DNA of 64,000 bases, from the NCBI RefSeq assembly GCF_000377565.1, contig NZ_KB898355.1:1-64000 (forward strand), read 5' to 3'. The translations under genes and the position numbers were made by a program. Below the pieces are notes generated by a model. It was not told the origin of the DNA and did no database searches. It saw nothing but the letters and a program-made list of their open reading frames with translations. Below, in pieces: positions 1 through 64,000 of the stretch (positions are counted from its first letter, which is position 1; every line of letters begins with the position of its first letter). Origin of the DNA: Rhizobium sp. 2MFCol3.1. Its GTDB lineage: Bacteria; Pseudomonadota; Alphaproteobacteria; Rhizobiales; Rhizobiaceae.

Positions 1-207
1 GGAAGAAAATCGTGGCTGTTCAGCGATACCGTCGATGGAGCCAAAGCCAGCGCCGTGATCTACAGTCTCATGCTGACCTGCCGCGCCTGCGGCGTCGATC
101 CGCTCGCCTGGCTGCGCCATGCGCTCACTGAGTTGCCTCAGCGCAAAGAAACTGCCGGCATTGGCGACCTGCTGCCGTTCAACTTCTCCAGAAACTCAGC
201 CGCCTAA
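1..207 (+). pseudogene. IS66-family transposase, C-terminal end (cut by window start)
   Basis: Frame 1 is open from the first base to a TAA at 205-207 and gives 68 residues. The text contains KSWLFSDTVDGAKASAVIYS followed by a GVDPLAWLRHALTELP stretch, which is the C-terminal signature of IS66-type DDE transposases (TnpC/Orf3). The rest of the gene lies left of the window, so it cannot be told whether the element is intact. A terminal-repeat-like sequence follows at 274-283. The family call is firm. Whether this is a live gene or a remnant is open. Confidence 0.8.
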
Positions 208-273
208 TTAGCCGCATGTCGCTCTCAATGTAGCCGACCTGGCCCTAAAACAGCCGTCAACGCGCATGGAAAA

Positions 274-283
274 TCGCGCTTAC
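274..283 (+). mobile_element. probable right end of the IS66-family element
   Basis: TCGCGCTTAC at 274-283 is the inverse complement of GTAAGCGCGA. IS66-family elements typically start with GTAAGCG, so this is probably the outer end of the right terminal repeat, 67 bases after the transposase stop. The element would then end at 283 and any 8-bp target duplication would start at 284. The left end is outside the window, so the duplication cannot be tested here. Confidence 0.55.
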
Positions 284-757
284 CTTCATTTCGGCCTCAA
301 CGGTATTTCGTGTCTATAATAATCTATAAAAAGAGCGAGGTATAAAGCGATGCGGTTTCAACTTGGCCAGCTTTTGTAGAACGAGGGCACTGCATTAGCT
401 TCAACATCGACGTCGTATTGCTGCTTGGCGTGCTTGGACGGCCGGGAAATTGCAATCAGACGGACTTACTTGAGCGTGCTTTCAAAGTAGTCCGAGTGCC
501 AGTTTGAGCGCTCGTCTCCAGCCATTCGCGCTACGTTTCATCTTCAGATATGAATCCATGCCGCAGCCCGTGATATCTGCAGATTTTTGCTCCTTTTCCT
601 CGCGATTTTAGAATTCTGCAGGTTTAATACTCTATAAAAATTATAGAGTATTATAGGTGAAGCATCCGCTTCGATTTTCATTCGACGACCGCGTTCGAGG
701 GTGATGTCTATCGGACATCGAACGAGGGAAGTCGTGCTACTTGGGGATATCCATAAT
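284..757 (+). other. AT-rich intergenic region before the porin
   Basis: About 470 bases without a convincing gene. It contains several TCTATAA words (for example near 313-330) and one strong palindrome at 625-653, listed separately. A short frame at 351 stops after nine codons. The region probably holds the porin promoter and control sites. The junction with the insertion sequence at 283 suggests the far left part is not original to the locus. Confidence 0.5.
625..653. promoter_or_regulatory. perfect 13-bp inverted repeat upstream of the porin
   Basis: Arms TAATACTCTATAA (625-637) and TTATAGAGTATTA (641-653) are perfectly complementary around an AAA centre. It lies about 105 bases upstream of the porin start codon. 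It has the form of an operator for a dimeric regulator, or a promoter-overlapping site. No regulator in the window can be assigned to it with confidence. Confidence 0.55.
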
Positions 758-1813
758 ATGAGTATCAAGAGCCTCCTTCTCGGCTCCACGGCCGCACTTG
801 CGGCTTTTTCTGGCGCATACGCTGCGGACGCGATTGTCGCCGCAGAGCCTGAGGCCGTTGAATACGTTCGCGTTTGCGACGCCTACGGGACGGGTTATTT
901 TTACATTCCTGGCACGGAGACATGCCTGAAGATCAACGGCTACGTCCGCTTCCAGGTAGGCGCCGGCCCGAACCGCAGCGAGACTGTCGGCAATGGCTCG
1001 ACTGTTGCCAATAGAAGCGATTGGGATGCGTTCACACGTGGTCAGGTCCAGCTTACCGCCAAGAGTGACACGGAATACGGTCCTCTGACAGGCGTGATCG
1101 TTTTGCAGACGAACGCCGACAACGCTTCGTCCCAAGCGGCCATTCTCGACTCGGCGTATATCGACGTCGCCGGCATTCGCGCCGGTCTTTTCTACTCTTG
1201 GTGGGACGATGGTCTTTCCGGCGAGACCGATGAGATCGGTTCGGCAGTCACTTTGCATAATTCGTTGCGCTACCAATACGAAACGCCGGAGTTTTATGCA
1301 GGCTTGAGCGTCGATGAGCTGGAAGATGGGGTCTACCAGGTCGGTGAAAGCAGCAACAATGTTGGGATCGCTTTTGCTGTTGGCGGCAAAGCCGGTATCT
1401 TCAGCTACCAGGTCACTGGTGGCTTTGACACCGACAACAGCGATGGCGCTATTCGCGCCCTTGGCAACGTGAAGGTCGGCCCCGGAACGCTCGGACTAGC
1501 CGCAGTATACTCCTCCGGTCCAAACTCCTACTACAGCAAAGCCGAATGGGCCGCTGTGGCTCAGTACGCGATCGATGCGACCGACAAGCTGAAGATCACG
1601 CCGGCCGTTCAGTACTTCGGCAATTACTACGGAGCTAACAAGGCGGGGGTGCCGGACACGTTTAATGGTCTGGGCGATGCGTGGAAGGTCGGTGTCACCG
1701 TTGACTACCAAATCGCCGACAACCTCTATGCCAAGGCGACGCTCAACTATCTCGATCCGGACCGAGGCGACGACGTGACGACAGGTTTCTTCCGCCTGCA
1801 GAGAGCCTTCTAA
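758..1813 (+). CDS. outer-membrane porin (Porin_2 / RopA family)
   Basis: The 351-residue product is a general diffusion porin of the rhizobial RopA/Omp2b type, acting in the outer membrane. The start at 758 gives a clean signal peptide (MSIKSLLLGSTAALAAFSGAYA, cleavage after residue 22). An in-frame ATG at 701 would put 19 charged residues before it and is rejected. Family marks are the early pair of cysteines in VRVCDAYGTGYFYIPG and ETCLKINGYVRFQVG, alternating amphipathic beta strands and a C-terminal phenylalanine (RLQRAF). The length fits the family. It may feed the sugar and polyol importers encoded downstream with substrate. The 13-bp palindrome at 625-653 is a likely control site. Confidence 0.9.
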   Translation: MSIKSLLLGSTAALAAFSGAYAADAIVAAEPEAVEYVRVCDAYGTGYFYIPGTETCLKINGYVRFQVGAGPNRSETVGNGSTVANRSDWDAFTRGQVQLTAKSDTEYGPLTGVIVLQTNADNASSQAAILDSAYIDVAGIRAGLFYSWWDDGLSGETDEIGSAVTLHNSLRYQYETPEFYAGLSVDELEDGVYQVGESSNNVGIAFAVGGKAGIFSYQVTGGFDTDNSDGAIRALGNVKVGPGTLGLAAVYSSGPNSYYSKAEWAAVAQYAIDATDKLKITPAVQYFGNYYGANKAGVPDTFNGLGDAWKVGVTVDYQIADNLYAKATLNYLDPDRGDDVTTGFFRLQRAF

Positions 1814-1828
1814 AAGAGGCTAGTCGAA

Positions 1829-1858
1829 GGCCCCGATCCGTGACCAGGGATCGGGGCC
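1829..1858. terminator. stem-loop between convergent porin and LacI genes
   Basis: GGCCCCGATCC (1829-1839) pairs perfectly with GGATCGGGGCC (1848-1858) around an 8-base loop. It sits between two genes that converge, so it probably ends transcripts from both sides. There is no clear T-run. Confidence 0.65.
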
Positions 1859-1891
1859 AACCACCTAATCCGCTTCCCATCAAGCTTGACG

Positions 1892-2920
1892 CTACAGATT
1901 CTCACGCAACGAGATTTTCATAGGTACTGAGTGGATCGCAGGAGTACTCGACGGTTGGGCCGCAACCGGTGATTCCATTGTCTGCACCGCAAGGGCCGCA
2001 ACCCTGCCGAACTCGTGGCTTAGGGCCACGTCGATTACCTCGTCGATCAAGTGCTTCGGCGTCAGGTCGGAGATTTCGGCACTGACAACTCTGATCTTAG
2101 AATCAGGTCGCTCTTGTAAAGCGCGGACCACGCCGTCGATACCACCGCCGCCCATGTAGATACCGGAGAGTCCGGCGTTCTCGTCCAATAATTGTCTGGT
2201 CAGACGATAAGCGTTCTCGTCGTCTTCCATCGTCTGACGAGCCGGAAGAAGCTTGAAGTCGCTCTGCGCTTCCCGCAGGTAATTGAGAAAGCCAGCTTCG
2301 TACTCTTTCTGACAGAGATATTGTTCCGAGCCGATGAGCACGCCGATGGTGCTGCCTGGCGCGCAAAGCCGCGACATGAACCATCCGGCTGTTCTTCCGA
2401 GCTTCCAGCCGTTGGTTCCGATGAAGCCGGCGCGATGAGGCGCTGACAGGTCCGAAAGCAGCGCCCAGAAGGGCACGCCGCGCATCGCAAGCTCGTGTAT
2501 GGCCTGGTTGACGCGGGGATGTTCGATGCACACCCCGGCGATGCTGTCGCATTCGTCCGCCAGGCTGAGCAGCGCGTCGGCGATCGAGCGCGCGGACATA
2601 TCGTCAACGTGACGGATGATAGCCTTTCCCTTGATCTTGGTGGAGGCGTTGGTGGCATCGACCAGAGCCTTGGCGAAGCTGCCGTAGAGATGCCGCTCGC
2701 GTTTGTTCAGGACAAAGCCGAGGGTCTTTGCAGGCGCATCCTCGGACAGGCGCTGCCGCAGGCTGGGCACGCCCTTGAAGCCGATCTCTTGCGCGACGGA
2801 GAAGACATGTTCGGCCGTGGCCCGCTGCACTGGGCCGCGCTTGTTCATAATTCGATCGACGGTCGAAACACTGACGCCGGCGGCCTTCGCAAGATCGATG
2901 ATCGTAACGCGGTTTTTCAT
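1892..2920 (-). CDS. LacI-family transcriptional regulator
   Basis: A 342-residue repressor with an N-terminal LacI helix-turn-helix (about residues 4-50; IIDLAKAAGVSVSTVDRIMN) and a periplasmic-binding-protein-like effector domain from about residue 65. The recognition helix reads STVDR where classical LacI proteins read TVSR; the regulators at 13030 and 19824 share this change. It follows the dehydrogenase operon in the same direction, separated by a hairpin at 2970-3002, and may control that operon. ATATTAGC occurs both in its own upstream region (2954-2961) and at 7232-7239 near the operon promoter. The ligand is unknown, probably a sugar or polyol. Confidence 0.88.
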   Translation of the reverse strand: MKNRVTIIDLAKAAGVSVSTVDRIMNKRGPVQRATAEHVFSVAQEIGFKGVPSLRQRLSEDAPAKTLGFVLNKRERHLYGSFAKALVDATNASTKIKGKAIIRHVDDMSARSIADALLSLADECDSIAGVCIEHPRVNQAIHELAMRGVPFWALLSDLSAPHRAGFIGTNGWKLGRTAGWFMSRLCAPGSTIGVLIGSEQYLCQKEYEAGFLNYLREAQSDFKLLPARQTMEDDENAYRLTRQLLDENAGLSGIYMGGGGIDGVVRALQERPDSKIRVVSAEISDLTPKHLIDEVIDVALSHEFGRVAALAVQTMESPVAAQPSSTPAIHSVPMKISLRENL

Positions 2921-2969
2921 GATGACCGATCTGTAAGCGACGTTCCCGTGTGAATATTAGCTTTCAATG

Positions 2970-3002
2970 GGATACGGCAGTTTGTGTCAAGCTGCCGTAT
3001 CC
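2970..3002 (-). terminator. stem-loop after the cytochrome gene
   Basis: GGATACGGCAG (2970-2980) pairs perfectly with CTGCCGTATCC (2992-3002) around an 11-base loop. It follows the cytochrome c stop in the direction of transcription. It lacks a T-run, so it may act as a processing or partial termination signal between the dehydrogenase operon and the LacI gene. Confidence 0.5.
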
Positions 3003-3018
3003 TTCAAAGATAATCCAG

Positions 3019-4329
3019 TCAGTTCGTCGCGAGGTTTGGGCGGGCGGCGAGGGTCTGGCGCATCTTGGCGACATCCTCCGGACGAACCGGTGCGGCCGCG
3101 TTGCCCCAGGTGTTGCGGATGTAGGTCAGCGTCTCGGCAATCTGCCGATCATCCATCTTCCATTCGAAGGAGGGCATCCCGGCGCCGGTTGGCTTGTCGT
3201 GCGTGGCAACTGCTCGCGCACCCACCAGCATTGCACGGATCAGGTTCGTCGCATCGTCGGCCATGATCGCGTTATTGCCGGCGAAAGCAGGTATCATCGA
3301 CTTGATCCCTTCACCCTGCAAGCCGTGGCAGGCAGAGCAATTAACCTCGTAGCGAAGTGCTGCGGCCTTCATTTCCGGCTGGCTGGCCGGAATGGAAGCC
3401 GGAACTTCGGCCTTGGCGCCGCTAATGGACTTCAGATAGGTCGCGATGGCCTCGAGATCGGGGTCCGTCAGGTACTGGGTCGAATTCTCCACCGCCTCGG
3501 CCATCGGGCCGGACGCTATGGCGATATCGTTGGAGCCAGTCTTCAGGTATTCGACGATGCTCTCATTCGAAAGATGGCCGATGCCGGAATGCGGGTTTCC
3601 GGTGATGTCGGGTGCATACCAGTCGCCGAGGTTGCCGCCCTGCATAAGCCGGCTGGCAATCTCTGCTCCAAGGTTGTTACGCGGGCTGTGGCAGGCGGCG
3701 CAATGACCAGCGCCCTCGACGATGTACTTGCCACGGTTCCACGCCTCGGACTGTCCGGTATCTCCGGCAAAGCCCTTATTGTCGAAGAACAGCATGTTCC
3801 AGCCGGCCATGGCGAGACGGATATTATAGGGGAAGCGCATGCCGGCATTCTCATCGACGGCATTCTTTGCCGGCGTGATGGTGGACATGTAGGCCCAGAG
3901 GTCGTGCATGTCCTGATCGGTCAGCTTGGCATAGGCCGTATAGGTCATCGCGGGGTAGAAGAAGCCCTTCGAGCCTTGGCCATGCCGTACCGCATTGAAG
4001 AAATCGCGCTCCGTCATCTTGCCGATGCCGGTATCCCGGTCGGGCGTGATGTTCGACGACAACAGGGTGCCGAACGGTGTCTTGAACACGTAGCCACCGG
4101 CGAAGGGATCATTGCCCGGCACCGTGTGGCAGGCCATGCAGTCACCTGTTCGCATGACATATTCACCGCGCTTGATAGCCGCTGCATCGGTCGATTTGAC
4201 GTCGAACAGTGCGGTCGTGTCGTCTGCAACAGATGACCGGCTGGTATTCAAGCGGTCATAGGCCCAGTACCCGCAGCCGGCAATGCCGAGAACAACGACG
4301 GCGCCAAGCGCTTGTTTCCAGTTCGCCAT
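3019..4329 (-). CDS. tri-haem cytochrome c subunit of a membrane gluconate/alcohol dehydrogenase
   Basis: The 436-residue protein has an N-terminal membrane segment (about residues 7-24) and three CxxCH haem-binding motifs: C64-C67-H68, C210-C213-H214 and C331-C334-H335. This is the plan of the cytochrome subunit of gluconate 2-dehydrogenase and related periplasmic flavin dehydrogenases. It takes electrons from the FAD subunit and passes them to ubiquinone or a terminal oxidase. It starts 3 bases after the FAD-subunit gene ends, so the two are translationally linked. The family call is safe; the substrate of the complex (gluconate, 2-ketogluconate, sorbitol or another polyol) is not shown by the sequence. 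Confidence 0.88.
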   Translation of the reverse strand: MANWKQALGAVVVLGIAGCGYWAYDRLNTSRSSVADDTTALFDVKSTDAAAIKRGEYVMRTGDCMACHTVPGNDPFAGGYVFKTPFGTLLSSNITPDRDTGIGKMTERDFFNAVRHGQGSKGFFYPAMTYTAYAKLTDQDMHDLWAYMSTITPAKNAVDENAGMRFPYNIRLAMAGWNMLFFDNKGFAGDTGQSEAWNRGKYIVEGAGHCAACHSPRNNLGAEIASRLMQGGNLGDWYAPDITGNPHSGIGHLSNESIVEYLKTGSNDIAIASGPMAEAVENSTQYLTDPDLEAIATYLKSISGAKAEVPASIPASQPEMKAAALRYEVNCSACHGLQGEGIKSMIPAFAGNNAIMADDATNLIRAMLVGARAVATHDKPTGAGMPSFEWKMDDRQIAETLTYIRNTWGNAAAPVRPEDVAKMRQTLAARPNLATN

Positions 4330-4332
4330 CGA

Positions 4333-6108
4333 TCAGCCCTCCACCAGTGCGCCAGGGTTTTTCACATAAGTCTGGTGGATTGCCTGCGCCGTGCGGATCG
4401 CAAGCGCGCCGACGGTTCCTGTCGGGTTGTAGCCGGCATTGTTCGGGAAGGCAGAGGCGCCGACCACGAAAACGTTGTGGCAATCCCAGCTCTGTAGGTA
4501 GGTGTTGACGGCAGAGGTCTTTGGATCGGCACCCATGACCGCGCCGCCGATGACGTGGTCGGAGGCGACGACTGCGGTTGAGAAGGACTTGGCCGCGAAG
4601 TTGAATGGCGAGACCTGGGCAGCACCCATGGCCTTGGCCAATTCGACCGAGCGGTCCATGGTGAACTTCGCCATGTTGCGGTCGCTGGTGGCATAGTCAT
4701 ACGTCAGGCGGATCAGCGGCACGCCGAACTTATCCCTGTAGTTCGGATCAAGATCCATGTAACCACCCTTGACCGGCATGGAGCAGCCCTGATTGAAGAG
4801 CGTGCCGTAGTTCTGGTAGTATTTGGAATAGGCCTTCTTGAAGCCGGAACCCCAGCGCGGCGAGCCCGGCGGGATGTTGTTGGTCTTGGCGATCGGTTGG
4901 CCATCGCGCGACAGCGTCAGGATGCCGGCACCGCCGATGAAGTCCAGTTCGGAATGGTCGAAATTATCGCCATTGTAGTCGTCGATCTGCGAGCCGAGGC
5001 CACCTGCACCGATGAACGGATTGATCTGGTCGTCCTCGAACCACATGTCGGCGCCAGACACGGTCTGGAAGCTGAAGTTTCGGCCGACCACACCTTCTTG
5101 GGTGCGCGGATCATAGGGCTGGCCGATGCCCGAGGTCAGAAGCAGGCGGACGTTATCGACAATGAAGGCGGTCGAGCAGATGATGTCGGCCGGCTGTTCG
5201 ACCTCATTACCCTTCGCGTCGATATAGGTAACGCCGGTCGCCGTTTTGCCATCGCTGCTCTTGTTGATGCGCGTCACGCAGGCTTCGGTGATGACGGAGA
5301 AGTTGTCGCGCCGCATCAGGGTCGGGAAGATACAGGCCTGCGGCGAGGACTTCGAATAGTTGCCGCAGCCATAGTAGAGACAGAAGCCGCAATAGGTGCA
5401 TGGACCCATGCTGACGCCGAGCGGGTTGACGTAGGCCTGGCTGATATTGGCGACCGGAATGGTGAACGGGTGCAGGCCAAGGTCCTTGGCGCCCTTGTTG
5501 AAGAGTTCCATCATGCGCAGCGTTTTCAACGGCGGGGTCGGATAGTCGCGCTGGCGCGGCCCTTCAAACGGGTTGCCTTCCGACTGGATCTCGCCCTTTA
5601 GATTGCCGGCCTTGCCGGAAATGCCGGCGATCCGCTCCCAGCGGTCGTAAAAGGGTTCCAGCTCATCATAGGTGATGCCCCAGTCCTGCAACTGCATTTC
5701 GCCGTCTTCCGCGCGCTTCAGGCCGTACCGCTCGATCGTCTTCGAGCGAACCTGGAAGTCCCAAGACGAGAAGCGCCATGCCATGCCTGCCCAGTGGAAG
5801 CCGGCGCCGCCGACGCCACCGCCCAGTTCGTAGACGCCGAAGTCACGCTGCGGCGCTGCAATCTGGTCGACAGTGTTTCTGAACGTGGTGGTGAGATCAC
5901 GCGGCTTGCGCAGCAATTCCTTGCGGCTTGCCCAGCGCAGCTCGTCGGCGTCGACAGCAGGTGGGGTGTGGGTGGACGTATCGGTCCAGGGGCCGCGGTC
6001 GATCGCAACGACATTGAGGCCGGCACGCGTTAGCTCTTCGCACATCAGGGAGCCGGACCAGCCAAGTCCGATGACGACGACATCGGCCTTCGGGCGTTTC
6101 ATAACCAT
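4333..6108 (-). CDS. GMC-type FAD dehydrogenase, gluconate 2-dehydrogenase large subunit family
   Basis: A 591-residue flavoprotein with an N-terminal FAD-binding Rossmann motif (VVVIGLGWSGSLMCEEL, about residues 10-26). A cysteine cluster (CTYCGFCLYYGCG, near residue 240) resembles the Fe-S-binding cysteines of bacterial FAD glucose/sorbitol dehydrogenases. The C-terminal GMC active-site region carries the histidine in SDHVIGG and the asparagine in GYNPTGTVGALA. It has no signal peptide of its own; proteins of this type are exported with a Tat-signal small subunit, which is encoded just upstream. It oxidises a sugar, polyol or aldonate in the periplasm and hands electrons to the downstream cytochrome. 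AAGG lies at good spacing before the first ATG. Confidence 0.88.
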   Translation of the reverse strand: MVMKRPKADVVVIGLGWSGSLMCEELTRAGLNVVAIDRGPWTDTSTHTPPAVDADELRWASRKELLRKPRDLTTTFRNTVDQIAAPQRDFGVYELGGGVGGAGFHWAGMAWRFSSWDFQVRSKTIERYGLKRAEDGEMQLQDWGITYDELEPFYDRWERIAGISGKAGNLKGEIQSEGNPFEGPRQRDYPTPPLKTLRMMELFNKGAKDLGLHPFTIPVANISQAYVNPLGVSMGPCTYCGFCLYYGCGNYSKSSPQACIFPTLMRRDNFSVITEACVTRINKSSDGKTATGVTYIDAKGNEVEQPADIICSTAFIVDNVRLLLTSGIGQPYDPRTQEGVVGRNFSFQTVSGADMWFEDDQINPFIGAGGLGSQIDDYNGDNFDHSELDFIGGAGILTLSRDGQPIAKTNNIPPGSPRWGSGFKKAYSKYYQNYGTLFNQGCSMPVKGGYMDLDPNYRDKFGVPLIRLTYDYATSDRNMAKFTMDRSVELAKAMGAAQVSPFNFAAKSFSTAVVASDHVIGGAVMGADPKTSAVNTYLQSWDCHNVFVVGASAFPNNAGYNPTGTVGALAIRTAQAIHQTYVKNPGALVEG

Positions 6109-6146
6109 AAGAATACCTTGAAGATTTTTCAGATAACGGGAAAAGA

Positions 6147-6875
6147 TCAGTCGCGCGGGATCAGGCTGACGGGTTCCAGGCCAAGCTTCTGGCCGTTCTT
6201 GTCAGTATAGGCGCGGTAATCGTAACGAGCGCCGGGGAAGCCGATCATCTTCCAGCCGACCATATCCTTGTTTCCGCCATAGAGCGGATCGGCGAAATAG
6301 CCTTCGCGAACATTCTGGAGCATCAGCTCAAAAAATGCCTTGGTGTTGATGTCCGGACCGAGGCTGATCGTACCGTTTTCCATGCCTTCGAGGATCTCGT
6401 CCTGGCGGTTCGGCTGCAGATCGGCAAAGGATGCGCCATCCGTCTTGCGGGCATAGGCTTCGAGCGCCTTCAGGCCGGTGTCGTAGCGCTCACGCGGTGT
6501 AGCGATGAACTGCGGTACCTGCATCATCTCGTCGGCCTTCGGGTCGAGCGGCTTGTCGCGGTAAAGCGATTGCCCCTCGCCGAAGGGACCGGCGAGCTGG
6601 GCGTCGAGGAAGTCGAGACAGCCGGCCTCGCTTGCCGACGGGCCAAGCTCATCGGCTGGCATCAGGCGATCGAATACTACCTTCACCGTCTTATAATCGG
6701 TGTCATCTGTGAGCGAGAGCCGGACCCCGCCGCGGCGAATGCCTTGCGGCACAGAATCCGGGTTGAGCGCCATGTCCTCGGGATAGCCGTGCACTTCGGC
6801 AGCCTTGGCGGGAACGGCGAGCGCCGGTGCGGCCATGAGCGCACCGAGCGAGAATAGTGCTTGTCGTCTTTTCAT
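6147..6875 (-). CDS. gluconate 2-dehydrogenase small (gamma) subunit, Tat-exported
   Basis: The start at 6875 gives a 242-residue protein beginning MKRRQALFSLGALMAAPALA, a twin-arginine type signal. An ATG at 6896 adds seven residues and is less likely. The rest matches the gluconate 2-dehydrogenase subunit 3 family: an all-helical protein that binds the FAD subunit and carries the folded complex through the Tat system. It is the first gene of the three-gene operon 6875-3019. The long upstream region (6876-7684) must hold the promoter. Confidence 0.85.
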   Translation of the reverse strand: MKRRQALFSLGALMAAPALAVPAKAAEVHGYPEDMALNPDSVPQGIRRGGVRLSLTDDTDYKTVKVVFDRLMPADELGPSASEAGCLDFLDAQLAGPFGEGQSLYRDKPLDPKADEMMQVPQFIATPRERYDTGLKALEAYARKTDGASFADLQPNRQDEILEGMENGTISLGPDINTKAFFELMLQNVREGYFADPLYGGNKDMVGWKMIGFPGARYDYRAYTDKNGQKLGLEPVSLIPRD

Positions 6876-7684
6876 CGGATGCTTTCGATAGAGCATGCGA
6901 CAGCGGCCGCCGGCGTTGCCGAGGGTAAACTGTCGTGGGGGCGTTGGAAGGGATCCGCGAAGACTGCCAGACCAGTGGTCGGCGTTCGGCGGCGGAGGAG
7001 GAGGGTGCTTAAAAGCGTGCGTTCGGCGGGTGTACGCCGAAAAGACAGATCGATCCTCTGGATCGCTTCAAGGGGCTTTGGCTAATACGAATGTTCTGCA
7101 ACATTTTCACCTCGTGCCTCCCATCCGCTTCCTATGCTGTGGCATCCAACGCGACAAGACGACGCAACAAGAATTTGCGAGAGCACATCGAAACTCTTTC
7201 ATTATGAATGAAGGGATGATGGATGCGTGAGATATTAGCCAAACGATCAGTGTTTCTGAGGGCACGACAGAACGCTGTCTAAAGCGATAACCGAACCACC
7301 TTCGGATCGTCCGATGTGGTGCTGTGTGAACGCGATGCTTCCCAGAAAACGGCTGAAATCAACCACCGTCACCGACGCAACGTAAGTGTCCACTGATGTG
7401 GCTGATGAGTTGGAACGTCGGTTCTGAGCGTCCATTCACAAATACTGGACGAACCGCTCGCTTTGCTCGGAATTGCTGCCGCCTCGACCAATGCCGAACC
7501 TTTATCGAAGCCTAATACAAACGTCTTGACCTCGCTCAAAAATAATGGAATGAATATTTCATCGATGCAAGATTTCGGTCTATTTGTTTCATTAACGATG
7601 GCCGATCGATCGACTTCCTGGTGGGAGCCAGGAGTTCCGGCGTGAGGAGGGTGCGGCCGGACACCGTTTTATGGAGGAGAAAAC
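6876..7684. other. long divergent intergenic region (dehydrogenase operon / importer operon)
   Basis: About 800 bases with no gene I can support; small frames here lack ribosome sites and protein-like composition. Seen: a widely spaced inverted repeat TTTGGCTAATA (7077-7087) / TATTAGCCAAA (7233-7243), a short palindrome AATGTT-CTGC-AACATT at 7090-7105, and a purine-rich ribosome site (GGAGGAGA) just before the binding-protein start at 7685. It presumably contains both promoters and their operators. Confidence 0.6.
7077..7243. repeat. 11-bp inverted repeat pair, 145 bp apart
   Basis: TTTGGCTAATA at 7077-7087 is the exact inverse complement of TATTAGCCAAA at 7233-7243. ATATTAGC of the second copy recurs at 2954-2961 upstream of the LacI gene at 1892-2920. 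The arrangement would suit two operator halves joined by DNA looping. Function is inferred only. Confidence 0.4.
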
Positions 7685-8614
7685 ATGAAAAAGCTTATCT
7701 TGGGCGCAACGATGATGCTCGCCTTGTCGACGGCAGCGCACGCCGAAACCGTCGGCGTATCGATCGCCAAATTCGACGACAACTTTTTGACGGTTCTGCG
7801 CAACGGCATGAGCGACTACGCCAAAACGCTCAATGGCGTCACGCTGCAAGTTGAAGACGCGCAAAACGACGTTTCGAAGCAGCAGAGCCAGATCCAGAAC
7901 TTCATCGCTTCGAAGGTTGATGCGATCGTCGTCAATCCCGTCGATACCGATGCGACGGCCGCCATGTCGAAGCTTGCCGCCGATGCTGGCATCCCGCTCG
8001 TCTACGTGAACCGCCAGCCAGTTAACGTTGACACGCTGCCGGACAAGCAGGCATTCGTCGCGTCGAACGAGCAGGAATCCGGCACGCTGCAGACCAAGGA
8101 AATCTGCCGCATTCTCGGTGGCAAAGGCAAGGCCGTGGTTATCATGGGCGAGCTCTCCAACCAGGCCGCTCGCATGCGTACTCAGGACATTCACGACGTC
8201 ATCAAGACTGACGAGTGCAAGGGCATTGAAATCGTCGAAGAGCAGACCGCCAACTGGGATCGAACCCAGGGTTCCGACCTGATGACCAACTGGCTGTCAA
8301 GCGGTGTCGAATTCGATGCTGTCATCTCCAACAACGACGAAATGGCGATCGGCGCCATCCAGGCGCTGAAGGCAGCTGGCAAGGACATGAAGAAGGTTGT
8401 TGTCGGCGGCATCGATGCTACGCAGGACGCTCTGGCCTCCATGCAGGCGGGTGATCTCGACGTGACGGTATTCCAGGACGCTGCCGGTCAGGGCAAAGGC
8501 TCGATCGACGCCGCGCTGAAGCTTGCCAAGGGTGAAAAGGTCGACAAGAAGGTTTACATTCCCTTCCAGCTCGTCACGCCTGAAAACGTCAAGGACTTCG
8601 CTTCCAAGAACTGA
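7685..8614 (+). CDS. sugar ABC transporter substrate-binding protein, MocB/IbpA-like
   Basis: A 309-residue periplasmic binding protein of the RbsB type. The signal peptide is [20 protein letters not shown] with cleavage before [20 protein letters not shown]. The mature part has the two-lobed sugar-binding fold, with [17 protein letters not shown] and [17 protein letters not shown] segments typical of inositol and rhizopine binders. It is the first gene of an importer with the ATPase (8683) and permease (10263), and it precedes MocA- and MocDEF-like genes. That context favours myo-inositol or an O-methyl-inosamine (rhizopine) as ligand. A GC-rich stem-loop follows at 8625-8651, a common device for keeping the binding-protein message abundant. 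Confidence 0.82.
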
Positions 8615-8624
8615 TGCTGTTGCC

Positions 8625-8651
8625 TGTGTGCGGGGCATCCCCCCGCACACA
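8625..8651 (+). terminator. intercistronic stem-loop after the binding-protein gene
   Basis: TGTGTGCGGGG (8625-8635) pairs perfectly with CCCCGCACACA (8641-8651) around a 5-base loop. It lies between the binding-protein stop and the ATPase ribosome site. It likely acts as a partial terminator or 3' stabiliser, giving more binding protein than membrane components. Confidence 0.65.
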
Positions 8652-8682
8652 TCGACCGCAGTGGGATCAGGGAGGATTTGAT

Positions 8683-10224
8683 ATGGTGGTTAGTCCATCC
8701 ACGATGGCGGCTGTGCGCGCCAGCGGAGCAGTACCGAACGCCGAATTTCTTTTGAGTGCTGAAGGTGTCCGCAAGGAATTTCCGGGCGTCGTGGCGCTCG
8801 ATGACGTGCAGTTTCGCCTGCGGCGCGGCACGGTTCATGCCTTGATGGGCGAAAATGGCGCGGGCAAGTCGACCTTGATGAAGATCCTGGCCGGCATCTA
8901 TACGCCGGACAAGGGCCAGGTCTGTCTGAAGGGCATCGAGATCCAGTTGCGCTCGCCGCTTGATGCGCTGGAGAACGGCATCGCCATGATCCATCAGGAG
9001 CTCAACCTGATGCCCTACATGACGGTGGCCGAAAACATCTGGATCCGCCGCGAACCAAAGAACCGCTTCGGATTCGTCGACCACGGCGTCATGCGCCAGA
9101 TGACCGAAGATCTGTTGAGCCGATTGAATATCGCGATCGATCCCGAGATCCAGATCCGTGAGCTCTCCGTCGCCAGCCGCCAGATGGTCGAGATCGCCAA
9201 GGCGGTTTCCTACAAATCCGACGTGCTCATCATGGACGAGCCGACGTCGGCGCTCACCGAGCGCGAGGTCGCCCACCTGTTCCGCATCATCCGTGACCTG
9301 AAGGCGCAGGGGATCGGTATCGTCTACATTACGCATAAGATGAACGAGTTGTTCGAAATCGCCGACGAGTTCTCTGTGTTCCGAGATGGCAAATACATTG
9401 GCACCCACGCATCGACGGACGTGACGCGCGACGACATCATCCGCATGATGGTCGGCCGCGAGATCACCCAGATGTTCCCCAAGGAAGAGGTTCCGATCGG
9501 CGACGTCGTGCTCTCCGTCAAGGATCTGAGCGACGGCCGGTTCTTCCGTGACGTCTCCTTCGAGGTGCGCGCCGGCGAGATCCTCGGCGTGGCCGGCCTG
9601 GTCGGCTCCGGCCGATCCAATGTCGCAGAGACGATCTTCGGCGTGACGCCGGCCAAGACCGGCACGATCGAGCTCTTCGGCAAAAAGGTGGACATTACCT
9701 CGCCGACGGTGGCGATCAAGCACCGCATGGCGTTCCTGACCGAAGACCGCAAGGATACGGGCTGTCTTCTCGTTCTCAACATTCTGGAGAACATGCAGAT
9801 CGCGGTCCTTCAGGACAAGTTCGTCAAGGGCGGCTTCGTCCAGGAGAGCAAGATCGAGGAAGCCTGCGAGACGATGGCGCGCCAGCTGCGCGTAAAGACG
9901 CCCAATCTCTTCGAGCGCATTGAGAACCTGTCCGGCGGCAACCAGCAGAAGGCCCTGATCGGCCGCTGGATGCTCACCAACCCGAAGATCCTCATTCTCG
10001 ATGAGCCGACCCGCGGTATCGACGTGGGCGCCAAGGCGGAGATCCACCGCCTAGTCACCGAGATGGCCCGCAACGGCGTGGCCGTGATCATGATCTCGTC
10101 GGAGATGCCCGAAGTGCTGGGCATGAGCGACCGCATCATGGTGATGCATGAGGGACGGGTGACCGGTTTTCTCAATCGAGACGAAGCAACGCAGATCAAG
10201 GTGATGGAGCTCGCCGCGCAATAG
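8683..10224 (+). CDS. sugar ABC transporter ATP-binding protein (RbsA/XylG type, two ATPase domains)
   Basis: A 513-residue cytoplasmic ATPase with two nucleotide-binding domains. The first has a Walker A motif GENGAGKST and Walker [13 protein letters not shown]. The second has a degenerate Walker A, as is usual in this family, with signature [14 protein letters not shown] and Walker [14 protein letters not shown]. The start at 8683 is set by GGAGGA at 8671-8676. An in-frame ATG at 8614 overlaps the binding-protein stop and would read through the stem-loop, so it is rejected. It powers import by the permease at 10263 of the ligand bound by the 7685 protein. Confidence 0.92.
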
Positions 10225-10262
10225 CCGCGCGCGCGATCTTCGATTATCTAAGGGAGGATTCC

Positions 10263-11288
10263 ATGACAAACAATACAGCAGAGGCCGCCGGCCCGCTTTT
10301 GAAGAGCCCCAGGCGCCGTCGCGTACCGCCGGAGCTGAGCATCTTCCTCGTGCTCATCGGCATCGCGCTTGTTTATGAGGTTCTGGGCTGGATCTTCGTT
10401 GGTCAGAGCTTCCTGTTCAATTCGCAACGCCTGACAATCATGATCCTGCAGGTCTCCGTCATCGGCATCATCGCAGTCGGCGTCACGCAGGTCATCATTA
10501 CTGGGGGCATCGACCTGTCCTCAGGCTCTGTCGTCGGCATGACAGCAATGATCGCTGCGAGTTTCGCGCAGGCCTCGACATGGTCGCGGGCTCTGTATCC
10601 AAGCCTCACGGATTTACCCTTCTTCATCCCGATCGGCGTCGGCCTGCTCATCGGATTGGCCGCCGGCTACATCAACGGCCAGCTTATCGCCAAGACCAAA
10701 ATCCCGCCGTTCATCGCCACGCTCGGCATGATGGTCTCGGCGCGTGGCATCTCCAAGTGGTACACAAAGGGCCAGCCGGTTTCGGGCCTCACGGACCAGT
10801 TCAATTTCATTGGCACTGGGATATGGCCCGTCGTAGTCTTCCTCGTTGTTGCACTGATCTTTCACATTGCACTTCGCTATACCCGGTACGGCAAGTTCAC
10901 CTATGCGATTGGTGCGAACGTTCAGGCCGCGCGAGTGTCGGGTATCAACATCGAAGCCCATCTGATCAAAGTCTATGCAATCGCTGGCTTGCTGGCGGGC
11001 CTCGCCGGCGTGGTCACCGCTGCTCGAGCCCAAACAGCGCAGGCAGGCATGGGCGTGATGTACGAACTCGACGCGATTGCGGCCACTGTTATTGGTGGCA
11101 CCTCGCTGACCGGCGGTGTCGGCCGCATTACCGGCACTGTCATCGGCACCATCATCCTCGGCGTCATGACTTCTGGATTTACCTTCCTCAGGGTGGATGC
11201 CTATTACCAGGAAATCGTGAAAGGCCTCATCATCGTCGCTGCTGTTGTCATTGACGTCTATCGGCAAAAGAAGCGGGCGAAACATTGA
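10263..11288 (+). CDS. sugar ABC transporter permease (RbsC family)
   Basis: A 341-residue inner-membrane permease with about ten hydrophobic segments. The family signatures are ITGGIDLSSGSVVGMTAM and the C-terminal GGTSLTGGVGRITGTVIG loop that contacts the ATPase. GGGAGG stands at proper spacing before the ATG. It forms a homodimeric channel with the ATPase at 8683. The operon ends at the stem-loop at 11347-11373. Confidence 0.92.
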   Translation: MTNNTAEAAGPLLKSPRRRRVPPELSIFLVLIGIALVYEVLGWIFVGQSFLFNSQRLTIMILQVSVIGIIAVGVTQVIITGGIDLSSGSVVGMTAMIAASFAQASTWSRALYPSLTDLPFFIPIGVGLLIGLAAGYINGQLIAKTKIPPFIATLGMMVSARGISKWYTKGQPVSGLTDQFNFIGTGIWPVVVFLVVALIFHIALRYTRYGKFTYAIGANVQAARVSGINIEAHLIKVYAIAGLLAGLAGVVTAARAQTAQAGMGVMYELDAIAATVIGGTSLTGGVGRITGTVIGTIILGVMTSGFTFLRVDAYYQEIVKGLIIVAAVVIDVYRQKKRAKH

Positions 11289-11346
11289 GCGAGAAAGTGC
11301 TTGCGCGGACAAGCCATTGAATAACCGAGCGTAGCCCAAGGCGCTG

Positions 11347-11373
11347 GTCGTGCGGGGGCATTCCCCGCACGAC
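11347..11373 (+). terminator. terminator-like stem-loop after the importer operon
   Basis: GTCGTGCGGGG (11347-11357) pairs perfectly with CCCCGCACGAC (11363-11373) around a 5-base loop, then CGTATTTC. The stem core (GTGCGGGG/CCCCGCAC) is the same as in the hairpin at 8625-8651. Confidence 0.65.
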
Positions 11374-11477
11374 GTATTTCAAGCAGCTGAAATGCGTTCG
11401 AACAGGAACTGGCGGTCGCGCCTCGTCGTATGCCGCGGAAGGTCGGTCTTGTGCACTGAAGCCCTTAGGAAACCGTC

Positions 11478-11774
11478 ATGAAACACCGTCTTTCAGCAAG
11501 CGAACCGAAAGATCTCCAGGAACTTAAGAACATGATCGCTGCGCGGGCTTGCGAGTTTCCGGAACAATCGGAGCGCGTTGCGCGCTTCGCATTGGAAAAG
11601 CCTGCTCTCATTGCCTTTGGGACGGCTCAATCGATTTCTTCGGCATGTTCCGTGGCGCCCTCCACAGTGTTTCGGACGGCCAACGCCCTCGGTTTCACAA
11701 ATTTCAGCGAGTTTCGGCGCTTCTTCAGGCAGCATGTATTGGCCAGTTCGGCGGCGCGCGCTGGTTCTTCCTGA
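11478..11774 (+). CDS. RpiR/MurR-type helix-turn-helix protein lacking its SIS domain
   Basis: 98 residues matching only the N-terminal DNA-binding domain of RpiR/MurR regulators (about residues 10-85; SISSACSVAPSTVFRTANALGFTNFSEFRRFFRQ). Full-length family members have about 280 residues with a C-terminal sugar-phosphate-binding SIS domain. Here a TGA follows the HTH directly, and the next 110 bases to the MocA-like gene do not encode SIS sequence in any frame. It is therefore a truncated remnant or a free-standing DNA-binding protein. AGGAAA precedes the ATG at workable spacing. A hairpin (GCGGCG/CGCCGC) lies at 11790-11806. Confidence 0.6.
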   Translation: MKHRLSASEPKDLQELKNMIAARACEFPEQSERVARFALEKPALIAFGTAQSISSACSVAPSTVFRTANALGFTNFSEFRRFFRQHVLASSAARAGSS

Positions 11775-11884
11775 GCGATTTAGCCATATGCGGCGTCTCG
11801 CGCCGCCCCATCGCATGGACGCGGACAGCCTTTGGGATCGCGATCCGATTACCAAAATTCTCAAACACAACACACGGAGCGCAA

Positions 11885-13000
11885 ATGAAATCGTTGGGCG
11901 TCGGCTTGATCGGCACGGGCTATATGGGCAAGTGCCACGCGCTTGCATGGAATGCGGTCAAGACCGTCTTCGGCGATGTCGAGCGTCCGCGCCTTGTGCA
12001 TCTGGCCGAGGCGAACAGGGATCTTGCCGATGCGCGCGCCTCGGAGTTCGGCTTTGAAAAGGCGACCGCGGACTGGCGTCAGCTGATCGCCGACCCCGAT
12101 GTCCATGTCGTCTCCGTCACCACGCCGAACCAGTTTCATCCCGAGATGGCGATTGCGGCGCTCGAAGCGGGCAAGCACGTCTGGTGCGAAAAGCCGATGG
12201 CGCCTGCCTTTGCGGATGCTGAGCGCATGCTGGATGCCGCAAGGCGCGCCGGCAAGGTTGCCGTGCTCGGCTACAACTATATCCAGAACCCGATCATTCG
12301 CCACATCAAGGCGCTGATCGGCGAAGGCGCCATCGGCCAGGTCAATCACATCCGCGTCGAGATGGACGAGGACTTCATGGCCGATCCGAACGCGCTCTTC
12401 TATTGGAAGAGCGAATTGTCGGCCGGCTACGGCGCGCTCGACGATTTCGCCGTCCATCCTTTGTCTTTGCTCTGGTGCCTCTTCGGCCATGTCGAGGCTG
12501 TCGTCACTGACATGGCCAAGCCCTACGCCGATCGCCCAGTGAAGGACGGTGGACGGCGTTCGGTCGAGAATCACGACGGGGCCAATGTGTTGATGCGTCT
12601 TGGCGGCGGCATTTCCGCCGTATTGATGGCCAACCGTGCCGCCTGGGGTCGAAAGGGTCGCATAGCCTTGCAGATATTCGGGTCGAAAGGGGCGATCACC
12701 TTCGACCAGGAGCGCATGAACGAATTCGAGCTCTATCAGGCCGATGGCCGCGGCAGCGAGCAGGGTTTCCGCAAAATCCTGGCCGCACCCGCCCACCATC
12801 CCTATGACCGCTTCATTCCCGCGCCCGGCCACGGCCTTGGCTTCAACGATCTGAAGATCATCGAATGCCGCGAACTCATTCGTGCGATTTCCGGTGAGCC
12901 GTCGGTGATCGTCACATTCGAAGACGGTCTTAGGATAGAAAAGTCTGTTCACGCCATGGCAGAGTCGTTCCACCAGCGCCGCTGGATCGAGATCGCCTGA
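11885..13000 (+). CDS. Gfo/Idh/MocA-family NAD(P)-dependent dehydrogenase (MocA-like)
   Basis: The 371-residue product has a Rossmann motif GLIGTGYMGKCHA (about residues 7-19) and the Gfo/Idh/MocA signature CEKPM at 101-105, followed by the alpha/beta substrate domain. A longer open frame runs upstream from 11549, but it overlaps the RpiR-like gene in another frame. The start at 11885 begins at the Rossmann fold as family members do. In rhizopine catabolism MocA oxidises the inositol/inosamine ring. Lying between the importer and the MocDEF-like genes, it probably acts on the imported cyclitol or its demethylated product. The exact substrate is inferred. Confidence 0.85.
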   Translation: MKSLGVGLIGTGYMGKCHALAWNAVKTVFGDVERPRLVHLAEANRDLADARASEFGFEKATADWRQLIADPDVHVVSVTTPNQFHPEMAIAALEAGKHVWCEKPMAPAFADAERMLDAARRAGKVAVLGYNYIQNPIIRHIKALIGEGAIGQVNHIRVEMDEDFMADPNALFYWKSELSAGYGALDDFAVHPLSLLWCLFGHVEAVVTDMAKPYADRPVKDGGRRSVENHDGANVLMRLGGGISAVLMANRAAWGRKGRIALQIFGSKGAITFDQERMNEFELYQADGRGSEQGFRKILAAPAHHPYDRFIPAPGHGLGFNDLKIIECRELIRAISGEPSVIVTFEDGLRIEKSVHAMAESFHQRRWIEIA

Positions 13001-13029
13001 GTGGAGGCTCTTGGGTGATGGGCCCCGAG

Positions 13030-14058
13030 CTAGATGTTCTCCGGAATATGAATGTCGAAGGGCAGAAAAACCTGGTCGGGAACGGCAGCGTCACGATCGC
13101 CGATCGCGGCGGTCATAAGACGCATGACCGCCGAGCACATCGCAGGAAGTGGCGTGCCAATCGCCATGGCAACCGTGCCATCGGCAAGTCCAGCCTTGCT
13201 GTCGGGCGTCAACTCATTGACAACGAGCACTAACTTTCCGCTGAAACCTTCTTCCCGTACTGCTTCAATAGCGCCCTCCATGCCGCCACCGCACGCGTAG
13301 AGGCCGACCAGGTCGGGATGCCGATGCAATAGATCAACTGTTGCCTCATGAGTGATATCTGCTGCGTCGAGATTGACGAGCGTGTCTAGCACCTCGAATT
13401 CGGGCGCGTTTTCGCGCATATAGGAACGGAAGCCAACCTCCCGCAACTCGTGCCCGTGAAACCGATGACTGCCGACGAACAGCGCAACCTTTCCCGCTTG
13501 CGCCGCCGTCTTCGCGACCGCCCAGGCTGCCGTCCGCCCGACTTTGCGGTTATCAACGCCGATGTAACCATCACGCACGCCGGCGGCAAAATCGGATAAA
13601 AGGGCGAAGACCGGAATTCCCTTGTCTTTCAGTTCCTCGACAACTGTGGAAACAGCCGGATAGTCGGGGCCAACGACCGCGACTGCTTGGTTTCGAGCCG
13701 CCAGCGCTTTCAACTTCTCGGTAATGGCCGCAGGAGTGCTGGCTTGAACGAAGTCCACTTCGGCCTGAATGCGTGCGGTCGTCACAGATCGCGCGGCAAC
13801 TTCGATCTCCTTCGCGAAGCTTTGATAAAAGGGTTGCATCGGCTTTTGCAAAAGGAAGCCCAGCCGGTGTCGGGGCAGATCTTCGAAGACTCTTTTCCGG
13901 ATCAATCCTACGGCATGATACCCGATTTCCTGGGCGGCATCATAAACCCGTCTTGCGGTCTCCTCGCGGACAGCGTGACGACCATTCAATACGCGGTCGA
14001 CCGTTGCGACACTGACGCCGGAAACCCGGGCTAGATCTGCGATTGTTGGGCGGCTCAT
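13030..14058 (-). CDS. LacI-family transcriptional regulator
   Basis: The start at 14058, with CAGGAG just upstream, gives 342 residues. An open frame reaching 14127 would add 23 residues before the HTH and is rejected. HTH at residues 3-50 (IADLARVSGVSVATVDRVLN), then a sugar-binding effector domain. It is clearly paralogous to the regulator at 19824: both contain a GKVALF-GS segment, a GHELRE-GFRS segment and a CGGGMEGAI-like or AGGGMEGAI segment. It is divergent from the oxygenase gene at 14204 over a 145-base shared control region, so it most likely regulates mocDEF-like transcription in response to a cyclitol. Confidence 0.88.
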   Translation of the reverse strand: MSRPTIADLARVSGVSVATVDRVLNGRHAVREETARRVYDAAQEIGYHAVGLIRKRVFEDLPRHRLGFLLQKPMQPFYQSFAKEIEVAARSVTTARIQAEVDFVQASTPAAITEKLKALAARNQAVAVVGPDYPAVSTVVEELKDKGIPVFALLSDFAAGVRDGYIGVDNRKVGRTAAWAVAKTAAQAGKVALFVGSHRFHGHELREVGFRSYMRENAPEFEVLDTLVNLDAADITHEATVDLLHRHPDLVGLYACGGGMEGAIEAVREEGFSGKLVLVVNELTPDSKAGLADGTVAMAIGTPLPAMCSAVMRLMTAAIGDRDAAVPDQVFLPFDIHIPENI

Positions 14059-14134
14059 CGCTTGCTCCTGAGGTAATTTGTCATTCCTTCGCCCAGCTTT
14101 ATGATATGTTTTGATAGATAATAGCAAGGCTGCA

Positions 14135-14163
14135 TTGAGCGGTTGGATAAGTCAATCTATCTT
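14135..14163 (+). promoter_or_regulatory. candidate promoter for the oxygenase operon
   Basis: TTGAGC (14135-14140) and TATCTT (14158-14163) are spaced by 17 bases and end 41 bases before the start at 14204. GATAGAT (14113-14119) and ATCTATC (14155-14161), an inverted pair, flank or overlap it and could be operator halves for the divergent LacI regulator. Confidence 0.4.
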
Positions 14164-14203
14164 AAGCTTCACCGGCGGTTGGAGGCCGGCTTGGGAGGCG
14201 GAA

Positions 14204-15292
14204 ATGACGACGAACGTGCCAAAGCGCGATTACAGCCTGCTTGGGCAAAGTGCCCGTACGGCAGTTGAAACCGGACTCGCTGCCGCGCAGTGGTATCACA
14301 CTGATGTGCCGCGCAAGGATATGAAAGCGCTAATGCAGCGTTCCGACATGCCGGCAATTCGCGACACGGTCATCTGGCTGGGCAGCATGGTCATTCTTGG
14401 CGGGCTCGGGGCTTACTTCTGGGGATCCTGGCTCGCACTACCGTTCTTCCTCGCCTACGGCGTACTCTACGGCTCGGCATCCGACAGCCGCTGGCACGAA
14501 TGCGGCCACGGTACCGCCTTCAAAACGCGCTGGATGAACGACGTGGTCTACGAGATCGCCTGCTTCATGATCATGCGTAACCCGGTAACATGGCGCTGGA
14601 GTCATACTCGCCATCACACCGATACGGTTATCGTCGGTCGCGATCCCGAGATTGCCGTCATGAGGCCACCGGACCTTCTTCGGCTCGTTCTCAATGCCTT
14701 CGGCCTGCTCGACGCCTATCACGCGATGATCGACATGCTGCGCAACGCAGTCGGCATCATCAGTGCCGAGGAAAAGACCTTCGTACCTGAATCCGAGCAA
14801 CCCCGCGCAATCCGCATCGCCCGCATCTGGCTCGTCATTTACCTTGCGACGATCGCGACCGCGCTGATCATGGGCTCCTGGTTGCCGCTGGTTCTGATGG
14901 GCCTTCCAAGGCTCTATGGCGCCTGGCACCACGTCATGACAGGGCTCCTGCAGCATGGCGGCCTGGCCGACAATGTCATCGACCACCGGCTGAACAGTCG
15001 TTCGGTCTACATGAACCCGATCAGCCGTTTCATTTACTGGAATATGAACTACCACGTCGAGCACCATATGTTTCCGATGGTGCCCTATCACGCGCTTCCC
15101 CGCCTCCACGCAATGATCAAGCATGATCTGCCCGCGCCAAACCCGTCGATGTGGTCTGGCTATCGCGAAATGATCCCGGCGTTCCTGCGTCAGTTGCGCA
15201 ACGAGGACTATTTCCTGAAGCGCGAGCTGCCGGCCAGCGCGCGGCCCTATCGCGAGGAGCTTCACGCCGAGCTTGCCCCGGCCGCACAGTAA
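14204..15292 (+). CDS. mocD: membrane di-iron oxygenase/desaturase, MocD-like
   Basis: A 362-residue integral-membrane protein of the fatty-acid desaturase/alkane hydroxylase superfamily. The histidine boxes that bind the two irons are HECGH (98-102), HTRHH (134-138) and HVEHH (284-288), with QH at 250-251, between hydrophobic segments at about 55-90 and 205-235. The start at 14204 is set by GGGAGGCGG. It is followed at once by a Rieske ferredoxin and an FAD reductase, the same trio and order as mocDEF of rhizopine-catabolising rhizobia, where MocD is proposed to remove the O-methyl group of 3-O-methyl-scyllo-inosamine. The downstream folate genes support a demethylase that releases formaldehyde. 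Confidence 0.78.
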   Translation: MTTNVPKRDYSLLGQSARTAVETGLAAAQWYHTDVPRKDMKALMQRSDMPAIRDTVIWLGSMVILGGLGAYFWGSWLALPFFLAYGVLYGSASDSRWHECGHGTAFKTRWMNDVVYEIACFMIMRNPVTWRWSHTRHHTDTVIVGRDPEIAVMRPPDLLRLVLNAFGLLDAYHAMIDMLRNAVGIISAEEKTFVPESEQPRAIRIARIWLVIYLATIATALIMGSWLPLVLMGLPRLYGAWHHVMTGLLQHGGLADNVIDHRLNSRSVYMNPISRFIYWNMNYHVEHHMFPMVPYHALPRLHAMIKHDLPAPNPSMWSGYREMIPAFLRQLRNEDYFLKRELPASARPYREELHAELAPAAQ

Positions 15293-15316
15293 TCAGTCTA
15301 CATGGGAGGAAAAATC

Positions 15317-15631
15317 ATGAGTGAGACCTGGATCGAAGTCTGCGCCAAGGACGATATCGACGAGGAGGACGTGCTTCGCTTCGACCACGCCGGCAGAACC
15401 TTTGCAGTGTATCGGAGCCCTGACGACGAGTTCTTTGCAACCGACGGCCTATGTACCCATGAAAAAATTCATCTCGCCGACGGTCTCGTGATGGACGAGA
15501 TCATCGAATGTCCGAAACATAATGGCCGCTTCAACTACAAGACCGGCGAAGCGAAGGGTGCGCCCGTCTGCGTCAATCTGAAGACCTATCCGGTCAAGGT
15601 CGAAGGCGATTCCGTCTTCATTTCGATCTGA
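15317..15631 (+). CDS. mocE: Rieske [2Fe-2S] ferredoxin, MocE-like
   Basis: 104 residues with the Rieske ligands C46-H48 (CTHEK) and C65-H68 (CPKHNGRF). It is a soluble electron carrier between the FAD reductase at 15641 and the di-iron oxygenase at 14204. The start at 15317 is chosen because GGGAGGAAAA lies just before it; an ATG at 15302 overlaps that ribosome site. The gene begins 24 bases after the oxygenase stop and ends 9 bases before the reductase start, so the three form one unit. The length is typical of bacterial dioxygenase-type Rieske ferredoxins. Confidence 0.85.
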   Translation: MSETWIEVCAKDDIDEEDVLRFDHAGRTFAVYRSPDDEFFATDGLCTHEKIHLADGLVMDEIIECPKHNGRFNYKTGEAKGAPVCVNLKTYPVKVEGDSVFISI

Positions 15632-15640
15632 GGGGCGGTC

Positions 15641-16867
15641 ATGTCCCATTTCGTGATTGTTGGCGCCGGAGAATGCGGCGCTCGAGCAGCATGGACGCTG
15701 CGGGAAAAGGGTTTCGACGGCGACATCACGCTGATCGGTAACGAGCCGCATGCTCCTTACGAGCGCCCGCCACTGTCCAAAGCAGCACTCGGGGATGGCC
15801 AGCATCCAAAGTATGTCGCCGACGAGCAACGCTACGCCGAGGAGCGCATTGCATTGCTCATCGGCGTCGCCGTCGAAGGGCTCGATGTCGGGGCGAGGCA
15901 ACTGACATTGTCCGATGCGCGAGTGCTTACCTATGACAAGCTGCTTATTGCAACTGGTGCCCGGCCGAAGCTTTTTCCGGGGGCGGCTGTGACGAGCCCG
16001 CATATCCGTTTGCTGCGGACCCATGGCGATGCAGTCGCACTGCGCGCCGCCATGCAGCCGGGCAAGCACATTGCGATTATTGGCGGTGGCTTCATCGGGC
16101 TCGAGCTGGCCGCGACAGCCCGCAAGCTCGGAGCGACGGTCACCGTGATCGAAGGGCTTGAACGCGTGTTGAAGCGCGGCGTGCCCGAAGATATCGCCGC
16201 CGCCGTGACGGCACGCCACAGTGCTGAAGGCGTGGACGTGCGTTGCGGTGTCACGATCGAGGCGCTCACCGAGGATGCGGGCAAGGCGCTTGTCCGTCTC
16301 AAAAGTGGCGACGTCATTCAGGCGGACCTCGTCCTGGTCGGGATCGGTGCGGTACCTAACACAGCGCTGGCGGAGCAAGCTGGACTTGCGATCGACAACG
16401 GCATTGCCGTCGATGAAGAACTGCGGACGTCCGCGCCCGATGTGTATGCTGCCGGCGATTGCTGCTCGTTCCCGCTCGATCTTTATGGCGGCAAGCGAGT
16501 GCGTCTCGAATCCTGGCGCAATGCGCAGGAGCAGGGCGCGATGGCGGCGGTCAACATGATGGGAGGCGGCGAGACAATCTCCGCCGTGCCCTGGTTCTGG
16601 TCGGACCAGTACGACATGACGCTTCAGATCGCCGGCCTCGCGGACGGCGCGGTCCGACACCTGCGCCGGGACATTGGGGAAGGGGCCTTCATTCTCTTTC
16701 ACCTCGATCAGGCCGGAAGGCTAATCGCCGCAAGCGGAATCGGCCCAGGAAACGCGGTGGCGCGCGACATCCGCCTTGCAGAGATGCTGATCGCTGCCCG
16801 CTCGCATCCCGATCCGCAAGCGCTCGTCAACGCCGGCGTCAAACTCAAATCCCTGCTTTCCGCGTGA
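15641..16867 (+). CDS. mocF: NAD(P)H:ferredoxin reductase (FAD), MocF-like
   Basis: 408 residues of the dioxygenase ferredoxin-reductase family: an N-terminal FAD site (FVIVGAGECGARAAWTLREKG, about residues 3-23), a central NAD(P)H site (IAIIGGGFIGLELAATARKLG, about 146-166) and the FAD-contacting VYAAGDCC motif near 270. It reduces the Rieske ferredoxin at 15317 with NAD(P)H. The position directly after the ferredoxin gene and the fit to the MocDEF trio make the assignment strong. The one change of note is E in the first glycine-rich loop (GAGECG). Confidence 0.84.
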   Translation: MSHFVIVGAGECGARAAWTLREKGFDGDITLIGNEPHAPYERPPLSKAALGDGQHPKYVADEQRYAEERIALLIGVAVEGLDVGARQLTLSDARVLTYDKLLIATGARPKLFPGAAVTSPHIRLLRTHGDAVALRAAMQPGKHIAIIGGGFIGLELAATARKLGATVTVIEGLERVLKRGVPEDIAAAVTARHSAEGVDVRCGVTIEALTEDAGKALVRLKSGDVIQADLVLVGIGAVPNTALAEQAGLAIDNGIAVDEELRTSAPDVYAAGDCCSFPLDLYGGKRVRLESWRNAQEQGAMAAVNMMGGGETISAVPWFWSDQYDMTLQIAGLADGAVRHLRRDIGEGAFILFHLDQAGRLIAASGIGPGNAVARDIRLAEMLIAARSHPDPQALVNAGVKLKSLLSA

Positions 16868-16898
16868 GCGGCAATCGATTCTGGAAAAGGACAATCCG

Positions 16899-17717
16899 AT
16901 GAAGAAACACGGCCGGCCGACCGTAGCCGATCTCCTGTCGCTAAAGGGCAAACGTCAGCTCACCATGCTGCGCGTCACGACGCTAGATGAAGCCGAGGCC
17001 GCCCAGCAGGCCTCTGTGGATATCGTCTCTGTACCGCCAGCTCTTCTTGGCCCGGCATTTCGCGAGGCCGCACCATCGCCTTTTGCGATCCCCGGTCTCG
17101 AGTACGGCGACTACGTGTCGGCCGAGGAGTATATGCGTGAGGCATTCATCGCCCTGAAGGCCGGTGGCGATGCGGTCTATTGTGCGGCGAGCCCACGGAT
17201 CATTCGCCGCATGCGCGAGGAAGGCATTCCTGTCTGCGGTCACGTTGGGCTCATCCCGTCAAAAGCGACGTGGACCGGCGGGTTCCGGGCAGTGGGAAAA
17301 ACCGCGCTGAGCGCGATCGAAATCTGGCGACAGACGAAAGCGCTTGAAGATGCCGGTGCCTTCGCTGTCGAAATTGAGGTCGTTCCGGGTGATGTCGCCG
17401 CGATCATCAGCAACAACACGTCGATGCTCATGATCTCGATGGGGGCGGGCAGCGGCTGCGATGCGCAGTATCTATTCGCTGACGACGTGCTCGGTGCCAA
17501 CCGCGATCACTATCCCCGCCATGCCAAGGTCTATCGCGACTTCGCGTCCGAGTATGATCGGCTGCAGCGCGAGCGGGTCGCTGCCTTCAGCGAGTTCGTG
17601 GCTGACGTTCAGTCCAGCGCATACCCGGACAAACGTCACCTCGTGTCGATCGACACGGACGAGCTGAAAGCCTTTCTCGCCCATGTTGAGAAGAATCTGG
17701 TCAAGACGGAAGACTGA
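16899..17717 (+). CDS. ketopantoate hydroxymethyltransferase (PanB)-like TIM-barrel protein
   Basis: 272 residues of the PanB/PEP-mutase superfamily. GIPVCGHVGLIPSKATWTGG matches the conserved GIPVMGHIGLTPQ region of PanB, and GAFAVEIEVVP matches its glutamate loop. The usual first Mg-binding region (DxIxVGDSLG in PanB) reads VDIVSVPPALL here, so that aspartate is missing, and the ADMPF region is also not recognisable. It is thus divergent and may not make ketopantoate. PanB uses methylene-tetrahydrofolate, and the gene sits between the oxygenase trio and purU-folD, so a role in one-carbon transfer from the demethylation is plausible but unproven. Confidence 0.65.
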   Translation: MKKHGRPTVADLLSLKGKRQLTMLRVTTLDEAEAAQQASVDIVSVPPALLGPAFREAAPSPFAIPGLEYGDYVSAEEYMREAFIALKAGGDAVYCAASPRIIRRMREEGIPVCGHVGLIPSKATWTGGFRAVGKTALSAIEIWRQTKALEDAGAFAVEIEVVPGDVAAIISNNTSMLMISMGAGSGCDAQYLFADDVLGANRDHYPRHAKVYRDFASEYDRLQRERVAAFSEFVADVQSSAYPDKRHLVSIDTDELKAFLAHVEKNLVKTED

Positions 17718-17765
17718 GCGCCGTCAAATCGCTCTCTATTACACTCCAGAGACATGGGAATAAAA

Positions 17766-18650
17766 ATGACGACTTACGTATTGACGGTAGCCTGCAAATC
17801 GACACGCGGCATCGTGGCGGCGATTTCGACCTATCTGGCCGACAAGGGCTGCAACATCATCGATAGCTCGCAGTTCGACGATCTCTCCACCGGCATGTTC
17901 TTCACCCGCGTCAGCTTCATCTCCGAAGAAGGTGCGACACTGGCGGCCATTCGCGAAAGCTTCCAGCCGATCGCCGAGAAGTTCGAGATGACCGCGGAAA
18001 TCCACGACGGCGACCAGCGCATGAAAGTGCTATTGATGGTCTCGCGCTTCGGTCACTGCCTCAACGATCTGCTCTACCGCTGGAAGATCGGTGCGCTGCC
18101 GATCGATATCGTCGGCGTGGTGTCCAATCACTTCGACTATCAGAAGGTCGTCGTCAATCACGACATTCCCTTCCACCACATCAAGGTGACGAAGGAAAAC
18201 AAGCCCGAGGCCGAAGCGCAGATCATGCAGATCGTCGAATCGACTGGCACGGAACTCGTCGTGCTCGCCCGCTACATGCAGGTGCTCTCCGATGCCATGT
18301 GCAAGAAGATGTCCGGCCGCATCATCAACATCCACCACTCCTTCCTGCCGTCTTTCAAGGGCGCCAACCCCTACAAGCAGGCCTATGAGCGTGGCGTGAA
18401 GCTGATCGGCGCCACCGCGCATTACGTTACCGCCGATCTCGACGAAGGTCCGATCATCGAGCAGGACACGGCACGCATCACCCATGCACAGTCGGCGGAC
18501 GATTACGTCTCGATCGGCCGCGATGTCGAGAGCCAGGTTCTCGCCCGCGCCATCCACGCCCACATCCACCACCGCGTGTTCCTGAACGGCAACCGCACCG
18601 TAGTCTTCCCGGCAAGCCCGGGCAGCTACGCCTCCGAGCGCATGGGCTAA
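17766..18650 (+). CDS. purU: formyltetrahydrofolate deformylase (PurU)
   Basis: 294 residues: an N-terminal ACT-like domain (about 1-80; VLTVACKSTRGIVAAISTYLADKGCNIIDSSQFDD) and a C-terminal formyltransferase-fold hydrolase domain with the catalytic NIHHSFLPSFKG and DEGPIIEQD motifs. It splits 10-formyl-THF to formate and THF. An in-frame ATG at 17754 adds four residues; neither start has a strong ribosome site, and 17766 matches the family N-terminus. The downstream folD starts 3 bases after this stop. Together they turn the one-carbon unit released by O-demethylation into formate and recycle THF. Confidence 0.9.
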   Translation: MTTYVLTVACKSTRGIVAAISTYLADKGCNIIDSSQFDDLSTGMFFTRVSFISEEGATLAAIRESFQPIAEKFEMTAEIHDGDQRMKVLLMVSRFGHCLNDLLYRWKIGALPIDIVGVVSNHFDYQKVVVNHDIPFHHIKVTKENKPEAEAQIMQIVESTGTELVVLARYMQVLSDAMCKKMSGRIINIHHSFLPSFKGANPYKQAYERGVKLIGATAHYVTADLDEGPIIEQDTARITHAQSADDYVSIGRDVESQVLARAIHAHIHHRVFLNGNRTVVFPASPGSYASERMG

Positions 18651-18653
18651 ACG

Positions 18654-19556
18654 ATGGCGACAGTAATCGACGGTAAAAAGGTTGCAGCTTCGGTCATCGA
18701 CACGGTGAAGGCGGCAACATCGGCACTGGAAAAGCAGAGCGGCGTTCAGGCCGGTCTCGCGGTCATCATTGTCGGCGACGATCCGGCAAGCCACGCCTAT
18801 GTAGGCTCCAAGAGCAAGATGGCCAAGGAATGCGGCTTCAAGTCCGTGCAGCACACGCTGCCGCTCGAGACGACGCAGCAAGAACTGGCCGCGCTCGTCG
18901 CTTCCCTCAACGCCGATGACACGATCCACGGCATCCTCGTGCAGCTGCCGCTGCCCAAGCACCTGAATTCCGAGCCGATCATCCAGTCGATCCTGCCCGA
19001 GAAGGATGTCGATGGTCTTCACGTCGTCAACGCCGGCAAGCTGGCGGTCGGCGATCTCGAGACCGGCCTCGTCTCGTGCACGCCCGCCGGCGCCATGGTC
19101 TTCGTGCGCCGCACCCACGGCGAGGATCTCTCCGGCCTCAACGCCGTCGTGGTCGGTCGTTCCAATCTGTTCGGCAAGCCGATGGCGCAGCTGCTGCTCA
19201 ACGCCAACGCCACGGTGACCATCGCGCATTCGAGAACCAAGGATCTGCCTGCAGTTTGCCGCAACGCCGATATCCTGGTTGCCGCCGTCGGCCGTCCCGA
19301 GATGGTCAAGGCCGATTGGGTCAAGCGCGGCGCGACCGTCATCGATGTCGGCATCAACCGCATCGCAGCGCCCGAAAAGGGTGAGGGCAAGACGCGTCTC
19401 GTCGGCGATGTCGCCTTCGCCGAGGCGGCCGAAGTCGCGGATGTCATCACCCCGGTTCCCGGTGGCGTCGGTCCGATGACCATTGCCATGCTGATGGCCA
19501 ACACCGTGATCGCTGCGCACCGCGCCGCCGGCCAGGTCGTGCCCCGTTTCTGTTAG
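18654..19556 (+). CDS. folD: bifunctional methylene-THF dehydrogenase / methenyl-THF cyclohydrolase (FolD)
   Basis: 300 residues with the FolD hallmarks: [13 protein letters not shown] (catalytic tyrosine and lysine, near 50), [21 protein letters not shown], the NADP-binding [17 protein letters not shown] and the C-terminal [16 protein letters not shown]. It oxidises methylene-THF and hydrolyses methenyl-THF to 10-formyl-THF, the substrate of PurU encoded just upstream. Bacteria keep a housekeeping folD, so this clustered copy is probably dedicated to formaldehyde from the MocDEF-like demethylase. Codon third positions are very GC-rich. Confidence 0.92.
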
Positions 19557-19777
19557 CGCGGATTGCGGGAGAGCTGCCGTGGCCAATCTCCGTCTGTGAT
19601 GATTAGGCGCTCGTCGCGAGCGCAGGGCAAAGTAATCTGGCGTTGAGCGCGGCCGACGTGAATTGCCCAAGCACCAAATCTCATCGCGCCGGCTCCAGAA
19701 CACTGTCTGACTGTTCGCGCTCATTCTCGCGAGGCCTGAAGTCACGCCTGTCTGCGGGAGCCGAGTTGACGTAATCG

Positions 19778-19788
19778 CCTCAAGACCT
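19778..19788 (+). promoter_or_regulatory. repeat copy 1, upstream of the LacI gene at 19824
   Basis: CCTCAAGACCT lies 36 bases before the LacI start and recurs exactly at 20869-20879, upstream of the next gene. The sequences GTATTTCCGCG and GTATTCCCGCG follow both copies downstream. The pair flanks the regulator gene and probably marks its operators. Confidence 0.5.
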
Positions 19789-19823
19789 CAAAAAAGTATT
19801 TCCGCGTTGACGAGGTGAACATC

Positions 19824-20852
19824 ATGAGGCGAGTGAGAATTGAAGATATCGCTGAAGAGGCTGGCCTCAGCAAGGCGACGGTTGACCGTGTTGTGCACAA
19901 GCGTGGTCATGTCCGTGCCGAGACCGCCAGCAAAGTTGCCGAGGCAGCACACAGGCTGGGTTACTACGGCGCCAATCTCATTGATCAGCAGCTGGCGATC
20001 AAGCTCACCCGTGTGAGACTGGGGTTTGTCCTGATCAAGGAGAAGCAGGAGTTCTACCAGAATTTCAAAAACGAACTCGAAGCAGCTGCGATGGCACGGG
20101 AGGATGTGCGAGCAACGCCGCTCGTCCGTTTCGTATCATCGCAGTCGCCCTCCGACATGGCGGAGGCAATGCTCGCGGTCGGAGAGCACACCGATGCGGT
20201 AGCCTGCACCGCCGTCAATCATCACGCGGTCACGGCAGCCACCGAGACCTTGCGGCAAAGGGGCAAACCTGTTTTCGCACTGCTGAACGACTTCGCCCCG
20301 GGCGCGCGGGAGCACTACATCGGACTGGACAACCTCAAAGCAGGGAAGATTGCCGGGTGGATGATTTCGACGGCGGCCAAGGGTCCCGGGAAGGTAGCCT
20401 TGTTTATGGGCAGCAACCGTTGGGTCGGTCACGAGTTGCGGGAGACAGGATTTCGATCCCAGTTTAGGCAATCCGGGCCAGACTTGGCTCTGCTCGATTC
20501 CGTCATCAACCTCGAAACTCGCCAGCTTACCTACGAGACGACCCTCGCCCTTCTTGAACGCTACCCCGACCTGACGGGCATCTGCGTTGCCGGAGGCGGC
20601 ATGGAGGGGGCGATCGCGGCACTGCGCGAGATGCGTAAGCCCGGCGAGGTCGCGCTCGTCGTAAACGAAATTACGACGGTGAGCCGTGCGGCGCTGTCGG
20701 ACGGCTATGCCACAATGGTCATCAGTACCCCATTGTCCGCTTTGTGCCGCGAGACGATAGAACTGATGGTTCGATCGGTTATAGACGGCCAGACACAACA
20801 GCTCGGTCAACGCTTCCTGGAGCCCCAAATCTATCTACCGCCTTCAGTGTAG
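19824..20852 (+). CDS. LacI-family transcriptional regulator
   Basis: 342 residues from ATG 19824, with GAGGTG 6 bases upstream; a GTG at 19815 inside that ribosome site is rejected. The HTH is at about residues 3-50 (IEDIAEEAGLSKATVDRVVH), followed by a sugar-binding domain. It has the TVDR recognition helix shared with 1892-2920 and 13030-14058, and is closest to the latter by common motifs (GHELRETGFRS, AGGGMEGAI, VVNEIT). The repeat CCTCAAGACCT occurs on both sides of the gene, and a palindrome lies at 20858-20873. This suggests autoregulation and control of the downstream isomerase and IdhA genes. Confidence 0.87.
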   Translation: MRRVRIEDIAEEAGLSKATVDRVVHKRGHVRAETASKVAEAAHRLGYYGANLIDQQLAIKLTRVRLGFVLIKEKQEFYQNFKNELEAAAMAREDVRATPLVRFVSSQSPSDMAEAMLAVGEHTDAVACTAVNHHAVTAATETLRQRGKPVFALLNDFAPGAREHYIGLDNLKAGKIAGWMISTAAKGPGKVALFMGSNRWVGHELRETGFRSQFRQSGPDLALLDSVINLETRQLTYETTLALLERYPDLTGICVAGGGMEGAIAALREMRKPGEVALVVNEITTVSRAALSDGYATMVISTPLSALCRETIELMVRSVIDGQTQQLGQRFLEPQIYLPPSV

Positions 20853-20857
20853 TTCTA

Positions 20858-20879
20858 TGAGGTGAATACCTCAAGACCT
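20858..20879 (+). promoter_or_regulatory. palindromic operator candidate plus repeat copy 2
   Basis: TGAGGTGAATACCTCA at 20858-20873 is a palindrome with 6-base arms. It overlaps CCTCAAGACCT (20869-20879), the second copy of the repeat at 19778-19788. It lies between the LacI gene and the isomerase gene at 21017. Confidence 0.5.
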
Positions 20880-21016
20880 ACGAACATCTACCTCAGCAAA
20901 GACGTATTCCCGCGAGCGGCCATTGTTCTGGCATAGTGAATTTGTCATTTGACAGTCCGTAGCCAATTGGGAGGGCGGTTCGGTTCCGCCCGTATGGATG
21001 GGAGAGGAGACTATCT

Positions 21017-21835
21017 ATGGAATGGGCGCTGAACCAAATGACGACACCTCACCTCAGCTACCAGGATTTCCTGGTGCTGGCCCGATCGCTGAACTGCGTC
21101 GGTGTCGAAGTCCGCAACGATTTGAAGCGGCCGCTTTTCGATGGGCTAGCGCCGACAGAGGCGGGGCGGATCGCCCAAAACGAGGGACTGCGTCTTGTCG
21201 GTCTTTCCCAAGTCTATCCGTTCAACATCTGGTCGCCACCGATCAAGAGTGAAGTGCAGAAACTTATCGCTGTCGCCAAGGCGGCGGGCGCCGAAACCAT
21301 CAGCCTCATACCCCGCAACGAGGGCTTGGATACCAACGAAGTGGAACGCAAGGCCCACCTTGCTGAAGCACTGCGCGAGATTTTGCCGCTCTTGGAGGAC
21401 GCTGACATGACGGCGTTGGTGGAGCCGCTAGGCTTCCTCCGCTCGTCGCTGCGAAGCAAATCCGAGCTCGTGTCGGAGATCAACGCGCTTGTCGCCAGCC
21501 ACAGGTACAAGCTCGTGCACGACACCTTCCATCACGTACTCGCCGACGGTGGCGCCATTTTCCCCGAGAACACCGGGATCGTCCATATCTCCGCCGTGGC
21601 TGATCCATCGCTGCGCGTGGACCAGATGGAGGACGAGCACCGAGTACTCGTGGGCGCCGACGACAGACTGGACAATGTTGGCCAGATCGCGGCACTCCTC
21701 GCCGCCGGCTACAAGGGTCCGATCTCTTACGAGTGCTTCTCGCCTTTGGTTCATGACGTGAAAGATCCCTACCAGGACATCAAGGCGTCGATGGCGTTCA
21801 TTGAGGCCGGAGTTGCCACCAACGCGGCCGCATAA
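21017..21835 (+). CDS. sugar phosphate isomerase/epimerase family TIM barrel, IolI-like
   Basis: 272 residues of the AP-endonuclease-2 / xylose-isomerase-like TIM-barrel family. Likely metal ligands appear in the family order: E in LVEPLGF, H/D/H in LVHDTFHH, H in IVHISAV and E in ISYECFS. This matches the layout of 2-keto-myo-inositol isomerase (IolI) and, more loosely, MocC/IolE. GAGAGGAG precedes the ATG. The idhA gene follows 96 bases downstream, so a role in converting the ketone made by IdhA or the MocA-like enzyme is likely. Dehydratase activity (IolE/MocC) is the alternative. Confidence 0.7.
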   Translation: MEWALNQMTTPHLSYQDFLVLARSLNCVGVEVRNDLKRPLFDGLAPTEAGRIAQNEGLRLVGLSQVYPFNIWSPPIKSEVQKLIAVAKAAGAETISLIPRNEGLDTNEVERKAHLAEALREILPLLEDADMTALVEPLGFLRSSLRSKSELVSEINALVASHRYKLVHDTFHHVLADGGAIFPENTGIVHISAVADPSLRVDQMEDEHRVLVGADDRLDNVGQIAALLAAGYKGPISYECFSPLVHDVKDPYQDIKASMAFIEAGVATNAAA

Positions 21836-21931
21836 ATCCAAATGGGAGCCGGATCGGTTTGCTAGAGCTTGAACCGACTTCGGCGATCCATTCACTCCGA
21901 CCGCGTGCGGTTATTTCCTAGGGAGGTTTTT

Positions 21932-22924
21932 ATGACAGTGAGATTTGGTCTTCTCGGCGCCGGTCGTATCGGCAAGGTTCACGCCAAGGCGGTCAGCGGC
22001 GATGCCAATGCAAGGCTCGTTGCCGTCGCCGACGCCTTTCCGGAGGCCGCCAACGCCATCGCATCCGCCTACGGCTGCGAAGTCCGCACCATCGAGGCGA
22101 TCGAAGCCGCCGGCGACATCGACGCCGTCGTCATCTGCACGCCGACCGACACCCATGCCGACCTGATCGAGCGCTTCGCCCGCGCAGGCAAGGCGATCTT
22201 CTGCGAGAAGCCCGTCGATCTCTCCGTCGAGCGCGTCAAGGCCTGCATCAAGGTCGTCGACGAGACCAAGGGCAAGCTGATGGTCGGCTTCAACCGCCGC
22301 TTCGACCCGCACTTCATGGCCGTGCGCCATGCCATCGACGATGGCCGCATCGGCGACGTCGAGATGGTGACGATCACCTCGCGCGATCCTGGCGCCCCGC
22401 CTGTCGACTATATCAAGCGCTCGGGCGGCATCTTCCGCGACATGACGATCCACGATTTCGACATGGCCCGCTTCCTGCTCGGCGAAGAGCCGGTCGCCGT
22501 CACAGCAACCGCCGCCGTCCTCGTCGACAAGGCGATCGGCGAAGCCGGCGATTACGACAGCGTTTCCGTCATCCTGCAGACCAAGTCGGGCAAGCAGGCG
22601 ATCATCTCCAACTCCCGCCGCGCCACCTATGGCTACGACCAGCGCATCGAGGTGCACGGCTCCAAGGGCATGGTCTCGGCCGAAAACCAGCGCGCCGTCT
22701 CGATCGAAGTCGCCAACGGCGAAGGCTACACCCGCCCGCCGCTGCACGACTTCTTCATGACCCGCTACACTGAAGCCTATGCCAACGAGATCGCAAGCTT
22801 CATCGCCGCCATCGAAAAGGGCGCCAAGATCTCCCCCTCGGGCGCCGATGGCCTTGCCGCCCTCGTGCTCGCCGACGCGGCCGTCCAGTCCGTCAAGGAA
22901 GGCAAGCTGATCAAGATCTGCTGA
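21932..22924 (+). CDS. idhA: inositol 2-dehydrogenase (Gfo/Idh/MocA family)
   Basis: 330 residues, the length of rhizobial IdhA. Rossmann motif GLLGAGRIGKVHAKAV (about 6-21), CEKPVDL near 95 and the GGIFRDMTIHDFDMARFLLG active-site segment (catalytic D/H) match inositol 2-dehydrogenase well. It oxidises myo-inositol to 2-keto-myo-inositol with NAD+, and IdhA is also needed for rhizopine breakdown in rhizobia. GGGAGG at 21921-21926 sets the start; the open frame from 21869 lacks such a site. Codon third positions are markedly more GC-rich than in neighbouring regulator and oxygenase genes. A clear terminator follows at 22957. Confidence 0.88.
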   Translation: MTVRFGLLGAGRIGKVHAKAVSGDANARLVAVADAFPEAANAIASAYGCEVRTIEAIEAAGDIDAVVICTPTDTHADLIERFARAGKAIFCEKPVDLSVERVKACIKVVDETKGKLMVGFNRRFDPHFMAVRHAIDDGRIGDVEMVTITSRDPGAPPVDYIKRSGGIFRDMTIHDFDMARFLLGEEPVAVTATAAVLVDKAIGEAGDYDSVSVILQTKSGKQAIISNSRRATYGYDQRIEVHGSKGMVSAENQRAVSIEVANGEGYTRPPLHDFFMTRYTEAYANEIASFIAAIEKGAKISPSGADGLAALVLADAAVQSVKEGKLIKIC

Positions 22925-22956
22925 CGGTTTTCTCCCGACCGAAAGCCACATAGGAG

Positions 22957-22989
22957 ATGGCCGGGGCCCGACCCGGCCATTTCTATTTC
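22957..22989 (+). terminator. rho-independent terminator after idhA
   Basis: ATGGCCGGG (22957-22965) pairs with CCCGGCCAT (22972-22980) around a 6-base loop, followed by TTCTATTT. It closes the cyclitol gene block and separates it from the TTTAGCGCTAAA-controlled genes. Confidence 0.8.
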
Positions 22990-23038
22990 AGGGTGCAGCG
23001 GTTCGAGTCCCTTCAGTTTCTCTTGCCCTCCAATCAAT

Positions 23039-23050
23039 TTTAGCGTTAAA
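23039..23050. promoter_or_regulatory. LacI-type operator, TTTAGCGTTAAA
   Basis: TTTAGCGTTAAA is one base from the palindrome TTTAGCGCTAAA. It lies 123 bases upstream of the GMC gene at 23173. Related sites occur at 25314, 25355, 31939, 31955, 55683, 61433 and 61464. Confidence 0.6.
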
Positions 23051-23172
23051 CAAAGTCGCGGTGAACCTTTGAATTCCCTTCGTCCCGAGGAGTTTGCCGC
23101 AATGCATCTGCTCAAGTCGTGATGATCAGTCGTGGCGTGCGCCACGCTTTTCCCTGGGAGGGGGTAAACTGG

Positions 23173-24792
23173 ATGAATGCTGCCGGCATGGAGGAAAGCG
23201 ACGTCACTATCGTTGGCGCGGGACCGAGTGGCGCGATTACGGCGCAGGTTCTCGCCAAAGCGGGAATGTCGGTGGTCTGTCTCGAGCAAGGTGAGTACCC
23301 GGACTACACGTCGATCAAGTTTGAAGAGCCTGGCTTCGAGTTGCGCAAGGACATGGGCTTTGGGTTCAATCCAAACCGCAGAAAGATGGCTTCGGACTAT
23401 CCCATCAACGTTGACGATTCCGACATCAACCCATTGATGTGGAACGGTGTTGGAGGCGGTTCCGTCATCTATGCCGGAGCCTGGAATCGCTTCCAACCGA
23501 GCAACTTCAAGGTCAAGACGCTTGATGGCGTCGGTGCTGACTGGCCGTTGAATTATGACGATCTGGCTCCGTTCTACGAGCGTGTCGAGTTGCAGATGGC
23601 AGTATCGGGTGTCGGTGGCGATCCAGCCTATCCGCATTTCGACCCACCGCTGCCGCCGTTGCCGTTGGGCGCGATCGAGCGGCGGTTGTTTGGCGCGCAC
23701 AAGCGTCTGGGCTGGCATATCTGGCCGGGCACCAATGCGATCGCGACCGTTCGGCATGCCGGTCTGCAACCCTGTGTCCGTCGTGGAGCCTGTTCGGCGC
23801 CGGCCTGTTTCGATGGCGCGAAGGCTTCCGTGGACCGCACGCATTGGCCGACGAATATCAGGCTCGGCGTCAAACTGGTGCAACGGGCACGCGTCATCCG
23901 CATCGAGACCGATTCACGCGGGCTGGCCACAGGCGTGACCTATGTCGACCGCGATACCGGAAAGACGCATACGCAGAAAAGCAAGATCGTCGTCATCTGT
24001 GCCAACGGTATCGGTACACCGCGCATTCTGCTCAACTCGGCCACGTCAAGATGTCCCACGGGCCTCGCGAATAGCTCAGATCTGGTTGGCCGTAATCTCA
24101 TGTTGCATCCCTTTACCACGGTCACCGGGCTGTTCGACGAGGTGATGGACAGTTGGCAGGGAACGGCCGCACAGCGTGCCTATTCACTTGAATTCGCGGA
24201 AACGGATGCTGCTCGCGGGTTCATGCGGGGAGCGAAGTTGATGCTGATGCCGACAGGCTCTCCGCTGGGCACCATCAACGCGCATCCCTGGGGCACGGAG
24301 ACGGAATGGGGGCAAGAGTTTCACAAGACGGTCTACAAGCGCTTTGGCCGCTCGGCCATCTGGGACATCATCGCTGAGGACCTGCCGTTCGAGCACAACC
24401 GGGTGACAATCGATCCGGAGTTGAAGGACGCCGACGGAATTCCGGCGCCGAAGGTCAGCTACCGCTATGACGACGGCATGTATAAACTCCAGAAGTTCAT
24501 GCAGGAGCAGGCGAAAACGTCAATGCGCGAGGCCGGCGCCTACGAGACGATAGCCGCTCCGCCGTTACGTGAAACCGGGTGGCATATTCTCGGTACCGCA
24601 CGCATGGGCGATGATCCTGAAACGTCTGTGGTCGATGGCTACGGGCGCTCGCATGATGTTCCGAACCTGTTCGTGATCGACGGGAGCGTCATGCCGACGT
24701 CGGCTGCCGTCAATCCGACGGCCACTGTCGCAGCGCTCGCTTTACGCAATGCCGAGGCGATCGTTGCCGATCGTCGCGATCAGAAATTCTGA
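23173..24792 (+). CDS. GMC-family FAD oxidoreductase
   Basis: 539 residues from ATG 23173, preceded by GGGAGGGGG. FAD Rossmann motif VTIVGAGPSGAITAQVLAKAG (about 11-31) and a C-terminal GMC active site with H in GWHILGTARMG and N in AVNPTATVAALAL. It resembles the gluconate 2-dehydrogenase large subunit but is shorter than the protein at 4333. The cysteine cluster is reduced to CVRRGACSAPAC, and no cytochrome gene follows. It probably oxidises a sugar, polyol or aldonate; the electron acceptor is unclear. It is followed by a small partner gene at 24803 and lies under a LacI-type operator at 23039. Confidence 0.82.
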   Translation: MNAAGMEESDVTIVGAGPSGAITAQVLAKAGMSVVCLEQGEYPDYTSIKFEEPGFELRKDMGFGFNPNRRKMASDYPINVDDSDINPLMWNGVGGGSVIYAGAWNRFQPSNFKVKTLDGVGADWPLNYDDLAPFYERVELQMAVSGVGGDPAYPHFDPPLPPLPLGAIERRLFGAHKRLGWHIWPGTNAIATVRHAGLQPCVRRGACSAPACFDGAKASVDRTHWPTNIRLGVKLVQRARVIRIETDSRGLATGVTYVDRDTGKTHTQKSKIVVICANGIGTPRILLNSATSRCPTGLANSSDLVGRNLMLHPFTTVTGLFDEVMDSWQGTAAQRAYSLEFAETDAARGFMRGAKLMLMPTGSPLGTINAHPWGTETEWGQEFHKTVYKRFGRSAIWDIIAEDLPFEHNRVTIDPELKDADGIPAPKVSYRYDDGMYKLQKFMQEQAKTSMREAGAYETIAAPPLRETGWHILGTARMGDDPETSVVDGYGRSHDVPNLFVIDGSVMPTSAAVNPTATVAALALRNAEAIVADRRDQKF

Positions 24793-24802
24793 GGGGTGGG
24801 AT

Positions 24803-25216
24803 ATGTCTATGACTTATGATGATGTCCGCCAGCAATTGGACTGGCTTTGCGATGCGATGATCCCTGGCGATCCGGAGCTGGGCTTTCCGTCGGCGCGGGA
24901 CGTTGGCGTCCAGGAGACGCTGTTGCCGATGGCGCTCAAGACCCGGTCCGACCTGGCTCCTGCGGTCTTGTCGATCGTGGCCGGGTTTCCGAGGGAACGT
25001 CCAGACGATCCACTTGCTTTGGTGGCCGCCCTCAGCCCGGATGATCGCGCGCTTCTCGGCAGGTTCGTCGCTGGTGCCTATCTTGCCAGTCAGGCCGTCA
25101 TGGCTCAGCTGGGATACCCGGGCTTCCAAGCGCTGCATATCGAGCCCGACTATGACGAGATCATGGAAGCCGTGGAGCCGATCATCGCTCGGGGCCCGTG
25201 TTACCGTCCGGTCTAA
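24803..25216 (+). CDS. small protein partner of the GMC oxidoreductase (subunit-3-like)
   Basis: 137 residues starting 10 bases after the GMC stop, with GAGGGGTGGG upstream. It resembles the core of gluconate 2-dehydrogenase subunit 3 in size and mainly helical composition (WLCDAMIPGDPELGFPSARDVGV at the N-terminus). It has no twin-arginine or other signal, unlike the subunit at 6147. The pair may therefore work in the cytoplasm, or the small subunit may have another role such as assembly. Assignment rests on context and weak similarity. Confidence 0.6.
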   Translation: MSMTYDDVRQQLDWLCDAMIPGDPELGFPSARDVGVQETLLPMALKTRSDLAPAVLSIVAGFPRERPDDPLALVAALSPDDRALLGRFVAGAYLASQAVMAQLGYPGFQALHIEPDYDEIMEAVEPIIARGPCYRPV

Positions 25217-25313
25217 ACGCTTCTGACGATGTCAGGACCATGGCTCCGCGTTATTCGCGGGCCAACCCTTGCGTGAATCCTGGCTTGGACTCGATTAAGT
25301 TCAATGCATTTTG

Positions 25314-25366
25314 TTTAGCGCTCAATTTAACCGTTGACACCGCTATAAGCTTTGTTTAGCGTTAAA
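25314..25366 (+). promoter_or_regulatory. two LacI-type operators flanking a TTGACA box
   Basis: TTTAGCGCTCAA (25314-25325) and TTTAGCGTTAAA (25355-25366) have centres 41 bases apart, close to four helical turns. TTGACA at 25334-25339 lies between them, so the second operator would cover the matching -10 region. The remaining 250 bases to the start at 25623 show no gene, leaving a long leader. Confidence 0.62.
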
Positions 25367-25622
25367 AACGTGCAATGGACGTCTCGGGAGATGAGGCTCT
25401 GTCGCATTAGGGAGGCTATCTTTTTACAAAAAGCACGTCTGACCATGTCCACGTGGAGATAGTCAGGCGGAGGCGATTGTAGCGCACCAAACGACAGGCG
25501 GATTGGCCTGGCGCCAGGAGCGTTACGCCCGATGCTTGGCCATGTCGATCGATGCCTTCCACCAGGCAGGGAGTTTCCCTGAGGAATGGCCCAGCAATGG
25601 GTCGAACGTGGAGAACCGCATA

Positions 25623-26540
25623 ATGGACCTGTCCCGCCCCGAAACTCCGAGACCCTCGTCGGTTGCTCAACGTCTGGCCCGGCTGCACGCTGCGCTTCTG
25701 ACGCCTTATGATGCCGATGGAGAGGTGTCGGTTGCTTCTCTCAAGCGCCTTATCGCACACGTCAAGGGAATGGGCATCGACGGTTTTTATGTCGGCGGCT
25801 CGACGGGCGAAGGGCTCTTGCAATCCGTTGATGAGCGGCTGGCCATCTTCGAGACCGTTGCTGCCGAGGCGGGCTCGGGCGCCAAGATCGGCCATGTCGG
25901 CGCAATCGCGACCCGCGACGCACAGGTGCTCGCAAAGGGATGTAGCGATCTTGGCTATGATGCCGTATCCGCTATCCCTCCCATTTATTTCCCGCACCGC
26001 AAGGATGCGATCTTCGGATACTACGAAGATATTCTTGATGCCTCCCAAGGCACTCCGCTCATCATTTACAACATTCCGAATATGAGCGGAGTCATCTTCA
26101 CGCTCGATGACCTTGCACGGCTCCTGAGCCTGCCCGGCGTTATCGGGATCAAGCAGACCAGTATCGACATGTACCAGATGGAGCAGCTGCGCCGCTCGTT
26201 CCCCGACGCGCTCCTGTTGAACGGTTTCGATGAAATGCTGATGGCGGGCCTCGCTTCCGGAGCGAATGGCGGCGTCGGCAGCACCTATAACGTCATGGGG
26301 CAGCGGTATCTCCAGATGCAGGAGAAACTAGCCGCCGGGGACTTGGCCGGTGCCGCGCGCATCCAGTCCGCCTGCAACGAGGTGATCGACGAACTCGTCC
26401 GGGTGAGCGTGTTCCCCGGCATGAAATACCTGCTCTATCGCCTGGGCGTGATCGACACGCCGGTTTGCCGCAAGCCGCTGCTGACGCTGTCGTCGTCGAC
26501 ATGCGGTCGCCTTGAAGAGATTGCCGCCCGGCTCGCCTGA
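25623..26540 (+). CDS. dihydrodipicolinate synthase / N-acetylneuraminate lyase family aldolase
   Basis: 305 residues of the class I DapA/NanA TIM-barrel family. Seen are YVGGSTGEGLLQSVDER (the GGSTGE form is usual for N-acetylneuraminate-lyase-type members), the tyrosine in LIIYNIP and the Schiff-base lysine in VIGIKQTS. These enzymes cleave or dehydrate 2-keto-3-deoxy acids through pyruvate. The start at 25623 has GGAG at proper spacing; an open frame from 25503 is rejected. It is first in the operon with a class II aldolase, an enolase-superfamily dehydratase and an aldehyde dehydrogenase, a set typical of sugar-acid breakdown. Confidence 0.83.
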   Translation: MDLSRPETPRPSSVAQRLARLHAALLTPYDADGEVSVASLKRLIAHVKGMGIDGFYVGGSTGEGLLQSVDERLAIFETVAAEAGSGAKIGHVGAIATRDAQVLAKGCSDLGYDAVSAIPPIYFPHRKDAIFGYYEDILDASQGTPLIIYNIPNMSGVIFTLDDLARLLSLPGVIGIKQTSIDMYQMEQLRRSFPDALLLNGFDEMLMAGLASGANGGVGSTYNVMGQRYLQMQEKLAAGDLAGAARIQSACNEVIDELVRVSVFPGMKYLLYRLGVIDTPVCRKPLLTLSSSTCGRLEEIAARLA

Positions 26541-26609
26541 CGCGGCCTTGATATCACGAACCAGGCGACCGCCAGGAGGTCGCCGCCCAATGACTCATGA
26601 GGATGAGAT

Positions 26610-27467
26610 ATGAAACTGGTACCGATGAAGAAGCTCATGGATGCGGCGTACGAAGGCAAGTACGCAGTCCCCGCATTCAACTGCGCGAGCCTGGAGATGA
26701 TCCAGTGCGTGCTTCAGACCGCGGCGAAGCTGCGTTCGCCTGTTATCCTCGGCATCCACCCGGTCGAGGTTGCCTACTTCGGTAGCGCCGCGGTGCCGGT
26801 GGCGATCGCGAAGACTGTGGGCGCGGACCTCGACATTGAAGTCGCCATCCACCTTGATCATGGCGACTCCGAGAAGTCCGTCATGGGTGCCATCCGCGGC
26901 GGGTTCTCCAGCGTCATGTATGACGGCTCGCATCTGCCGATCGATCAGAACGTCGAGAATTCCCGTCGTGTCGTCGAAATCGCACATGCTGTGGGCGTCA
27001 CCGTCGAAGGCGAGATCGGCACGATCGGTAACACCGACGAATTCGGCAACAAGCTCGAAAACGCCCATCTGTCCGATCCCGATTGGGCCGAGCGCCTGGC
27101 GAATACCGGTATCGACTGCCTCGCCGTCGCCATCGGCAACGCCCATGGCTTCTACGCCGAAGAGCCGCGGCTGCGCTTCGACCTCGTCGAGGAAATCCGT
27201 CGCCGGATCAAGATCCCGATGGTTCTCCATGGCGGCACCGGTATCCCTTACGACCAGGTCCAGCGCGCAATCACCATGGGCGTCGCCAAGATGAACGTCG
27301 GCACTGCGCTCCGCTACGCCTTTGTCAAGGCGGCGAAAGACACCTGTGACAGAGAGCCGACCAAGGATCTGCCGCTCATGACAATTGGCACCGCCGGCAT
27401 CGCCGCGGGCGCGGAGGTCGTTCAGCAGTACATGGAAATGACCATGTCGGCCGGCCGCCTGCGTTGA
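26610..27467 (+). CDS. class II fructose/tagatose-bisphosphate-type aldolase
   Basis: 285 residues, the usual length for the KbaY/GatY/FbaA zinc aldolases. Zinc and catalytic residues lie in VAIHLDHGDSEKSV (D and H), AIGNAHGFY (H) and MVLHGGTGIP (H), with the phosphate-binding NVGTALRYAF segment after it. It cleaves a ketose (bis)phosphate to dihydroxyacetone phosphate plus an aldehyde. GAGGATGAG precedes the start. The exact substrate (tagatose, fructose or a rarer ketose phosphate) is open. It shares the operon with the lyase at 25623 and the dehydratase at 27482. Confidence 0.85.
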   Translation: MKLVPMKKLMDAAYEGKYAVPAFNCASLEMIQCVLQTAAKLRSPVILGIHPVEVAYFGSAAVPVAIAKTVGADLDIEVAIHLDHGDSEKSVMGAIRGGFSSVMYDGSHLPIDQNVENSRRVVEIAHAVGVTVEGEIGTIGNTDEFGNKLENAHLSDPDWAERLANTGIDCLAVAIGNAHGFYAEEPRLRFDLVEEIRRRIKIPMVLHGGTGIPYDQVQRAITMGVAKMNVGTALRYAFVKAAKDTCDREPTKDLPLMTIGTAGIAAGAEVVQQYMEMTMSAGRLR

Positions 27468-27481
27468 TTGGAGACCTGATT

Positions 27482-28633
27482 ATGAACGTAAGAACCGAAA
27501 AATTCGAAGTGGAGGGGCACGTGAAGGGCCATAAGATTCAGGACATCGAAGTCCATCTCGTTTCGACCCAGGCTCCTTCGGGCCTAGCCGACGCGACGCG
27601 CAAGGTCGAGACCGTCGGCATGACAGTCGTCCGTGTCAAGACGGACCAGGGTCTCGAAGGTATCGGCGTGACCTACCACGAGGTCGGCGGCGAAGCGATC
27701 CGCGCGCTGATCAAGAAGGATATGGCACCTCGTCTGAAGGGTCGCGATCCGTTCGATACCGAAGTCATCTGGCGCGAATTCTTCGCGATCTTCCGCGGCG
27801 TCGGCCGCAAGGGCCTGATGTTCTGCGCACTGTCGGCAATCGACTTCGCGCTCTGGGACCTCAAGGGCAAGATCCTGGATATGCCGCTGCACCGCCTGTT
27901 CGGGGGTGGTCGCTCCCGCATCCCCGTCTACGCAAGCGGCGGCTGGGCGAGCTATGAAGATGACCAGCTTGTCGAAGAAATGCAGGACATGGTCCGTCAG
28001 GGCTACAAGATGGTGAAGTTCAAGATCGGTTACGACAATGGTCGCAATCCGAGCAGAGACGTCGAGCGTGTCCGCAAGGTCCGCGAGGCCCTCGGCCCGG
28101 ATATCGGCCTGATGATCGACGCCAACAACTGCTGGGACGCGGCAACCGCAATCCAGTTCGCAAACCGCGTTCGCGAATACAATCCCATGCTTCTCGAAGA
28201 GCCTGTATTCGCCGACGACATTCCGGGTCTTGCCCGGTTCAAGCGTGGAACGGATATCCCGCTCGGTACCGGTGAGCACGAATACACGAAATGGGGCGTT
28301 CGTGACCTGCTGATGGCAGACGCTGCCGACATCGTTCAGGTCGATGGCGCCCGCGCCGGCGGCTACACCGAGATGATGAAGTGTGCAGCGCTTTGCGAGG
28401 CCTGGAACGTAAAGTTCGCACCGCATGCGATGGAGCATATCCATATCCCAATCGCTAGCACGGTCGCGATCGTGCCGTTCCTCGAGCGCCTGCGCCTCTT
28501 CGAGCCGATCACCCACGCGGTCTACCTGAACGCCCAGGTGCCGACGGACGGCTATCTCGATGTCATCGAGGCGCCCGGTCACGGCCTCCAGCTGAACATG
28601 GATTTCATCCGCTCCAACGACGAACGCGATTGA
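27482..28633 (+). CDS. enolase-superfamily (mandelate racemase-like) sugar-acid dehydratase
   Basis: 383 residues with the mandelate racemase/muconate lactonising enzyme plan: a capping domain (about 1-120) and a TIM barrel with the base motif KFKIG (K-x-K), metal ligands in DANNCWD, LEEP and GTGEHE, and a histidine in APHAMEHIH. Such proteins dehydrate acid sugars (for example galactonate, arabinonate, fuconate) to 2-keto-3-deoxy acids, which the lyase encoded at 25623 could then cleave. The start at 27482 follows a GGAGA ribosome site 15 bases after the aldolase stop. Substrate not predictable from sequence. Confidence 0.85.
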   Translation: MNVRTEKFEVEGHVKGHKIQDIEVHLVSTQAPSGLADATRKVETVGMTVVRVKTDQGLEGIGVTYHEVGGEAIRALIKKDMAPRLKGRDPFDTEVIWREFFAIFRGVGRKGLMFCALSAIDFALWDLKGKILDMPLHRLFGGGRSRIPVYASGGWASYEDDQLVEEMQDMVRQGYKMVKFKIGYDNGRNPSRDVERVRKVREALGPDIGLMIDANNCWDAATAIQFANRVREYNPMLLEEPVFADDIPGLARFKRGTDIPLGTGEHEYTKWGVRDLLMADAADIVQVDGARAGGYTEMMKCAALCEAWNVKFAPHAMEHIHIPIASTVAIVPFLERLRLFEPITHAVYLNAQVPTDGYLDVIEAPGHGLQLNMDFIRSNDERD

Positions 28634-28693
28634 GATCGCGATCGATTTCTGCAGATATTTCCGCCTAGCATGCGGAGTTGAGGAGACACTTAA

Positions 28694-30148
28694 ATGCAAA
28701 TGATCCTTGGACACGGCTTGGCCGATGCCAGCGACAAGAAGACAGCGCTGATTATCAACCCGGCCAGCGGGGAAACAGTCGACACCGTGCCGGAAGCCAG
28801 CGTCGAAGACGTGCAGCGCGCCATTGCCGTTGCCGTCGAAGCACAGAAGGACTGGGCGGCCCGCACGACCCGCGAGCGTACTGACCTGATCCGCAAGGCT
28901 GCCGGCATTATCCGCAGTCGCCGCCTCGAACTCGGTAAGATCCTGTCGCTCGAGTCCGGCAAACCCTATATGGCTGAAGCTGTCTGGGAATTCGATTCCG
29001 TAGCCTTCATCCTCGAGGCAAGCTGCGAAGTCGCCAAGCACCACTACGGTGCGGTCATGCCGTCTTCCACGGAATCCGGTTATGACGAGGACCTGCAGTT
29101 CACCCTGCATATCCCGCGCGGCGTGATCGCGGCCATCGTGCCGTTCAACTTCCCGCCGGCAATCTGGTCGTTCAAGGTCGGCGGCGCGCTTGCGGCCGGC
29201 AACGTCATCATCGTCAAGGCGCCGCACCAGAACCCGCTTGCCGTCATCGAATGCCACAAGATCCTCATCGAGGCCGGCATTCCTGCGGCGGTCGCCCAGT
29301 GCCTGACGGGTAACGGTCCTCGCGTCGGTGGCACGCTCGTCGCCGATCCGCGCATCGACATGATCAACTTCACGGGCAGCACCCATACCGGCAAGCTGAT
29401 CGCGAAGGCTGCGGCCGAGCATTTGACGCCATACTACTTCGAGCTCGGCGGCAACGACGGCCTGATCATCTGCGATGATGCCGATATCGATCTCGCTGTG
29501 AACGAAGCCGGCGACAAGTCGCGCAATTCCGGCCAGGCGTGCAGTGCCGCCAAGCGCTTCATCGTCCACAATTCCGTCAAGAAGCGCTTCATGGAGCGCC
29601 TGATCGACGAGAAGCTGTCCAAGCTCGTTCTCGGCGATCCGATGGACCCGATGACCACGATGGGTCCCGTCATCGACAAGCAGGCTGCCGACAACATCGA
29701 GAAGCAGGTCAACAAGACGGCGGATCAGGGCGGCAAGGTCGTGTTCGGCGGCAAGCGCCGCAACTCCTACGCATTCTATGAGCCGACCGTCATCGCCGAC
29801 GTCACGCCTGACATGGATATCGCGCGCGACATGGAAGTCTTCGGTCCGGTCTGGCCGATCATCGGCTTCGATACATTGGATGAAGCGATCCAGATCCACA
29901 ACAACACGAGCTACGGCCTGGGTGGCGGCATCATCACGCCGGACACCCGCAAGGCCCTCCAGGCGGCGAGCAAGATGGTGACGGGCCACGTCGCTATCAA
30001 CGCATCCGGCGGCTTCCGCGCGGCGGAACTGCCGTTCGGCGGCGGCAAGAAAGGCAGCGGCAACAGCCGCGAGAGCATGTCGGAAGTGATGCGCGAGGTC
30101 ACGCATCAGAAGTCGATCATTCTGCGCAACGTCTTCAAGCAGGATTGA
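28694..30148 (+). CDS. NAD(P)-dependent aldehyde dehydrogenase
   Basis: 484 residues with the ALDH superfamily signatures: VPFNFPPAIWSFKVGGALAAGN near 155, catalytic glutamate in FELGGNDG, and catalytic cysteine in NSGQACSAAKRF. The length matches the succinate-semialdehyde/lactaldehyde/glycolaldehyde dehydrogenase group. As last gene of the operon it probably oxidises the aldehyde released by one of the two aldolases upstream to the acid. TGAGGAG precedes the start. A strong terminator follows at 30213. Confidence 0.9.
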   Translation: MQMILGHGLADASDKKTALIINPASGETVDTVPEASVEDVQRAIAVAVEAQKDWAARTTRERTDLIRKAAGIIRSRRLELGKILSLESGKPYMAEAVWEFDSVAFILEASCEVAKHHYGAVMPSSTESGYDEDLQFTLHIPRGVIAAIVPFNFPPAIWSFKVGGALAAGNVIIVKAPHQNPLAVIECHKILIEAGIPAAVAQCLTGNGPRVGGTLVADPRIDMINFTGSTHTGKLIAKAAAEHLTPYYFELGGNDGLIICDDADIDLAVNEAGDKSRNSGQACSAAKRFIVHNSVKKRFMERLIDEKLSKLVLGDPMDPMTTMGPVIDKQAADNIEKQVNKTADQGGKVVFGGKRRNSYAFYEPTVIADVTPDMDIARDMEVFGPVWPIIGFDTLDEAIQIHNNTSYGLGGGIITPDTRKALQAASKMVTGHVAINASGGFRAAELPFGGGKKGSGNSRESMSEVMREVTHQKSIILRNVFKQD

Positions 30149-30212
30149 CGCGAAGGCGCCGCAGTCTCACTCCACAGTCCAGTTGCGACTTTCAGATTGC
30201 GACGCCCATAAG

Positions 30213-30250
30213 GGGCTGCCCGTTTCTCCTACGGGCAGCCCTTGTCATTT
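30213..30250 (+). terminator. rho-independent terminator ending the 25623-30148 operon
   Basis: GGGCTGCCCGT (30213-30223) pairs perfectly with ACGGGCAGCCC (30231-30241) around a 7-base loop, followed by TTGTCATTT. Confidence 0.82.
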
Positions 30251-30329
30251 GTGATTGGGTTAAGCGCCGATCGAGTGTAGGGCTGCACCATTTTGGTGGA
30301 TGCAGGGCCAACCGGCAAGGAAACAGCAG

Positions 30330-30566
30330 GTGACGACTTTGGGAGAGCTGATCGATAGCAAGCGCCGAGAGCTCGCCGAGGAGACCGTTGGCGTGCGGCG
30401 TAGCTGGGAAGATATGTTCAAGTATACGCTCAAGCATTACCCCAAAGACACGTCGCTGCAGGATTTCGATGTCGAGGCATTGAAGGCGCTGCTTGTCGCA
30501 TCCGACTTGAACCCACCGATAGTAGACGGATATGTCAAGAGATGGCGGGCGTTGCTTGGCCGCTAG
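30330..30566 (+). CDS. small protein of unknown function
   Basis: From GTG 30330 (with AAGGAAA upstream) 78 residues are predicted; an ATG at 30300 would give 88. The sequence is hydrophilic, probably helical, with RRSWEDMFKYTLKHYPKDTS and a C-terminal VDGYVKRWRALLGR. This looks somewhat like the N-terminal core-binding domain of tyrosine recombinases, but no catalytic domain follows, so it could be a truncated integrase remnant or an independent small protein. It lies between two terminated operons. Codon use is consistent with a real gene. Confidence 0.45.
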   Translation: MTTLGELIDSKRRELAEETVGVRRSWEDMFKYTLKHYPKDTSLQDFDVEALKALLVASDLNPPIVDGYVKRWRALLGR

Positions 30567-30636
30567 ACAGAGTGGCACCGCCGCGGATTGGCGACAATCC
30601 GGGGCAATGCACCAAGCATGCTTCGACACACCGGCG

Positions 30637-31704
30637 CTATGACGCCTTCGCCACCGAGCCGCGCGTGACCATCTGATAGGGAAACACGACATCCGCGTCG
30701 GCGTCGTCTTCAGGGTTGGCCTTCCTGCGACCAATGGCGGCTGCCAATAGTTCGACGGCGCGTTCGGTCATCGCAAGGGCGTCCTGATGAATGGTCGTCA
30801 AACCCGGCCACGCCTGCTCGGCCACAGGCGAGTCGTCGTATCCGACGACGGAGAGTTTTTCGGGGACGGCGATCCCGCTGTTATGCGCGACGGCGAGCAC
30901 ACTGGCGGCCAAGGTGTCGTTGGCGGCAAAGATTGCAGTCAGTCCAGGCTCCTGCTTGAGCAAGCGCTCCGCCGCCTTCACACCTTCCTGGAAGTTGAAG
31001 TCTGTCCGCACGATCCAAGCGGGGTTTCCCTTGATCCCACCGTCAGCCAGCGCGTCCTTGTAACCTTCAAGTCGCGCGATGCTGCCGCTCTGTGTTTCTG
31101 GGCCCGCGAGGTGTCCGATCTTGGTATGACCGTGGTCGAGAAGCATCGTCACCAGCTCGTGGCTGGCCTTTCGGTCGTCGCCACGCACCGCCGACATTCC
31201 CGGGATAGGGAAGCCCGGCGCGATCGCTACGGCGGGCACATCCAATGCCTTCTTCTTGAAGGTCGAAGCTGCGAATTCCGCGACCGGTGAGGGAAGCAGG
31301 AAGCCGTCGATGCCGGCCTCTTCCATGCGGTGCATGGTGTTTCTGAGCGCTTTGGGATCGTCGAGCTTGGCCAATTCGACAGAGACGTCGACTTGCAGGC
31401 GCGATGCCGCCTTCATGGTGCCAACGATGACCGACGCAATGAACGGGTTGGTGACGCCGGTGTAGATCAGGCCGATATGCGGGCGAGCAATACCGGCGAG
31501 CTGCTGCGCGGCGCGGTTGGGCGTGTAGCCCAGCTCCTTGATCTTAGCCTGGACGAGAGCTCTGAGGTCATTGCCGACGTTGGCGCGCTCGTGGATGACG
31601 TTCGACACCGTCATCATCGACACGCCGGCCGCGTCGGCAACCTCCTTCAAAGTCACCTTCTGCGTTCCTCGACCGCGTCGGCGTGGCGTGTCTTTTGTGT
31701 CCAT
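30637..31704 (-). CDS. LacI-family repressor, likely master regulator of the TTTAGCGCTAAA regulon
   Basis: 355 residues from 31704, where GGAG lies 7 bases upstream; an open frame reaching 31839 is rejected. A basic tail precedes a classical LacI HTH at about residues 16-62 (TLKEVADAAGVSMMTVSNVIHERANVG), then a sugar-binding domain ending with the usual TTIHQD segment. Unlike the three 342-residue LacI proteins in the window, it keeps the normal TVSN recognition helix. It is divergent from the ABC/polyol operon at 32041, and the shared control region holds two TTTAGCGCTAA palindromes. Copies elsewhere in the window suggest it controls several operons. Confidence 0.88.
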   Translation of the reverse strand: MDTKDTPRRRGRGTQKVTLKEVADAAGVSMMTVSNVIHERANVGNDLRALVQAKIKELGYTPNRAAQQLAGIARPHIGLIYTGVTNPFIASVIVGTMKAASRLQVDVSVELAKLDDPKALRNTMHRMEEAGIDGFLLPSPVAEFAASTFKKKALDVPAVAIAPGFPIPGMSAVRGDDRKASHELVTMLLDHGHTKIGHLAGPETQSGSIARLEGYKDALADGGIKGNPAWIVRTDFNFQEGVKAAERLLKQEPGLTAIFAANDTLAASVLAVAHNSGIAVPEKLSVVGYDDSPVAEQAWPGLTTIHQDALAMTERAVELLAAAIGRRKANPEDDADADVVFPYQMVTRGSVAKAS

Positions 31705-31924
31705 TTTTGTCTCCGGAGCCCTGGGGGAAGGGGGATAACTATACGATCCGAACGATCGATGCGCGGATCGTCGCGCAAAGGGCCGATATCTGGTGTAGTC
31801 CCGCGTCTGCCTGCTCGTGTCCTCGCGTTGGCTAAACAACTGTCTAGCCGATTGAATTCTGGACGAACGCTCATCTGCCGCGTTTACCCGTCGTGAATTG
31901 AATCATTGCCCGATCGAAATGTAG

Positions 31925-31966
31925 TTGACAACAGTTAGTTTAGCGCTAATTTGGTTTAGCGCTACA
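31925..31966 (+). promoter_or_regulatory. promoter with two LacI-type operators before the ABC/polyol operon
   Basis: TTGACA (31925-31930) is followed by TTTAGCGCTAAT (31939-31950) and TTTAGCGCTACA (31955-31966), with centres 16 bases apart. The first operator fills the spacer between -35 and -10, a standard place for repression. The rest of 31705-32040 holds no gene. Confidence 0.68.
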
Positions 31967-32040
31967 TTTTGGAGGCGGTACTCGGAAATCCCGACAAGAT
32001 CGCTGGGTAGGGGCGCTATAGGTTCTGAGGAGGACAATCT

Positions 32041-33303
32041 ATGAAGAGTTCCGTGTCTGTGGTCGCGATTGCGGCCGCACTGTTCATGCACGCAGCTTCC
32101 GCGATGGCCGATGGTCCGCAGGCTGAAGTCATGCACTGGTGGGTTTCCGCAGGCGAATCCGCCGCTGTAAAGGAAATCGCCAACGCCTATACCGCGCAGG
32201 GTGGCGTCTGGAAAGACAATGCAATCGCGGGCGGCGAAGTGGCAATTGCCAACATCATCTCCCGTATCACCGGCGGCAATCCGCCGACCGCAGCGCAGAT
32301 GCCGCTTGGCAAGCAGCTCGACGACCTGGTCGCGCAAGGTCTGCTTGCGCCCGTCGACGATGCCGCCAAGGAAACCGGCTTCTACGACAACATTCCCGAG
32401 ACCTTCCAGAAGGCCATGACTTTCCCAGATGGCCACATGTACGCTCTGCCGATCAATGACCACGGCCACAACTGGCTCTGGTACAACAAGAAGGTCTTGG
32501 CCGACGCAGGCGCGAAAGAGCCGGTGACTTGGGACGACTTCTTTGCCGCTGTTGACGCCATCAAGGCCAAGGGCAACGCGGTTCCGATCGCCGTCGGCGC
32601 TCAGCCATGGCAGCTCGGCCAGACCTTCCTTTCTGTCCTGCTGACCAAGCAGGGTCCTGTTCTCTTCAACAAGGTGTTTACCGATCTCGACCTCGACGCC
32701 GTGAAGTCGCCGGAGTTCAAGGATGCAGTGGCAACCTTCCTCAAGCTCCGTGACTATTCGGACAACGGCGCGGCAAACCGTGAATGGAACGTTGCCGCCA
32801 ACATGGTGATCACGGGCAAGGCCGGGTTCCAGTTCATGGGCGACTGGGCGAAGGGTGAATACACTGCCGCGGGCCTCAAGCCCGATGTCGAATATGGTTG
32901 CCAGATCCTCGGCAACGGCGACGGCAAGCAGTACTTCAACGTATCGTCCGACGCGATCATCTTTCCGGTCAACAAGGGCGCCGACCAGGACAAGGCTCAG
33001 GCGATGCTCGAGCGCATCATGATGGGCAAGGACGTCCAGGTCGCCTTCAACTCGAAGAAGGGTTCGGTTCCGGCGCGTCTCGACGTCGATGCGAGCAAGC
33101 TCGATGCCTGCGCGGCAAAGGGTATCAAGATCTTGCAGGACCCGGCCCAGCGCATTCCAAACGTCGACTTCCTGGTTTCCCCGGACACGATCGGTGCCGA
33201 GCGTGACCTGGCTGCCCAGGCCTGGGCCGACCCAAGCTACACGCCGGACAAGTTCATCGAGTCTTTCACCAAGATCATCGAAGCCGAAAAGTCGATGCGC
33301 TGA
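32041..33303 (+). CDS. ABC transporter extracellular solute-binding protein (family 1)
   Basis: 420 residues with a signal peptide (MKSSVSVVAIAAALFMHAASAMA, about 23 residues) and the fold of MalE/UgpB-type binders: VMHWWVSAGESAAVKEIANAY at the start of the mature part and NWLWYNKKVLADAG centrally. It delivers a mono- or oligosaccharide or polyol to the permeases at 34230 and 35165. GAGGAGG stands before the ATG. It heads the operon that runs to 42298 and is followed by a stem-loop at 33315-33336. Confidence 0.9.
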   Translation: MKSSVSVVAIAAALFMHAASAMADGPQAEVMHWWVSAGESAAVKEIANAYTAQGGVWKDNAIAGGEVAIANIISRITGGNPPTAAQMPLGKQLDDLVAQGLLAPVDDAAKETGFYDNIPETFQKAMTFPDGHMYALPINDHGHNWLWYNKKVLADAGAKEPVTWDDFFAAVDAIKAKGNAVPIAVGAQPWQLGQTFLSVLLTKQGPVLFNKVFTDLDLDAVKSPEFKDAVATFLKLRDYSDNGAANREWNVAANMVITGKAGFQFMGDWAKGEYTAAGLKPDVEYGCQILGNGDGKQYFNVSSDAIIFPVNKGADQDKAQAMLERIMMGKDVQVAFNSKKGSVPARLDVDASKLDACAAKGIKILQDPAQRIPNVDFLVSPDTIGAERDLAAQAWADPSYTPDKFIESFTKIIEAEKSMR

Positions 33304-33314
33304 TTTGACGACGG

Positions 33315-33336
33315 CCCGCCGGCCAAGGTCGGCGGG
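33315..33336 (+). terminator. intercistronic stem-loop after the binding-protein gene
   Basis: CCCGCCG (33315-33321) pairs with CGGCGGG (33330-33336), with a possible extra G-T pair inside. No T-run follows. It is likely a message-stabilising or partial-termination element, as at 8625 and 49011. Confidence 0.5.
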
Positions 33337-33381
33337 TCACCCATACTTTAATTCGCAGGCAGCAACATGTGGGAGGAACGC

Positions 33382-34230
33382 ATGAACATCCAATTGAAAC
33401 AAGGCCGCGTCGGTACTGATATCGCTGGCCCCGTCACTGAACGCTTGAGCCTCAAGGGTCGGGTGGCAATGGTCACGGGTGGGTCGCGTGGCATCGGCAA
33501 GGCATTCGCCATCGGCCTCGCCGAAGCCGGCGCCGACGTCGTCGTTCTCTCGAAGAGCTCGAAGGAAGAAGGCGAGGCCGTGGCCGCGCAGCTCCGCGAG
33601 ATCGGCACCAAGGGTTCTTTCGCCATGCTGGCGGACGTCACGAGCCGTTCGGCGCTCGACGCAGCCGTCGATGAAGCCGTCAAGCGTCTCGGCAAGGTTG
33701 ACATCATGGTCGCCAATGCCGGCATCGGCATCGACGTCAATGCCGAGGATATGACCGAGGAGCAGTGGGATCGTCTGATGGACGTGAACCTCAAGGGCGT
33801 GTTCTTTGCTGCGCAGGCCGCTGCCCGTCACATGATACCGCGCAAGGCCGGCAACATCATCGTCACCTCGTCGCTTTCCGCCTATGTCGCCAACGGCAAT
33901 CCGCAGGCCTGCTACAACACGTCGAAAGCCGGCGTGAACATGCTCGTCAAATGCCTTGCCTACGAATGGGCGCGCCACAACATCCGTGTCAACGCCATCG
34001 CGCCCGGCTTCATCATGACCGATATTCTGGGCCCCTATCTCAGCGAATTCCCGGATGAAGCCTACGGCTACATGATTAAGCCGGCGGCCATGAACCGCAT
34101 CGGCACGCCGGACGAACTCGCGGGCGCCGCGGTCTTCCTCGCATCGGATGCCTCGAGCTACATGACCGGGCAGTGCATGGTCATCGATGGCGGTTACTCT
34201 CTGACGCCGCTCGAAAATCGGCTGCTGTGA
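33382..34230 (+). CDS. short-chain dehydrogenase/reductase (SDR)
   Basis: 282 residues from ATG 33382, with GGGAGGAACGC upstream; an ATG at 33367 overlaps that site. Cofactor motif TGGSRGIGKAFAIG (about 37-50), NAG in VANAGIG, catalytic serine in VTSSLSAY and the YNTSK tyrosine/lysine pair. It oxidises a sugar alcohol or sugar with NAD(P)+. It is inserted between the binding-protein and permease genes and its stop overlaps the permease start (TGATG), which ties the enzyme to the transported substrate. Confidence 0.87.
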   Translation: MNIQLKQGRVGTDIAGPVTERLSLKGRVAMVTGGSRGIGKAFAIGLAEAGADVVVLSKSSKEEGEAVAAQLREIGTKGSFAMLADVTSRSALDAAVDEAVKRLGKVDIMVANAGIGIDVNAEDMTEEQWDRLMDVNLKGVFFAAQAAARHMIPRKAGNIIVTSSLSAYVANGNPQACYNTSKAGVNMLVKCLAYEWARHNIRVNAIAPGFIMTDILGPYLSEFPDEAYGYMIKPAAMNRIGTPDELAGAAVFLASDASSYMTGQCMVIDGGYSLTPLENRLL

Positions 34231-35168
34231 TGGCTGTCCTCGAGAACACCGCACGGGTTGCCGCCAGGAAGGCTACCCCCAGACGGAGGACGGCATCGAA
34301 ATGGGGAAGCTATGTCGGCTTCCTCCCTGCATTGCTCGTCGTTCTCTTCGTCTACATCTTCGCAATGGCCTGGACGATCTGGATCTCGTTCACGAAATCC
34401 AAGATGCTTCCGGTCAACGAGTTCGTCGGCTTCGCCCAGTACAGCCGCCTCTTCGGTGACGAACGCTGGCAGATATCGGTCGTCAACCTCGGCATTTTCT
34501 GCTCGCTCTTCATCGGCGCCAGTCTGGTACTCGGTCTGCTGATGGCGATCGCGCTGGACCAACGCGTCCGGTTCGAAAATAGCCTGCGCACGATCTACCT
34601 TTATCCGCAGGGGATGTCGTTTATCGTCACGGGACTGATCTGGCAGTGGATTCTCAACCCGCAAATGGGTCTGCAGCAGTTCTTCCACGATCTCGGTCTC
34701 ACCTGGGTTACGATCGATTGGCTCACCCGCTCCGACAAGGCGATTTACGTCGTGGCCTTAGCTGGCGTATGGCAGGCATCCGGACTCGTCATGGCCATCA
34801 TGCTGGCTGGCCTGCGCGGCGTCGATGAAGACCTCGCCAAGGCGGCGAAGGTTGATGGCATCAGCCCGTTCCGCTTCTACGTCCACATCGTTCTTCCGCT
34901 GCTGAAGCCGATGTTCGCGACGGCCGTGGTGCTGCTCGCGGTGGGTGGCGTCAAGGTCTACGACCTGGTCGTCGCGCTGACCAACGGCGGGCCGGGCATA
35001 TCGAGCGAGGTTCCCGCGAAGTACGTCATGGAATTCCTGTTCCGTCGGGCAAACATCGGTCTCGCGTCGGCGGCGGCTTCGGTGATGCTCATTACGGTGA
35101 TCGCGGTCGTCGTCCCCTACGTCTACCTCGAACACTTCCGTAAGCAGAAGGGGAGGACCCCGGTATGA
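34230..35168 (+). CDS. ABC sugar transporter permease (MalF/UgpA type)
   Basis: 312 residues with about six membrane segments and the EAA-type loop (AKAAKVDGISPFRFYVHIVLP) that docks on the ATPase. The start at 34230 overlaps the SDR stop by one base. It pairs with the permease at 35165, whose ATG overlaps this stop. Confidence 0.9.
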   Translation: MAVLENTARVAARKATPRRRTASKWGSYVGFLPALLVVLFVYIFAMAWTIWISFTKSKMLPVNEFVGFAQYSRLFGDERWQISVVNLGIFCSLFIGASLVLGLLMAIALDQRVRFENSLRTIYLYPQGMSFIVTGLIWQWILNPQMGLQQFFHDLGLTWVTIDWLTRSDKAIYVVALAGVWQASGLVMAIMLAGLRGVDEDLAKAAKVDGISPFRFYVHIVLPLLKPMFATAVVLLAVGGVKVYDLVVALTNGGPGISSEVPAKYVMEFLFRRANIGLASAAASVMLITVIAVVVPYVYLEHFRKQKGRTPV

Positions 35169-36076
35169 CCGCGGATATCCAGCACACACTACGGCATAAT
35201 CCGAACGCAAGCGGGCGCAAGCCCAAGCAGGTAACCGCCGGTCGCGTCGGGCTCTACGCCTTCATCATCATCACGGCCCTGTTCTTCCTGCTGCCGCTGA
35301 TCGTGATGATCATCACGTCGTTGAAGACGATGGATCAAATTCGTCAGGGCGGCCTGTTCGACCTGCCGAGCCCGTTCGCCTTCGATGCCTGGGTCAGGGC
35401 ATGGACTAGCGCCTGCACAGGTCTCACCTGCAATGGCGTCAAGGTCGGGTTCTGGAACTCGATCCGCATTCTCGTCCCGAGCACCATCCTGTCCATCGGC
35501 ATCGCGGCATGGACCGGCTACATGCTCTCCTTCTGGCGGGTTCGCGGAGCAACGGTCCTGTTTACGATCCTGATGGTCGGCGCGTTCATTCCGTTCCAGG
35601 TGTTCATCTACCCGCTCGTTCGCGTGTTTTCGACGGTGGGCATCTTCGGAACGGTCACCGGCATCGTCATCGTGCACACCGCTTTCGGCCTGCCGATGCT
35701 GAGCCTGCTCTTCCGCAACTTCTTCATGGGGCTGCCGATCGATCTGTTCAAAGCATCGCGTGTCGATGGTGCGAGCATCTGGCAGATTTTCCGGCACATC
35801 ATGCTGCCCATGGCGACGCCGATGGTGATCGTCGCCGTGATCCTTCAGGTCACCGGCATCTGGAACGACTTCATTCTTGGCGTCGTCTTCGCCGGCCCGA
35901 ACAACCAGCCGATGACCGTTCAGCTGAACAACATCGTCAACTCGGTGTCCGGGGAGAAGGAATACAATGTGAACATGGCTGCGACCATGATCACCGCTCT
36001 CGTTCCATTGGCCGTCTATTTCCTGTCCGGACGCTGGTTCGTCCGCGGGATCGCGGCCGGCGCAGTGAAAGGATAA
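35165..36076 (+). CDS. ABC sugar transporter permease (MalG/UgpE type)
   Basis: 303 residues with six predicted membrane segments and the EAA loop FKASRVDGASIWQIFRHIMLPMATP. Its ATG overlaps the stop of the first permease (ATGA), so the two are translated in step. Together they form the heterodimeric channel for the substrate bound by the 32041 protein. Confidence 0.9.
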   Translation: MTADIQHTLRHNPNASGRKPKQVTAGRVGLYAFIIITALFFLLPLIVMIITSLKTMDQIRQGGLFDLPSPFAFDAWVRAWTSACTGLTCNGVKVGFWNSIRILVPSTILSIGIAAWTGYMLSFWRVRGATVLFTILMVGAFIPFQVFIYPLVRVFSTVGIFGTVTGIVIVHTAFGLPMLSLLFRNFFMGLPIDLFKASRVDGASIWQIFRHIMLPMATPMVIVAVILQVTGIWNDFILGVVFAGPNNQPMTVQLNNIVNSVSGEKEYNVNMAATMITALVPLAVYFLSGRWFVRGIAAGAVKG

Positions 36077-36079
36077 GTC

Positions 36080-37162
36080 ATGGGTGTGGTCAAAGCGAAT
36101 AATGTCTCGGTCGCTTTCGGTGCCGTGAAGGTCATCGAAAACCTCAACCTCGACATCAAGGAAGGCGAGTTCGTCGTTCTTCTTGGTTCCTCGGGCTGCG
36201 GCAAGTCGACCCTTCTGAACTGCATCGCCGGCCTCCAGGAGATCGCCGACGGTGAAATCTGGATCGGCGACGACAATGTGACCTGGGCTGAACCCAAGGA
36301 TCGTGGCGTCGGTATGGTCTTCCAGTCCTACGCGCTCTATCCCAGGATGACGGTGCGTGAAAATCTGAGCTTCGGACTGCGCATGGCCAAGATGCCCAAG
36401 GCGGAGATCGAGAAGCGCGTCGCGCGCGCAGTGAGCATTCTGCAGATCGAGAAGCTGCTCGACCGGCGGCCAGCCGAATTGTCGGGTGGTCAGCGCCAGC
36501 GCGTGGCGATCGGGCGTGCGCTGGTGCGCGATGTCGATGTGTTCCTGTTCGACGAGCCGCTTTCCAACCTCGACGCGAAGCTTCGCACGGAACTGCGCGT
36601 CGAGATCAAGAAGTTGCACCAGCAGCTCGGCTCCACGATGATCTACGTCACCCACGACCAGATCGAGGCGATGACCTTGGCTGACCGCATCGCGGTCATG
36701 AACAAGGGGATCATCCAGCAATTCGCGGCTCCCAAGCAAGTCTATACGCGTCCCGCAAACCGCTTCGTCGCAGGCTTTGTCGGATCGCCGTCGATGAACT
36801 TCATCAAGGCGACCGTCAGCGATGCCGGGCAGGATGCGAAGACGGCGGACGGACGCTCCATCTCGCTCAAGGGCTACGAAGGCGGAGACCGGTTGGCTGC
36901 GGGCAAGCAGATCGAGATCGGTATTCGCCCCGAGCAGTGGATTATCGATGGACAGTCCGCAAGCGGCCAGGCCCTCGACGCACAAGTCACCGTTGTCGAA
37001 AATACCGGCGCGGAGAGCCTGATCTGGGCAAAGGTCGGAGACGAGACCGTCTCCGTCAAGGTCGCTGATGATACCGGATATCATGAAGGACAGAAGCTTC
37101 GGCTTTCCTTCAACCCGGCGTTCGTATCAGTATTCGACACCTCGTCGGGCGAAAGGGTCTAA
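36080..37162 (+). CDS. ABC transporter ATP-binding protein (UgpC/MalK type)
   Basis: 360 residues: Walker A GSSGCGKST (about 39-47), signature LSGGQRQRVAIGRA, Walker B VFLFDEPLSNLD and switch histidine in VTHDQIEA, then a C-terminal MOP/TOBE-type regulatory domain (about 240-360). It starts 3 bases after the permease stop, with AAAGGA as ribosome site, and energises the permease pair. Confidence 0.92.
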   Translation: MGVVKANNVSVAFGAVKVIENLNLDIKEGEFVVLLGSSGCGKSTLLNCIAGLQEIADGEIWIGDDNVTWAEPKDRGVGMVFQSYALYPRMTVRENLSFGLRMAKMPKAEIEKRVARAVSILQIEKLLDRRPAELSGGQRQRVAIGRALVRDVDVFLFDEPLSNLDAKLRTELRVEIKKLHQQLGSTMIYVTHDQIEAMTLADRIAVMNKGIIQQFAAPKQVYTRPANRFVAGFVGSPSMNFIKATVSDAGQDAKTADGRSISLKGYEGGDRLAAGKQIEIGIRPEQWIIDGQSASGQALDAQVTVVENTGAESLIWAKVGDETVSVKVADDTGYHEGQKLRLSFNPAFVSVFDTSSGERV

Positions 37163-37225
37163 CGCCCGGCGAGCCAAATGCGAAGGACGGGAGTGCCCTT
37201 CGCCACATTCATAGGGAGCTAGTTT

Positions 37226-38038
37226 ATGTCCACCAAAAGGGTCGCCGTCATCACCGGAGCGACGGATGGTATGGGGAGGGTGGTTGCGCCGCAACTCGCC
37301 GAGGCGGGATACCATGTGGTCGTCCACGGCCGCAGCGCGGAACGCGGCGCTGAAGTCGTCGACAAGATCAAGAAAGCGGGTGGTTCGGCCGAATTCATGG
37401 GCGCGAACCTGGCGTCGCTGGCCGACATCCGCCGATTCGCTACGGAGCTGAAAAGCCGGTTCCCGAAAATCCACCTTTTCATCAACAATGCCGGCATCGG
37501 CACGGGACCGGAGGACGCTGCGCGCGAGTTCAGCGACGATGGCTTGGAGCGCCGCTTTGCGGTCAACTACCTGTCGGTCTACCTGCTGACCCGCCTCGTA
37601 CAGGACAGCGTGATCGCCGCAGCGCCGTCGCGCATCGTCAACGTCGCCTCTGACGGCCAGCAAGCGATCGATTTCTCCAACGTTCAGCTGGAACGCGATT
37701 ACTCGGGCGAGGCCGCCTATTGCCGCAGCAAGGTCGCCGAGATCATGTTCACGCTCGATCTCGCCGAAGAGCTGAAGGGCAAGGGTGTCACCGTCAACAC
37801 GATGCACCCGAGCTCCTTCATGGACACCACCATGGTTCGCCAGATGAAGCACGCCGTTGTCGAAAGCATCGATGTCGGCGCCGGGCACCTGGCCGATCTC
37901 GCGCTCAATCCGAAGTTCGACGGCGTCACCGGCCGTTACCTGAACCGCGGCGTCGACATGCCTGCCAACGAGCAGTGCTACGACCTTGCCGCGCGCAAGA
38001 AGCTTCGCGATCTCTCTGTTGAACTCACCGGCATCTGA
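37226..38038 (+). CDS. short-chain dehydrogenase/reductase (SDR)
   Basis: 270 residues; cofactor motif TGATDGMGRVVA (about 11-22), NNAG near 85, and the catalytic YCRSK. The insert after the catalytic serine (VNVASDGQQAIDFSNVQLERDYSG) resembles the retinol-dehydrogenase/protochlorophyllide-reductase-like SDR branch rather than classical sugar SDRs. The substrate is unknown. It lies in the operon between the ATPase and the zinc alcohol dehydrogenase and probably handles a related alcohol or ketone. Confidence 0.82.
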   Translation: MSTKRVAVITGATDGMGRVVAPQLAEAGYHVVVHGRSAERGAEVVDKIKKAGGSAEFMGANLASLADIRRFATELKSRFPKIHLFINNAGIGTGPEDAAREFSDDGLERRFAVNYLSVYLLTRLVQDSVIAAAPSRIVNVASDGQQAIDFSNVQLERDYSGEAAYCRSKVAEIMFTLDLAEELKGKGVTVNTMHPSSFMDTTMVRQMKHAVVESIDVGAGHLADLALNPKFDGVTGRYLNRGVDMPANEQCYDLAARKKLRDLSVELTGI

Positions 38039-38049
38039 ACGGACATTCC

Positions 38050-39093
38050 ATGACCATCAATCACGCAGCCTACGTACTCGAAAACCGCAAGATGACGTTC
38101 GGCGAAGCAAAGATGCCGGAAGTCGGCATCCACGACGCCCTGATCAAGATGAAGTATTGCGGCGTTTGCGGTTCCGACGTCCACTTCTACGAACACGGCG
38201 AGCCGGAATTCCCGGATGTCTATCCGTTCATCCTCGGCCACGAGGGTGCTGGCGAAGTCATCGCTGTGGGCCGCGCCGTCAAGAACCTCAAGGTCGGTGA
38301 CCGTGTGGCGATCGAGCCCGGCATTCCCTGCCGTACCTGCGAGTGGTGCTCCGGCGGCCGCTATAACCTTTGCCCGAACGTCGTCTTCCCGTCCGCTCCG
38401 CGCGAGCCAGGCATCCTGCGCAACTACGTCTGCCATCCGGCCGACCTATGCTTCAAGCTGCCGGATAACATGTCCTACGAAGAGGGCGCGCTGATCGAGC
38501 CGCTCGCGGTCGCCATGACCGCGGCGCGCGAGGCCGGCGCCCGCATCGGCCAGTCGGCCGTTATCCTCGGCGGCGGCTGCATCGGTCTCGTGACGCTACT
38601 TGCCCTTCGCGCCATGGGGCTGTCGAACATCACAGTGGTCGATCTTTTCGATATCCGCCTGAACAAGGCCAAGGAGCTCGGAGCGAAGAACGTTGTCAAC
38701 GCCCGCGAGAAGGACCCGATCGCTGAGGTAATCCGCCTGCACGATGGCCTTGGCCCGGATCTGGTGTTCGAAACGGCCGGCAGCACCGTTGCTGCTTCGC
38801 AAACCATCAAGATGTGCAAGCGGGGCGGCACGATCATGATCGTCGGCAACGTCACGGGCGAGACCAAACTCGATCTCCAGCTGATGACCAACAAGGAACT
38901 GACGATCAAGTCGAACTTCCGCTACAGCAACATCTATCCGACGACGATCGACGCGGTCGCGTCCGGAAAGATCGATGTGAAGAGCATCATCTCGCGCTAC
39001 TACAAGCTGAGCGAAGCTCCCCAGGCCTTCGAGGACTGCATCAACGAGAAGTCGACGATGGTGAAGGCCGTCATCAAGTTCGAAGACGCCTGA
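38050..39093 (+). CDS. zinc-dependent polyol/alcohol dehydrogenase (MDR; sorbitol/xylitol dehydrogenase-like)
   Basis: 347 residues of the medium-chain dehydrogenase family. Catalytic zinc ligands are in YCGVCGSD and LGHEGAGEV. Structural zinc cysteines are in [16 protein letters not shown], and the NAD site is [20 protein letters not shown]. This is closest in plan to sorbitol, xylitol and L-idonate dehydrogenases, which convert polyols to ketoses. In the operon it precedes two sugar kinases, suggesting polyol to ketose to ketose phosphate. Confidence 0.87.
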
Positions 39094-39103
39094 TCGCATC
39101 AAC

Positions 39104-39133
39104 GGTCGTTCCTGGCTTCAACCGGGAACGACC
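39104..39133 (+). other. intercistronic stem-loop
   Basis: GGTCGTTCC (39104-39112) pairs with GGAACGACC (39125-39133). It lies between the alcohol dehydrogenase and PfkB genes, just before the AAGGAG ribosome site of the latter, so it could affect processing or translation. Confidence 0.45.
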
Positions 39134-39148
39134 TTCAAGGAGCATGAA

Positions 39149-40102
39149 ATGACCGCACCAGACATTCTGTGCGCAGGAATGATTGTCGTCGACGTCATCG
39201 TGGATGGGCTGGAAGCAATGCCTCGACCGGGCGAAACCGGGCGGGTGTCGAGCGTAACGCTGGCCTCGGGTGGCGACGCGATCAACGAGGCCTTCGCGAT
39301 TGCCAAGCTTGGCAACAATGTCGGCCTCATGGGGCTCATTGGGCAGGATAGCCAGGGGCAGTTCATCAGGGACCGCTGCGTCCATTATGGGGTTTCGACA
39401 GAGGGCCTGCACGCCGACCCCGAGCGTTCGACCACGACCTCGATCGTCCTCCTCGACAAATCCGGGGAGCGCAGCTTTCTGTCCGAACGCAACGCCTCGA
39501 TCGGCGCCTACGGTCCGGAGCACGTCGATCTCGACATCATCCGCCCCGGCCTCAAGGCGCTTTCCATTGGAAGTATCTTTACCTCGCAGCCCTTCGACAC
39601 GAAGGCGCTCGCCCCATTGCTGCGCAAGGCCAAATCGGTCGGAGCGATCACCGTCGCCGATATGGTGATGGACCAGCAGGGCTACGGTCTCGATGGCCTG
39701 GCAGAGGCGTGGGAATATCTTGACTATGTCGTGCCGAGCGAGCTCGAAGCCCAGATTTTCACCGGATCGACCGATCCCAAGGCGATTGCCGCGGACTTCC
39801 GCAGACGAGGCGTGAAGAATGTGATCCTCAAGCGCGGGTCGCAGGGTGTCGTCGGCTTCGTTGACGGAGAAGAGGTGGCTTGCCCGGCGTTCAGCGTTCC
39901 CGTCATCGACACCACCGGGGCGGGCGACAATTTCGTCGGTGGTCTCGTGCATTGCCTTGTGCGGAAGATGCCTCTCGCTGACACGTTGCGTTTTGCTTCG
40001 GCAGTCGCTGGCTTGTCAGTACAGGCGGTCGGAGCCGGTGCCGGTTTGAAGGATCTCGCTCAGGTCGAGCGGTTCCTGGCGGAACAGCGCGTGCAGGCTT
40101 GA
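39149..40102 (+). CDS. PfkB-family carbohydrate kinase
   Basis: 317 residues of the ribokinase/PfkB family: an N-terminal substrate motif (GGDAINEAFAIAKLGNNVGLMGLIG, near 45) and the C-terminal ATP/anion-hole signature DTTGAGDNFVGG (near 255) with the catalytic aspartate. It phosphorylates a monosaccharide or ketose. AAGGAG precedes the ATG. The FGGY kinase gene starts with GTG one base after its stop. Confidence 0.88.
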   Translation: MTAPDILCAGMIVVDVIVDGLEAMPRPGETGRVSSVTLASGGDAINEAFAIAKLGNNVGLMGLIGQDSQGQFIRDRCVHYGVSTEGLHADPERSTTTSIVLLDKSGERSFLSERNASIGAYGPEHVDLDIIRPGLKALSIGSIFTSQPFDTKALAPLLRKAKSVGAITVADMVMDQQGYGLDGLAEAWEYLDYVVPSELEAQIFTGSTDPKAIAADFRRRGVKNVILKRGSQGVVGFVDGEEVACPAFSVPVIDTTGAGDNFVGGLVHCLVRKMPLADTLRFASAVAGLSVQAVGAGAGLKDLAQVERFLAEQRVQA

Positions 40103-40103
40103 G

Positions 40104-41660
40104 GTGGGCGAAGGTCTGATCATCGGTGTCGATGTCGGCACGCAGAGCGTTCGAGCGCTGCTCGCCGACGCAGCCGGCCGCACTCTTGCATGCGTGCGTC
40201 GCGCGACACCAAGCCGACGCATCAGCGAGTACAGTGCCGAATACGACCCTGATGTACTCTGGTCATGCGTGATCGAGCTCCTCAGGGAACTCGCGCAACA
40301 TGTCCCCAAGGGGCAGGTCGTCGCCGGTATCTCCTGCGCGAGCATGGGCGAATCCTGCGTGCTGGTCGGCGTGGGAGGCGAGGCGCTGGCGCCGGCGCTC
40401 GCTTGGTTCGACCGCCGCACTGAAGCTGATGCGGAAGAGGTCGCGGCTTTGATCGGCGCGGATCGGCTGTTCGAGATTACCGGCTATCCGCCGGACGCCA
40501 CCCTGACCTTGTGCAAGCTGCTCTGGCATCGGCGGTCGCAACCGGATTGCTTCGCGCATGTGAAGCTCGTGCTGCCCATCTCTCCCTGGATCGCGTTCAA
40601 GCTCTGCGGCGTCGCCGCGGTCGATCCTTCGCTTGCTGCGCGAACATTATGCCTCGACGTCAATACCGGCACGTGGTCCGATGAACTGCTCGGCACCTTC
40701 GGACTGAAGAGCTCCCTGTTCCCTCCAATCATGCCGAGTGGCACGCCCCTGGGGCCGGTGTTGCCCAGCGTTCTGAGGCAGACGGGGCTCGCTGGCGCCC
40801 CGATGGTCTGTGTCGGCGCCCAGGACCACATCGCAGGCGGCTTCGCTGCCGGCGCAACGCGGCCGGGCGTGTTTCTGGATAGTTTGGGGACATCCGAGGC
40901 AATCCTGGTAACGACCGACCGACCAAAGCTGAAGCTGGACGATAGGCGCTTCGGCTTCGTTCAAACGAGCGCTGCCCTGGATGAACGGTTCTATCTCATC
41001 GGTTCGGGGCTCAATCGAAGCGGCGGGGCGATCGAGTGGGCGCTTCGGACGATTGCCCCCGGTATTCCCAGGCAGGACCTGCTTGAAGAAGCGATGGCCG
41101 AGCCGGCCGGCGGTGGCGGCGTTATCTTCGTGCCAAATCTGGCGGGAAGTACGGCGCCGAGCCCGGACAGCGCTGCAGCGGGCGCTTTCATCGGACTGAC
41201 CGATGCCACCAAGCGTTCCTCCCTGCTGCGAGCCGTCTTCGAGGGCGTGGCGATGGAAGCCCGGCTTGTTTCCGACGCGCTGTTTGAGCTTCCCGGTGTT
41301 GGCCAACCCGATGATTTCAGGCTGATCGGCGGCAGCACCCGCAACGCATTGTTCCTGGAGATTAAGGCAAGCGTGCTGGGGCGGACGCTTACCGTGTACG
41401 ACGAGCCGGAAATGACGGCGGTCGGTGCGGCTTTGCTCGGCGGGTTGGGCGCAGGACTATGGCCGGATTTCGCCGCGGCCGCATCCGGGCTCTCGCTTCC
41501 GGTAAGAAAGGTTGCGCCGAATCCGGCTTGGCGGCGGGTTTACGAGACGCTTTACGCGTCCGTCTACCGCGATCTCCACCATAGTCTGGCGAGCGCGAAC
41601 CGATCATTTGCCAATTGCCGTGCTGCAGGGGCAGCGAAAACTGAGGGAGGAAGAGCATGA
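40104..41660 (+). CDS. FGGY-family carbohydrate kinase (xylulokinase-like)
   Basis: 518 residues starting with GTG, consistent with coupling to the PfkB gene. N-terminal phosphate motif GVDVGTQSVRALLADAAG (about 8-25), catalytic-type aspartate in WFDRRTEADAEE, and the C-terminal actin-like domain with RLIGGSTRN and TAVGAALLGG. It phosphorylates a pentulose, hexulose or related sugar. The next gene (ATG 41657) overlaps its stop. Confidence 0.87.
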   Translation: MGEGLIIGVDVGTQSVRALLADAAGRTLACVRRATPSRRISEYSAEYDPDVLWSCVIELLRELAQHVPKGQVVAGISCASMGESCVLVGVGGEALAPALAWFDRRTEADAEEVAALIGADRLFEITGYPPDATLTLCKLLWHRRSQPDCFAHVKLVLPISPWIAFKLCGVAAVDPSLAARTLCLDVNTGTWSDELLGTFGLKSSLFPPIMPSGTPLGPVLPSVLRQTGLAGAPMVCVGAQDHIAGGFAAGATRPGVFLDSLGTSEAILVTTDRPKLKLDDRRFGFVQTSAALDERFYLIGSGLNRSGGAIEWALRTIAPGIPRQDLLEEAMAEPAGGGGVIFVPNLAGSTAPSPDSAAAGAFIGLTDATKRSSLLRAVFEGVAMEARLVSDALFELPGVGQPDDFRLIGGSTRNALFLEIKASVLGRTLTVYDEPEMTAVGAALLGGLGAGLWPDFAAAASGLSLPVRKVAPNPAWRRVYETLYASVYRDLHHSLASANRSFANCRAAGAAKTEGGRA

Positions 41661-42298
41661 AGCTTTATCTTGATACCGCCGACCGCCTTGAGATCGAGCG
41701 CCATCTCGGGAGTGGCCTGTTCGAGGGCGTCACGTGCAATCCGGCTATCCTGAAGGCAGCCGGCCTGAGTGCCGCGACAGCGAGAAGCTTCTATGAGTGC
41801 GCCGTAGGCGCCGGAGCGAAGGAAGTCTTCATCCAGGTTTCCGGCGAGACGTCCGACGCCATGATGACCCAAGCAATGCGTTACATTGAATATGGGCCGG
41901 AGGTGGTCATCAAGATACCGGGCACGCTATCGGGAGCTTCGGTGTGCCGTTCGCTGCGTGAAAGACAGGTCAGGGTCCTGATGACCGCCGTTCACGATGC
42001 CAAGCAGACGGTCACCGCAATGGCGGCACACGCGACCTATGTCACGCCTTATCTTTCGGAAATGTATCAGGCCGGGCGTGATGGCATCGCGCAGATCACA
42101 TCCATGCAGAAGATGCTCTCGGCCGCGAAAACGGACACCAGGCTGCTCATGGCCGGGCTCCACGACATGCCGACGCTGATCAAGGTCGCCGAACTCGGCA
42201 TCGGCTTCCTGACGATTACGCCGAAGATCGCCGACGACCTTTTCCGCGAGGATGCCACGGAAAAGATGGTCGACTTCTTCAACGCGGTTGCTGCCTGA
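41657..42298 (+). CDS. transaldolase / fructose-6-phosphate aldolase-like protein
   Basis: 213 residues, the length of the short transaldolase subfamily (FSA/TalC). MKLYLDTADRLEIERHLGSG and GVTCNPAILKAAG at the N-terminus are characteristic, and VVIKIPGT carries the Schiff-base lysine. It cleaves or forms a ketose phosphate with dihydroxyacetone or a related donor. It is the last gene of the operon and probably splits the phosphorylated ketose made by the kinases upstream. The ATG overlaps the kinase stop, with GGGAGGAAGA as ribosome site. Confidence 0.87.
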   Translation: MKLYLDTADRLEIERHLGSGLFEGVTCNPAILKAAGLSAATARSFYECAVGAGAKEVFIQVSGETSDAMMTQAMRYIEYGPEVVIKIPGTLSGASVCRSLRERQVRVLMTAVHDAKQTVTAMAAHATYVTPYLSEMYQAGRDGIAQITSMQKMLSAAKTDTRLLMAGLHDMPTLIKVAELGIGFLTITPKIADDLFREDATEKMVDFFNAVAA

Positions 42299-42316
42299 TT
42301 TCAGGCAGCTCCTCGT

Positions 42317-42340
42317 GTCCCGCGTTCTCAAATGCGGGAC
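42317..42340. terminator. stem-loop between convergent genes
   Basis: GTCCCGC (42317-42323) pairs with GCGGGAC (42334-42340). It overlaps the stop codon of the FAH-family gene on the minus strand and may end transcripts from both sides. Short stem, no clear T-run. Confidence 0.45.
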
Positions 42341-43497
42341 GCAAGACCGCGATCGGCAAGGTTCCGGAGCAAAGCGCGTGTCCCAAAGGTCCATTCAGGG
42401 CATTCGTCCGTGCGCGTGACGCGGTTCGCCAAGCGGCCGAGAAGCGGCGTGCCGATCTCGACGATGTCACCGATCTCGTGGGTGAAGCCTTTGCCGACGC
42501 CGCGCCGGTCCTTGACGGGGGCGAACATCGTTCCGAGGAACAGCACGACACCGTCAGGATATTGATGGTTGCGGTTGCGAAGCTGGGCCACAAGGTCGGC
42601 CGGCTTGCGGCTGATCGCTTCCATGGCGTTCTCGCCGGTCATCTCGAAACCGTCGTCGCCTGTGACGCGGAGCGTCACGCGAACCTTGCCGAGTTCTTCC
42701 AGGGTGAACGTTCCATGGAACAGGCGGATAAACGGGCCGATCGAACACGAGGCGTTGTTGTCCTTGGCCTTTCCGAGGAGAAGAGCGGACCGTCCCTCGA
42801 CATCCCGAAGGTTCACGTCGTTGCCAAGCGTCGCGCCGACAATCTGACCGTCCGAGCGGACCGCGAGCACGACCTCCGGCTCCGGGTTGTTCCACTCGGA
42901 GATCGGATGGATGCCGACATCGTCTCCACATCCGACCGATGACATCGGCTGGGCCTTGGTGAAAATCTCCGCGTCCGGGCCGATGCCGACTTCGAGATAT
43001 TGCGACCACATGTTCATGCCCTGGAGAAGCTCCTTGACCTGACGGGCTTTCTCCGATCCGGCAACCACGCCCCTGAGGCTGTCGCCGATCACGGGAGCGA
43101 GACGATCGCGGACCTCCTGCGCGCGACCGGCGTCGCCCTTTGCCTGTTCCTCGATGACGCGCTCCAGCATGCTGTCGGCAAACGTGACGCCGGCCGCCTT
43201 GACCGATTGAAGATCGATCGGCGCGAGAAGACGACCGCCTTTGCCTGCGAGGATGTCATCGAGGCGTCCCAGATCCGGTAGGGATGACGTCGATGCGAGC
43301 TTCTGTGCGATCCCTTCGAGCTCAAGCAGGCCGGAGACCGTGACGGCAATCTCGGTAAGATCGAGAAGGCGCCCTTCGCGCACCAGAACCGGGCAAGGGC
43401 CGCCAGCCTTGTCGGACCAAATCCGGCCGATGAGGATTGCCGAAGTGGCGTCTTGGGGAAGCACGTCCTGGGACGTCAGCACATTGTTCGAACGCAT
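42328..43497 (-). CDS. fumarylacetoacetate hydrolase-family enzyme (2-keto-3-deoxy sugar acid type)
   Basis: 389 residues: an N-terminal domain of about 160 residues, then the FAH catalytic core with acidic metal ligands in EWNNPEPEVVLAV and LGNDVNLRDVEG, and a later GEIGDIVEIGTPLLG-like closing segment. Long FAH proteins of this type in sugar pathways act as 2-keto-3-deoxy-arabonate dehydratases or acylpyruvate hydrolases. It is divergent from the galactarate/altronate dehydratase at 43631, and the aldehyde dehydrogenase at 58104 could oxidise a ketoglutarate semialdehyde product. The exact reaction is inferred. Confidence 0.8.
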   Translation of the reverse strand: MRSNNVLTSQDVLPQDATSAILIGRIWSDKAGGPCPVLVREGRLLDLTEIAVTVSGLLELEGIAQKLASTSSLPDLGRLDDILAGKGGRLLAPIDLQSVKAAGVTFADSMLERVIEEQAKGDAGRAQEVRDRLAPVIGDSLRGVVAGSEKARQVKELLQGMNMWSQYLEVGIGPDAEIFTKAQPMSSVGCGDDVGIHPISEWNNPEPEVVLAVRSDGQIVGATLGNDVNLRDVEGRSALLLGKAKDNNASCSIGPFIRLFHGTFTLEELGKVRVTLRVTGDDGFEMTGENAMEAISRKPADLVAQLRNRNHQYPDGVVLFLGTMFAPVKDRRGVGKGFTHEIGDIVEIGTPLLGRLANRVTRTDECPEWTFGTRALLRNLADRGLASRI

Positions 43498-43588
43498 GAT
43501 CTCTCCTCACGATGCAGAATTATTGGTGCGCGCTATCGCGTTGCCGCGGCGGTCCCGACCCTAAAACCTCTTGACATTTGTCGGGTCG

Positions 43589-43626
43589 AAGCTTTCTGTT
43601 GCTTGCACGCAATATACAGAAAGCTT
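43589..43626. promoter_or_regulatory. operator region: 11-bp inverted repeat and GntR-like site
   Basis: AAGCTTTCTGT (43589-43599) and ACAGAAAGCTT (43616-43626) are perfect inverse complements. Within and overlapping them, TTGCACGCAATATACAG (43603-43619) matches TTGCGTGCATTATACAG at 61395-61411 in 14 of 17 positions. TTGACA lies at 43571-43576. The site is between the divergent genes at 43497 and 43631 and ends 5 bases before the latter's ATG, so binding should block its expression. Confidence 0.6.
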
Positions 43627-43630
43627 GTCC

Positions 43631-45166
43631 ATGTCTACAGATTCGAGCGCCGCAGCAATTCTTCTCAACTCTGCTGACGATGTTGCCGTCGCGCGCCGTA
43701 GGATCGGCGCCGGGGAAACGACGGGTGTGTCGGGGATCGTTGCCAATCAGATGGTACCGCGTGGCCACAAGGTTGCTCTTCGCGACATGCCTGCCGGATC
43801 GGAGCTGAGGAAGTTCGGCCAGGTGATCGGCGTTGCCACACAGGCGATCCGGCCCGGAGACCACGTGCATCTCCACAATCTTGCGATGTCGGAAGGCCAT
43901 GCCGCGCATCAGTTTTCCACGGAGACAGAAGAGACGGGAATGGTCGCTCCCGCCGATCGCCGCACCTTCATGGGGTATGATCGCGGCGCCGGCGGGGTGG
44001 GGACACGAAACTACATCGGCATCCTGACGACGGTGAACTGTTCGGCGACGGTGTCGCGCTACATCGCCGATCATTTCAACCGCATGGGCGGTCTCGATGG
44101 TTTCGACAATGTCGACGGCGTGGTAGCGCTGACGCATGGGCTCGGCTGCGCCATCAGCAACAAGTCCGAGGGCTACAAGTATCTGACGCGCGTCATCCAG
44201 GGATATGCGCGCCATCCGAATTTCGGCGGCATCCTGATGATCGGGCTGGGCTGCGAAACAAACCAGATTCAGCCGATCCTCGAACACTACCAGCTGGAAG
44301 AGGGCCAGCGCTTCAAGACGCTGACGATCCAGCAACTTGGCGGCACGAGAAAGACGATTGAAGCCGCCTGCGACATGATCCGCGAGATGCTGCCTTCCGT
44401 GAACAAGGCGGTGCGCACGCCCCAGCCCTTGTCGAAACTCAAGGTCGCGCTCGAGTGTGGCGGCTCCGACGGCTATTCCGGCATTACCGCCAATCCGGCC
44501 CTAGGTCACGCCTCGGACATGATCGTGCGCCATGGCGGGACGACATGCCTGGCCGAAACGCCTGAGATTTACGGTGCGGAGCATCTTCTGACCCGTCGCG
44601 CCGTGCGCCCGGAGATCGCGCAAAAGCTGATGGATCGCATCGACTGGTGGCGCGACTATACCGCGCGCAATGGCGCCGAGCTGAACAACAATCCGAGCTA
44701 CGGCAACAAGCAGGGCGGCCTGACGACGATCCTCGAAAAGTCTCTCGGCGCCGTGGCCAAAGGGGGCTCGATGCCGCTCAAGGCTGTTTACGAATATGCG
44801 GAGATCATCAACGAAACCGGCTTCGTGTTCATGGATACGCCCGGATACGATCCTGTTGCCGTAACAGGCCAGGTCGCCGGGGGCTGCAATGTCGTTTGCT
44901 TCACGACGGGGCGTGGCTCCGTGTCTGGATGGAAGCCGGCACCAACAATCAAGATCGCGACTAACACCGAGATGTACGAGCACATGCGCGAGGACATGGA
45001 CGCCGACACCGGCGGCATCGCGACGGGCGTCGATACGATCGAGGGCGCCGGCGAAAAACTGTTCGAGCAGATCCTCGCCGTGGCTTCCGGACAGAAGACC
45101 GTCAGCGAGGTCTATGATTACGGCGACAACGAGTTCGTGCCGTGGCAGGTCGGGGCAATTACCTGA
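43631..45166 (+). CDS. UxaA-family altronate/galactarate dehydratase
   Basis: 511 residues: an N-terminal SAF-like domain (about 10-95) and a large UxaA/GarD-type catalytic domain starting GYDRGAGGVGTRNYIGILTTVNCSATVS and containing LTHGLGCA and GLGCETNQI segments with the Fe-binding cysteines and histidine. Such enzymes dehydrate altronate or galactarate. The start at 43631 lies directly after the operator, and the N-terminal extension from 43571 is rejected. A good terminator follows at 45181. It probably feeds the FAH-family and aldehyde dehydrogenase steps. Confidence 0.85.
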   Translation: MSTDSSAAAILLNSADDVAVARRRIGAGETTGVSGIVANQMVPRGHKVALRDMPAGSELRKFGQVIGVATQAIRPGDHVHLHNLAMSEGHAAHQFSTETEETGMVAPADRRTFMGYDRGAGGVGTRNYIGILTTVNCSATVSRYIADHFNRMGGLDGFDNVDGVVALTHGLGCAISNKSEGYKYLTRVIQGYARHPNFGGILMIGLGCETNQIQPILEHYQLEEGQRFKTLTIQQLGGTRKTIEAACDMIREMLPSVNKAVRTPQPLSKLKVALECGGSDGYSGITANPALGHASDMIVRHGGTTCLAETPEIYGAEHLLTRRAVRPEIAQKLMDRIDWWRDYTARNGAELNNNPSYGNKQGGLTTILEKSLGAVAKGGSMPLKAVYEYAEIINETGFVFMDTPGYDPVAVTGQVAGGCNVVCFTTGRGSVSGWKPAPTIKIATNTEMYEHMREDMDADTGGIATGVDTIEGAGEKLFEQILAVASGQKTVSEVYDYGDNEFVPWQVGAIT

Positions 45167-45180
45167 GCGAAATCACGGGA

Positions 45181-45211
45181 AGGCCTCACGCGACATTGCG
45201 TGGGGCCTTTT
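45181..45211 (+). terminator. terminator after the UxaA-family gene
   Basis: AGGCCTCACGC (45181-45191) pairs with GCGTGGGGCCT (45198-45208), with one T-G pair, around a 6-base loop, then TTTTG. It overlaps the last codons of the convergent kinase gene. Confidence 0.75.
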
Positions 45212-46844
45212 GTCCGGTCGCGTCCGAGTGCAAGTCAATGTTTACCGCCTCCATGATTTGCCGCGCCTTTCGCTCGGCTTCCTGCAGGCTGAGGAACACG
45301 TTATAGCGGGCGTCATGCAGCTGGCGAAGACGTCCCTGACGCGGCTTCTTGATTTCGCCCATTTTCGTCATGGCTTGCATCGCGCTCGAAACATCATCGA
45401 ACTTGTCCGATGCTGCGGCACCCAAGATTGCCGCTCCGAGCAGAACTGGCTCCCTGCACATGGGTATGCCGACTTCGAGCCCAGTCGCGTCGGCCAGGAT
45501 CTGCCTGACTAGGCTGCTCCTGCCCGCGCCGCCGCTGACCACGATCTGCGAAATACCAACGCCTTTTGCGTTCATCGCGTCGACGATCTGGCGTGCTCCA
45601 TAGGCTATCCCGCCAATTCCGGCGAGATAGAGTTCGCACAGGCTTTCCAGATTGTCGGAGAGGGTGAGCCCCGTGATGGTCGCCTTTGCGTGTGGGTCAG
45701 CATGCGGGGCGCGATTGCCGAGAAATTCCGGCACGACGTGAATGCTCGTCGGAATGTTGTCCGCATTCGGGAACCGTTTTTCGCATTCCTGTTCAAGATA
45801 GGCCAACAGGTGCAAGACCTCGAGTTTGGCCATCTTCTGAGCTGTCGGAAAGAATGGGTGGCATTGCACGAGGTAATCGATCGCGGCGCCGGCCGCCGAC
45901 TGCCCGCCTTCCAGCAACCAAAGATCGGGAAGCATTGCCCCGCAATACGGTCCCCATACCCCGGGCACCGATCGTTCGCTTGAGGTGCTGGCCATCGCGC
46001 AAGCGGATGTTCCAAACACATAGGCCATTTGACTTTGGGCGACTGCCCCGACACTCAACGAGCCAATGCCTCCGGCATGCGCATCAATCGCCCCTGCGCC
46101 GACCGCCGTGGCTGGGAGCAGGCCGAGACTTTCTGCAACCTCGCTCGTCAAACCCGAGCCAACAGGGGTTCCGGGTGCAACAACTGTCCGGCCGATGCGC
46201 TGGAAATCGTTAGAAGCAAGATCCGAGAGGCCGACTTGCTTGAAATAGTCAGGATCCCATCGCTTTTCGTGCGCCAGATAAGTCCATTTGCAGGTCACTG
46301 TGCAGGCGGAGCGATCGGTAGACCCGGTCGCCTTGTATGTCAGCCAATCGGTGAGGTCGAAAAAATGCCCTGCTCGATTGTATGTATCCGGCAGGTTTTC
46401 CTTGAGCCAAAGCAGCTTGGGCGTTTGCATTTCCGGCGATATCGAGCCGCCGACATAGGAGAGTACGAGGTGTTTCGTCCGGTTGATGCGATCGGCCTGG
46501 TCAATCGCTCGATGGTCCATCCAGACGATAACGTTGCGATCATTGTCTCCTGTCGGGCTCACCGTGACCGGCGATCCCGCGGCATCGACCACCACCAGCG
46601 AGCAGGTCGCATCGAAGCTCACTCCGGCGATCTCCTTAGGGTCCATGCGAGACTTGGTCATCACCTCACGGACGGCTTGGACAACAGCGGACCAGATATC
46701 GTCAGAACTCTGCTCGACGATATCTATGCCGATCCGCCACATGCGGATCGGGGATTGGGCGGACGAAAGCAGGAGCCCCGTTTCGGTCACGAGGCCTGCA
46801 CGCGCGCTGCCGGTGCCGACATCCACGCCGATGAAACAAACCAT
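45186..46844 (-). CDS. FGGY-family pentulose kinase (D-ribulokinase-like)
   Basis: 552 residues, the longer FGGY class. N-terminal GVDVGTGSARAGLVTETG (about 6-23), WMDHRAIDQADRIN with the likely catalytic aspartate near 130, and a long insert with TVTCKWTYLAHEKRWDPDYF typical of the ribulokinase-like/FGGY branch. It phosphorylates a ketose such as ribulose or a related rare sugar. It is the last gene of the minus-strand operon 51986-45186, after the Gfo/Idh/MocA gene, so it probably acts on the ketose produced by that pathway. Confidence 0.87.
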   Translation of the reverse strand: MVCFIGVDVGTGSARAGLVTETGLLLSSAQSPIRMWRIGIDIVEQSSDDIWSAVVQAVREVMTKSRMDPKEIAGVSFDATCSLVVVDAAGSPVTVSPTGDNDRNVIVWMDHRAIDQADRINRTKHLVLSYVGGSISPEMQTPKLLWLKENLPDTYNRAGHFFDLTDWLTYKATGSTDRSACTVTCKWTYLAHEKRWDPDYFKQVGLSDLASNDFQRIGRTVVAPGTPVGSGLTSEVAESLGLLPATAVGAGAIDAHAGGIGSLSVGAVAQSQMAYVFGTSACAMASTSSERSVPGVWGPYCGAMLPDLWLLEGGQSAAGAAIDYLVQCHPFFPTAQKMAKLEVLHLLAYLEQECEKRFPNADNIPTSIHVVPEFLGNRAPHADPHAKATITGLTLSDNLESLCELYLAGIGGIAYGARQIVDAMNAKGVGISQIVVSGGAGRSSLVRQILADATGLEVGIPMCREPVLLGAAILGAAASDKFDDVSSAMQAMTKMGEIKKPRQGRLRQLHDARYNVFLSLQEAERKARQIMEAVNIDLHSDATGQKAPRNVA

Positions 46845-46883
46845 GTTGAGATCCTCTTCGATAGGGATATCGGCTCAGCCAGG

Positions 46884-48068
46884 CTAAAGGCTTTCGCTGC
46901 GAAGGCTGGAGGCCTGCTCCGGAGTGAGCGCCTCTGGGCGCTCTGCCCGATGGGATACCTGGACCTCGCGCTTAAGCTCGGCCGACTGGAGGACGCCCAG
47001 CATGACAGCCAGCGTGTGAAGCGAGAAGTCTCCCGAGCAACGGTGCGGTCGGTTGTTGGCAATGGCGTTCGCCATCTCCGCAAGACCGAGCGAGCGGTAG
47101 TTGGCGATCGTGGGGCGGCCAAAGGGATAGTTGATCGCGCCGAACGGAAGCTTGGTCGTGTCGACAGGATTCCAATCCGGCCTTTGTCCGACCAGCGCCA
47201 AGGCCTCAGCGTCATGCGTATTGAGGGGCAAAGTGGTGTCGGAGAGCTCCACGTCCCCACCGAATGTATCGGGATCGGGAACGCGAAGGGATGCCTTGGT
47301 TCCATGCAGTTCGATCGGGCGCATGCCGTTGCGCCAGATGTCCCAGCTGGCGATGAAGGTGATGGTCGCGCCGCTCTCGAACTTGAGGATGGCGTTGATC
47401 GTCGTGAAAGTCTCGACCTTGAAGGTTTTGCCCTTGTTCGGACCTTCGGCACCATAGATGCGTTCGGCCGGGCTGATCTGCCCGGTCGCATACACCGAGG
47501 CGACCGGGCCGAGCAGGTTGCAGAGTGACGAGATGTAGTACGGACCGATGTCGAGAACCGGGCCGCCACCGGCTTGGTAGAAGAAGGACGGGTTGGGATG
47601 CCAGTGCTCCATTCCCTTGGACATGATCGCCGCGACGCCGGTGAGAATCTGTCCCGCCGATCCGTCGTCGATGTTCCGTCGCGCCGTCTGCTGGCCAGCA
47701 CCGAGAATGGTATCCGGCGCGCAGCCGATGCGCAGACCTTTCTCCTTCGCGCGGCGAACCAGATCGATACCGTCCTCGAGTGAGGTCGCGAGAGGCTTTT
47801 CGACGTAGACATGCTTGCCGGCATCGAGCACCGCGCGGCTCACCTCGGCGTGGACGCTGGGGATCGTCAGGTTGAGGACGATATCGATATCTTTGGATGA
47901 AAGGAGCTTGTCGACGGACCTCTCCTCCAGCCCGAATTTGCCGGCGATGCGCTTCGACGCCTCCGGCACGACGTCGGCACAGGCGACGATGTCGATGTCG
48001 TGGAAAAGCTTGCTGTTGGCGGCGTAGATGTCGGAAATGTTGCCGCAGCCGATGATACCAACTCTCAT
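46884..48068 (-). CDS. Gfo/Idh/MocA-family oxidoreductase
   Basis: The start at 48068 (GAGGG upstream) gives 394 residues beginning MRVGIIGCGNISDIYAANSKLF, the NAD(P) Rossmann motif; an open frame to 48116 would add 16 residues and is rejected. YVEKPLATSLEDG (near 95) is the family EKP signature, followed by the substrate domain (FYQAGGGPVLDIGPYYISSL). It oxidises a sugar or cyclitol. It sits between an isomerase gene (48122) and a kinase gene (45186) in the importer operon. Confidence 0.86.
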   Translation of the reverse strand: MRVGIIGCGNISDIYAANSKLFHDIDIVACADVVPEASKRIAGKFGLEERSVDKLLSSKDIDIVLNLTIPSVHAEVSRAVLDAGKHVYVEKPLATSLEDGIDLVRRAKEKGLRIGCAPDTILGAGQQTARRNIDDGSAGQILTGVAAIMSKGMEHWHPNPSFFYQAGGGPVLDIGPYYISSLCNLLGPVASVYATGQISPAERIYGAEGPNKGKTFKVETFTTINAILKFESGATITFIASWDIWRNGMRPIELHGTKASLRVPDPDTFGGDVELSDTTLPLNTHDAEALALVGQRPDWNPVDTTKLPFGAINYPFGRPTIANYRSLGLAEMANAIANNRPHRCSGDFSLHTLAVMLGVLQSAELKREVQVSHRAERPEALTPEQASSLRSESL

Positions 48069-48121
48069 TGGGTCCCTCGTTGAATAGGTGATGGAATTTG
48101 ATGTGGACGCGGCCACATCGC

Positions 48122-48973
48122 TTATCGCGACTTGAGATAGCCTGCCGGAGCCGCGCCCCTCACGAATGCCAGACGCGCGACGGCCTGCTCGGGCTTCAGC
48201 GCATGCAGAATGATCGATCCCTGGTAGCCGCTCTCCTGCATCTTCTGGAGGTAGTAAGGGTAATCCAGCTTTCCGAGCCCCGCCGGCACGTGTCCGGCCT
48301 CGCCATCCCGGTCGAGATCCTTGGCGTGAGCCAGCACGATATCGTTGCCGAGAAGGTCGAAGGCCTCGTCAAGCTTCTCGCGCATAAGCGGCAGTTCGCC
48401 CTTCTGGAAGATGTTGGCGCCGTCCATGATGATTTTCAGGTTCGGCGAGCCGACCTCGTCCAGCAGACGCCGCGCCTTGCGGACAGTGTTGATGGAATTG
48501 CCCACTTCGGTTTCGACACCGAGGAGAATGCCGTGTGCCTCTGCGGTCTTCACCGCCTGTTTGACTGTGACGAGGAGGTCCTGCCACGCTTCCGGGCTAT
48601 CGCTGTCTTCATGCCTTTTCCACATATCCTCTGGATCGCGCGACCCGGTGCACAACGTGACGACCTTGGTGCCAAGTCTAGGCGCGAGCGCGATCAGGCG
48701 GTCCAGACCCTCCGCGCCTTCAGCTCGCTTTGCCGGATCGGGGTCGATCATGTTGTAGGTGCCTGACAGTGCGGAGAGCTCAAGGCCGTTTGCGGCAAAG
48801 CCATCCTTGACGGCGGCGATCTGGCTCTCGCTAAGGCTCTCGGGGAACGTGTCACCGAAGGCGTTCACGAGGTCGAACTGGACGCCCGTCGCGCCGGCGG
48901 CGGCCATCGCCTTGAGGTTAGCTTCCAGATTGGGGGACGGGAATTCCGGGGAAAGTAGGCCGAGTGTCGCCAT
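48122..48973 (-). CDS. sugar phosphate isomerase/epimerase family TIM barrel
   Basis: 283 residues of the xylose-isomerase-like TIM-barrel family. Likely metal ligands are E in LLGVETEVG, D in KIIMDGANI, H in IVLAHAKDLD and a late residue near IILHALKPE. The LAHAKDLD segment is typical of family epimerases in sugar operons. Position after the binding-protein gene and before the Gfo/Idh/MocA dehydrogenase suggests epimerisation or isomerisation of the imported sugar. Ribosome site weak (TGGATG). Confidence 0.8.
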   Translation of the reverse strand: MATLGLLSPEFPSPNLEANLKAMAAAGATGVQFDLVNAFGDTFPESLSESQIAAVKDGFAANGLELSALSGTYNMIDPDPAKRAEGAEGLDRLIALAPRLGTKVVTLCTGSRDPEDMWKRHEDSDSPEAWQDLLVTVKQAVKTAEAHGILLGVETEVGNSINTVRKARRLLDEVGSPNLKIIMDGANIFQKGELPLMREKLDEAFDLLGNDIVLAHAKDLDRDGEAGHVPAGLGKLDYPYYLQKMQESGYQGSIILHALKPEQAVARLAFVRGAAPAGYLKSR

Positions 48974-49010
48974 GGTCGCATCCAGTGCTTTTGAAGGACT
49001 TGTGGTTTGG

Positions 49011-49036
49011 AAGTCAGGGCCTGATGGCCCTGACTT
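49011..49036 (-). terminator. strong intercistronic stem-loop after the binding-protein gene
   Basis: AAGTCAGGGCC (49011-49021) pairs perfectly with GGCCCTGACTT (49026-49036) around a TGAT loop. It lies between the binding-protein stop and the isomerase start on the minus strand. It should reduce expression of the enzyme genes relative to the importer. Confidence 0.65.
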
Positions 49037-49072
49037 TTGGCGAGCCGCTGCTGGGCGCAGGGCAGGGAGGTC

Positions 49073-50077
49073 TTACTTACCGCAGGTGTCGGCTTGCTCC
49101 GGCGTGCAGGTCACGAACCCGGTGTCGATCGACGGCGGAACCGTCTTGCCAGCCTTGAGGTCGTGGAGTGCCATCAGTGCCTTGTAGCCGATCTGGTAGG
49201 GGTTTTGGCCGACGTTGAAGCTGCTCAGTCCTGCCTTCAGCAGCGGCATCTGCGGCGGCTCGGCATCGCCGAACGAGATGACGAACTGATGGGAATCGAT
49301 CCGCTCCTTGACCCTGTTCATCGCCCGCTTATAGGCGTCAGGCGCATACTGTGCCCAACCGCCGACCGCGATCAGCGCGTCGAGATCGGGATGCGCGATG
49401 ACGAGATCGTTGAGCTGCTGCGCGGCCAGGGTGATGTCGTCGTTGTTGTAAAGCGGGCATCCCGACGGTTCGGTCCAGCCGTTCTGGCCGTCGAGCTTGG
49501 CGACCGGCTTGGTGCGGTCCGAGCCAGCCAGCGTATCGCGCACGCCCTGGACGCGGGTGTCGAGGTTGATCGAACCTGGTGTTCCGGACTGAATGCACAC
49601 ACTGCCGCCCTTGGGCTTCATCTCGATGACCTTCTTGGCCAGCGTGACGCCGAAATTGTAATTGTCGGTGCCGACGAAGGTGGTGCGGAGGCTCTGATTT
49701 TCTTCGGGCAGATCGCTGTCGAAGGTGATGACGGGAACGCCGGAATCCTTGGCCTTCTGAATGAAGCGGGCGACCGACTTGGGGTTCTTGGGCGCGATGG
49801 CGATGCCATCAAGTCCGCGCGTCACCATGTCGTTCAGCGTCTGGATCTGGGCGCCTTCGTCATTGCTTGTCGGGCCGACAAACAGGCAGGTGACACCGAT
49901 CTCCTTGGCGGCGGCCTCGCAACCGTCCTTCATCTTCGCGCCGAAGGGATCGATCAGGCCCTTGGGGATGAGTGCGTATGTCTCGGCGGCGGATGCGCCC
50001 GCCGGCAGTGCCGTGGCCACTCCTCCCAGGACCGCCAGTGCTGCCAATGCCTGCTTTGCTTTGTATTTCGAATTCAC
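49073..50077 (-). CDS. sugar ABC transporter substrate-binding protein (RbsB type)
   Basis: 334 residues with a signal peptide ending ALPAGASA before AETYALIPKGLIDPFGAKMKDG. The rest is the two-lobed sugar-binding fold (VTRGLDGIAIAPKNPKSV; ALIAVGGWAQYAPDAYKRA). Four or more cysteines in the mature part are more than usual for the family. It works with the permease at 50184 and the single-domain ATPase at 51243. It is third in the operon, an order (ATPase, permease, binding protein) opposite to the importer at 7685. Confidence 0.88.
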   Translation of the reverse strand: MNSKYKAKQALAALAVLGGVATALPAGASAAETYALIPKGLIDPFGAKMKDGCEAAAKEIGVTCLFVGPTSNDEGAQIQTLNDMVTRGLDGIAIAPKNPKSVARFIQKAKDSGVPVITFDSDLPEENQSLRTTFVGTDNYNFGVTLAKKVIEMKPKGGSVCIQSGTPGSINLDTRVQGVRDTLAGSDRTKPVAKLDGQNGWTEPSGCPLYNNDDITLAAQQLNDLVIAHPDLDALIAVGGWAQYAPDAYKRAMNRVKERIDSHQFVISFGDAEPPQMPLLKAGLSSFNVGQNPYQIGYKALMALHDLKAGKTVPPSIDTGFVTCTPEQADTCGK

Positions 50078-50098
50078 GTTGATGTCCTCCTCGACAAT

Positions 50099-50143
50099 CT
50101 CAGTGTGGTTTGGCTCAGTGTGGTTTTGCTCAGTATGCTTTGG
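50099..50143. repeat. three tandem 15-bp repeats between permease and binding-protein genes
   Basis: CTCAGTGTGGTTTGG (50099-50113), CTCAGTGTGGTTTTG (50114-50128) and CTCAGTATGCTTTGG (50129-50143) are consecutive, with two or three differences in total between copies. They lie in the 106-base gap upstream of the binding-protein start on the minus strand. They could bind a regulator, or may simply be a slippage-prone duplication. Confidence 0.7.
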
Positions 50144-50183
50144 TCTCGCGCAATTCCTCCTGTGGTCACCGGCGAGCGGTGGC

Positions 50184-51224
50184 CTATTGGCGCGACATGC
50201 GCAGTCGCTCCAGCCAGACGGCGAAGATGATGAATGCCCCGACGAAGGTTCCCTGCCAGAAGGGATCGACGCCGGCCAAAAGCAGTGAATTGCGGATGAC
50301 CTCGATCAGGAGCGAGCCGACGACGGCGCCCGGAGCGCTGCCATATCCGCCCATCAGGTTCGCACCGCCGATGACCGACCCCGCGATGACCTGAAGCTCC
50401 TGCCCGGTGCCGAGCACGTTGGTCGCTGCCCCAAGCCAGCCGAGCAGGAACACCGACGTCAGCGCCGTGATCACACCCATGAGGATGTAGACAGAGAGCT
50501 TGATCGCATAGACAGGCAGGCCCGTCAGTTCCGCGGCGTTCTGGTTGCCGCCGATCGCCTTCACGTAGCGGCCCCAACGCGTCATCGTCAGTGCGAATTG
50601 CATTGCGATCGCCGCGATCAAGACTGCAATCAGCACCGTGGGAATGCCGAGAAGCGTGCCGCCGCCGATCGCCGACAGCATGTCGCCGCCCGGGCCGAAG
50701 TCGTAGAAGACCTGGTTGCGTGAGATGACGAGCGTGATCGATCTCAAGACGCTCATCATCCCGAGTGTGACGATGAAGGGCGGCATTTTCATAACGGTGA
50801 TAAGGAAGCCGTTGATTGCTCCGGCGAAGCCGCCCACCGCCATGGTCAAGACCACCGCCGGAAAGAATGGCATGCCGCCATTTAGCATGATTGCCAGTGA
50901 GATCGCGCAGAGGCCGAGGTTCGAACCCGACGAGATATCGATACCACCGGTCATGATGACCGGCGTCATTCCGATCGCCATCAGTGCGACGAAGGCGAAA
51001 TTCTGCAGGATGTTGGATAGGTTGGCGACTGAAAGGAACTTGGGTGCAACTGCGCCAACGACGATACACAACAGGATGACGACGAGCAGGATCCAGAATT
51101 CCTGGCTGTGCAGAAATGCCCTCAGGATACTGCGTTCGCGCTTATCCAGAACTGCGTCCAGATCGGCGGCGTTTGAACTTGTGAGATTTGGCGACCCTGC
51201 GGTCGAATTGGTTTGATCGGTCAT
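50184..51224 (-). CDS. sugar ABC transporter permease (RbsC family)
   Basis: 346 residues with an N-terminal cytoplasmic tail of about 45 residues and about ten membrane segments. Family marks are MTGGIDISSGSNLGLCAI and the C-terminal GSVIGGANLMGGYGSAPGAVVG loop. It forms the channel of the importer with the ATPase at 51243 (18 bases upstream) and the binding protein at 49073. Confidence 0.9.
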   Translation of the reverse strand: MTDQTNSTAGSPNLTSSNAADLDAVLDKRERSILRAFLHSQEFWILLVVILLCIVVGAVAPKFLSVANLSNILQNFAFVALMAIGMTPVIMTGGIDISSGSNLGLCAISLAIMLNGGMPFFPAVVLTMAVGGFAGAINGFLITVMKMPPFIVTLGMMSVLRSITLVISRNQVFYDFGPGGDMLSAIGGGTLLGIPTVLIAVLIAAIAMQFALTMTRWGRYVKAIGGNQNAAELTGLPVYAIKLSVYILMGVITALTSVFLLGWLGAATNVLGTGQELQVIAGSVIGGANLMGGYGSAPGAVVGSLLIEVIRNSLLLAGVDPFWQGTFVGAFIIFAVWLERLRMSRQ

Positions 51225-51242
51225 GTTCGCTCTCAGAATTGA

Positions 51243-51986
51243 TCAGGCGCTGGCCTGGGCGCCGGTGATCAGCGCGGTGATTTCCTGGGGCGAGGTGCTG
51301 GCGATCGCCTTGTCCGCGACCTTCTGGCCGCGGCGCATCACGATGACGCGATCACAGACCTCGAAGACATCGGGCATTCGGTGCGATACGAGAACGATCG
51401 CCGTGCCCTGGTCTCTAAGGCGTTTGATCAGCGCCAGAACCTCGGCGACCTGACGAACCGAGATTGCGGCCGTCGGTTCGTCCATGAGAACGATCTTCGA
51501 CTGGGCGAGGCGCGTGCGGGCGATTGCCACGGCCTGGCGTTGGCCGCCGGACATGCGCGCCACCAGATCGCGGGCGCGCGTCTCGGTCTTCAGTTCGCGG
51601 AAAATCTCCACGGCTCGCCGGCGCATGGCGCCGTGGTCGAGGAACTTGAAGGGGCCGATCTTGCGCATGATCTCCCGGCCGAGAAAGACGTTTGCCGAGG
51701 CTGAGAGATTGTCGCAGAGCGCGAGGTCCTGATAGACGACCTCGACGCCGCTTGCCCGGGCTTCAGCGGGCTTGGTGAAATGGACGTCGGTCCCGTTGAG
51801 CCTGTAGCTGCCGGAACTGGGTGTATGATTGCCGGCAATCACCCTGATGAGGGTCGACTTCCCCGCGCCATTGTCGCCCATCAGGCCAACGATTTCCGCA
51901 GGCTTGATTGAAAACGAAACATCGGTAAGCGCCTGGATCGCGCCGAAATTCTTCGACACGTTCGCTAGTTCAAGAACACTCTGCAA
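51243..51986 (-). CDS. sugar ABC transporter ATP-binding protein, single ATPase domain
   Basis: 247 residues with one nucleotide-binding domain: Walker A GDNGAGKST (about 36-44), signature MSGGQRQAVAIARTRL, Walker B IVLMDEPTAAIS and H-loop VLVSHRMPD. Most RbsC-type importers use a 500-residue double-domain ATPase (as at 8683). The short form resembles FrcA of the rhizobial fructose importer and must act as a homodimer. It is the first gene of the operon reading to 45186, and a palindromic operator lies upstream at 52133. Confidence 0.9.
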   Translation of the reverse strand: MQSVLELANVSKNFGAIQALTDVSFSIKPAEIVGLMGDNGAGKSTLIRVIAGNHTPSSGSYRLNGTDVHFTKPAEARASGVEVVYQDLALCDNLSASANVFLGREIMRKIGPFKFLDHGAMRRRAVEIFRELKTETRARDLVARMSGGQRQAVAIARTRLAQSKIVLMDEPTAAISVRQVAEVLALIKRLRDQGTAIVLVSHRMPDVFEVCDRVIVMRRGQKVADKAIASTSPQEITALITGAQASA

Positions 51987-52132
51987 GCTTCTCCTCCTTC
52001 TCGCTGAGTTTTCTGTCGGATGCCGTCACCAGGCGGGAACAAAGTCCAAGACATCGAATCTTTGTCTTAGACCTGAACTAAATTAATCCTCCACATCCCG
52101 CTGGCGTCTTGTATCCTCCGTAACCTGCATAT

Positions 52133-52149
52133 AGTCTTAGTCTAAGACT
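52133..52149. promoter_or_regulatory. ROK-type operator palindrome in a divergent promoter region
   Basis: AGTCTTAG (52133-52140) and CTAAGACT (52142-52149) are perfect inverse complements around one base. Partial copies lie nearby (GTCTTAGAC at 52064-52072) and upstream of the ROK gene (TGTCTAAGA near 54323). It separates the importer operon (minus) from the esterase gene (plus). Confidence 0.62.
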
Positions 52150-52182
52150 TGTGTCAAATTGTTAATTGGGAGGAGGCGAAGA

Positions 52183-53100
52183 ATGAGTGTGTATGACGAA
52201 TTGGGGCCGGATATGCAGGCATTTGCCCGGTATTTGAAGAAGGCGGACGATCTGATGGCATCCGAGGCGATCGAGGATGTCAGGTCGGCGACGCGACGGC
52301 TCCGTGATGAGGCAAGCCGTGTGATACCGTTCGTTGAGACTGTCGAGGAAGGGGCGTTCGAAGGAATGCGGTATCGTACCTATCGGCCTGCGTCCGCCGA
52401 GGGCGTGACCGTCGTCTATCTGCACGGTGGCGCTTGGAGCCATCTCGATCTCGATGTGTACGATCCGATCATGCGCCAGATCGCCGCCGACGGCCCGGTC
52501 AAGGTGATCGGGTTCGAATACCCCCTGGTTCCGGAAGTTCGCTTTCCAGCCAATATGGAAGCCTGCGTAGGCTTTGTCCGGCAGGTTATCCTCGACGACC
52601 CGAACACGCCGATCGTCCTGATGGGAGATTCCGCTGGGGCGAACCTCGCGATCGGCACGGCAATTATCCTGCGCGATCGACACAAAATCCATGTTGCAGG
52701 GCTCGCGCTCATCTATGGCGGCTTCGATCTCGAAAGCGAAAGGGAGTCGTCAGCACGCTACGGCGGGGGCGAGTTACCTATGACCACCGAGGGCGTCCGC
52801 TCATCACAGGCGTTTTACCTCGGCGAGGATGGCGATCCCGCCAACCCCCTCATCAGCCCGATAAAGGCCGATCTGCGGGGGCTGCCGCCGACATTCCTGT
52901 CGGTCGCGAGCCACGACAATCTCTACGACGAAAACATCGAGATGGCGCGGCAGCTCGGCTATGCCGGCGTCTCCGTGGAACTGAAAATCTACCCCCGCGC
53001 CATTCACGGTTTTCTGGAAGCCTGGAGCGTTAGCGGATCGCAGATCGCGAAGACCGCGCTCGAAGATCTCGCGCAGTTCGCCGTCGCTCGCGGACGGTAA
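52183..53100 (+). CDS. alpha/beta hydrolase (HSL-type esterase/lactonase)
   Basis: 305 residues from ATG 52183 with GGGAGGAGG upstream. HGGAW (near 85) is the oxyanion-hole motif of hormone-sensitive-lipase-like esterases, GDSAGAN (near 150) holds the nucleophile serine, and AIHGFLEAW near 285 supplies the catalytic histidine. It is cytoplasmic, with no signal peptide. It is divergent from the importer operon over a shared palindromic operator, so it may remove an acyl group from, or open a lactone of, the imported sugar. Its stop abuts the stop of the convergent ROK gene. Confidence 0.82.
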   Translation: MSVYDELGPDMQAFARYLKKADDLMASEAIEDVRSATRRLRDEASRVIPFVETVEEGAFEGMRYRTYRPASAEGVTVVYLHGGAWSHLDLDVYDPIMRQIAADGPVKVIGFEYPLVPEVRFPANMEACVGFVRQVILDDPNTPIVLMGDSAGANLAIGTAIILRDRHKIHVAGLALIYGGFDLESERESSARYGGGELPMTTEGVRSSQAFYLGEDGDPANPLISPIKADLRGLPPTFLSVASHDNLYDENIEMARQLGYAGVSVELKIYPRAIHGFLEAWSVSGSQIAKTALEDLAQFAVARGR

Positions 53101-54267
53101 TCAGGCCGCGACCGAACTGAATGCTGGAAGGAGAAACAGGTCCTCGCGAATGAGGGCCGCCGCTCCGACCGCGGGCAGGCGCTGTCCGGGGCCATCGACG
53201 ACGATCGGCGGGACTGACAGTCCGGGAATGAACTTCTCCTGCAGCCGTTCGGCCACTCTCTCCGCTACCTTCGGATAGAGAACAGAAAGCGGCCCCGACA
53301 CCACGATGAGCGCCGGGTCGAGAAGATAGATCGCGTTCAGGAACGCCGCCGCGAGTCTGTCCGACCACACGGAGAGGGTTTCAAGCAACTCCGCATCGGT
53401 TTCCCCCATCGCAGCCAGGGCGTTGACGGCATCTTCCGGGTCCTCGGCCGTGCCGATGAACTTGGCGAAGTGCGCGTAGCCGGCGCCGTCCTGGAACGTG
53501 TTGGCGCTATTCGAGAGCGCATCCGACAGCCGCATCAGACCGATTTCGCCGGCGACCCCATGTGCACCACGATCGACGATGCCGTTGCGAACGACTGCAC
53601 TGCCGATACCGTTGGCGAGGACCAGAACCAGCAGGCTCTCCTTCTCGCGCTCAGGCAATCGTTCGGAGATGAGGAAGGCCGTTGCGGCCGCGTCGTTGCA
53701 GCATTTGATGACCCAGCCACGCGGCATTGCTGCGGTCAGCATCACCGTCAGATCGACCTCGTTCCACAGGCGAACCGGCGGGATAAAGACCCGGCCGGCT
53801 GGCGTGACGATACCCGAAACCGACATGCCGAGGCCGTAGACATCTGTCTCGGAGAGGCGGCTCTCCCGAAGCATTGTATCGACGATGGATCTGATTCTCG
53901 GGACAACATTGTCAGCCGGCGTCTCCGAGATCTTGAGGGGGATGGTCACGCGCTTGACGATCGCCAGCGAGAAATCGCAGAGAACTACCAGCAGGTGCTC
54001 CGGTGTGACTTCGACGCCCACGAAATATGCGCCGTTCGAGTTCAAGGTCAGCGCGTTGCCCGGACGTCCTCGATAACTCCCACCCTGCTCGATGCCGACC
54101 TCGACCACCAATCCGGCATCCATCAATTCGCCCACGGCATAGCCCACTGTCGTCTTGGTGACGCCAAGCTCCCTTGCAAGGTCAGCCTTCGACTGAGGAC
54201 CTCTGTCACGGAGCAGGCGAAGGCACTTCTGGGAGTTGACATGGCGGAGGAGGCGCGTCGTCGTCAT
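53101..54267 (-). CDS. ROK-family transcriptional regulator
   Basis: 388 residues: an N-terminal winged helix (about 10-70; SKADLARELGVTKTTVGYAVGELMDAG) and a ROK domain (YFVGVEVTPEH near 90, GMSVSGIVTP, ANGIGSAVV). The zinc motif CxCGxxGCxE of ROK proteins is absent: after GVAGEIGLMRL, where the conserved histidine should follow, the text reads SDALSNSANTFQDGAGY. This suggests altered ligand binding. It probably represses the importer operon and esterase through the palindrome at 52133, and itself through the half site near 54323. Confidence 0.85.
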   Translation of the reverse strand: MTTTRLLRHVNSQKCLRLLRDRGPQSKADLARELGVTKTTVGYAVGELMDAGLVVEVGIEQGGSYRGRPGNALTLNSNGAYFVGVEVTPEHLLVVLCDFSLAIVKRVTIPLKISETPADNVVPRIRSIVDTMLRESRLSETDVYGLGMSVSGIVTPAGRVFIPPVRLWNEVDLTVMLTAAMPRGWVIKCCNDAAATAFLISERLPEREKESLLVLVLANGIGSAVVRNGIVDRGAHGVAGEIGLMRLSDALSNSANTFQDGAGYAHFAKFIGTAEDPEDAVNALAAMGETDAELLETLSVWSDRLAAAFLNAIYLLDPALIVVSGPLSVLYPKVAERVAERLQEKFIPGLSVPPIVVDGPGQRLPAVGAAALIREDLFLLPAFSSVAA

Positions 54268-54409
54268 AGGTCGAATTCGTTCCTTTCAATCACCGAGCAG
54301 TGTGCATGGCTCAACGCTCGATTGTCTAAGATGTTAGCAGAATCCCGCTCTACGGATAGGATAGTTTTTCTCTGAGACAAATTAAAGCAGTCGAAATCTC
54401 GCGGCCACG

Positions 54410-54435
54410 AAAAGGGCCCCCACGAATGGGAGCCC
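54410..54435 (-). terminator. rho-independent terminator of the PhyH-like gene
   Basis: On the minus strand GGGCTCCCA pairs with TGGGGGCCC (one T-G pair) around TTCG and is followed by TTTT (54413-54410). The stem covers 54414-54422 and 54427-54435. Confidence 0.75.
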
Positions 54436-54468
54436 GGTCTTGGTCAACACGTTTTCCATTGCAATTAA

Positions 54469-55425
54469 TCAGGCATTCCAGCTTTTCATGCCGAGCAGCT
54501 TTTCGCCGAGCGGCGTGAGCTCCGCCGTCTTGCCGTGCAGCTTCTCCAGGCCACGCGGATCGCCGACGAAGCCGGCGCGCGCGATCGGAGCGCGTTCGCG
54601 CCACGAGCGGATACGGGCTTCGCGCTCGACGAGATCGTGTTCGTCCGCGGGGAACATGGAGATGTACTGCGCCATACGTACCTTGTTTTCCGAGGTGTTG
54701 GGTGCGACGCCGTGGGCAAGCAGCGAGTTGAAGATCATCAGATCGCCGGGGAAGAGTTCGAGCTTGACCGCCTTGTTCTCGATACCAGCCATGTTGGGGC
54801 GGTGCGGGTCGCGGTCCGCGGGCTGGGTCTTCACCCATTCGTCGAAATGCTCGAAAAGATACGGGACGCACTGGAAACCGCCGATATCGCCACCGTCCTG
54901 ATGGACCAGCGAAAGCACGCCTTGAACCGCGATCGGCAGCGGATCAAGCGATGTGTCCGCGTCCCAGTGGATGAAGCCGGGGGAGGCGCGCTTGCCCCTG
55001 TTCGGCGTGTTCAGGTTTGCGCGGTCGATCGACACCCAAAGGTCTTCCATGTCCCAGATGTCGACGAAGGCGTCATAGATGCGCTGCTCCATCCGGTTAT
55101 TCCAGAGAAGCTGGTGATGGTAGACCTCCACCATGCCCGTATTGGCAACCGCGCCGTCCGGAACAGGATTGCGTGAAGCGACGTCCCACGTGGATGGATC
55201 GTTGGGGTCCTTCTCCTCGAACTCCCACAGCATCGCCTTGAGGCGGTCGACGCTTTCCTTGGGCACGGCGTTGCGGACGATCACGTAGCCGCATTTCTGC
55301 CAATGCTTGAAGTCCTCCTCCGAGAGCACGCGCAAGGGCAGCTTCTTGTTGATCTGGGCGAGCGGCGTCGTGGCGCGGCTCGATGTCGGATGGTCGTCCT
55401 TGTTGATATCGGTAGCGTGGGTCAT
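54469..55425 (-). CDS. phytanoyl-CoA dioxygenase-family Fe(II)/2-oxoglutarate oxygenase
   Basis: 318 residues from 55425, with AAGGAGGAGAAA upstream; the open frame to 55494 is rejected. A double-stranded beta-helix protein of the PhyH family: the iron-binding H-x-D in FIHWDAD (near 170), distal H in LLAHGVAPN (near 248) and the 2-oxoglutarate arginine in VRMAQYIS. Such enzymes hydroxylate, or remove small groups from, varied small molecules. It is monocistronic and ends at a good terminator. The upstream region carries a 17-bp element also found before the small gene at 56871. Confidence 0.82.
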   Translation of the reverse strand: MTHATDINKDDHPTSSRATTPLAQINKKLPLRVLSEEDFKHWQKCGYVIVRNAVPKESVDRLKAMLWEFEEKDPNDPSTWDVASRNPVPDGAVANTGMVEVYHHQLLWNNRMEQRIYDAFVDIWDMEDLWVSIDRANLNTPNRGKRASPGFIHWDADTSLDPLPIAVQGVLSLVHQDGGDIGGFQCVPYLFEHFDEWVKTQPADRDPHRPNMAGIENKAVKLELFPGDLMIFNSLLAHGVAPNTSENKVRMAQYISMFPADEHDLVEREARIRSWRERAPIARAGFVGDPRGLEKLHGKTAELTPLGEKLLGMKSWNA

Positions 55426-55516
55426 CGTTTCTCCTCCTTGGCAGCCAGTCTCCAACCGGCATTCGAGAACGATATCCGAGGCCTTGCTGGCCATGTGGTA
55501 GCGCCGTGTTGAATAA

Positions 55517-55533
55517 TGATACTATTGTCGCGT
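55517..55533. promoter_or_regulatory. 17-bp shared element, copy 1
   Basis: TGATACTATTGTCGCGT, identical to 56949-56965. This copy lies 92 bases upstream of the PhyH-like start (minus strand). The two copies flank the AraC-family gene, which could be the binding protein. Confidence 0.6.
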
Positions 55534-55682
55534 CTATCCGGCGCTCAACGTCACCTCCGGTATATCGGCGCAGTGAGCATCAATTCAGGTCGGTCGCCGC
55601 TGAGGCAGATTTCTCCCGACCGAGACCGCTGTTGCGAACGAAACGACGGAATTCCGGTGGCAAGTCTATCCTCAGTGCCGTT

Positions 55683-55694
55683 TCTAGCGCTAAA
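55683..55694. promoter_or_regulatory. LacI-type operator, TCTAGCGCTAAA
   Basis: One base from TTTAGCGCTAAA, 62 bases upstream of the AraC gene start. It suggests the AraC activator is itself under the LacI repressor at 30637. Confidence 0.58.
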
Positions 55695-55756
55695 CTGGAG
55701 GGAATCCGGGGCGGGGAGGTTGCGCCGGAGCTTGCCGGTCTTGGGATGGAGACTTC

Positions 55757-56671
55757 ATGAAGCCGTTTCTGGAAAAGGTTGTGGTCGCCGACGATGCGTC
55801 TTGGTCGATGGTGCGGGCGCTGAGGCACCCCAACGTTCCGTTCGAGTGGCATCATCACCCGGAATTCGAACTCACACTGACCACGAACTCGCGCGGGCAC
55901 CGCTTCGTCGGCGACCATGTCGGGACGTATGACGATGGGGACCTAGTGCTGTTAGGGCCGCACCTTCCACATACCTGGTCGTCGTCCAGCAAGATTAACG
56001 AGGATCAACCCCACAACGTTATGGTGATCTGGTTTCGGCCTGAATGGGCGCGGGGGCTGACCGAACTTCTGACCGAACTGAAGCCGATCAACGCGATGTT
56101 GGAGCGGTCTTCGCGCGGTCTTCAGTTTTCCCCGCAGGCGTCCGATCGGGTCCGAGCATCGATCGAAGCCATATTCGACAAGCGGCCTGCCGACCGGCTG
56201 ATGGATTTGATGGCCATTCTCCTGTCGCTTGCGACGGACGAGGGTGCTGCTCCGCTGAGCGCGCCCAACAAGGCACCGCTGGCAACCGAGGCGCCCGGTT
56301 CGAGGATCGACCGGGTACTCGAACACGTCCACAAGAATTACCGGGACGAGATCAGGGTTGCCGACCTGAAGGAGCTCGCCGCGCTCAGCACGTCCGCGTT
56401 CCATCGCATGTTCCTGCGGCACACGCGCTTGACGCTCAGCGAATACGTCACGCGACTGCGGATCGGGGAAGCGTGCGGTGAGTTGATTGCTGGCGATCGG
56501 CCGATTGCATCGATCGCCGAGGCCGTCGGCTATCGCTCGCTTGCAAACTTCGGGCGGCAGTTCAAGACGCTCAAGGGCCAGACCCCACGCGAATACCGAC
56601 AGCGGTTCAACGCCGGGCGGGCCGGACAATCCAACCGAGCGACGAAGGTTGTTGGCCCGGCAGACACTTAG
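55757..56671 (+). CDS. AraC-family transcriptional regulator (cupin sensor domain)
   Basis: 304 residues: an N-terminal cupin domain (about 10-100; FEWHHHPEFELTLTTNSRGHRFVGDHVGTYDDGDLVLLGPHLPHTW in outline) and a C-terminal double helix-turn-helix (about 190-285; ELAALSTSAFHRMFLRHT, IASIAEAVGYRSLANFGRQFK, TPREYRQRF). The HHHPEFEL histidines and LPHTW histidine are the usual ligand-pocket residues of RhaS/MelR-like activators of sugar genes. It lies between two genes with the same 17-bp upstream element and carries a LacI-type operator in its own promoter. Confidence 0.88.
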   Translation: MKPFLEKVVVADDASWSMVRALRHPNVPFEWHHHPEFELTLTTNSRGHRFVGDHVGTYDDGDLVLLGPHLPHTWSSSSKINEDQPHNVMVIWFRPEWARGLTELLTELKPINAMLERSSRGLQFSPQASDRVRASIEAIFDKRPADRLMDLMAILLSLATDEGAAPLSAPNKAPLATEAPGSRIDRVLEHVHKNYRDEIRVADLKELAALSTSAFHRMFLRHTRLTLSEYVTRLRIGEACGELIAGDRPIASIAEAVGYRSLANFGRQFKTLKGQTPREYRQRFNAGRAGQSNRATKVVGPADT

Positions 56672-56871
56672 GACTCGGGTGCGCCACTGACGCCGAAGGT
56701 GGCGAGTTGCTCCAGCGATGCCAGGCAGCGCTTGCAGTTGCCGCCAAAGCGACAGGGATTAGCCACCTCGTCATCATCGCCAAGACGGCCTTCGACGAAG
56801 CGAGCCGCCTCGATATCATCAGGATGATAGTCCGATCCATACGGCCCGCGCCGTTCTCCACCATGGCACAT
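56668..56871 (-). CDS. small cysteine-containing protein of unknown function
   Basis: 67 residues. The ATG at 56871 is preceded by TGGGAGGACGAGT, a strong ribosome site at correct spacing, and codon third positions are mostly G or C, so it is probably real. The C-terminal half has CRFGGNCKRC, three cysteines that could bind a metal, plus one early cysteine (MCHGG). No signal peptide or membrane segment. Its stop overlaps that of the convergent AraC gene by a few bases. It has the 17-bp element 78 bases upstream, as does the PhyH-like gene. I do not recognise the family. Confidence 0.6.
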   Translation of the reverse strand: MCHGGERRGPYGSDYHPDDIEAARFVEGRLGDDDEVANPCRFGGNCKRCLASLEQLATFGVSGAPES

Positions 56872-56948
56872 ACTCGTCCTCCCAAGACATATGGCATGTG
56901 CGAAGGATATGGATTCGCCGGAGCCCGTGTTGTCCCGGTTTCTCTCAT

Positions 56949-56965
56949 TCTGATACTATTGTCGC
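56949..56965. promoter_or_regulatory. 17-bp shared element, copy 2
   Basis: TGATACTATTGTCGCGT, exact copy of 55517-55533, located 78 bases before the small gene at 56871 (minus strand) and 54 bases beyond the end of the GntR gene. Confidence 0.6.
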
Positions 56966-57018
56966 GTTCCCGCTGGCGTTTGGGCTTCAATAGGAGAAAT
57001 GATTCCGGTCGGCTCGGT

Positions 57019-57999
57019 TCACACGAAGAAACTCGCAGGCTCCGTCGTTCCCTCGTGGCGAACCATCTCGGCGCGCGCAACGACGCCGGCGACCGAACTC
57101 CTGATATGAGCGCGCATGGCGGCTTCCGTCTTGGCGGGGTCTCCTTGGCGGATGGCGGCAAAAACCGCCGCGTGCTCATCGAAGAATGCTTCTCGCGGCA
57201 GCTTCTCGACCTTGGTTCCGACGGTATGTTTGGATAGCGTGAGCAAGCAATGCGTCGGCTGCAGCGCCTTGGCAAGCTCGCGGTTGCTGGTGCGTTGCAC
57301 GCAGGTGACATGCAGATCGACTTCGAGTTCATACATTTCGGCGGCCGAGATCGCGGGATAACGGCTCGCTCCATCAGTCAGCCGCGCGGTCATGGCGGCC
57401 ACCTCATCGTCGGTGAGCCGTTCCAATGCGCCGGCGAGAGCGACGGGTTCGAGATGCTCGCGCAGTTCGTAAAGCTCGAGGATGCGCCGCTCGTCCAAGG
57501 GGACGACCGACCATCGGGACGCCTCGTCCTTCTCGATCATGCCAAGGGTTTCCAATCGCGAAAGCACATCGCGGGCGACGGTGCGGCCCACGCCATAGTG
57601 CCTGGCGAGCTCGTGCTCGTTGAGCCTTGCCCGACCAAAGAACGAGCGGTGCACGACCTTCTGCTCGACGTCGTCGTAAAGCGTCTGCCACGCGAAATTG
57701 ATGCGGGGCTCGTGGAGGATCGACAGGCGGGCCAGAGATTGGGCCAATGGAACGCGGATCGGCTCGACCCCCGAGGCGCCGACGATATAGCCGTGGGCTC
57801 CGGCGCGGTGCATGAGGCCCTCCGCCATCAGCTCCTGCAGCGCAGTTCGTACAGGTACCCGACTGGAGCCGACAAGCTGGGACAGTGGCACCTCCGTCAA
57901 GACGGTCCCGGGCGCGATATCCCCGCTGACGATAGCATCCCTGAGGCTCCGGCTTAGCTTTTCAGCCAACGTCTGTTTGCGCTGCAATTCGGAGCCCAT
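57019..57999 (-). CDS. GntR-family regulator with two winged-helix domains and an FCD domain
   Basis: 326 residues from 57999 (GAAGAGGC upstream); ordinary FadR-type GntR proteins have about 230. A first winged helix covers about 10-75 (LRDAIVSGDIAPGTVLTEVPLSQLVGSSRVPVRTALQELMAEGLM in outline). A second follows at about 105-168 (LNEHELARHYGVGRTVARDVLSRLETLGMIEKD in outline). The FCD effector domain covers 170-305, with likely metal ligands near D228/H230, H276 and H298. It is downstream of the aldehyde dehydrogenase gene in the same direction. It is a good candidate to bind the TTGCNNGCAWTATACAG sites at 43603 and 61395. Confidence 0.85.
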   Translation of the reverse strand: MGSELQRKQTLAEKLSRSLRDAIVSGDIAPGTVLTEVPLSQLVGSSRVPVRTALQELMAEGLMHRAGAHGYIVGASGVEPIRVPLAQSLARLSILHEPRINFAWQTLYDDVEQKVVHRSFFGRARLNEHELARHYGVGRTVARDVLSRLETLGMIEKDEASRWSVVPLDERRILELYELREHLEPVALAGALERLTDDEVAAMTARLTDGASRYPAISAAEMYELEVDLHVTCVQRTSNRELAKALQPTHCLLTLSKHTVGTKVEKLPREAFFDEHAAVFAAIRQGDPAKTEAAMRAHIRSSVAGVVARAEMVRHEGTTEPASFFV

Positions 58000-58062
58000 G
58001 CCTCTTCGATCGTTCGATGAAAGCGATTGTATCGTCCTCGGCTCGGCATGTCGACTACTGCG

Positions 58063-58090
58063 CCGGTCAGCCAACAGCTCGGCTGACCGG
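58063..58090 (-). terminator. stem-loop between aldehyde dehydrogenase and GntR genes
   Basis: CCGGTCAGCC (58063-58072) pairs perfectly with GGCTGACCGG (58081-58090) around an 8-base loop. No T-run follows on the minus strand, so termination may be partial. Confidence 0.55.
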
Positions 58091-58103
58091 GATTTGACGG
58101 CTC

Positions 58104-59612
58104 TTATGCCGCGGGCAAAAGTCCCTCGGGCATGTTCTGGAAGCAGACGGGACGCAGGAATCGGCGGATCGACATGGTGCCGACCGACGTCGCTCCGAAG
58201 TTCGTGCTGGCCGGGTAGGGACCGCCATGCACCATGCTATCAACCACTTCGACGCCGGTCGGATAGCCGTTGACGAGAACTCGGCCGGCCTTGCGCGTCA
58301 GGATCGGCATCAGGCGGCGTGCCAGATCGGTGTCCTCGGCATCCATGTGCAACGTGGCGGTGAGTTGCCCGACAAAGCTCTTGGCCAGCGAAGGCATATC
58401 TTGCGCACCTGGAACACGCACAACGAGGCTGAGCGGGCCGAAGACTTCTTCCGCGAGCGTATGGTCGTCGAGGAAGGTGCTCATCGGCACTTCGTAAAGG
58501 TTGGGCGATGCGTTCCGCCCGGTGCTGTCGGTGGTATAGACGGCTTTCACCGAGTTGCGGGTTTCGAAGCGCGATTTTCCAGAGCGGTAGGCGTCTGCCA
58601 TACCCGATGTCAGCATCGTCTGTGGGGCGATCGCCTTCAATGCGTCCGCGACCGATGCCACGAAGGCGTCACCGTCCGATCCCTCGGGAACGACGGCAAT
58701 CCCGGGGTTCGTGCAAAGCTGCCCGGCGGATGCCGTCATCGACGCCGCCCAACCCTTGGCAATGGCATCGGCTCTAGCCTTCAGCGCATGCGGCAGCACG
58801 AACATCGGGTTTACCGAACCCAGTTCACCGAAGAAGGGAATAGGCTCTGGACGGGAGGCGCAGAGATCGAAGAGCGCGCGTCCGCCGCCGAGCGAACCGG
58901 TGAAGCCGACGGCCTTGATCATCGGATGTTGCACAAGAGCCGTGCCGACATCGCGCCGCCCGCCCTGGACGAGCGAGAAGACGCCAGGGGCAATGCCGCA
59001 TTTCCGGATTGCGGCGTGAACGGCTTCTGCCACGATTTCCGAGGTGCCGGGGTGTGAGGAGTGGCCCTTGACGACGACGGGGCATCCCGCCGCCAAGGCT
59101 GCGGCGGTATCGCCACCAGCCACCGAGAAGGCGAGCGGAAAATTCGAAGCGCCGAACACCGCGACCGGTCCGACCGGCTGCTGGATCAGGCGAAGGTCAG
59201 GGCGGGGAAGCAGCTGGCGGTCGGGAAGCGCAGCGTCGTGACGTTCGTCGAGATAGTCACCGTCCTCAATGACCTTGGCGAAAAGGCGCAGCTGGCCGGT
59301 CGTGCGTCCGCGTTCTCCGTTCAGTCTTGCCTCGGGCAGGCCGGTCTCCTGACATCCGATGGCTGTGATGTCGGCTGCACGGGCCTCGATTTCGTCTGCG
59401 ATCGCATTCAGGAATGCCGCGCGGCTGGCCCTCGTGCTGTAGCCGTAAGGCCAGAAGGCGTCTTCGGCGGCGTTGCAGGCCTGATTGACAAGATCGACGG
59501 TGCCCATCGAGAAGGACGAGGCTTCGCCCGTCGCCGGCTCGTTCTGGAAGGTCGCTCCTCCGCCGATCCAGTTTCCCGCGATCAGGTGTTTTCCGTGGGG
59601 TTTAAAGGTCAT
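58104..59612 (-). CDS. NADP-type aldehyde dehydrogenase (ketoglutarate-semialdehyde dehydrogenase-like)
   Basis: 502 residues with catalytic glutamate in FFELGSVNP-like text (GELGSVNPMFVLP) and catalytic cysteine in SAGQLCTNPG, plus VAVFGASNFPLAFSVAGGDTAAALAAGCPV. The short N-terminal start and these variants are typical of the 2-oxoglutarate-semialdehyde dehydrogenase group used at the end of non-phosphorylative pentose, glucarate and galactarate pathways. It could thus oxidise the product of the UxaA-type (43631) and FAH-type (42328) enzymes, which share a control site with this operon's promoter region. Confidence 0.85.
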   Translation of the reverse strand: MTFKPHGKHLIAGNWIGGGATFQNEPATGEASSFSMGTVDLVNQACNAAEDAFWPYGYSTRASRAAFLNAIADEIEARAADITAIGCQETGLPEARLNGERGRTTGQLRLFAKVIEDGDYLDERHDAALPDRQLLPRPDLRLIQQPVGPVAVFGASNFPLAFSVAGGDTAAALAAGCPVVVKGHSSHPGTSEIVAEAVHAAIRKCGIAPGVFSLVQGGRRDVGTALVQHPMIKAVGFTGSLGGGRALFDLCASRPEPIPFFGELGSVNPMFVLPHALKARADAIAKGWAASMTASAGQLCTNPGIAVVPEGSDGDAFVASVADALKAIAPQTMLTSGMADAYRSGKSRFETRNSVKAVYTTDSTGRNASPNLYEVPMSTFLDDHTLAEEVFGPLSLVVRVPGAQDMPSLAKSFVGQLTATLHMDAEDTDLARRLMPILTRKAGRVLVNGYPTGVEVVDSMVHGGPYPASTNFGATSVGTMSIRRFLRPVCFQNMPEGLLPAA

Positions 59613-59632
59613 GTGTCTATCCTCCAGTTTTG

Positions 59633-60406
59633 TTAGCGCGATCCAGCGCCGATCGATCGGTCAAGGTGGGTATAGCCGCCATCCGGGAATATCCACTGAC
59701 CGGTCGTATGGTTCGAGCGATCCGACAAGAGGAACGCGCAGGCGTCGCCGATCTCGCGGGCTTCCGTCATGCGTTGTCCGAGCGGGATGCGGTTGGTTAT
59801 CTCCTTCAACGCCGCCTCCGGGTCAGCCATTGTGTCGAGCCAGCGGCGATAAAGCGGTGTCATCACTTCCGCGACGACGATCGCGTTCACACGGACCTTG
59901 TCGGGCAGGAATTCGACAGCCCACTCGCGCGTCATCCCCAGTTGCGCCGCCTTGGCTGCAATGTAGGCGGATGTGCCGCCCTGGCCAGTCAGCGCGGTCT
60001 TGGAGGATATGTTGACGATCGCGCCCTGGGTTGCCCTGAGGTCGTCGGCCAGCAGGTGCACCATGGTGTAGTAGTGGACGAGATTTTGGTCGAGGCTGTC
60101 GCGGAAGGCATCCGGCCCCTTGTCTATCCCGACACCGTCGTTCGCGCCGGCATTGTTGACCAGGCCATGGATCGAACCATGACGCTGCCTGATCGCGCCG
60201 ACCGCTGCGCGGCAAGCCTCGTCATTCGAGAGCTCGGCCTGCTGGAAATCCGCACCGGTTGCCGAAAGCCATTCCTCGGACGGCCGGCGGCGTGCGAGAA
60301 CCACGGGCTTTGCGCCTTCCTCGGCTAGGACCTCGCAGATCGCTGCTCCGATGCCGGAACCGCCGCCCGTGACGACAACGACTTTGCCCTGGAGGTGTAA
60401 ATCCAT
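59633..60406 (-). CDS. short-chain dehydrogenase/reductase (sugar dehydrogenase-like)
   Basis: 257 residues from ATG 60406 (AGGAG 7 bases upstream; a GTG just before is possible). Cofactor motif VVVTGGGSGIGAAICEVLAEEG (about 8-29), NNAG near 85, and the catalytic serine and tyrosine in ISSKTALTGQGGTSAYIAAK. It is classical in form. It lies between a lactonase-type amidohydrolase and an aldehyde dehydrogenase, so an aldose or 2-keto-3-deoxy-acid dehydrogenase role (as in L-fucose or L-rhamnose oxidation) is likely. Confidence 0.86.
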   Translation of the reverse strand: MDLHLQGKVVVVTGGGSGIGAAICEVLAEEGAKPVVLARRRPSEEWLSATGADFQQAELSNDEACRAAVGAIRQRHGSIHGLVNNAGANDGVGIDKGPDAFRDSLDQNLVHYYTMVHLLADDLRATQGAIVNISSKTALTGQGGTSAYIAAKAAQLGMTREWAVEFLPDKVRVNAIVVAEVMTPLYRRWLDTMADPEAALKEITNRIPLGQRMTEAREIGDACAFLLSDRSNHTTGQWIFPDGGYTHLDRSIGAGSR

Positions 60407-60470
60407 CACTTTGCTCCTGTTGTGTGATCTGAAAGTCGAAGGCCGGTTGTCACCTATGATCTCAGGACCA

Positions 60471-61340
60471 TCAGGCGATCCCGTAGAAGCGGATCGCGGT
60501 TCCGCCCATGATCGCCGCTCGTTCCGTGGGAGAAAGCTCGTCGAGAAGTTCGCCGACGTAGCCGAACCAGTCCTCGTAGCCGGCAGAAAGTGTCAGAACC
60601 GGCCAATCGCTCCCCCACATCAGACGGTTAGGGCCAAACCAGTCCAGTAAACGGCCGAAGATCGCGTCGAGGGATGGCTTCGGATTGCGCAACTCCTGAC
60701 GCGAAAACTCCGTGAGAAGTCCCGATAGTTTGCAATGAATCCTGCCGTCGCGCGAAAGCGCGCGCATTCCTTGTTCCCAAGCGGATTTGTCGCCCGGCTG
60801 CGGCTTGGCGCCATGGTCGACAACGATCGGAATTTCTGGGTTGTCCGCAGCGAATTTCGCCAGAACGGGTAGATGGCGCTCGGTAATCAGTGCATCGAAG
60901 CGCAGACCCAGCTGCTTAATTGCACCCAGGACATCCGATCGTGGTGCGGTCAGCAGCCATTCGGTGTCCTCGATATCCTGCAGCATCGGGCGCACGGACT
61001 TGAGCTTGGGGTTTGGCGACCATCTTTTGAGCGTCGCGATGGAACCGCTTGAAGTGAGGTCTATCCAGCCAACGACACCTGAGATGAAGGTGTGTTCGGT
61101 GGCTAGTGCCAGCAGGTAGTCGGTCTCCGCGACCGTTGGTGCGGCCTGGACTGCAATGACGTTGCGTTTGGCCGGATAATCGAACGGCCCGAAATCCATT
61201 CGAATAGAGGCGAGAGTTTCGTCGCCGGTCTGCAGCCAGCCGTAGTCGCTGCGCGATAGCTGCCAGAAATGGCAATGTGAGTCCAAGATTTGGGATGATC
61301 CGTCACGATTTTCCACGCAGTCCCTCCGCTTCCCGCCCAT
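60471..61340 (-). CDS. amidohydrolase-2 family lactonase (L-fucono/rhamnono-lactonase-like)
   Basis: 289 residues with the metal-dependent amidohydrolase fold: H-x-H in ILDSHCHFWQL (near 22), H in IVVDHGAKPQ and the late aspartate in MWGSDWPVL. Members with the DSHxHFW start hydrolyse sugar lactones such as L-fuconolactone or L-rhamnono-lactone. It is the first gene of the minus-strand operon with an SDR and aldehyde dehydrogenase. Its promoter lies in the operator-rich region 61341-61527. Confidence 0.85.
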   Translation of the reverse strand: MGGKRRDCVENRDGSSQILDSHCHFWQLSRSDYGWLQTGDETLASIRMDFGPFDYPAKRNVIAVQAAPTVAETDYLLALATEHTFISGVVGWIDLTSSGSIATLKRWSPNPKLKSVRPMLQDIEDTEWLLTAPRSDVLGAIKQLGLRFDALITERHLPVLAKFAADNPEIPIVVDHGAKPQPGDKSAWEQGMRALSRDGRIHCKLSGLLTEFSRQELRNPKPSLDAIFGRLLDWFGPNRLMWGSDWPVLTLSAGYEDWFGYVGELLDELSPTERAAIMGGTAIRFYGIA

Positions 61341-61394
61341 CGAAGTGCCACATCGGCCTTAGTTCATCGCCAAAACCAACATATGATCTGATTA

Positions 61395-61411
61395 TTGCGT
61401 GCATTATACAG
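61395..61411. promoter_or_regulatory. GntR-like operator, copy 2
   Basis: TTGCGTGCATTATACAG, matching TTGCACGCAATATACAG at 43603-43619 in 14 of 17 positions. It lies 55 bases upstream of the amidohydrolase start (minus) and 117 upstream of the SDR start (plus). Confidence 0.55.
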
Positions 61412-61432
61412 AAGCGCTTGCGCAGTCAATAT

Positions 61433-61475
61433 TTTAACGCTAAATCTAGCGCCGACCGCCGAGTTTAGCGCTCCA
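61433..61475. promoter_or_regulatory. two LacI-type operators in the divergent promoter region
   Basis: TTTAACGCTAAA (61433-61444) and TTTAGCGCTCCA (61464-61475), with centres 31 bases apart (about three turns), and a half site TCTAGCGC between them. They sit between the amidohydrolase operon and the SDR/isomerase/MFS operon, so both could be repressed together. Confidence 0.62.
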
Positions 61476-61527
61476 AGTGACGCGCTCGGAATCAGGTAAC
61501 GATCACACGAAATAGGAGGATGTACTC

Positions 61528-62313
61528 GTGGCGATGATGGACCTCGATTTGACAGGCAAGACCGCGCTGATCACCGCATCGGTGACAGGGATTGGCCTTG
61601 CCACCGCCCAGGGCCTGACGGCGCGTGGCGCAAAGGTTTGGATCAACGGGAGAAACGCGGATCGCCTGACGAAGGCTGCGGATGAGGTGCGCGAGCGCGT
61701 TCCTGGCGCCCAGGTCATGACGGTTCAGGCGGATGTTGCGACCGCGGAGGGCTGCCAGAAGGTCATCGATATCGTCAAGGACGTCGATATCCTGATCAAT
61801 ATGGCCGGCGGCACCAGCAACCTTGTACCATTTGAAAAGCTGACCGACGAGGACTGGCAGTTCCAGTGGGATTTCAACGTCATGAGCGGCGTTCGACTGA
61901 CGCGCCATTATGCGCCGCTTCTCAAGAAGAAGGACTTCGGTCGGATCATCTTCATGACCAGCGAGTCCGGCCTCGTCAGCACGCCCGTGCTGATCGACTA
62001 CGGCGTCTGCAAGGCAGCCGTCATTCGGCTGTCTCGCAGCATCGCCGAGGAGTTTCACCGCACCAACGTCACGGTCAACTGCGTCGCTCCCGGCGGCACG
62101 ATCAGCGAATGGGTCTATCGCGAGGCCAAGGGCATGTCTCTCGAGGCGTTCGAGAAACGCCACTTCGAGGTCAATGAGCCGACGTCGCTGCTCGGCCGTT
62201 TCGCCGAGGCGGACGAGGTCGCCAACATGATCGTCTATCTCTGCTGCCCGGCGTCCAACGCGACGCGTGGCGCGCTGTTGCGCGTCGAAGGCGGCGCGGT
62301 GCGTACCGACTGA
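61528..62313 (+). CDS. short-chain dehydrogenase/reductase (SDR)
   Basis: 261 residues from GTG 61528, with AGGAGG 8 bases upstream (an ATG six bases later is possible). Cofactor motif ITASVTGIGLATAQGL (about 16-31) has A where TGG is usual; NMAGG replaces NNAG. The catalytic residues are in MTSESGLVSTPVLIDYGVCK (S and Y-x-x-x-K). The late segment GTISEWVYREAKGMSLEAFEKRHF is longer than in sugar SDRs. It heads the operon with a TIM-barrel isomerase and an MFS transporter, under the LacI-type operators. Confidence 0.84.
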   Translation: MAMMDLDLTGKTALITASVTGIGLATAQGLTARGAKVWINGRNADRLTKAADEVRERVPGAQVMTVQADVATAEGCQKVIDIVKDVDILINMAGGTSNLVPFEKLTDEDWQFQWDFNVMSGVRLTRHYAPLLKKKDFGRIIFMTSESGLVSTPVLIDYGVCKAAVIRLSRSIAEEFHRTNVTVNCVAPGGTISEWVYREAKGMSLEAFEKRHFEVNEPTSLLGRFAEADEVANMIVYLCCPASNATRGALLRVEGGAVRTD

Positions 62314-62430
62314 TTTCTGCGTGAGCCGACTGAAGAGGAGGCCCTATCGCCGCTCGTTGAACGGCGTGGGGCAGCCACCTATTCGCGAACGAGCCAGCTC
62401 GGACGCTGGCGGAACAATGGAACTCGTACG

Positions 62431-63312
62431 ATGAAACTCGCAATCCATTCCTTCGTGTGGAGCGACGCCCAGGACCAGAACAGCCTTGAACTGGTGATGG
62501 AAAAGGCCGTTGCGACCGGATACAGCCTGATCGAATTCCCCGGTGTCGATCGCAACAAGATCAATGTAGACCGCATCGCAAAGCGCGCCGAACAGCTCGG
62601 TCTCGGCGTTCTCGCCTCGGCGGGCCTTGCGCCTGAATACGACCTCACAAGCGAAGACCCCGAAGTCGTCCGTCGCGGCGAGGCGTTCCTCCACGAGGCC
62701 GTCAGCGTTGCCCGCGATCTGGGCAGCCGGCAGATGAGCGGCCCGATGTTCTCGGCGCATCAGAAGTTCAAGACGATGCCGACCCGCCGTGGTTGGGATA
62801 CGAGCGTCGGCGTGCTTCAGAAAGTTTCCGAGAAGGCTAAAGCCGCGAACGTGGCGCTGTGCATGGAACTCGTCAACCGATACGAGACGAACCTGATCAA
62901 CACGGTCCAGCAGGGGCTCGCCTACATCCGCGACAGCGGCTCTGACAACATCTACCTGCACCTCGACACCTTTCATATGAACATGGAGGAAGAGGACCCG
63001 GCACAGGCGATCCGTCTGGCGGGCGACCGCATCGGCTATTTCCATATCGGTGAAAGCAATCGCGGCAATCTCGGTTCCGGCACCATCCAGTATGCTCCGA
63101 TCTTCGATGCGCTCCTGGACATCGGCTATTCCAGGAATATCGGGATTGAGGCCTTCGCGAACGCCGGCTGCGGCGATTGGTTGAAAGCGATCTGCGCCGT
63201 TTGGCGGGAGAACTGGAGCGACGGCGATAATTTCGCGCGGACTTCCAAGACCTTCGTGGAAATGAAGATCAATGAGGCCAAGGGCCGCCGGGCGGCCTAT
63301 CGCGCCGCCTGA
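62431..63312 (+). CDS. sugar phosphate isomerase/epimerase family TIM barrel (epimerase-like)
   Basis: 293 residues of the xylose-isomerase-like family with the D-psicose/D-tagatose 3-epimerase layout. Likely metal ligands are E in ALCMELVNRYE, D/H in IYLHLDTFHMNMEE, H in GYFHIGESNRG and E in NIGIEAFAN. NRYETNLINT and GESNRG are especially typical of ketose 3-epimerases. It probably interconverts ketoses for the SDR encoded upstream or for kinases elsewhere in the regulon. The ribosome site is weak. Confidence 0.84.
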   Translation: MKLAIHSFVWSDAQDQNSLELVMEKAVATGYSLIEFPGVDRNKINVDRIAKRAEQLGLGVLASAGLAPEYDLTSEDPEVVRRGEAFLHEAVSVARDLGSRQMSGPMFSAHQKFKTMPTRRGWDTSVGVLQKVSEKAKAANVALCMELVNRYETNLINTVQQGLAYIRDSGSDNIYLHLDTFHMNMEEEDPAQAIRLAGDRIGYFHIGESNRGNLGSGTIQYAPIFDALLDIGYSRNIGIEAFANAGCGDWLKAICAVWRENWSDGDNFARTSKTFVEMKINEAKGRRAAYRAA

Positions 63313-63345
63313 CACTGAGCCCGTTCCGTCCCTGAGGATCGTCCT

Positions 63346-64000
63346 ATGAATGCCTTGTCGGAGACCAACCGACTATTGCTGGTGGTCTGCATCGTGTTCC
63401 TGGCAGTCGGGCTGTTCCAGGGCGGGATTGGACCTGTGCTGCAGGATCTGGCGCGCCAGACGGGCTCAAGCACCGTCGCCGCAAGCAGTCTGATGACGGT
63501 GGTGTCCCTGACATCGCTGTCATCGCAGACAATCACGGCACTTGTCTTGAAGCACACCGGCCACCGGCCGATCATGCTCGTCGGTATGGTCTTCTTCCTC
63601 TGCGGGATCAGCGGGATCGCACTCTCGACGTCCCTGACCTGGCTGTTGATCGCGGCCACATGCAAGGGGATTGGCGATGGTGCTCTGCTGCTCCTGGGCA
63701 ATGTGCTGGCGGCCGAGTCCTCGAAGGGGGCAGGTCCGCTCAATCTGGTCAATGCGATGTTTGGTGTCGGAGCAATTATCGCGCCGGCGGTGATGAGCGT
63801 CGCAGTGATAACCGCGGGCTCGGGCATTCCCGGACTGTGGCTGGTTCCCCTGACCATGGCGAGCGCGCTGGCGCTTCTGCTGGTCTGGCGGCCGAAGCTA
63901 TCGATACCATCGGCGGACTCGGAAGCGATCGCCGAGGTGGTCCATTCGGCGGGGCATTCGCCGATACTGAAGACCCGGCTCATCTGGTTGATCTCGGCGC
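63346..64000 (+). CDS. MFS transporter, N-terminal part (cut by window end)
   Basis: 218 residues are visible from ATG 63346 (GAGG upstream), open to the window end. At least six hydrophobic segments can be seen (for example LLLVVCIVFLAVGLFQGGIG and LVGMVFFLCGISGIALS), in the pattern of a major facilitator fucose/hexose-type permease. It starts 33 bases after the isomerase stop, in the same operon, and probably imports the sugar that the SDR and isomerase act on. The C-terminal half is outside the window. Confidence 0.82.
   Translation, partial: MNALSETNRLLLVVCIVFLAVGLFQGGIGPVLQDLARQTGSSTVAASSLMTVVSLTSLSSQTITALVLKHTGHRPIMLVGMVFFLCGISGIALSTSLTWLLIAATCKGIGDGALLLLGNVLAAESSKGAGPLNLVNAMFGVGAIIAPAVMSVAVITAGSGIPGLWLVPLTMASALALLLVWRPKLSIPSADSEAIAEVVHSAGHSPILKTRLIWLISA

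Follow-up and report, generated by a model that had tools for sequence, protein, structure and literature searches.

A PanB-like protein beside a mocDEF-type oxygenase trio in Rhizobium sp. 2MFCol3.1: a candidate for one-carbon transfer to tetrahydrofolate

Described systems and the composition of the island

The closest described relatives of the island analysed here are the mocDEF rhizopine genes of S. meliloti L5-30 and R. leguminosarum, with which it shares the oxygenase trio and its gene order. One form of rhizopine has no methyl group, which counts against an O-demethylation reading of these genes; pinitol is a major legume cyclitol. In the available sections of three papers, the published moc locus comprises only mocCABRDEF or its four transcription units (PMC6668481, PMC10107442, PMC5789663). 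Mimosa root exudate, whose most concentrated compound is pinitol, induces R. mesoamericanum homologues of mocDEF together with a transporter of the mocB type, and the same sections make no mention of a PanB-like or PurU gene (PMC5789663). A further likeness exists with the nicotine MABO pathway as presented in excerpts of its description, where FolD and PurU also process methylene-tetrahydrofolate (methylene-THF) arising from demethylation; there an oxidase converts an N-methyl group to methylene-THF, whereas in the island the predicted target of the di-iron oxygenase is an O-methyl group, and a PanB-like protein stands between (PMC3891541). A nicotine-linked panB appearing in these excerpts was set aside as a precedent, its setting being different (PMC3891541).

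The PanB-like protein of the island (PanBL) is a named and easily tested candidate for the step by which bacteria load formaldehyde-level carbon onto tetrahydrofolate. A comparable job, the transfer of formaldehyde to a one-carbon carrier, is performed by the tetrahydromethanopterin-dependent formaldehyde-activating enzyme, which uses a different cofactor and is presumably unrelated to PanBL as a protein. According to the available part of one study, the uncatalysed condensation of formaldehyde with tetrahydrofolate would alone give a doubling time of more than three weeks and is too slow to matter for growth, a tetrahydrofolate-using formaldehyde-activating enzyme is treated as merely possible, and an unknown enzyme could not be excluded (PMC7073904). 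No link of mocDEF or of an O-demethylase to a PanB-like protein was recognised among the papers listed from the open-licence literature of PubMed Central, and the available sections of PMC12462448 mention neither rhizopine nor pinitol.

The window is a stretch of 64,000 nucleotides (positions 1-64,000 of NZ_KB898355.1, Rhizobium sp. 2MFCol3.1), and the island occupies 7685..22924 (Table 1). All the genes named for it in the initial annotation are present, and those from mocD to folD are spaced by 3-48 bp, with successive intergenic gaps of 24, 9, 31, 48 and 3 bp. The MocD-like protein carries the histidine boxes HECGH (98), HTRHH (134) and HVEHH (284), with no solved structural relative at E<=0.001, and the MocE-like protein carries the Rieske motif C-x-H...C-x-x-H. 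Compared to the moc loci, the island has LacI-type regulators instead of MocR; inositol dehydrogenases take the place of the Gfo proteins found in the Rhizobium indicum moc locus, and the operon of the island runs on into the panB-like gene, purU and folD.

Table 1. Genes of the island, in window positions; part of the profile scans used open reading frames starting a few codons upstream of the starts given
Feature	Position	Strand	Evidence
Periplasmic sugar/cyclitol binding protein, MocB-like	7685..8614	+	PF13407 207.6 bits
Sugar ABC transporter ATPase	8614..10224	+	PF00005, two stretches
Sugar ABC transporter permease	10263..11288	+	PF02653
Gfo/Idh/MocA dehydrogenase, scyllo-inositol dehydrogenase-like	11885..13000	+	5ya8 327 bits
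LacI-type regulator, sugar-binding domain, divergent from mocD-like gene	13030..14127	-	PF00356 + PF13407
MocD-like membrane di-iron oxygenase, predicted O-demethylase	14204..15292	+	PF00487 133.8 bits; three His boxes
MocE-family Rieske ferredoxin	15317..15631	+	TIGR02377 180.6 bits, cutoff 136.15
MocF-like FAD ferredoxin reductase	15641..16867	+	PF07992, PF14759
PanB-like protein (PanBL), predicted hydroxymethyl transfer to tetrahydrofolate	16899..17717	+	PF02548 138.1 bits
PurU, formyltetrahydrofolate deformylase	17766..18650	+	TIGR00655 337.1, cutoff 285.95; another in-frame ATG at 17754
FolD, methylene-THF dehydrogenase/cyclohydrolase	18654..19556	+	NF010785 501.4, cutoff 396
LacI-type regulator, second	19815..20852	+	PF00356 + PF13407
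TIM-barrel isomerase, IolI-like	21017..21835	+	PF01261 69.9 bits
IdhA, inositol 2-dehydrogenase	21932..22924	+	TIGR04380 421.3, cutoff 355; 4hkt 632 bits

The PanB-like protein and its active-site residues

The most informative gene of the island is that of PanBL, to which the initial annotation had assigned no function. The protein resembles PanB in its Pfam family, its predicted fold and its equivalents of His136 and Glu181, which are retained in 34/34 sequences. It differs in its genomic neighbours and, as judged from alignments, in forming a distinct clade that has lost the metal and oxo-acid residues of PanB. In E. coli PanB numbering these residues are, we presume, Asp45, Asp84, Lys112 and Glu114; Lys112 and Glu114 are lost in all 34 PanBL sequences and Asp84 in 33 of them. 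The match to PF02548 begins only at profile position 71, and about 20 residues around Asp45/Ser46 are missing from the N-terminal half, the uncertain Asp45 column holding an Asp in 4/34 sequences. The clade is separated from two true PanBs with a support of 100/100.

Several sources annotate PanBL as 3-methyl-2-oxobutanoate hydroxymethyltransferase and the protein does match PF02548, which would suit a second pantothenate-pathway enzyme placed beside oxygenases incidentally. This explanation is very improbable, considering that a true PanB (350 bits) is encoded separately in the genome, next to a PanC match, and that PanBL stays below the curated PanB equivalog TIGR00222 (101.9 bits against a cutoff of 207.55), belongs to its own clade and is enriched beside oxygenases. 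The family is large and bears the database name of a vitamin-biosynthesis enzyme; it is found next to oxygenases and folate enzymes and has lost the site of the vitamin enzyme.

A structure model of PanBL, built from a 20-row alignment, was of moderate quality (pLDDT 74, with 43-74 across five models) and was left out of residue geometry. Its 28 best fold matches are PanB chains, and the weaker ones include an aldolase and 2-methylisocitrate lyase. The PanB superfamily comprises aldol, retro-aldol and lyase enzymes, so that PanBL could be an aldolase or lyase cutting a hydroxymethyl or other fragment off a carbon skeleton, the methyl carbon being lost as free formaldehyde. This is unlikely, since the loss of the metal and oxo-acid residues in nearly all of the 34 sequences speaks against PanB-like aldol chemistry on a 2-oxo acid.

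Genomic neighbours of PanBL

Among the close loci, sampled as the best 80 of 543 relatives, the MocD-Rieske-reductase trio lies directly upstream of the PanBL gene in 77, the upstream MocD being missing in three (L011, L041, L065); the arrangement of the island is therefore not due to chance. In 69 of the close loci the sequence extends 1 kb or more downstream, and PurU comes after PanBL in 9 of these, so that only a minority of the close relatives have the two side by side. PanBL is the constant partner, and PurU and FolD are not.

Named plasmid loci show related groupings. A Rhizobium indicum plasmid locus (L103) has, in order, MocR, mocD, mocE, mocF, PanBL, purU and a decayed folD remnant, its MocR scoring 739 against a rhizopine-model cutoff of 650. 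A Peteryoungia locus groups purU, a transporter, a TIM barrel, mocDEF, PanBL and iolG, and in Aestuarium PanBL is close to iol genes. In all eight plasmid loci reached through a PanBL match, a fatty-acid- or sterol-desaturase gene is separated from that of PanBL by two genes or fewer. PanBL was found in three of the five loci reached through a MocD match; Gemmobacter and Caballeronia have MocD-type genes with no PanBL match within the 21 kb examined. Of the Enterococcus panB matches, the one examined proved to be a panBCD operon and served only as a true-PanB control.

A survey covered 25 PanBL places in 21 Alphaproteobacterial genomes, two of these places being in the window genome, counting FA_desaturase, FA_hydroxylase, Rieske alpha subunit, PhyH and TauD genes within 2 kb; the genomes are not independent, three being of one genus and four places lying in a single genome. 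Such an oxygenase occurs at 15/25 places, with 1.00 expected, and at 1/10 true-PanB control places, which are 10 of the 16 lower-scoring places in those genomes. One of the lower-scoring places (G227:C1:961190, 135 bits), counted as a true PanB, has an FA_hydroxylase nearby as well. At the remaining ten PanBL places, two of which lie less than 1 kb from a contig end, the neighbours include threonine dehydratase, a short-chain dehydrogenase and a TRAP transporter; no cytochrome P450 was found within 3 kb of the surveyed PanBL places. In tblastn searches of fetched stretches, a MocD, FA_hydroxylase or MocE match was present in 9/22 PanBL loci and 0/18 control loci. In the PanBL tree, partners of the FA_desaturase and FA_hydroxylase kinds occur together in each of three well-supported groups, and Rieske partners occur alongside 2-oxoglutarate ones in one.

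This high diversity of partner oxygenases, whose substrates may differ as well, agrees with the aldolase or lyase alternative. Against it stand the place of PanBL after mocDEF in the rhizopine MocR locus, where the proposed substrates include an O-methyl ether, and the presence of FolD and PurU, which where found indicate one-carbon flux. Returning to hydroxymethyl transfer, PanBL may, as a tentative proposal, be a dedicated THF-dependent hydroxymethyl (formaldehyde) transferase which converts a hemiacetal HOCH2 group to methylene-THF without free formaldehyde; unrelated oxygenases (two membrane di-iron families, Rieske and Fe/2-oxoglutarate) would repeatedly have recruited it across Alphaproteobacteria, rhizopine catabolism included.

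Inositol-side genes and the proposed pathway

The initial annotation had described the island as rhizopine-like. A rhizopine (3-O-methyl-scyllo-inosamine) catabolic locus would agree with the identities to the R. indicum MocR locus, which amount to 75% over 309 aa for the binding protein, 78% for MocD, 81% for MocE and 60% for MocF, and a similar locus is so interpreted in the available sections of PMC5789663. Despite the binding protein, the island is unlikely to be a rhizopine locus, because both of its regulators are LacI-type in NCBIfam and Pfam scans, neither reaching MocR (NF052281), and because its dehydrogenases share no more than 29% identity with the two R. indicum Gfo proteins, MocA being assigned there by position. 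Moreover, in most of the close loci (the best 80 of 543) a kindred LacI-bearing module adjoins an isomerase, and in two named plasmids it adjoins iolG. Taken together, the rhizopine assignment appears quite doubtful. The rhizopine binding-protein model NF052284, to which the island protein scores 56.7 against a cutoff of 420 and for which the R. indicum protein is likewise unlisted at E<=1e-30, was dropped as a marker: of 200 relatives, two score above the cutoff (L100, L101), and their 19.5 kb stretches have no MocD or PanBL match at E<=1e-10.

The dehydrogenase at 11885..13000, previously termed MocA-like, has scyllo-inositol dehydrogenase as its nearest named structure and shares 29% identity, over 201 of its 371 residues, with a Gfo protein from the moc locus of R. 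indicum. Its top structure match, 4fb5, is designated only as a "probable oxidoreductase", and it lies below the levoglucosan dehydrogenase model NF052479 (282.7 against 650). The IolI-like isomerase is matched by PF01261 alone, a general TIM-barrel model, and by no NCBIfam model at E<=0.001; it is 65% identical to a sugar epimerase of the Aestuarium inositol cluster. Both markers of inositol catabolism were found, with IdhA above its TIGR04380 cutoff and IolE elsewhere in the genome (C5, 368.5 against 290).

On balance, the island probably serves O-methyl-inositol catabolism, with pinitol, judging by context, the probable substrate and PanBL predicted to pass the oxygenase-made hydroxymethyl group to tetrahydrofolate. 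An O-methyl cyclitol would enter through the binding protein and ABC transporter, and NADH electrons would pass from MocF through MocE to MocD, which would form the hemiacetal R-O-CH2OH by hydroxylating the O-methyl group. PanBL may then cleave the HOCH2-O bond, or capture freed formaldehyde, giving methylene-THF; we infer in either case a transfer of formaldehyde-level carbon to folate, which would correspond to the hydroxymethyl half-reaction of PanB without its oxo-acid half. By established family chemistry, FolD would convert methylene-THF to 10-formyl-THF and PurU would free formate. The released inositol would feed the iol pathway after oxidation by IdhA or by the scyllo-inositol-type dehydrogenase and isomerisation by the IolI-like protein. 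Such a scheme would add a one-carbon step to the rhizopine pathway and predicts a route for pinitol use by rhizobia.

The proposal that mocDEF is tied to a panB-like/purU/folD module holds: besides the R. indicum MocR plasmid locus, it recurs with another oxygenase in the window genome. This second, diverged module comprises a Rieske ferredoxin, a reductase, PurU, PanBL (44% identical to that of the island), FolD and an FA_hydroxylase (sterol-desaturase type) oxygenase, whose gene overlaps that of PanBL by 4 bp. Three PurU and three FolD proteins exceed their cutoffs in this genome, and each of the two modules has one of each, consistent with the suggestion of dedicated copies. A PurU copy on C6 (99%, tblastn) counts neither for nor against this; the next protein there is aminotransferase-like.

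Gene content of the island and of a second module

The island holds the genes read from it in the initial annotation, namely a transporter, a mocDEF-like trio, a panB-like gene, purU, folD, an isomerase gene and idhA, with intergenic gaps from the mocD-like gene to folD of 24, 9, 31, 48 and 3 bp (48 counted from the purU ATG at 17766). A further dehydrogenase had been called MocA-like; it is present, but is of the scyllo-inositol type. The MocD-like protein has three histidine boxes, and the MocE-like, PurU, FolD and IdhA proteins score above their curated cutoffs. A short ORF (98 aa, 11478-11774) upstream of the scyllo-inositol-type dehydrogenase gene looks by eye like the part of RpiR-type regulators that binds DNA, and is perhaps a remnant. 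One GMC oxidoreductase occurs on each flank of the island, in the region 3019-6896 (minus strand) and at 23119-24792 (plus strand), the left one being grouped with a Gluconate_2-dh3 subunit and cytochrome c (three matched stretches) in a set resembling a membrane sugar dehydrogenase.

Features of the island (window positions) and location of the second module
Feature	Position	Strand
ABC transporter with binding protein	7685-11288	
Scyllo-inositol-type dehydrogenase	11885-13000	
LacI gene, divergent	13030-14127	minus
mocD-like, mocE-like, mocF-like, panB-like, purU, folD, in that order	14204-19556	
Second LacI gene, TIM-barrel isomerase, idhA	after folD	
Second module (L008), same genome	contig 1, 228000-247000	

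The genome (6.5 Mb, 44 contigs) contains three PurU and three FolD proteins over cutoff and three matches to PF02548, in each case one in the window, one in the second module and one elsewhere; the third PF02548 match is a true PanB (350 bits). Dedicated, clustered purU and folD copies had been proposed, and each of the two modules indeed holds one PurU and one FolD over cutoff. The second module comprises an IdhA-like dehydrogenase, a MocE-family ferredoxin (168.8 bits, cutoff 136.15), an FAD reductase, PurU, a PF04116 sterol-desaturase-type oxygenase, FolD and a PanB-like protein with 44% identity to that of the window, together with LacI-type regulators and, upstream on the opposite strand, a sugar ABC transporter of its own. 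Between the two modules the oxygenase is exchanged and the one-carbon genes are retained. The third PurU (contig 6, 85768-86598) shares 99% protein and 95% DNA identity with the island PurU, which indicates a recent duplication or exchange; its neighbour is a large protein that resembles class-III aminotransferases towards its C-terminus.

The PanB-like protein

The PanB-like protein matches Pfam PF02548 from profile position 71 only and falls below the cutoff of the PanB equivalog TIGR00222 (101.9 vs 207.55). Alignment with three true PanBs, one of them that of E. coli (1m3u), shows a loss of about 20 residues beside Asp45/Ser46. Asp45, Asp84, Lys112, Glu114, His136 and Glu181 have catalytic roles in PanB. 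In 34 PanB-like sequences, Lys112 and Glu114 are lost throughout and Asp84 in 33, His136 and Glu181 are kept in all, and an Asp occurs in four at the column aligned with Asp45, an uncertain one. In a tree, a branch supported at 100/100 divides the PanB-like rows from two true PanBs, and an AlphaFold2 model (pLDDT 74) has PanB chains as all 28 of its best matches (TM 0.55-0.64). The portion of PanB that holds the oxo acid and the metal is gone, and we infer that folate-side hydroxymethyl transfer could be what remains.

Association with oxygenases

Among the best 80 of 543 relatives, MocD, Rieske and reductase genes lie directly upstream of the PanB-like gene in 77 (loci L011, L041 and L065 have no MocD there), with a LacI gene within 6 kb in 75 and an isomerase in 66. 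Of the 69 such loci with at least 1 kb downstream, PurU follows in 9, FolD in 7 and FA_hydroxylase in 7, and 53 have no recognised gene there.

The association recurs in a set of 385 Alphaproteobacterial genomes, where 25 PanB-like places in 21 genomes (two in the window genome) scored at least 200 bits, a cut chosen by us within a score gap from 217 to 150 bits. FA_desaturase, FA_hydroxylase, a Rieske alpha subunit, PhyH or TauD lies within 2 kb at 15 of the 25, where counts over the whole genomes would predict 1.00 (nominal P 4e-16, the places not being independent). Two of the other ten lie less than 1 kb from a contig end, and cytochrome P450, also searched for, was found near none of the 25. 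These genomes also have 16 PanB places of lower score; among the ten of them that were listed, one has an oxygenase nearby. With tblastn of the fetched stretches, a MocD, FA_hydroxylase or MocE match was obtained in 9 of 22 PanB-like loci (L155-L176) and 0 of 18 controls (L177-L194); the single FA_hydroxylase near a control place was found with the Pfam model only. FA_desaturase and FA_hydroxylase partners occur together in each of three starred groups of the PanB-like tree, one group combines a Rieske and 2-oxoglutarate partners, and the starred branches require the FA_desaturase label to change at least five times, a figure in which switches to rows lacking an identified partner are included. 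The PanB-like gene is constant and its partner variable. One small genome (G359, 1.6 Mb) has four PanB-like places that score above 200 bits; FA_desaturase, FA_hydroxylase or PhyH genes lie next to them. Fe/2-oxoglutarate oxygenases adjoin the gene in G318 (PhyH and TauD) and G388 (PhyH), a partner type seen in none of the rhizobial loci opened.

Fourteen plasmid regions were opened, nine through a PanB-like match and five through MocD. One of the nine is a true panBCD operon; in each of the other eight, no more than two genes separate the PanB-like gene from one for a fatty-acid- or sterol-desaturase. Three of the five MocD regions include a PanB-like gene; those of Gemmobacter and Caballeronia have none in the 21 kb opened, which indicates that a MocD-type oxygenase can exist without it. 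The Peteryoungia locus unites purU, transporter, TIM barrel, LacI, mocDEF, PanB-like gene and iolG, and in Aestuarium the PanB-like gene has iolG in its vicinity, as well as genes whose annotations are 5-dehydro-2-deoxygluconokinase and trihydroxycyclohexanedione acylhydrolase.

In E. coli, growth that relied solely on uncatalysed condensation of formaldehyde with THF would take more than three weeks per doubling; PanB was weighed as a possible promiscuous catalyst, joint deletion of panB and ltaE had no effect, and room was left for an enzyme not yet known (PMC7073904). Methylene-THF from N-demethylation in nicotine breakdown is described as handled by FolD-PurU (PMC3891541), and the island similarly has folD and purU behind a predicted demethylating oxygenase. 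A dedicated PanB relative for the formaldehyde-to-THF step would fit between the two. That the whole family is a THF-dependent hydroxymethyl transferase dedicated to oxidative demethylation is a tentative prediction, to which we give somewhat less than even weight.

Relation to rhizopine genes and candidate substrate

A Rhizobium indicum plasmid locus has a MocR regulator (739, NCBI cutoff 650), iolE, Gfo dehydrogenases, a binding protein, mocD, mocE and mocF; next come the PanB-like gene and purU, and then what is left of folD, scattered across frames. Protein identities to the window are 75% (binding protein), 78% (MocD), 81% (MocE), 60% (MocF), 73% (PanB-like) and 85% (PurU). The link drawn earlier between mocDEF and a panB-like/purU/folD module extends to a MocR-bearing locus, and we infer that this tail is part of moc-type O-demethylation itself. 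Bahar in 1998 reportedly proposed that mocDEF acts on 3-O-methyl-scyllo-inosamine. A rhizopine form lacking the methyl group also exists (PMC6668481). For NF052284, the NCBIfam rhizopine SBP model, the R. indicum binding protein was not listed at E<=1e-30 and the two relatives over cutoff have no MocD nearby; the model may therefore describe another transporter.

IdhA, the scyllo-inositol-type dehydrogenase and the isomerase in the island, together with an IolE encoded elsewhere, suggest that the substrate is a methylated inositol. An isomerase of the IolI kind would be needed if the substrate were pinitol (3-O-methyl-D-chiro-inositol), whose demethylation would give D-chiro-inositol. On balance, we lean slightly towards an O-methyl-inositol pathway, probably for pinitol, with the PanB-like protein as predicted hydroxymethyl transferase to tetrahydrofolate. 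Gene content and the recurrent association are shown directly; among the predictions, demethylation by the oxygenase would be the most secure, followed by passage of the carbon to folate by the PanB-like protein, and then by pinitol as the probable substrate. In Rhizobium mesoamericanum, Mimosa root exudate induces idhA by 2.4 fold, homologues of mocDEF by 1.53-2.11 fold and a transporter of the mocB type by 4-4.7 fold, for which the authors suggested rhizopine use (PMC5789663); the terms "formyltetrahydrofolate" and "hydroxymethyltransferase" are absent from the main text of that paper. Pinitol is given there as the compound of highest concentration in the exudate (145 uM), and it is present in clover exudate too (PMC8386446); these exudate data are taken as favouring pinitol.
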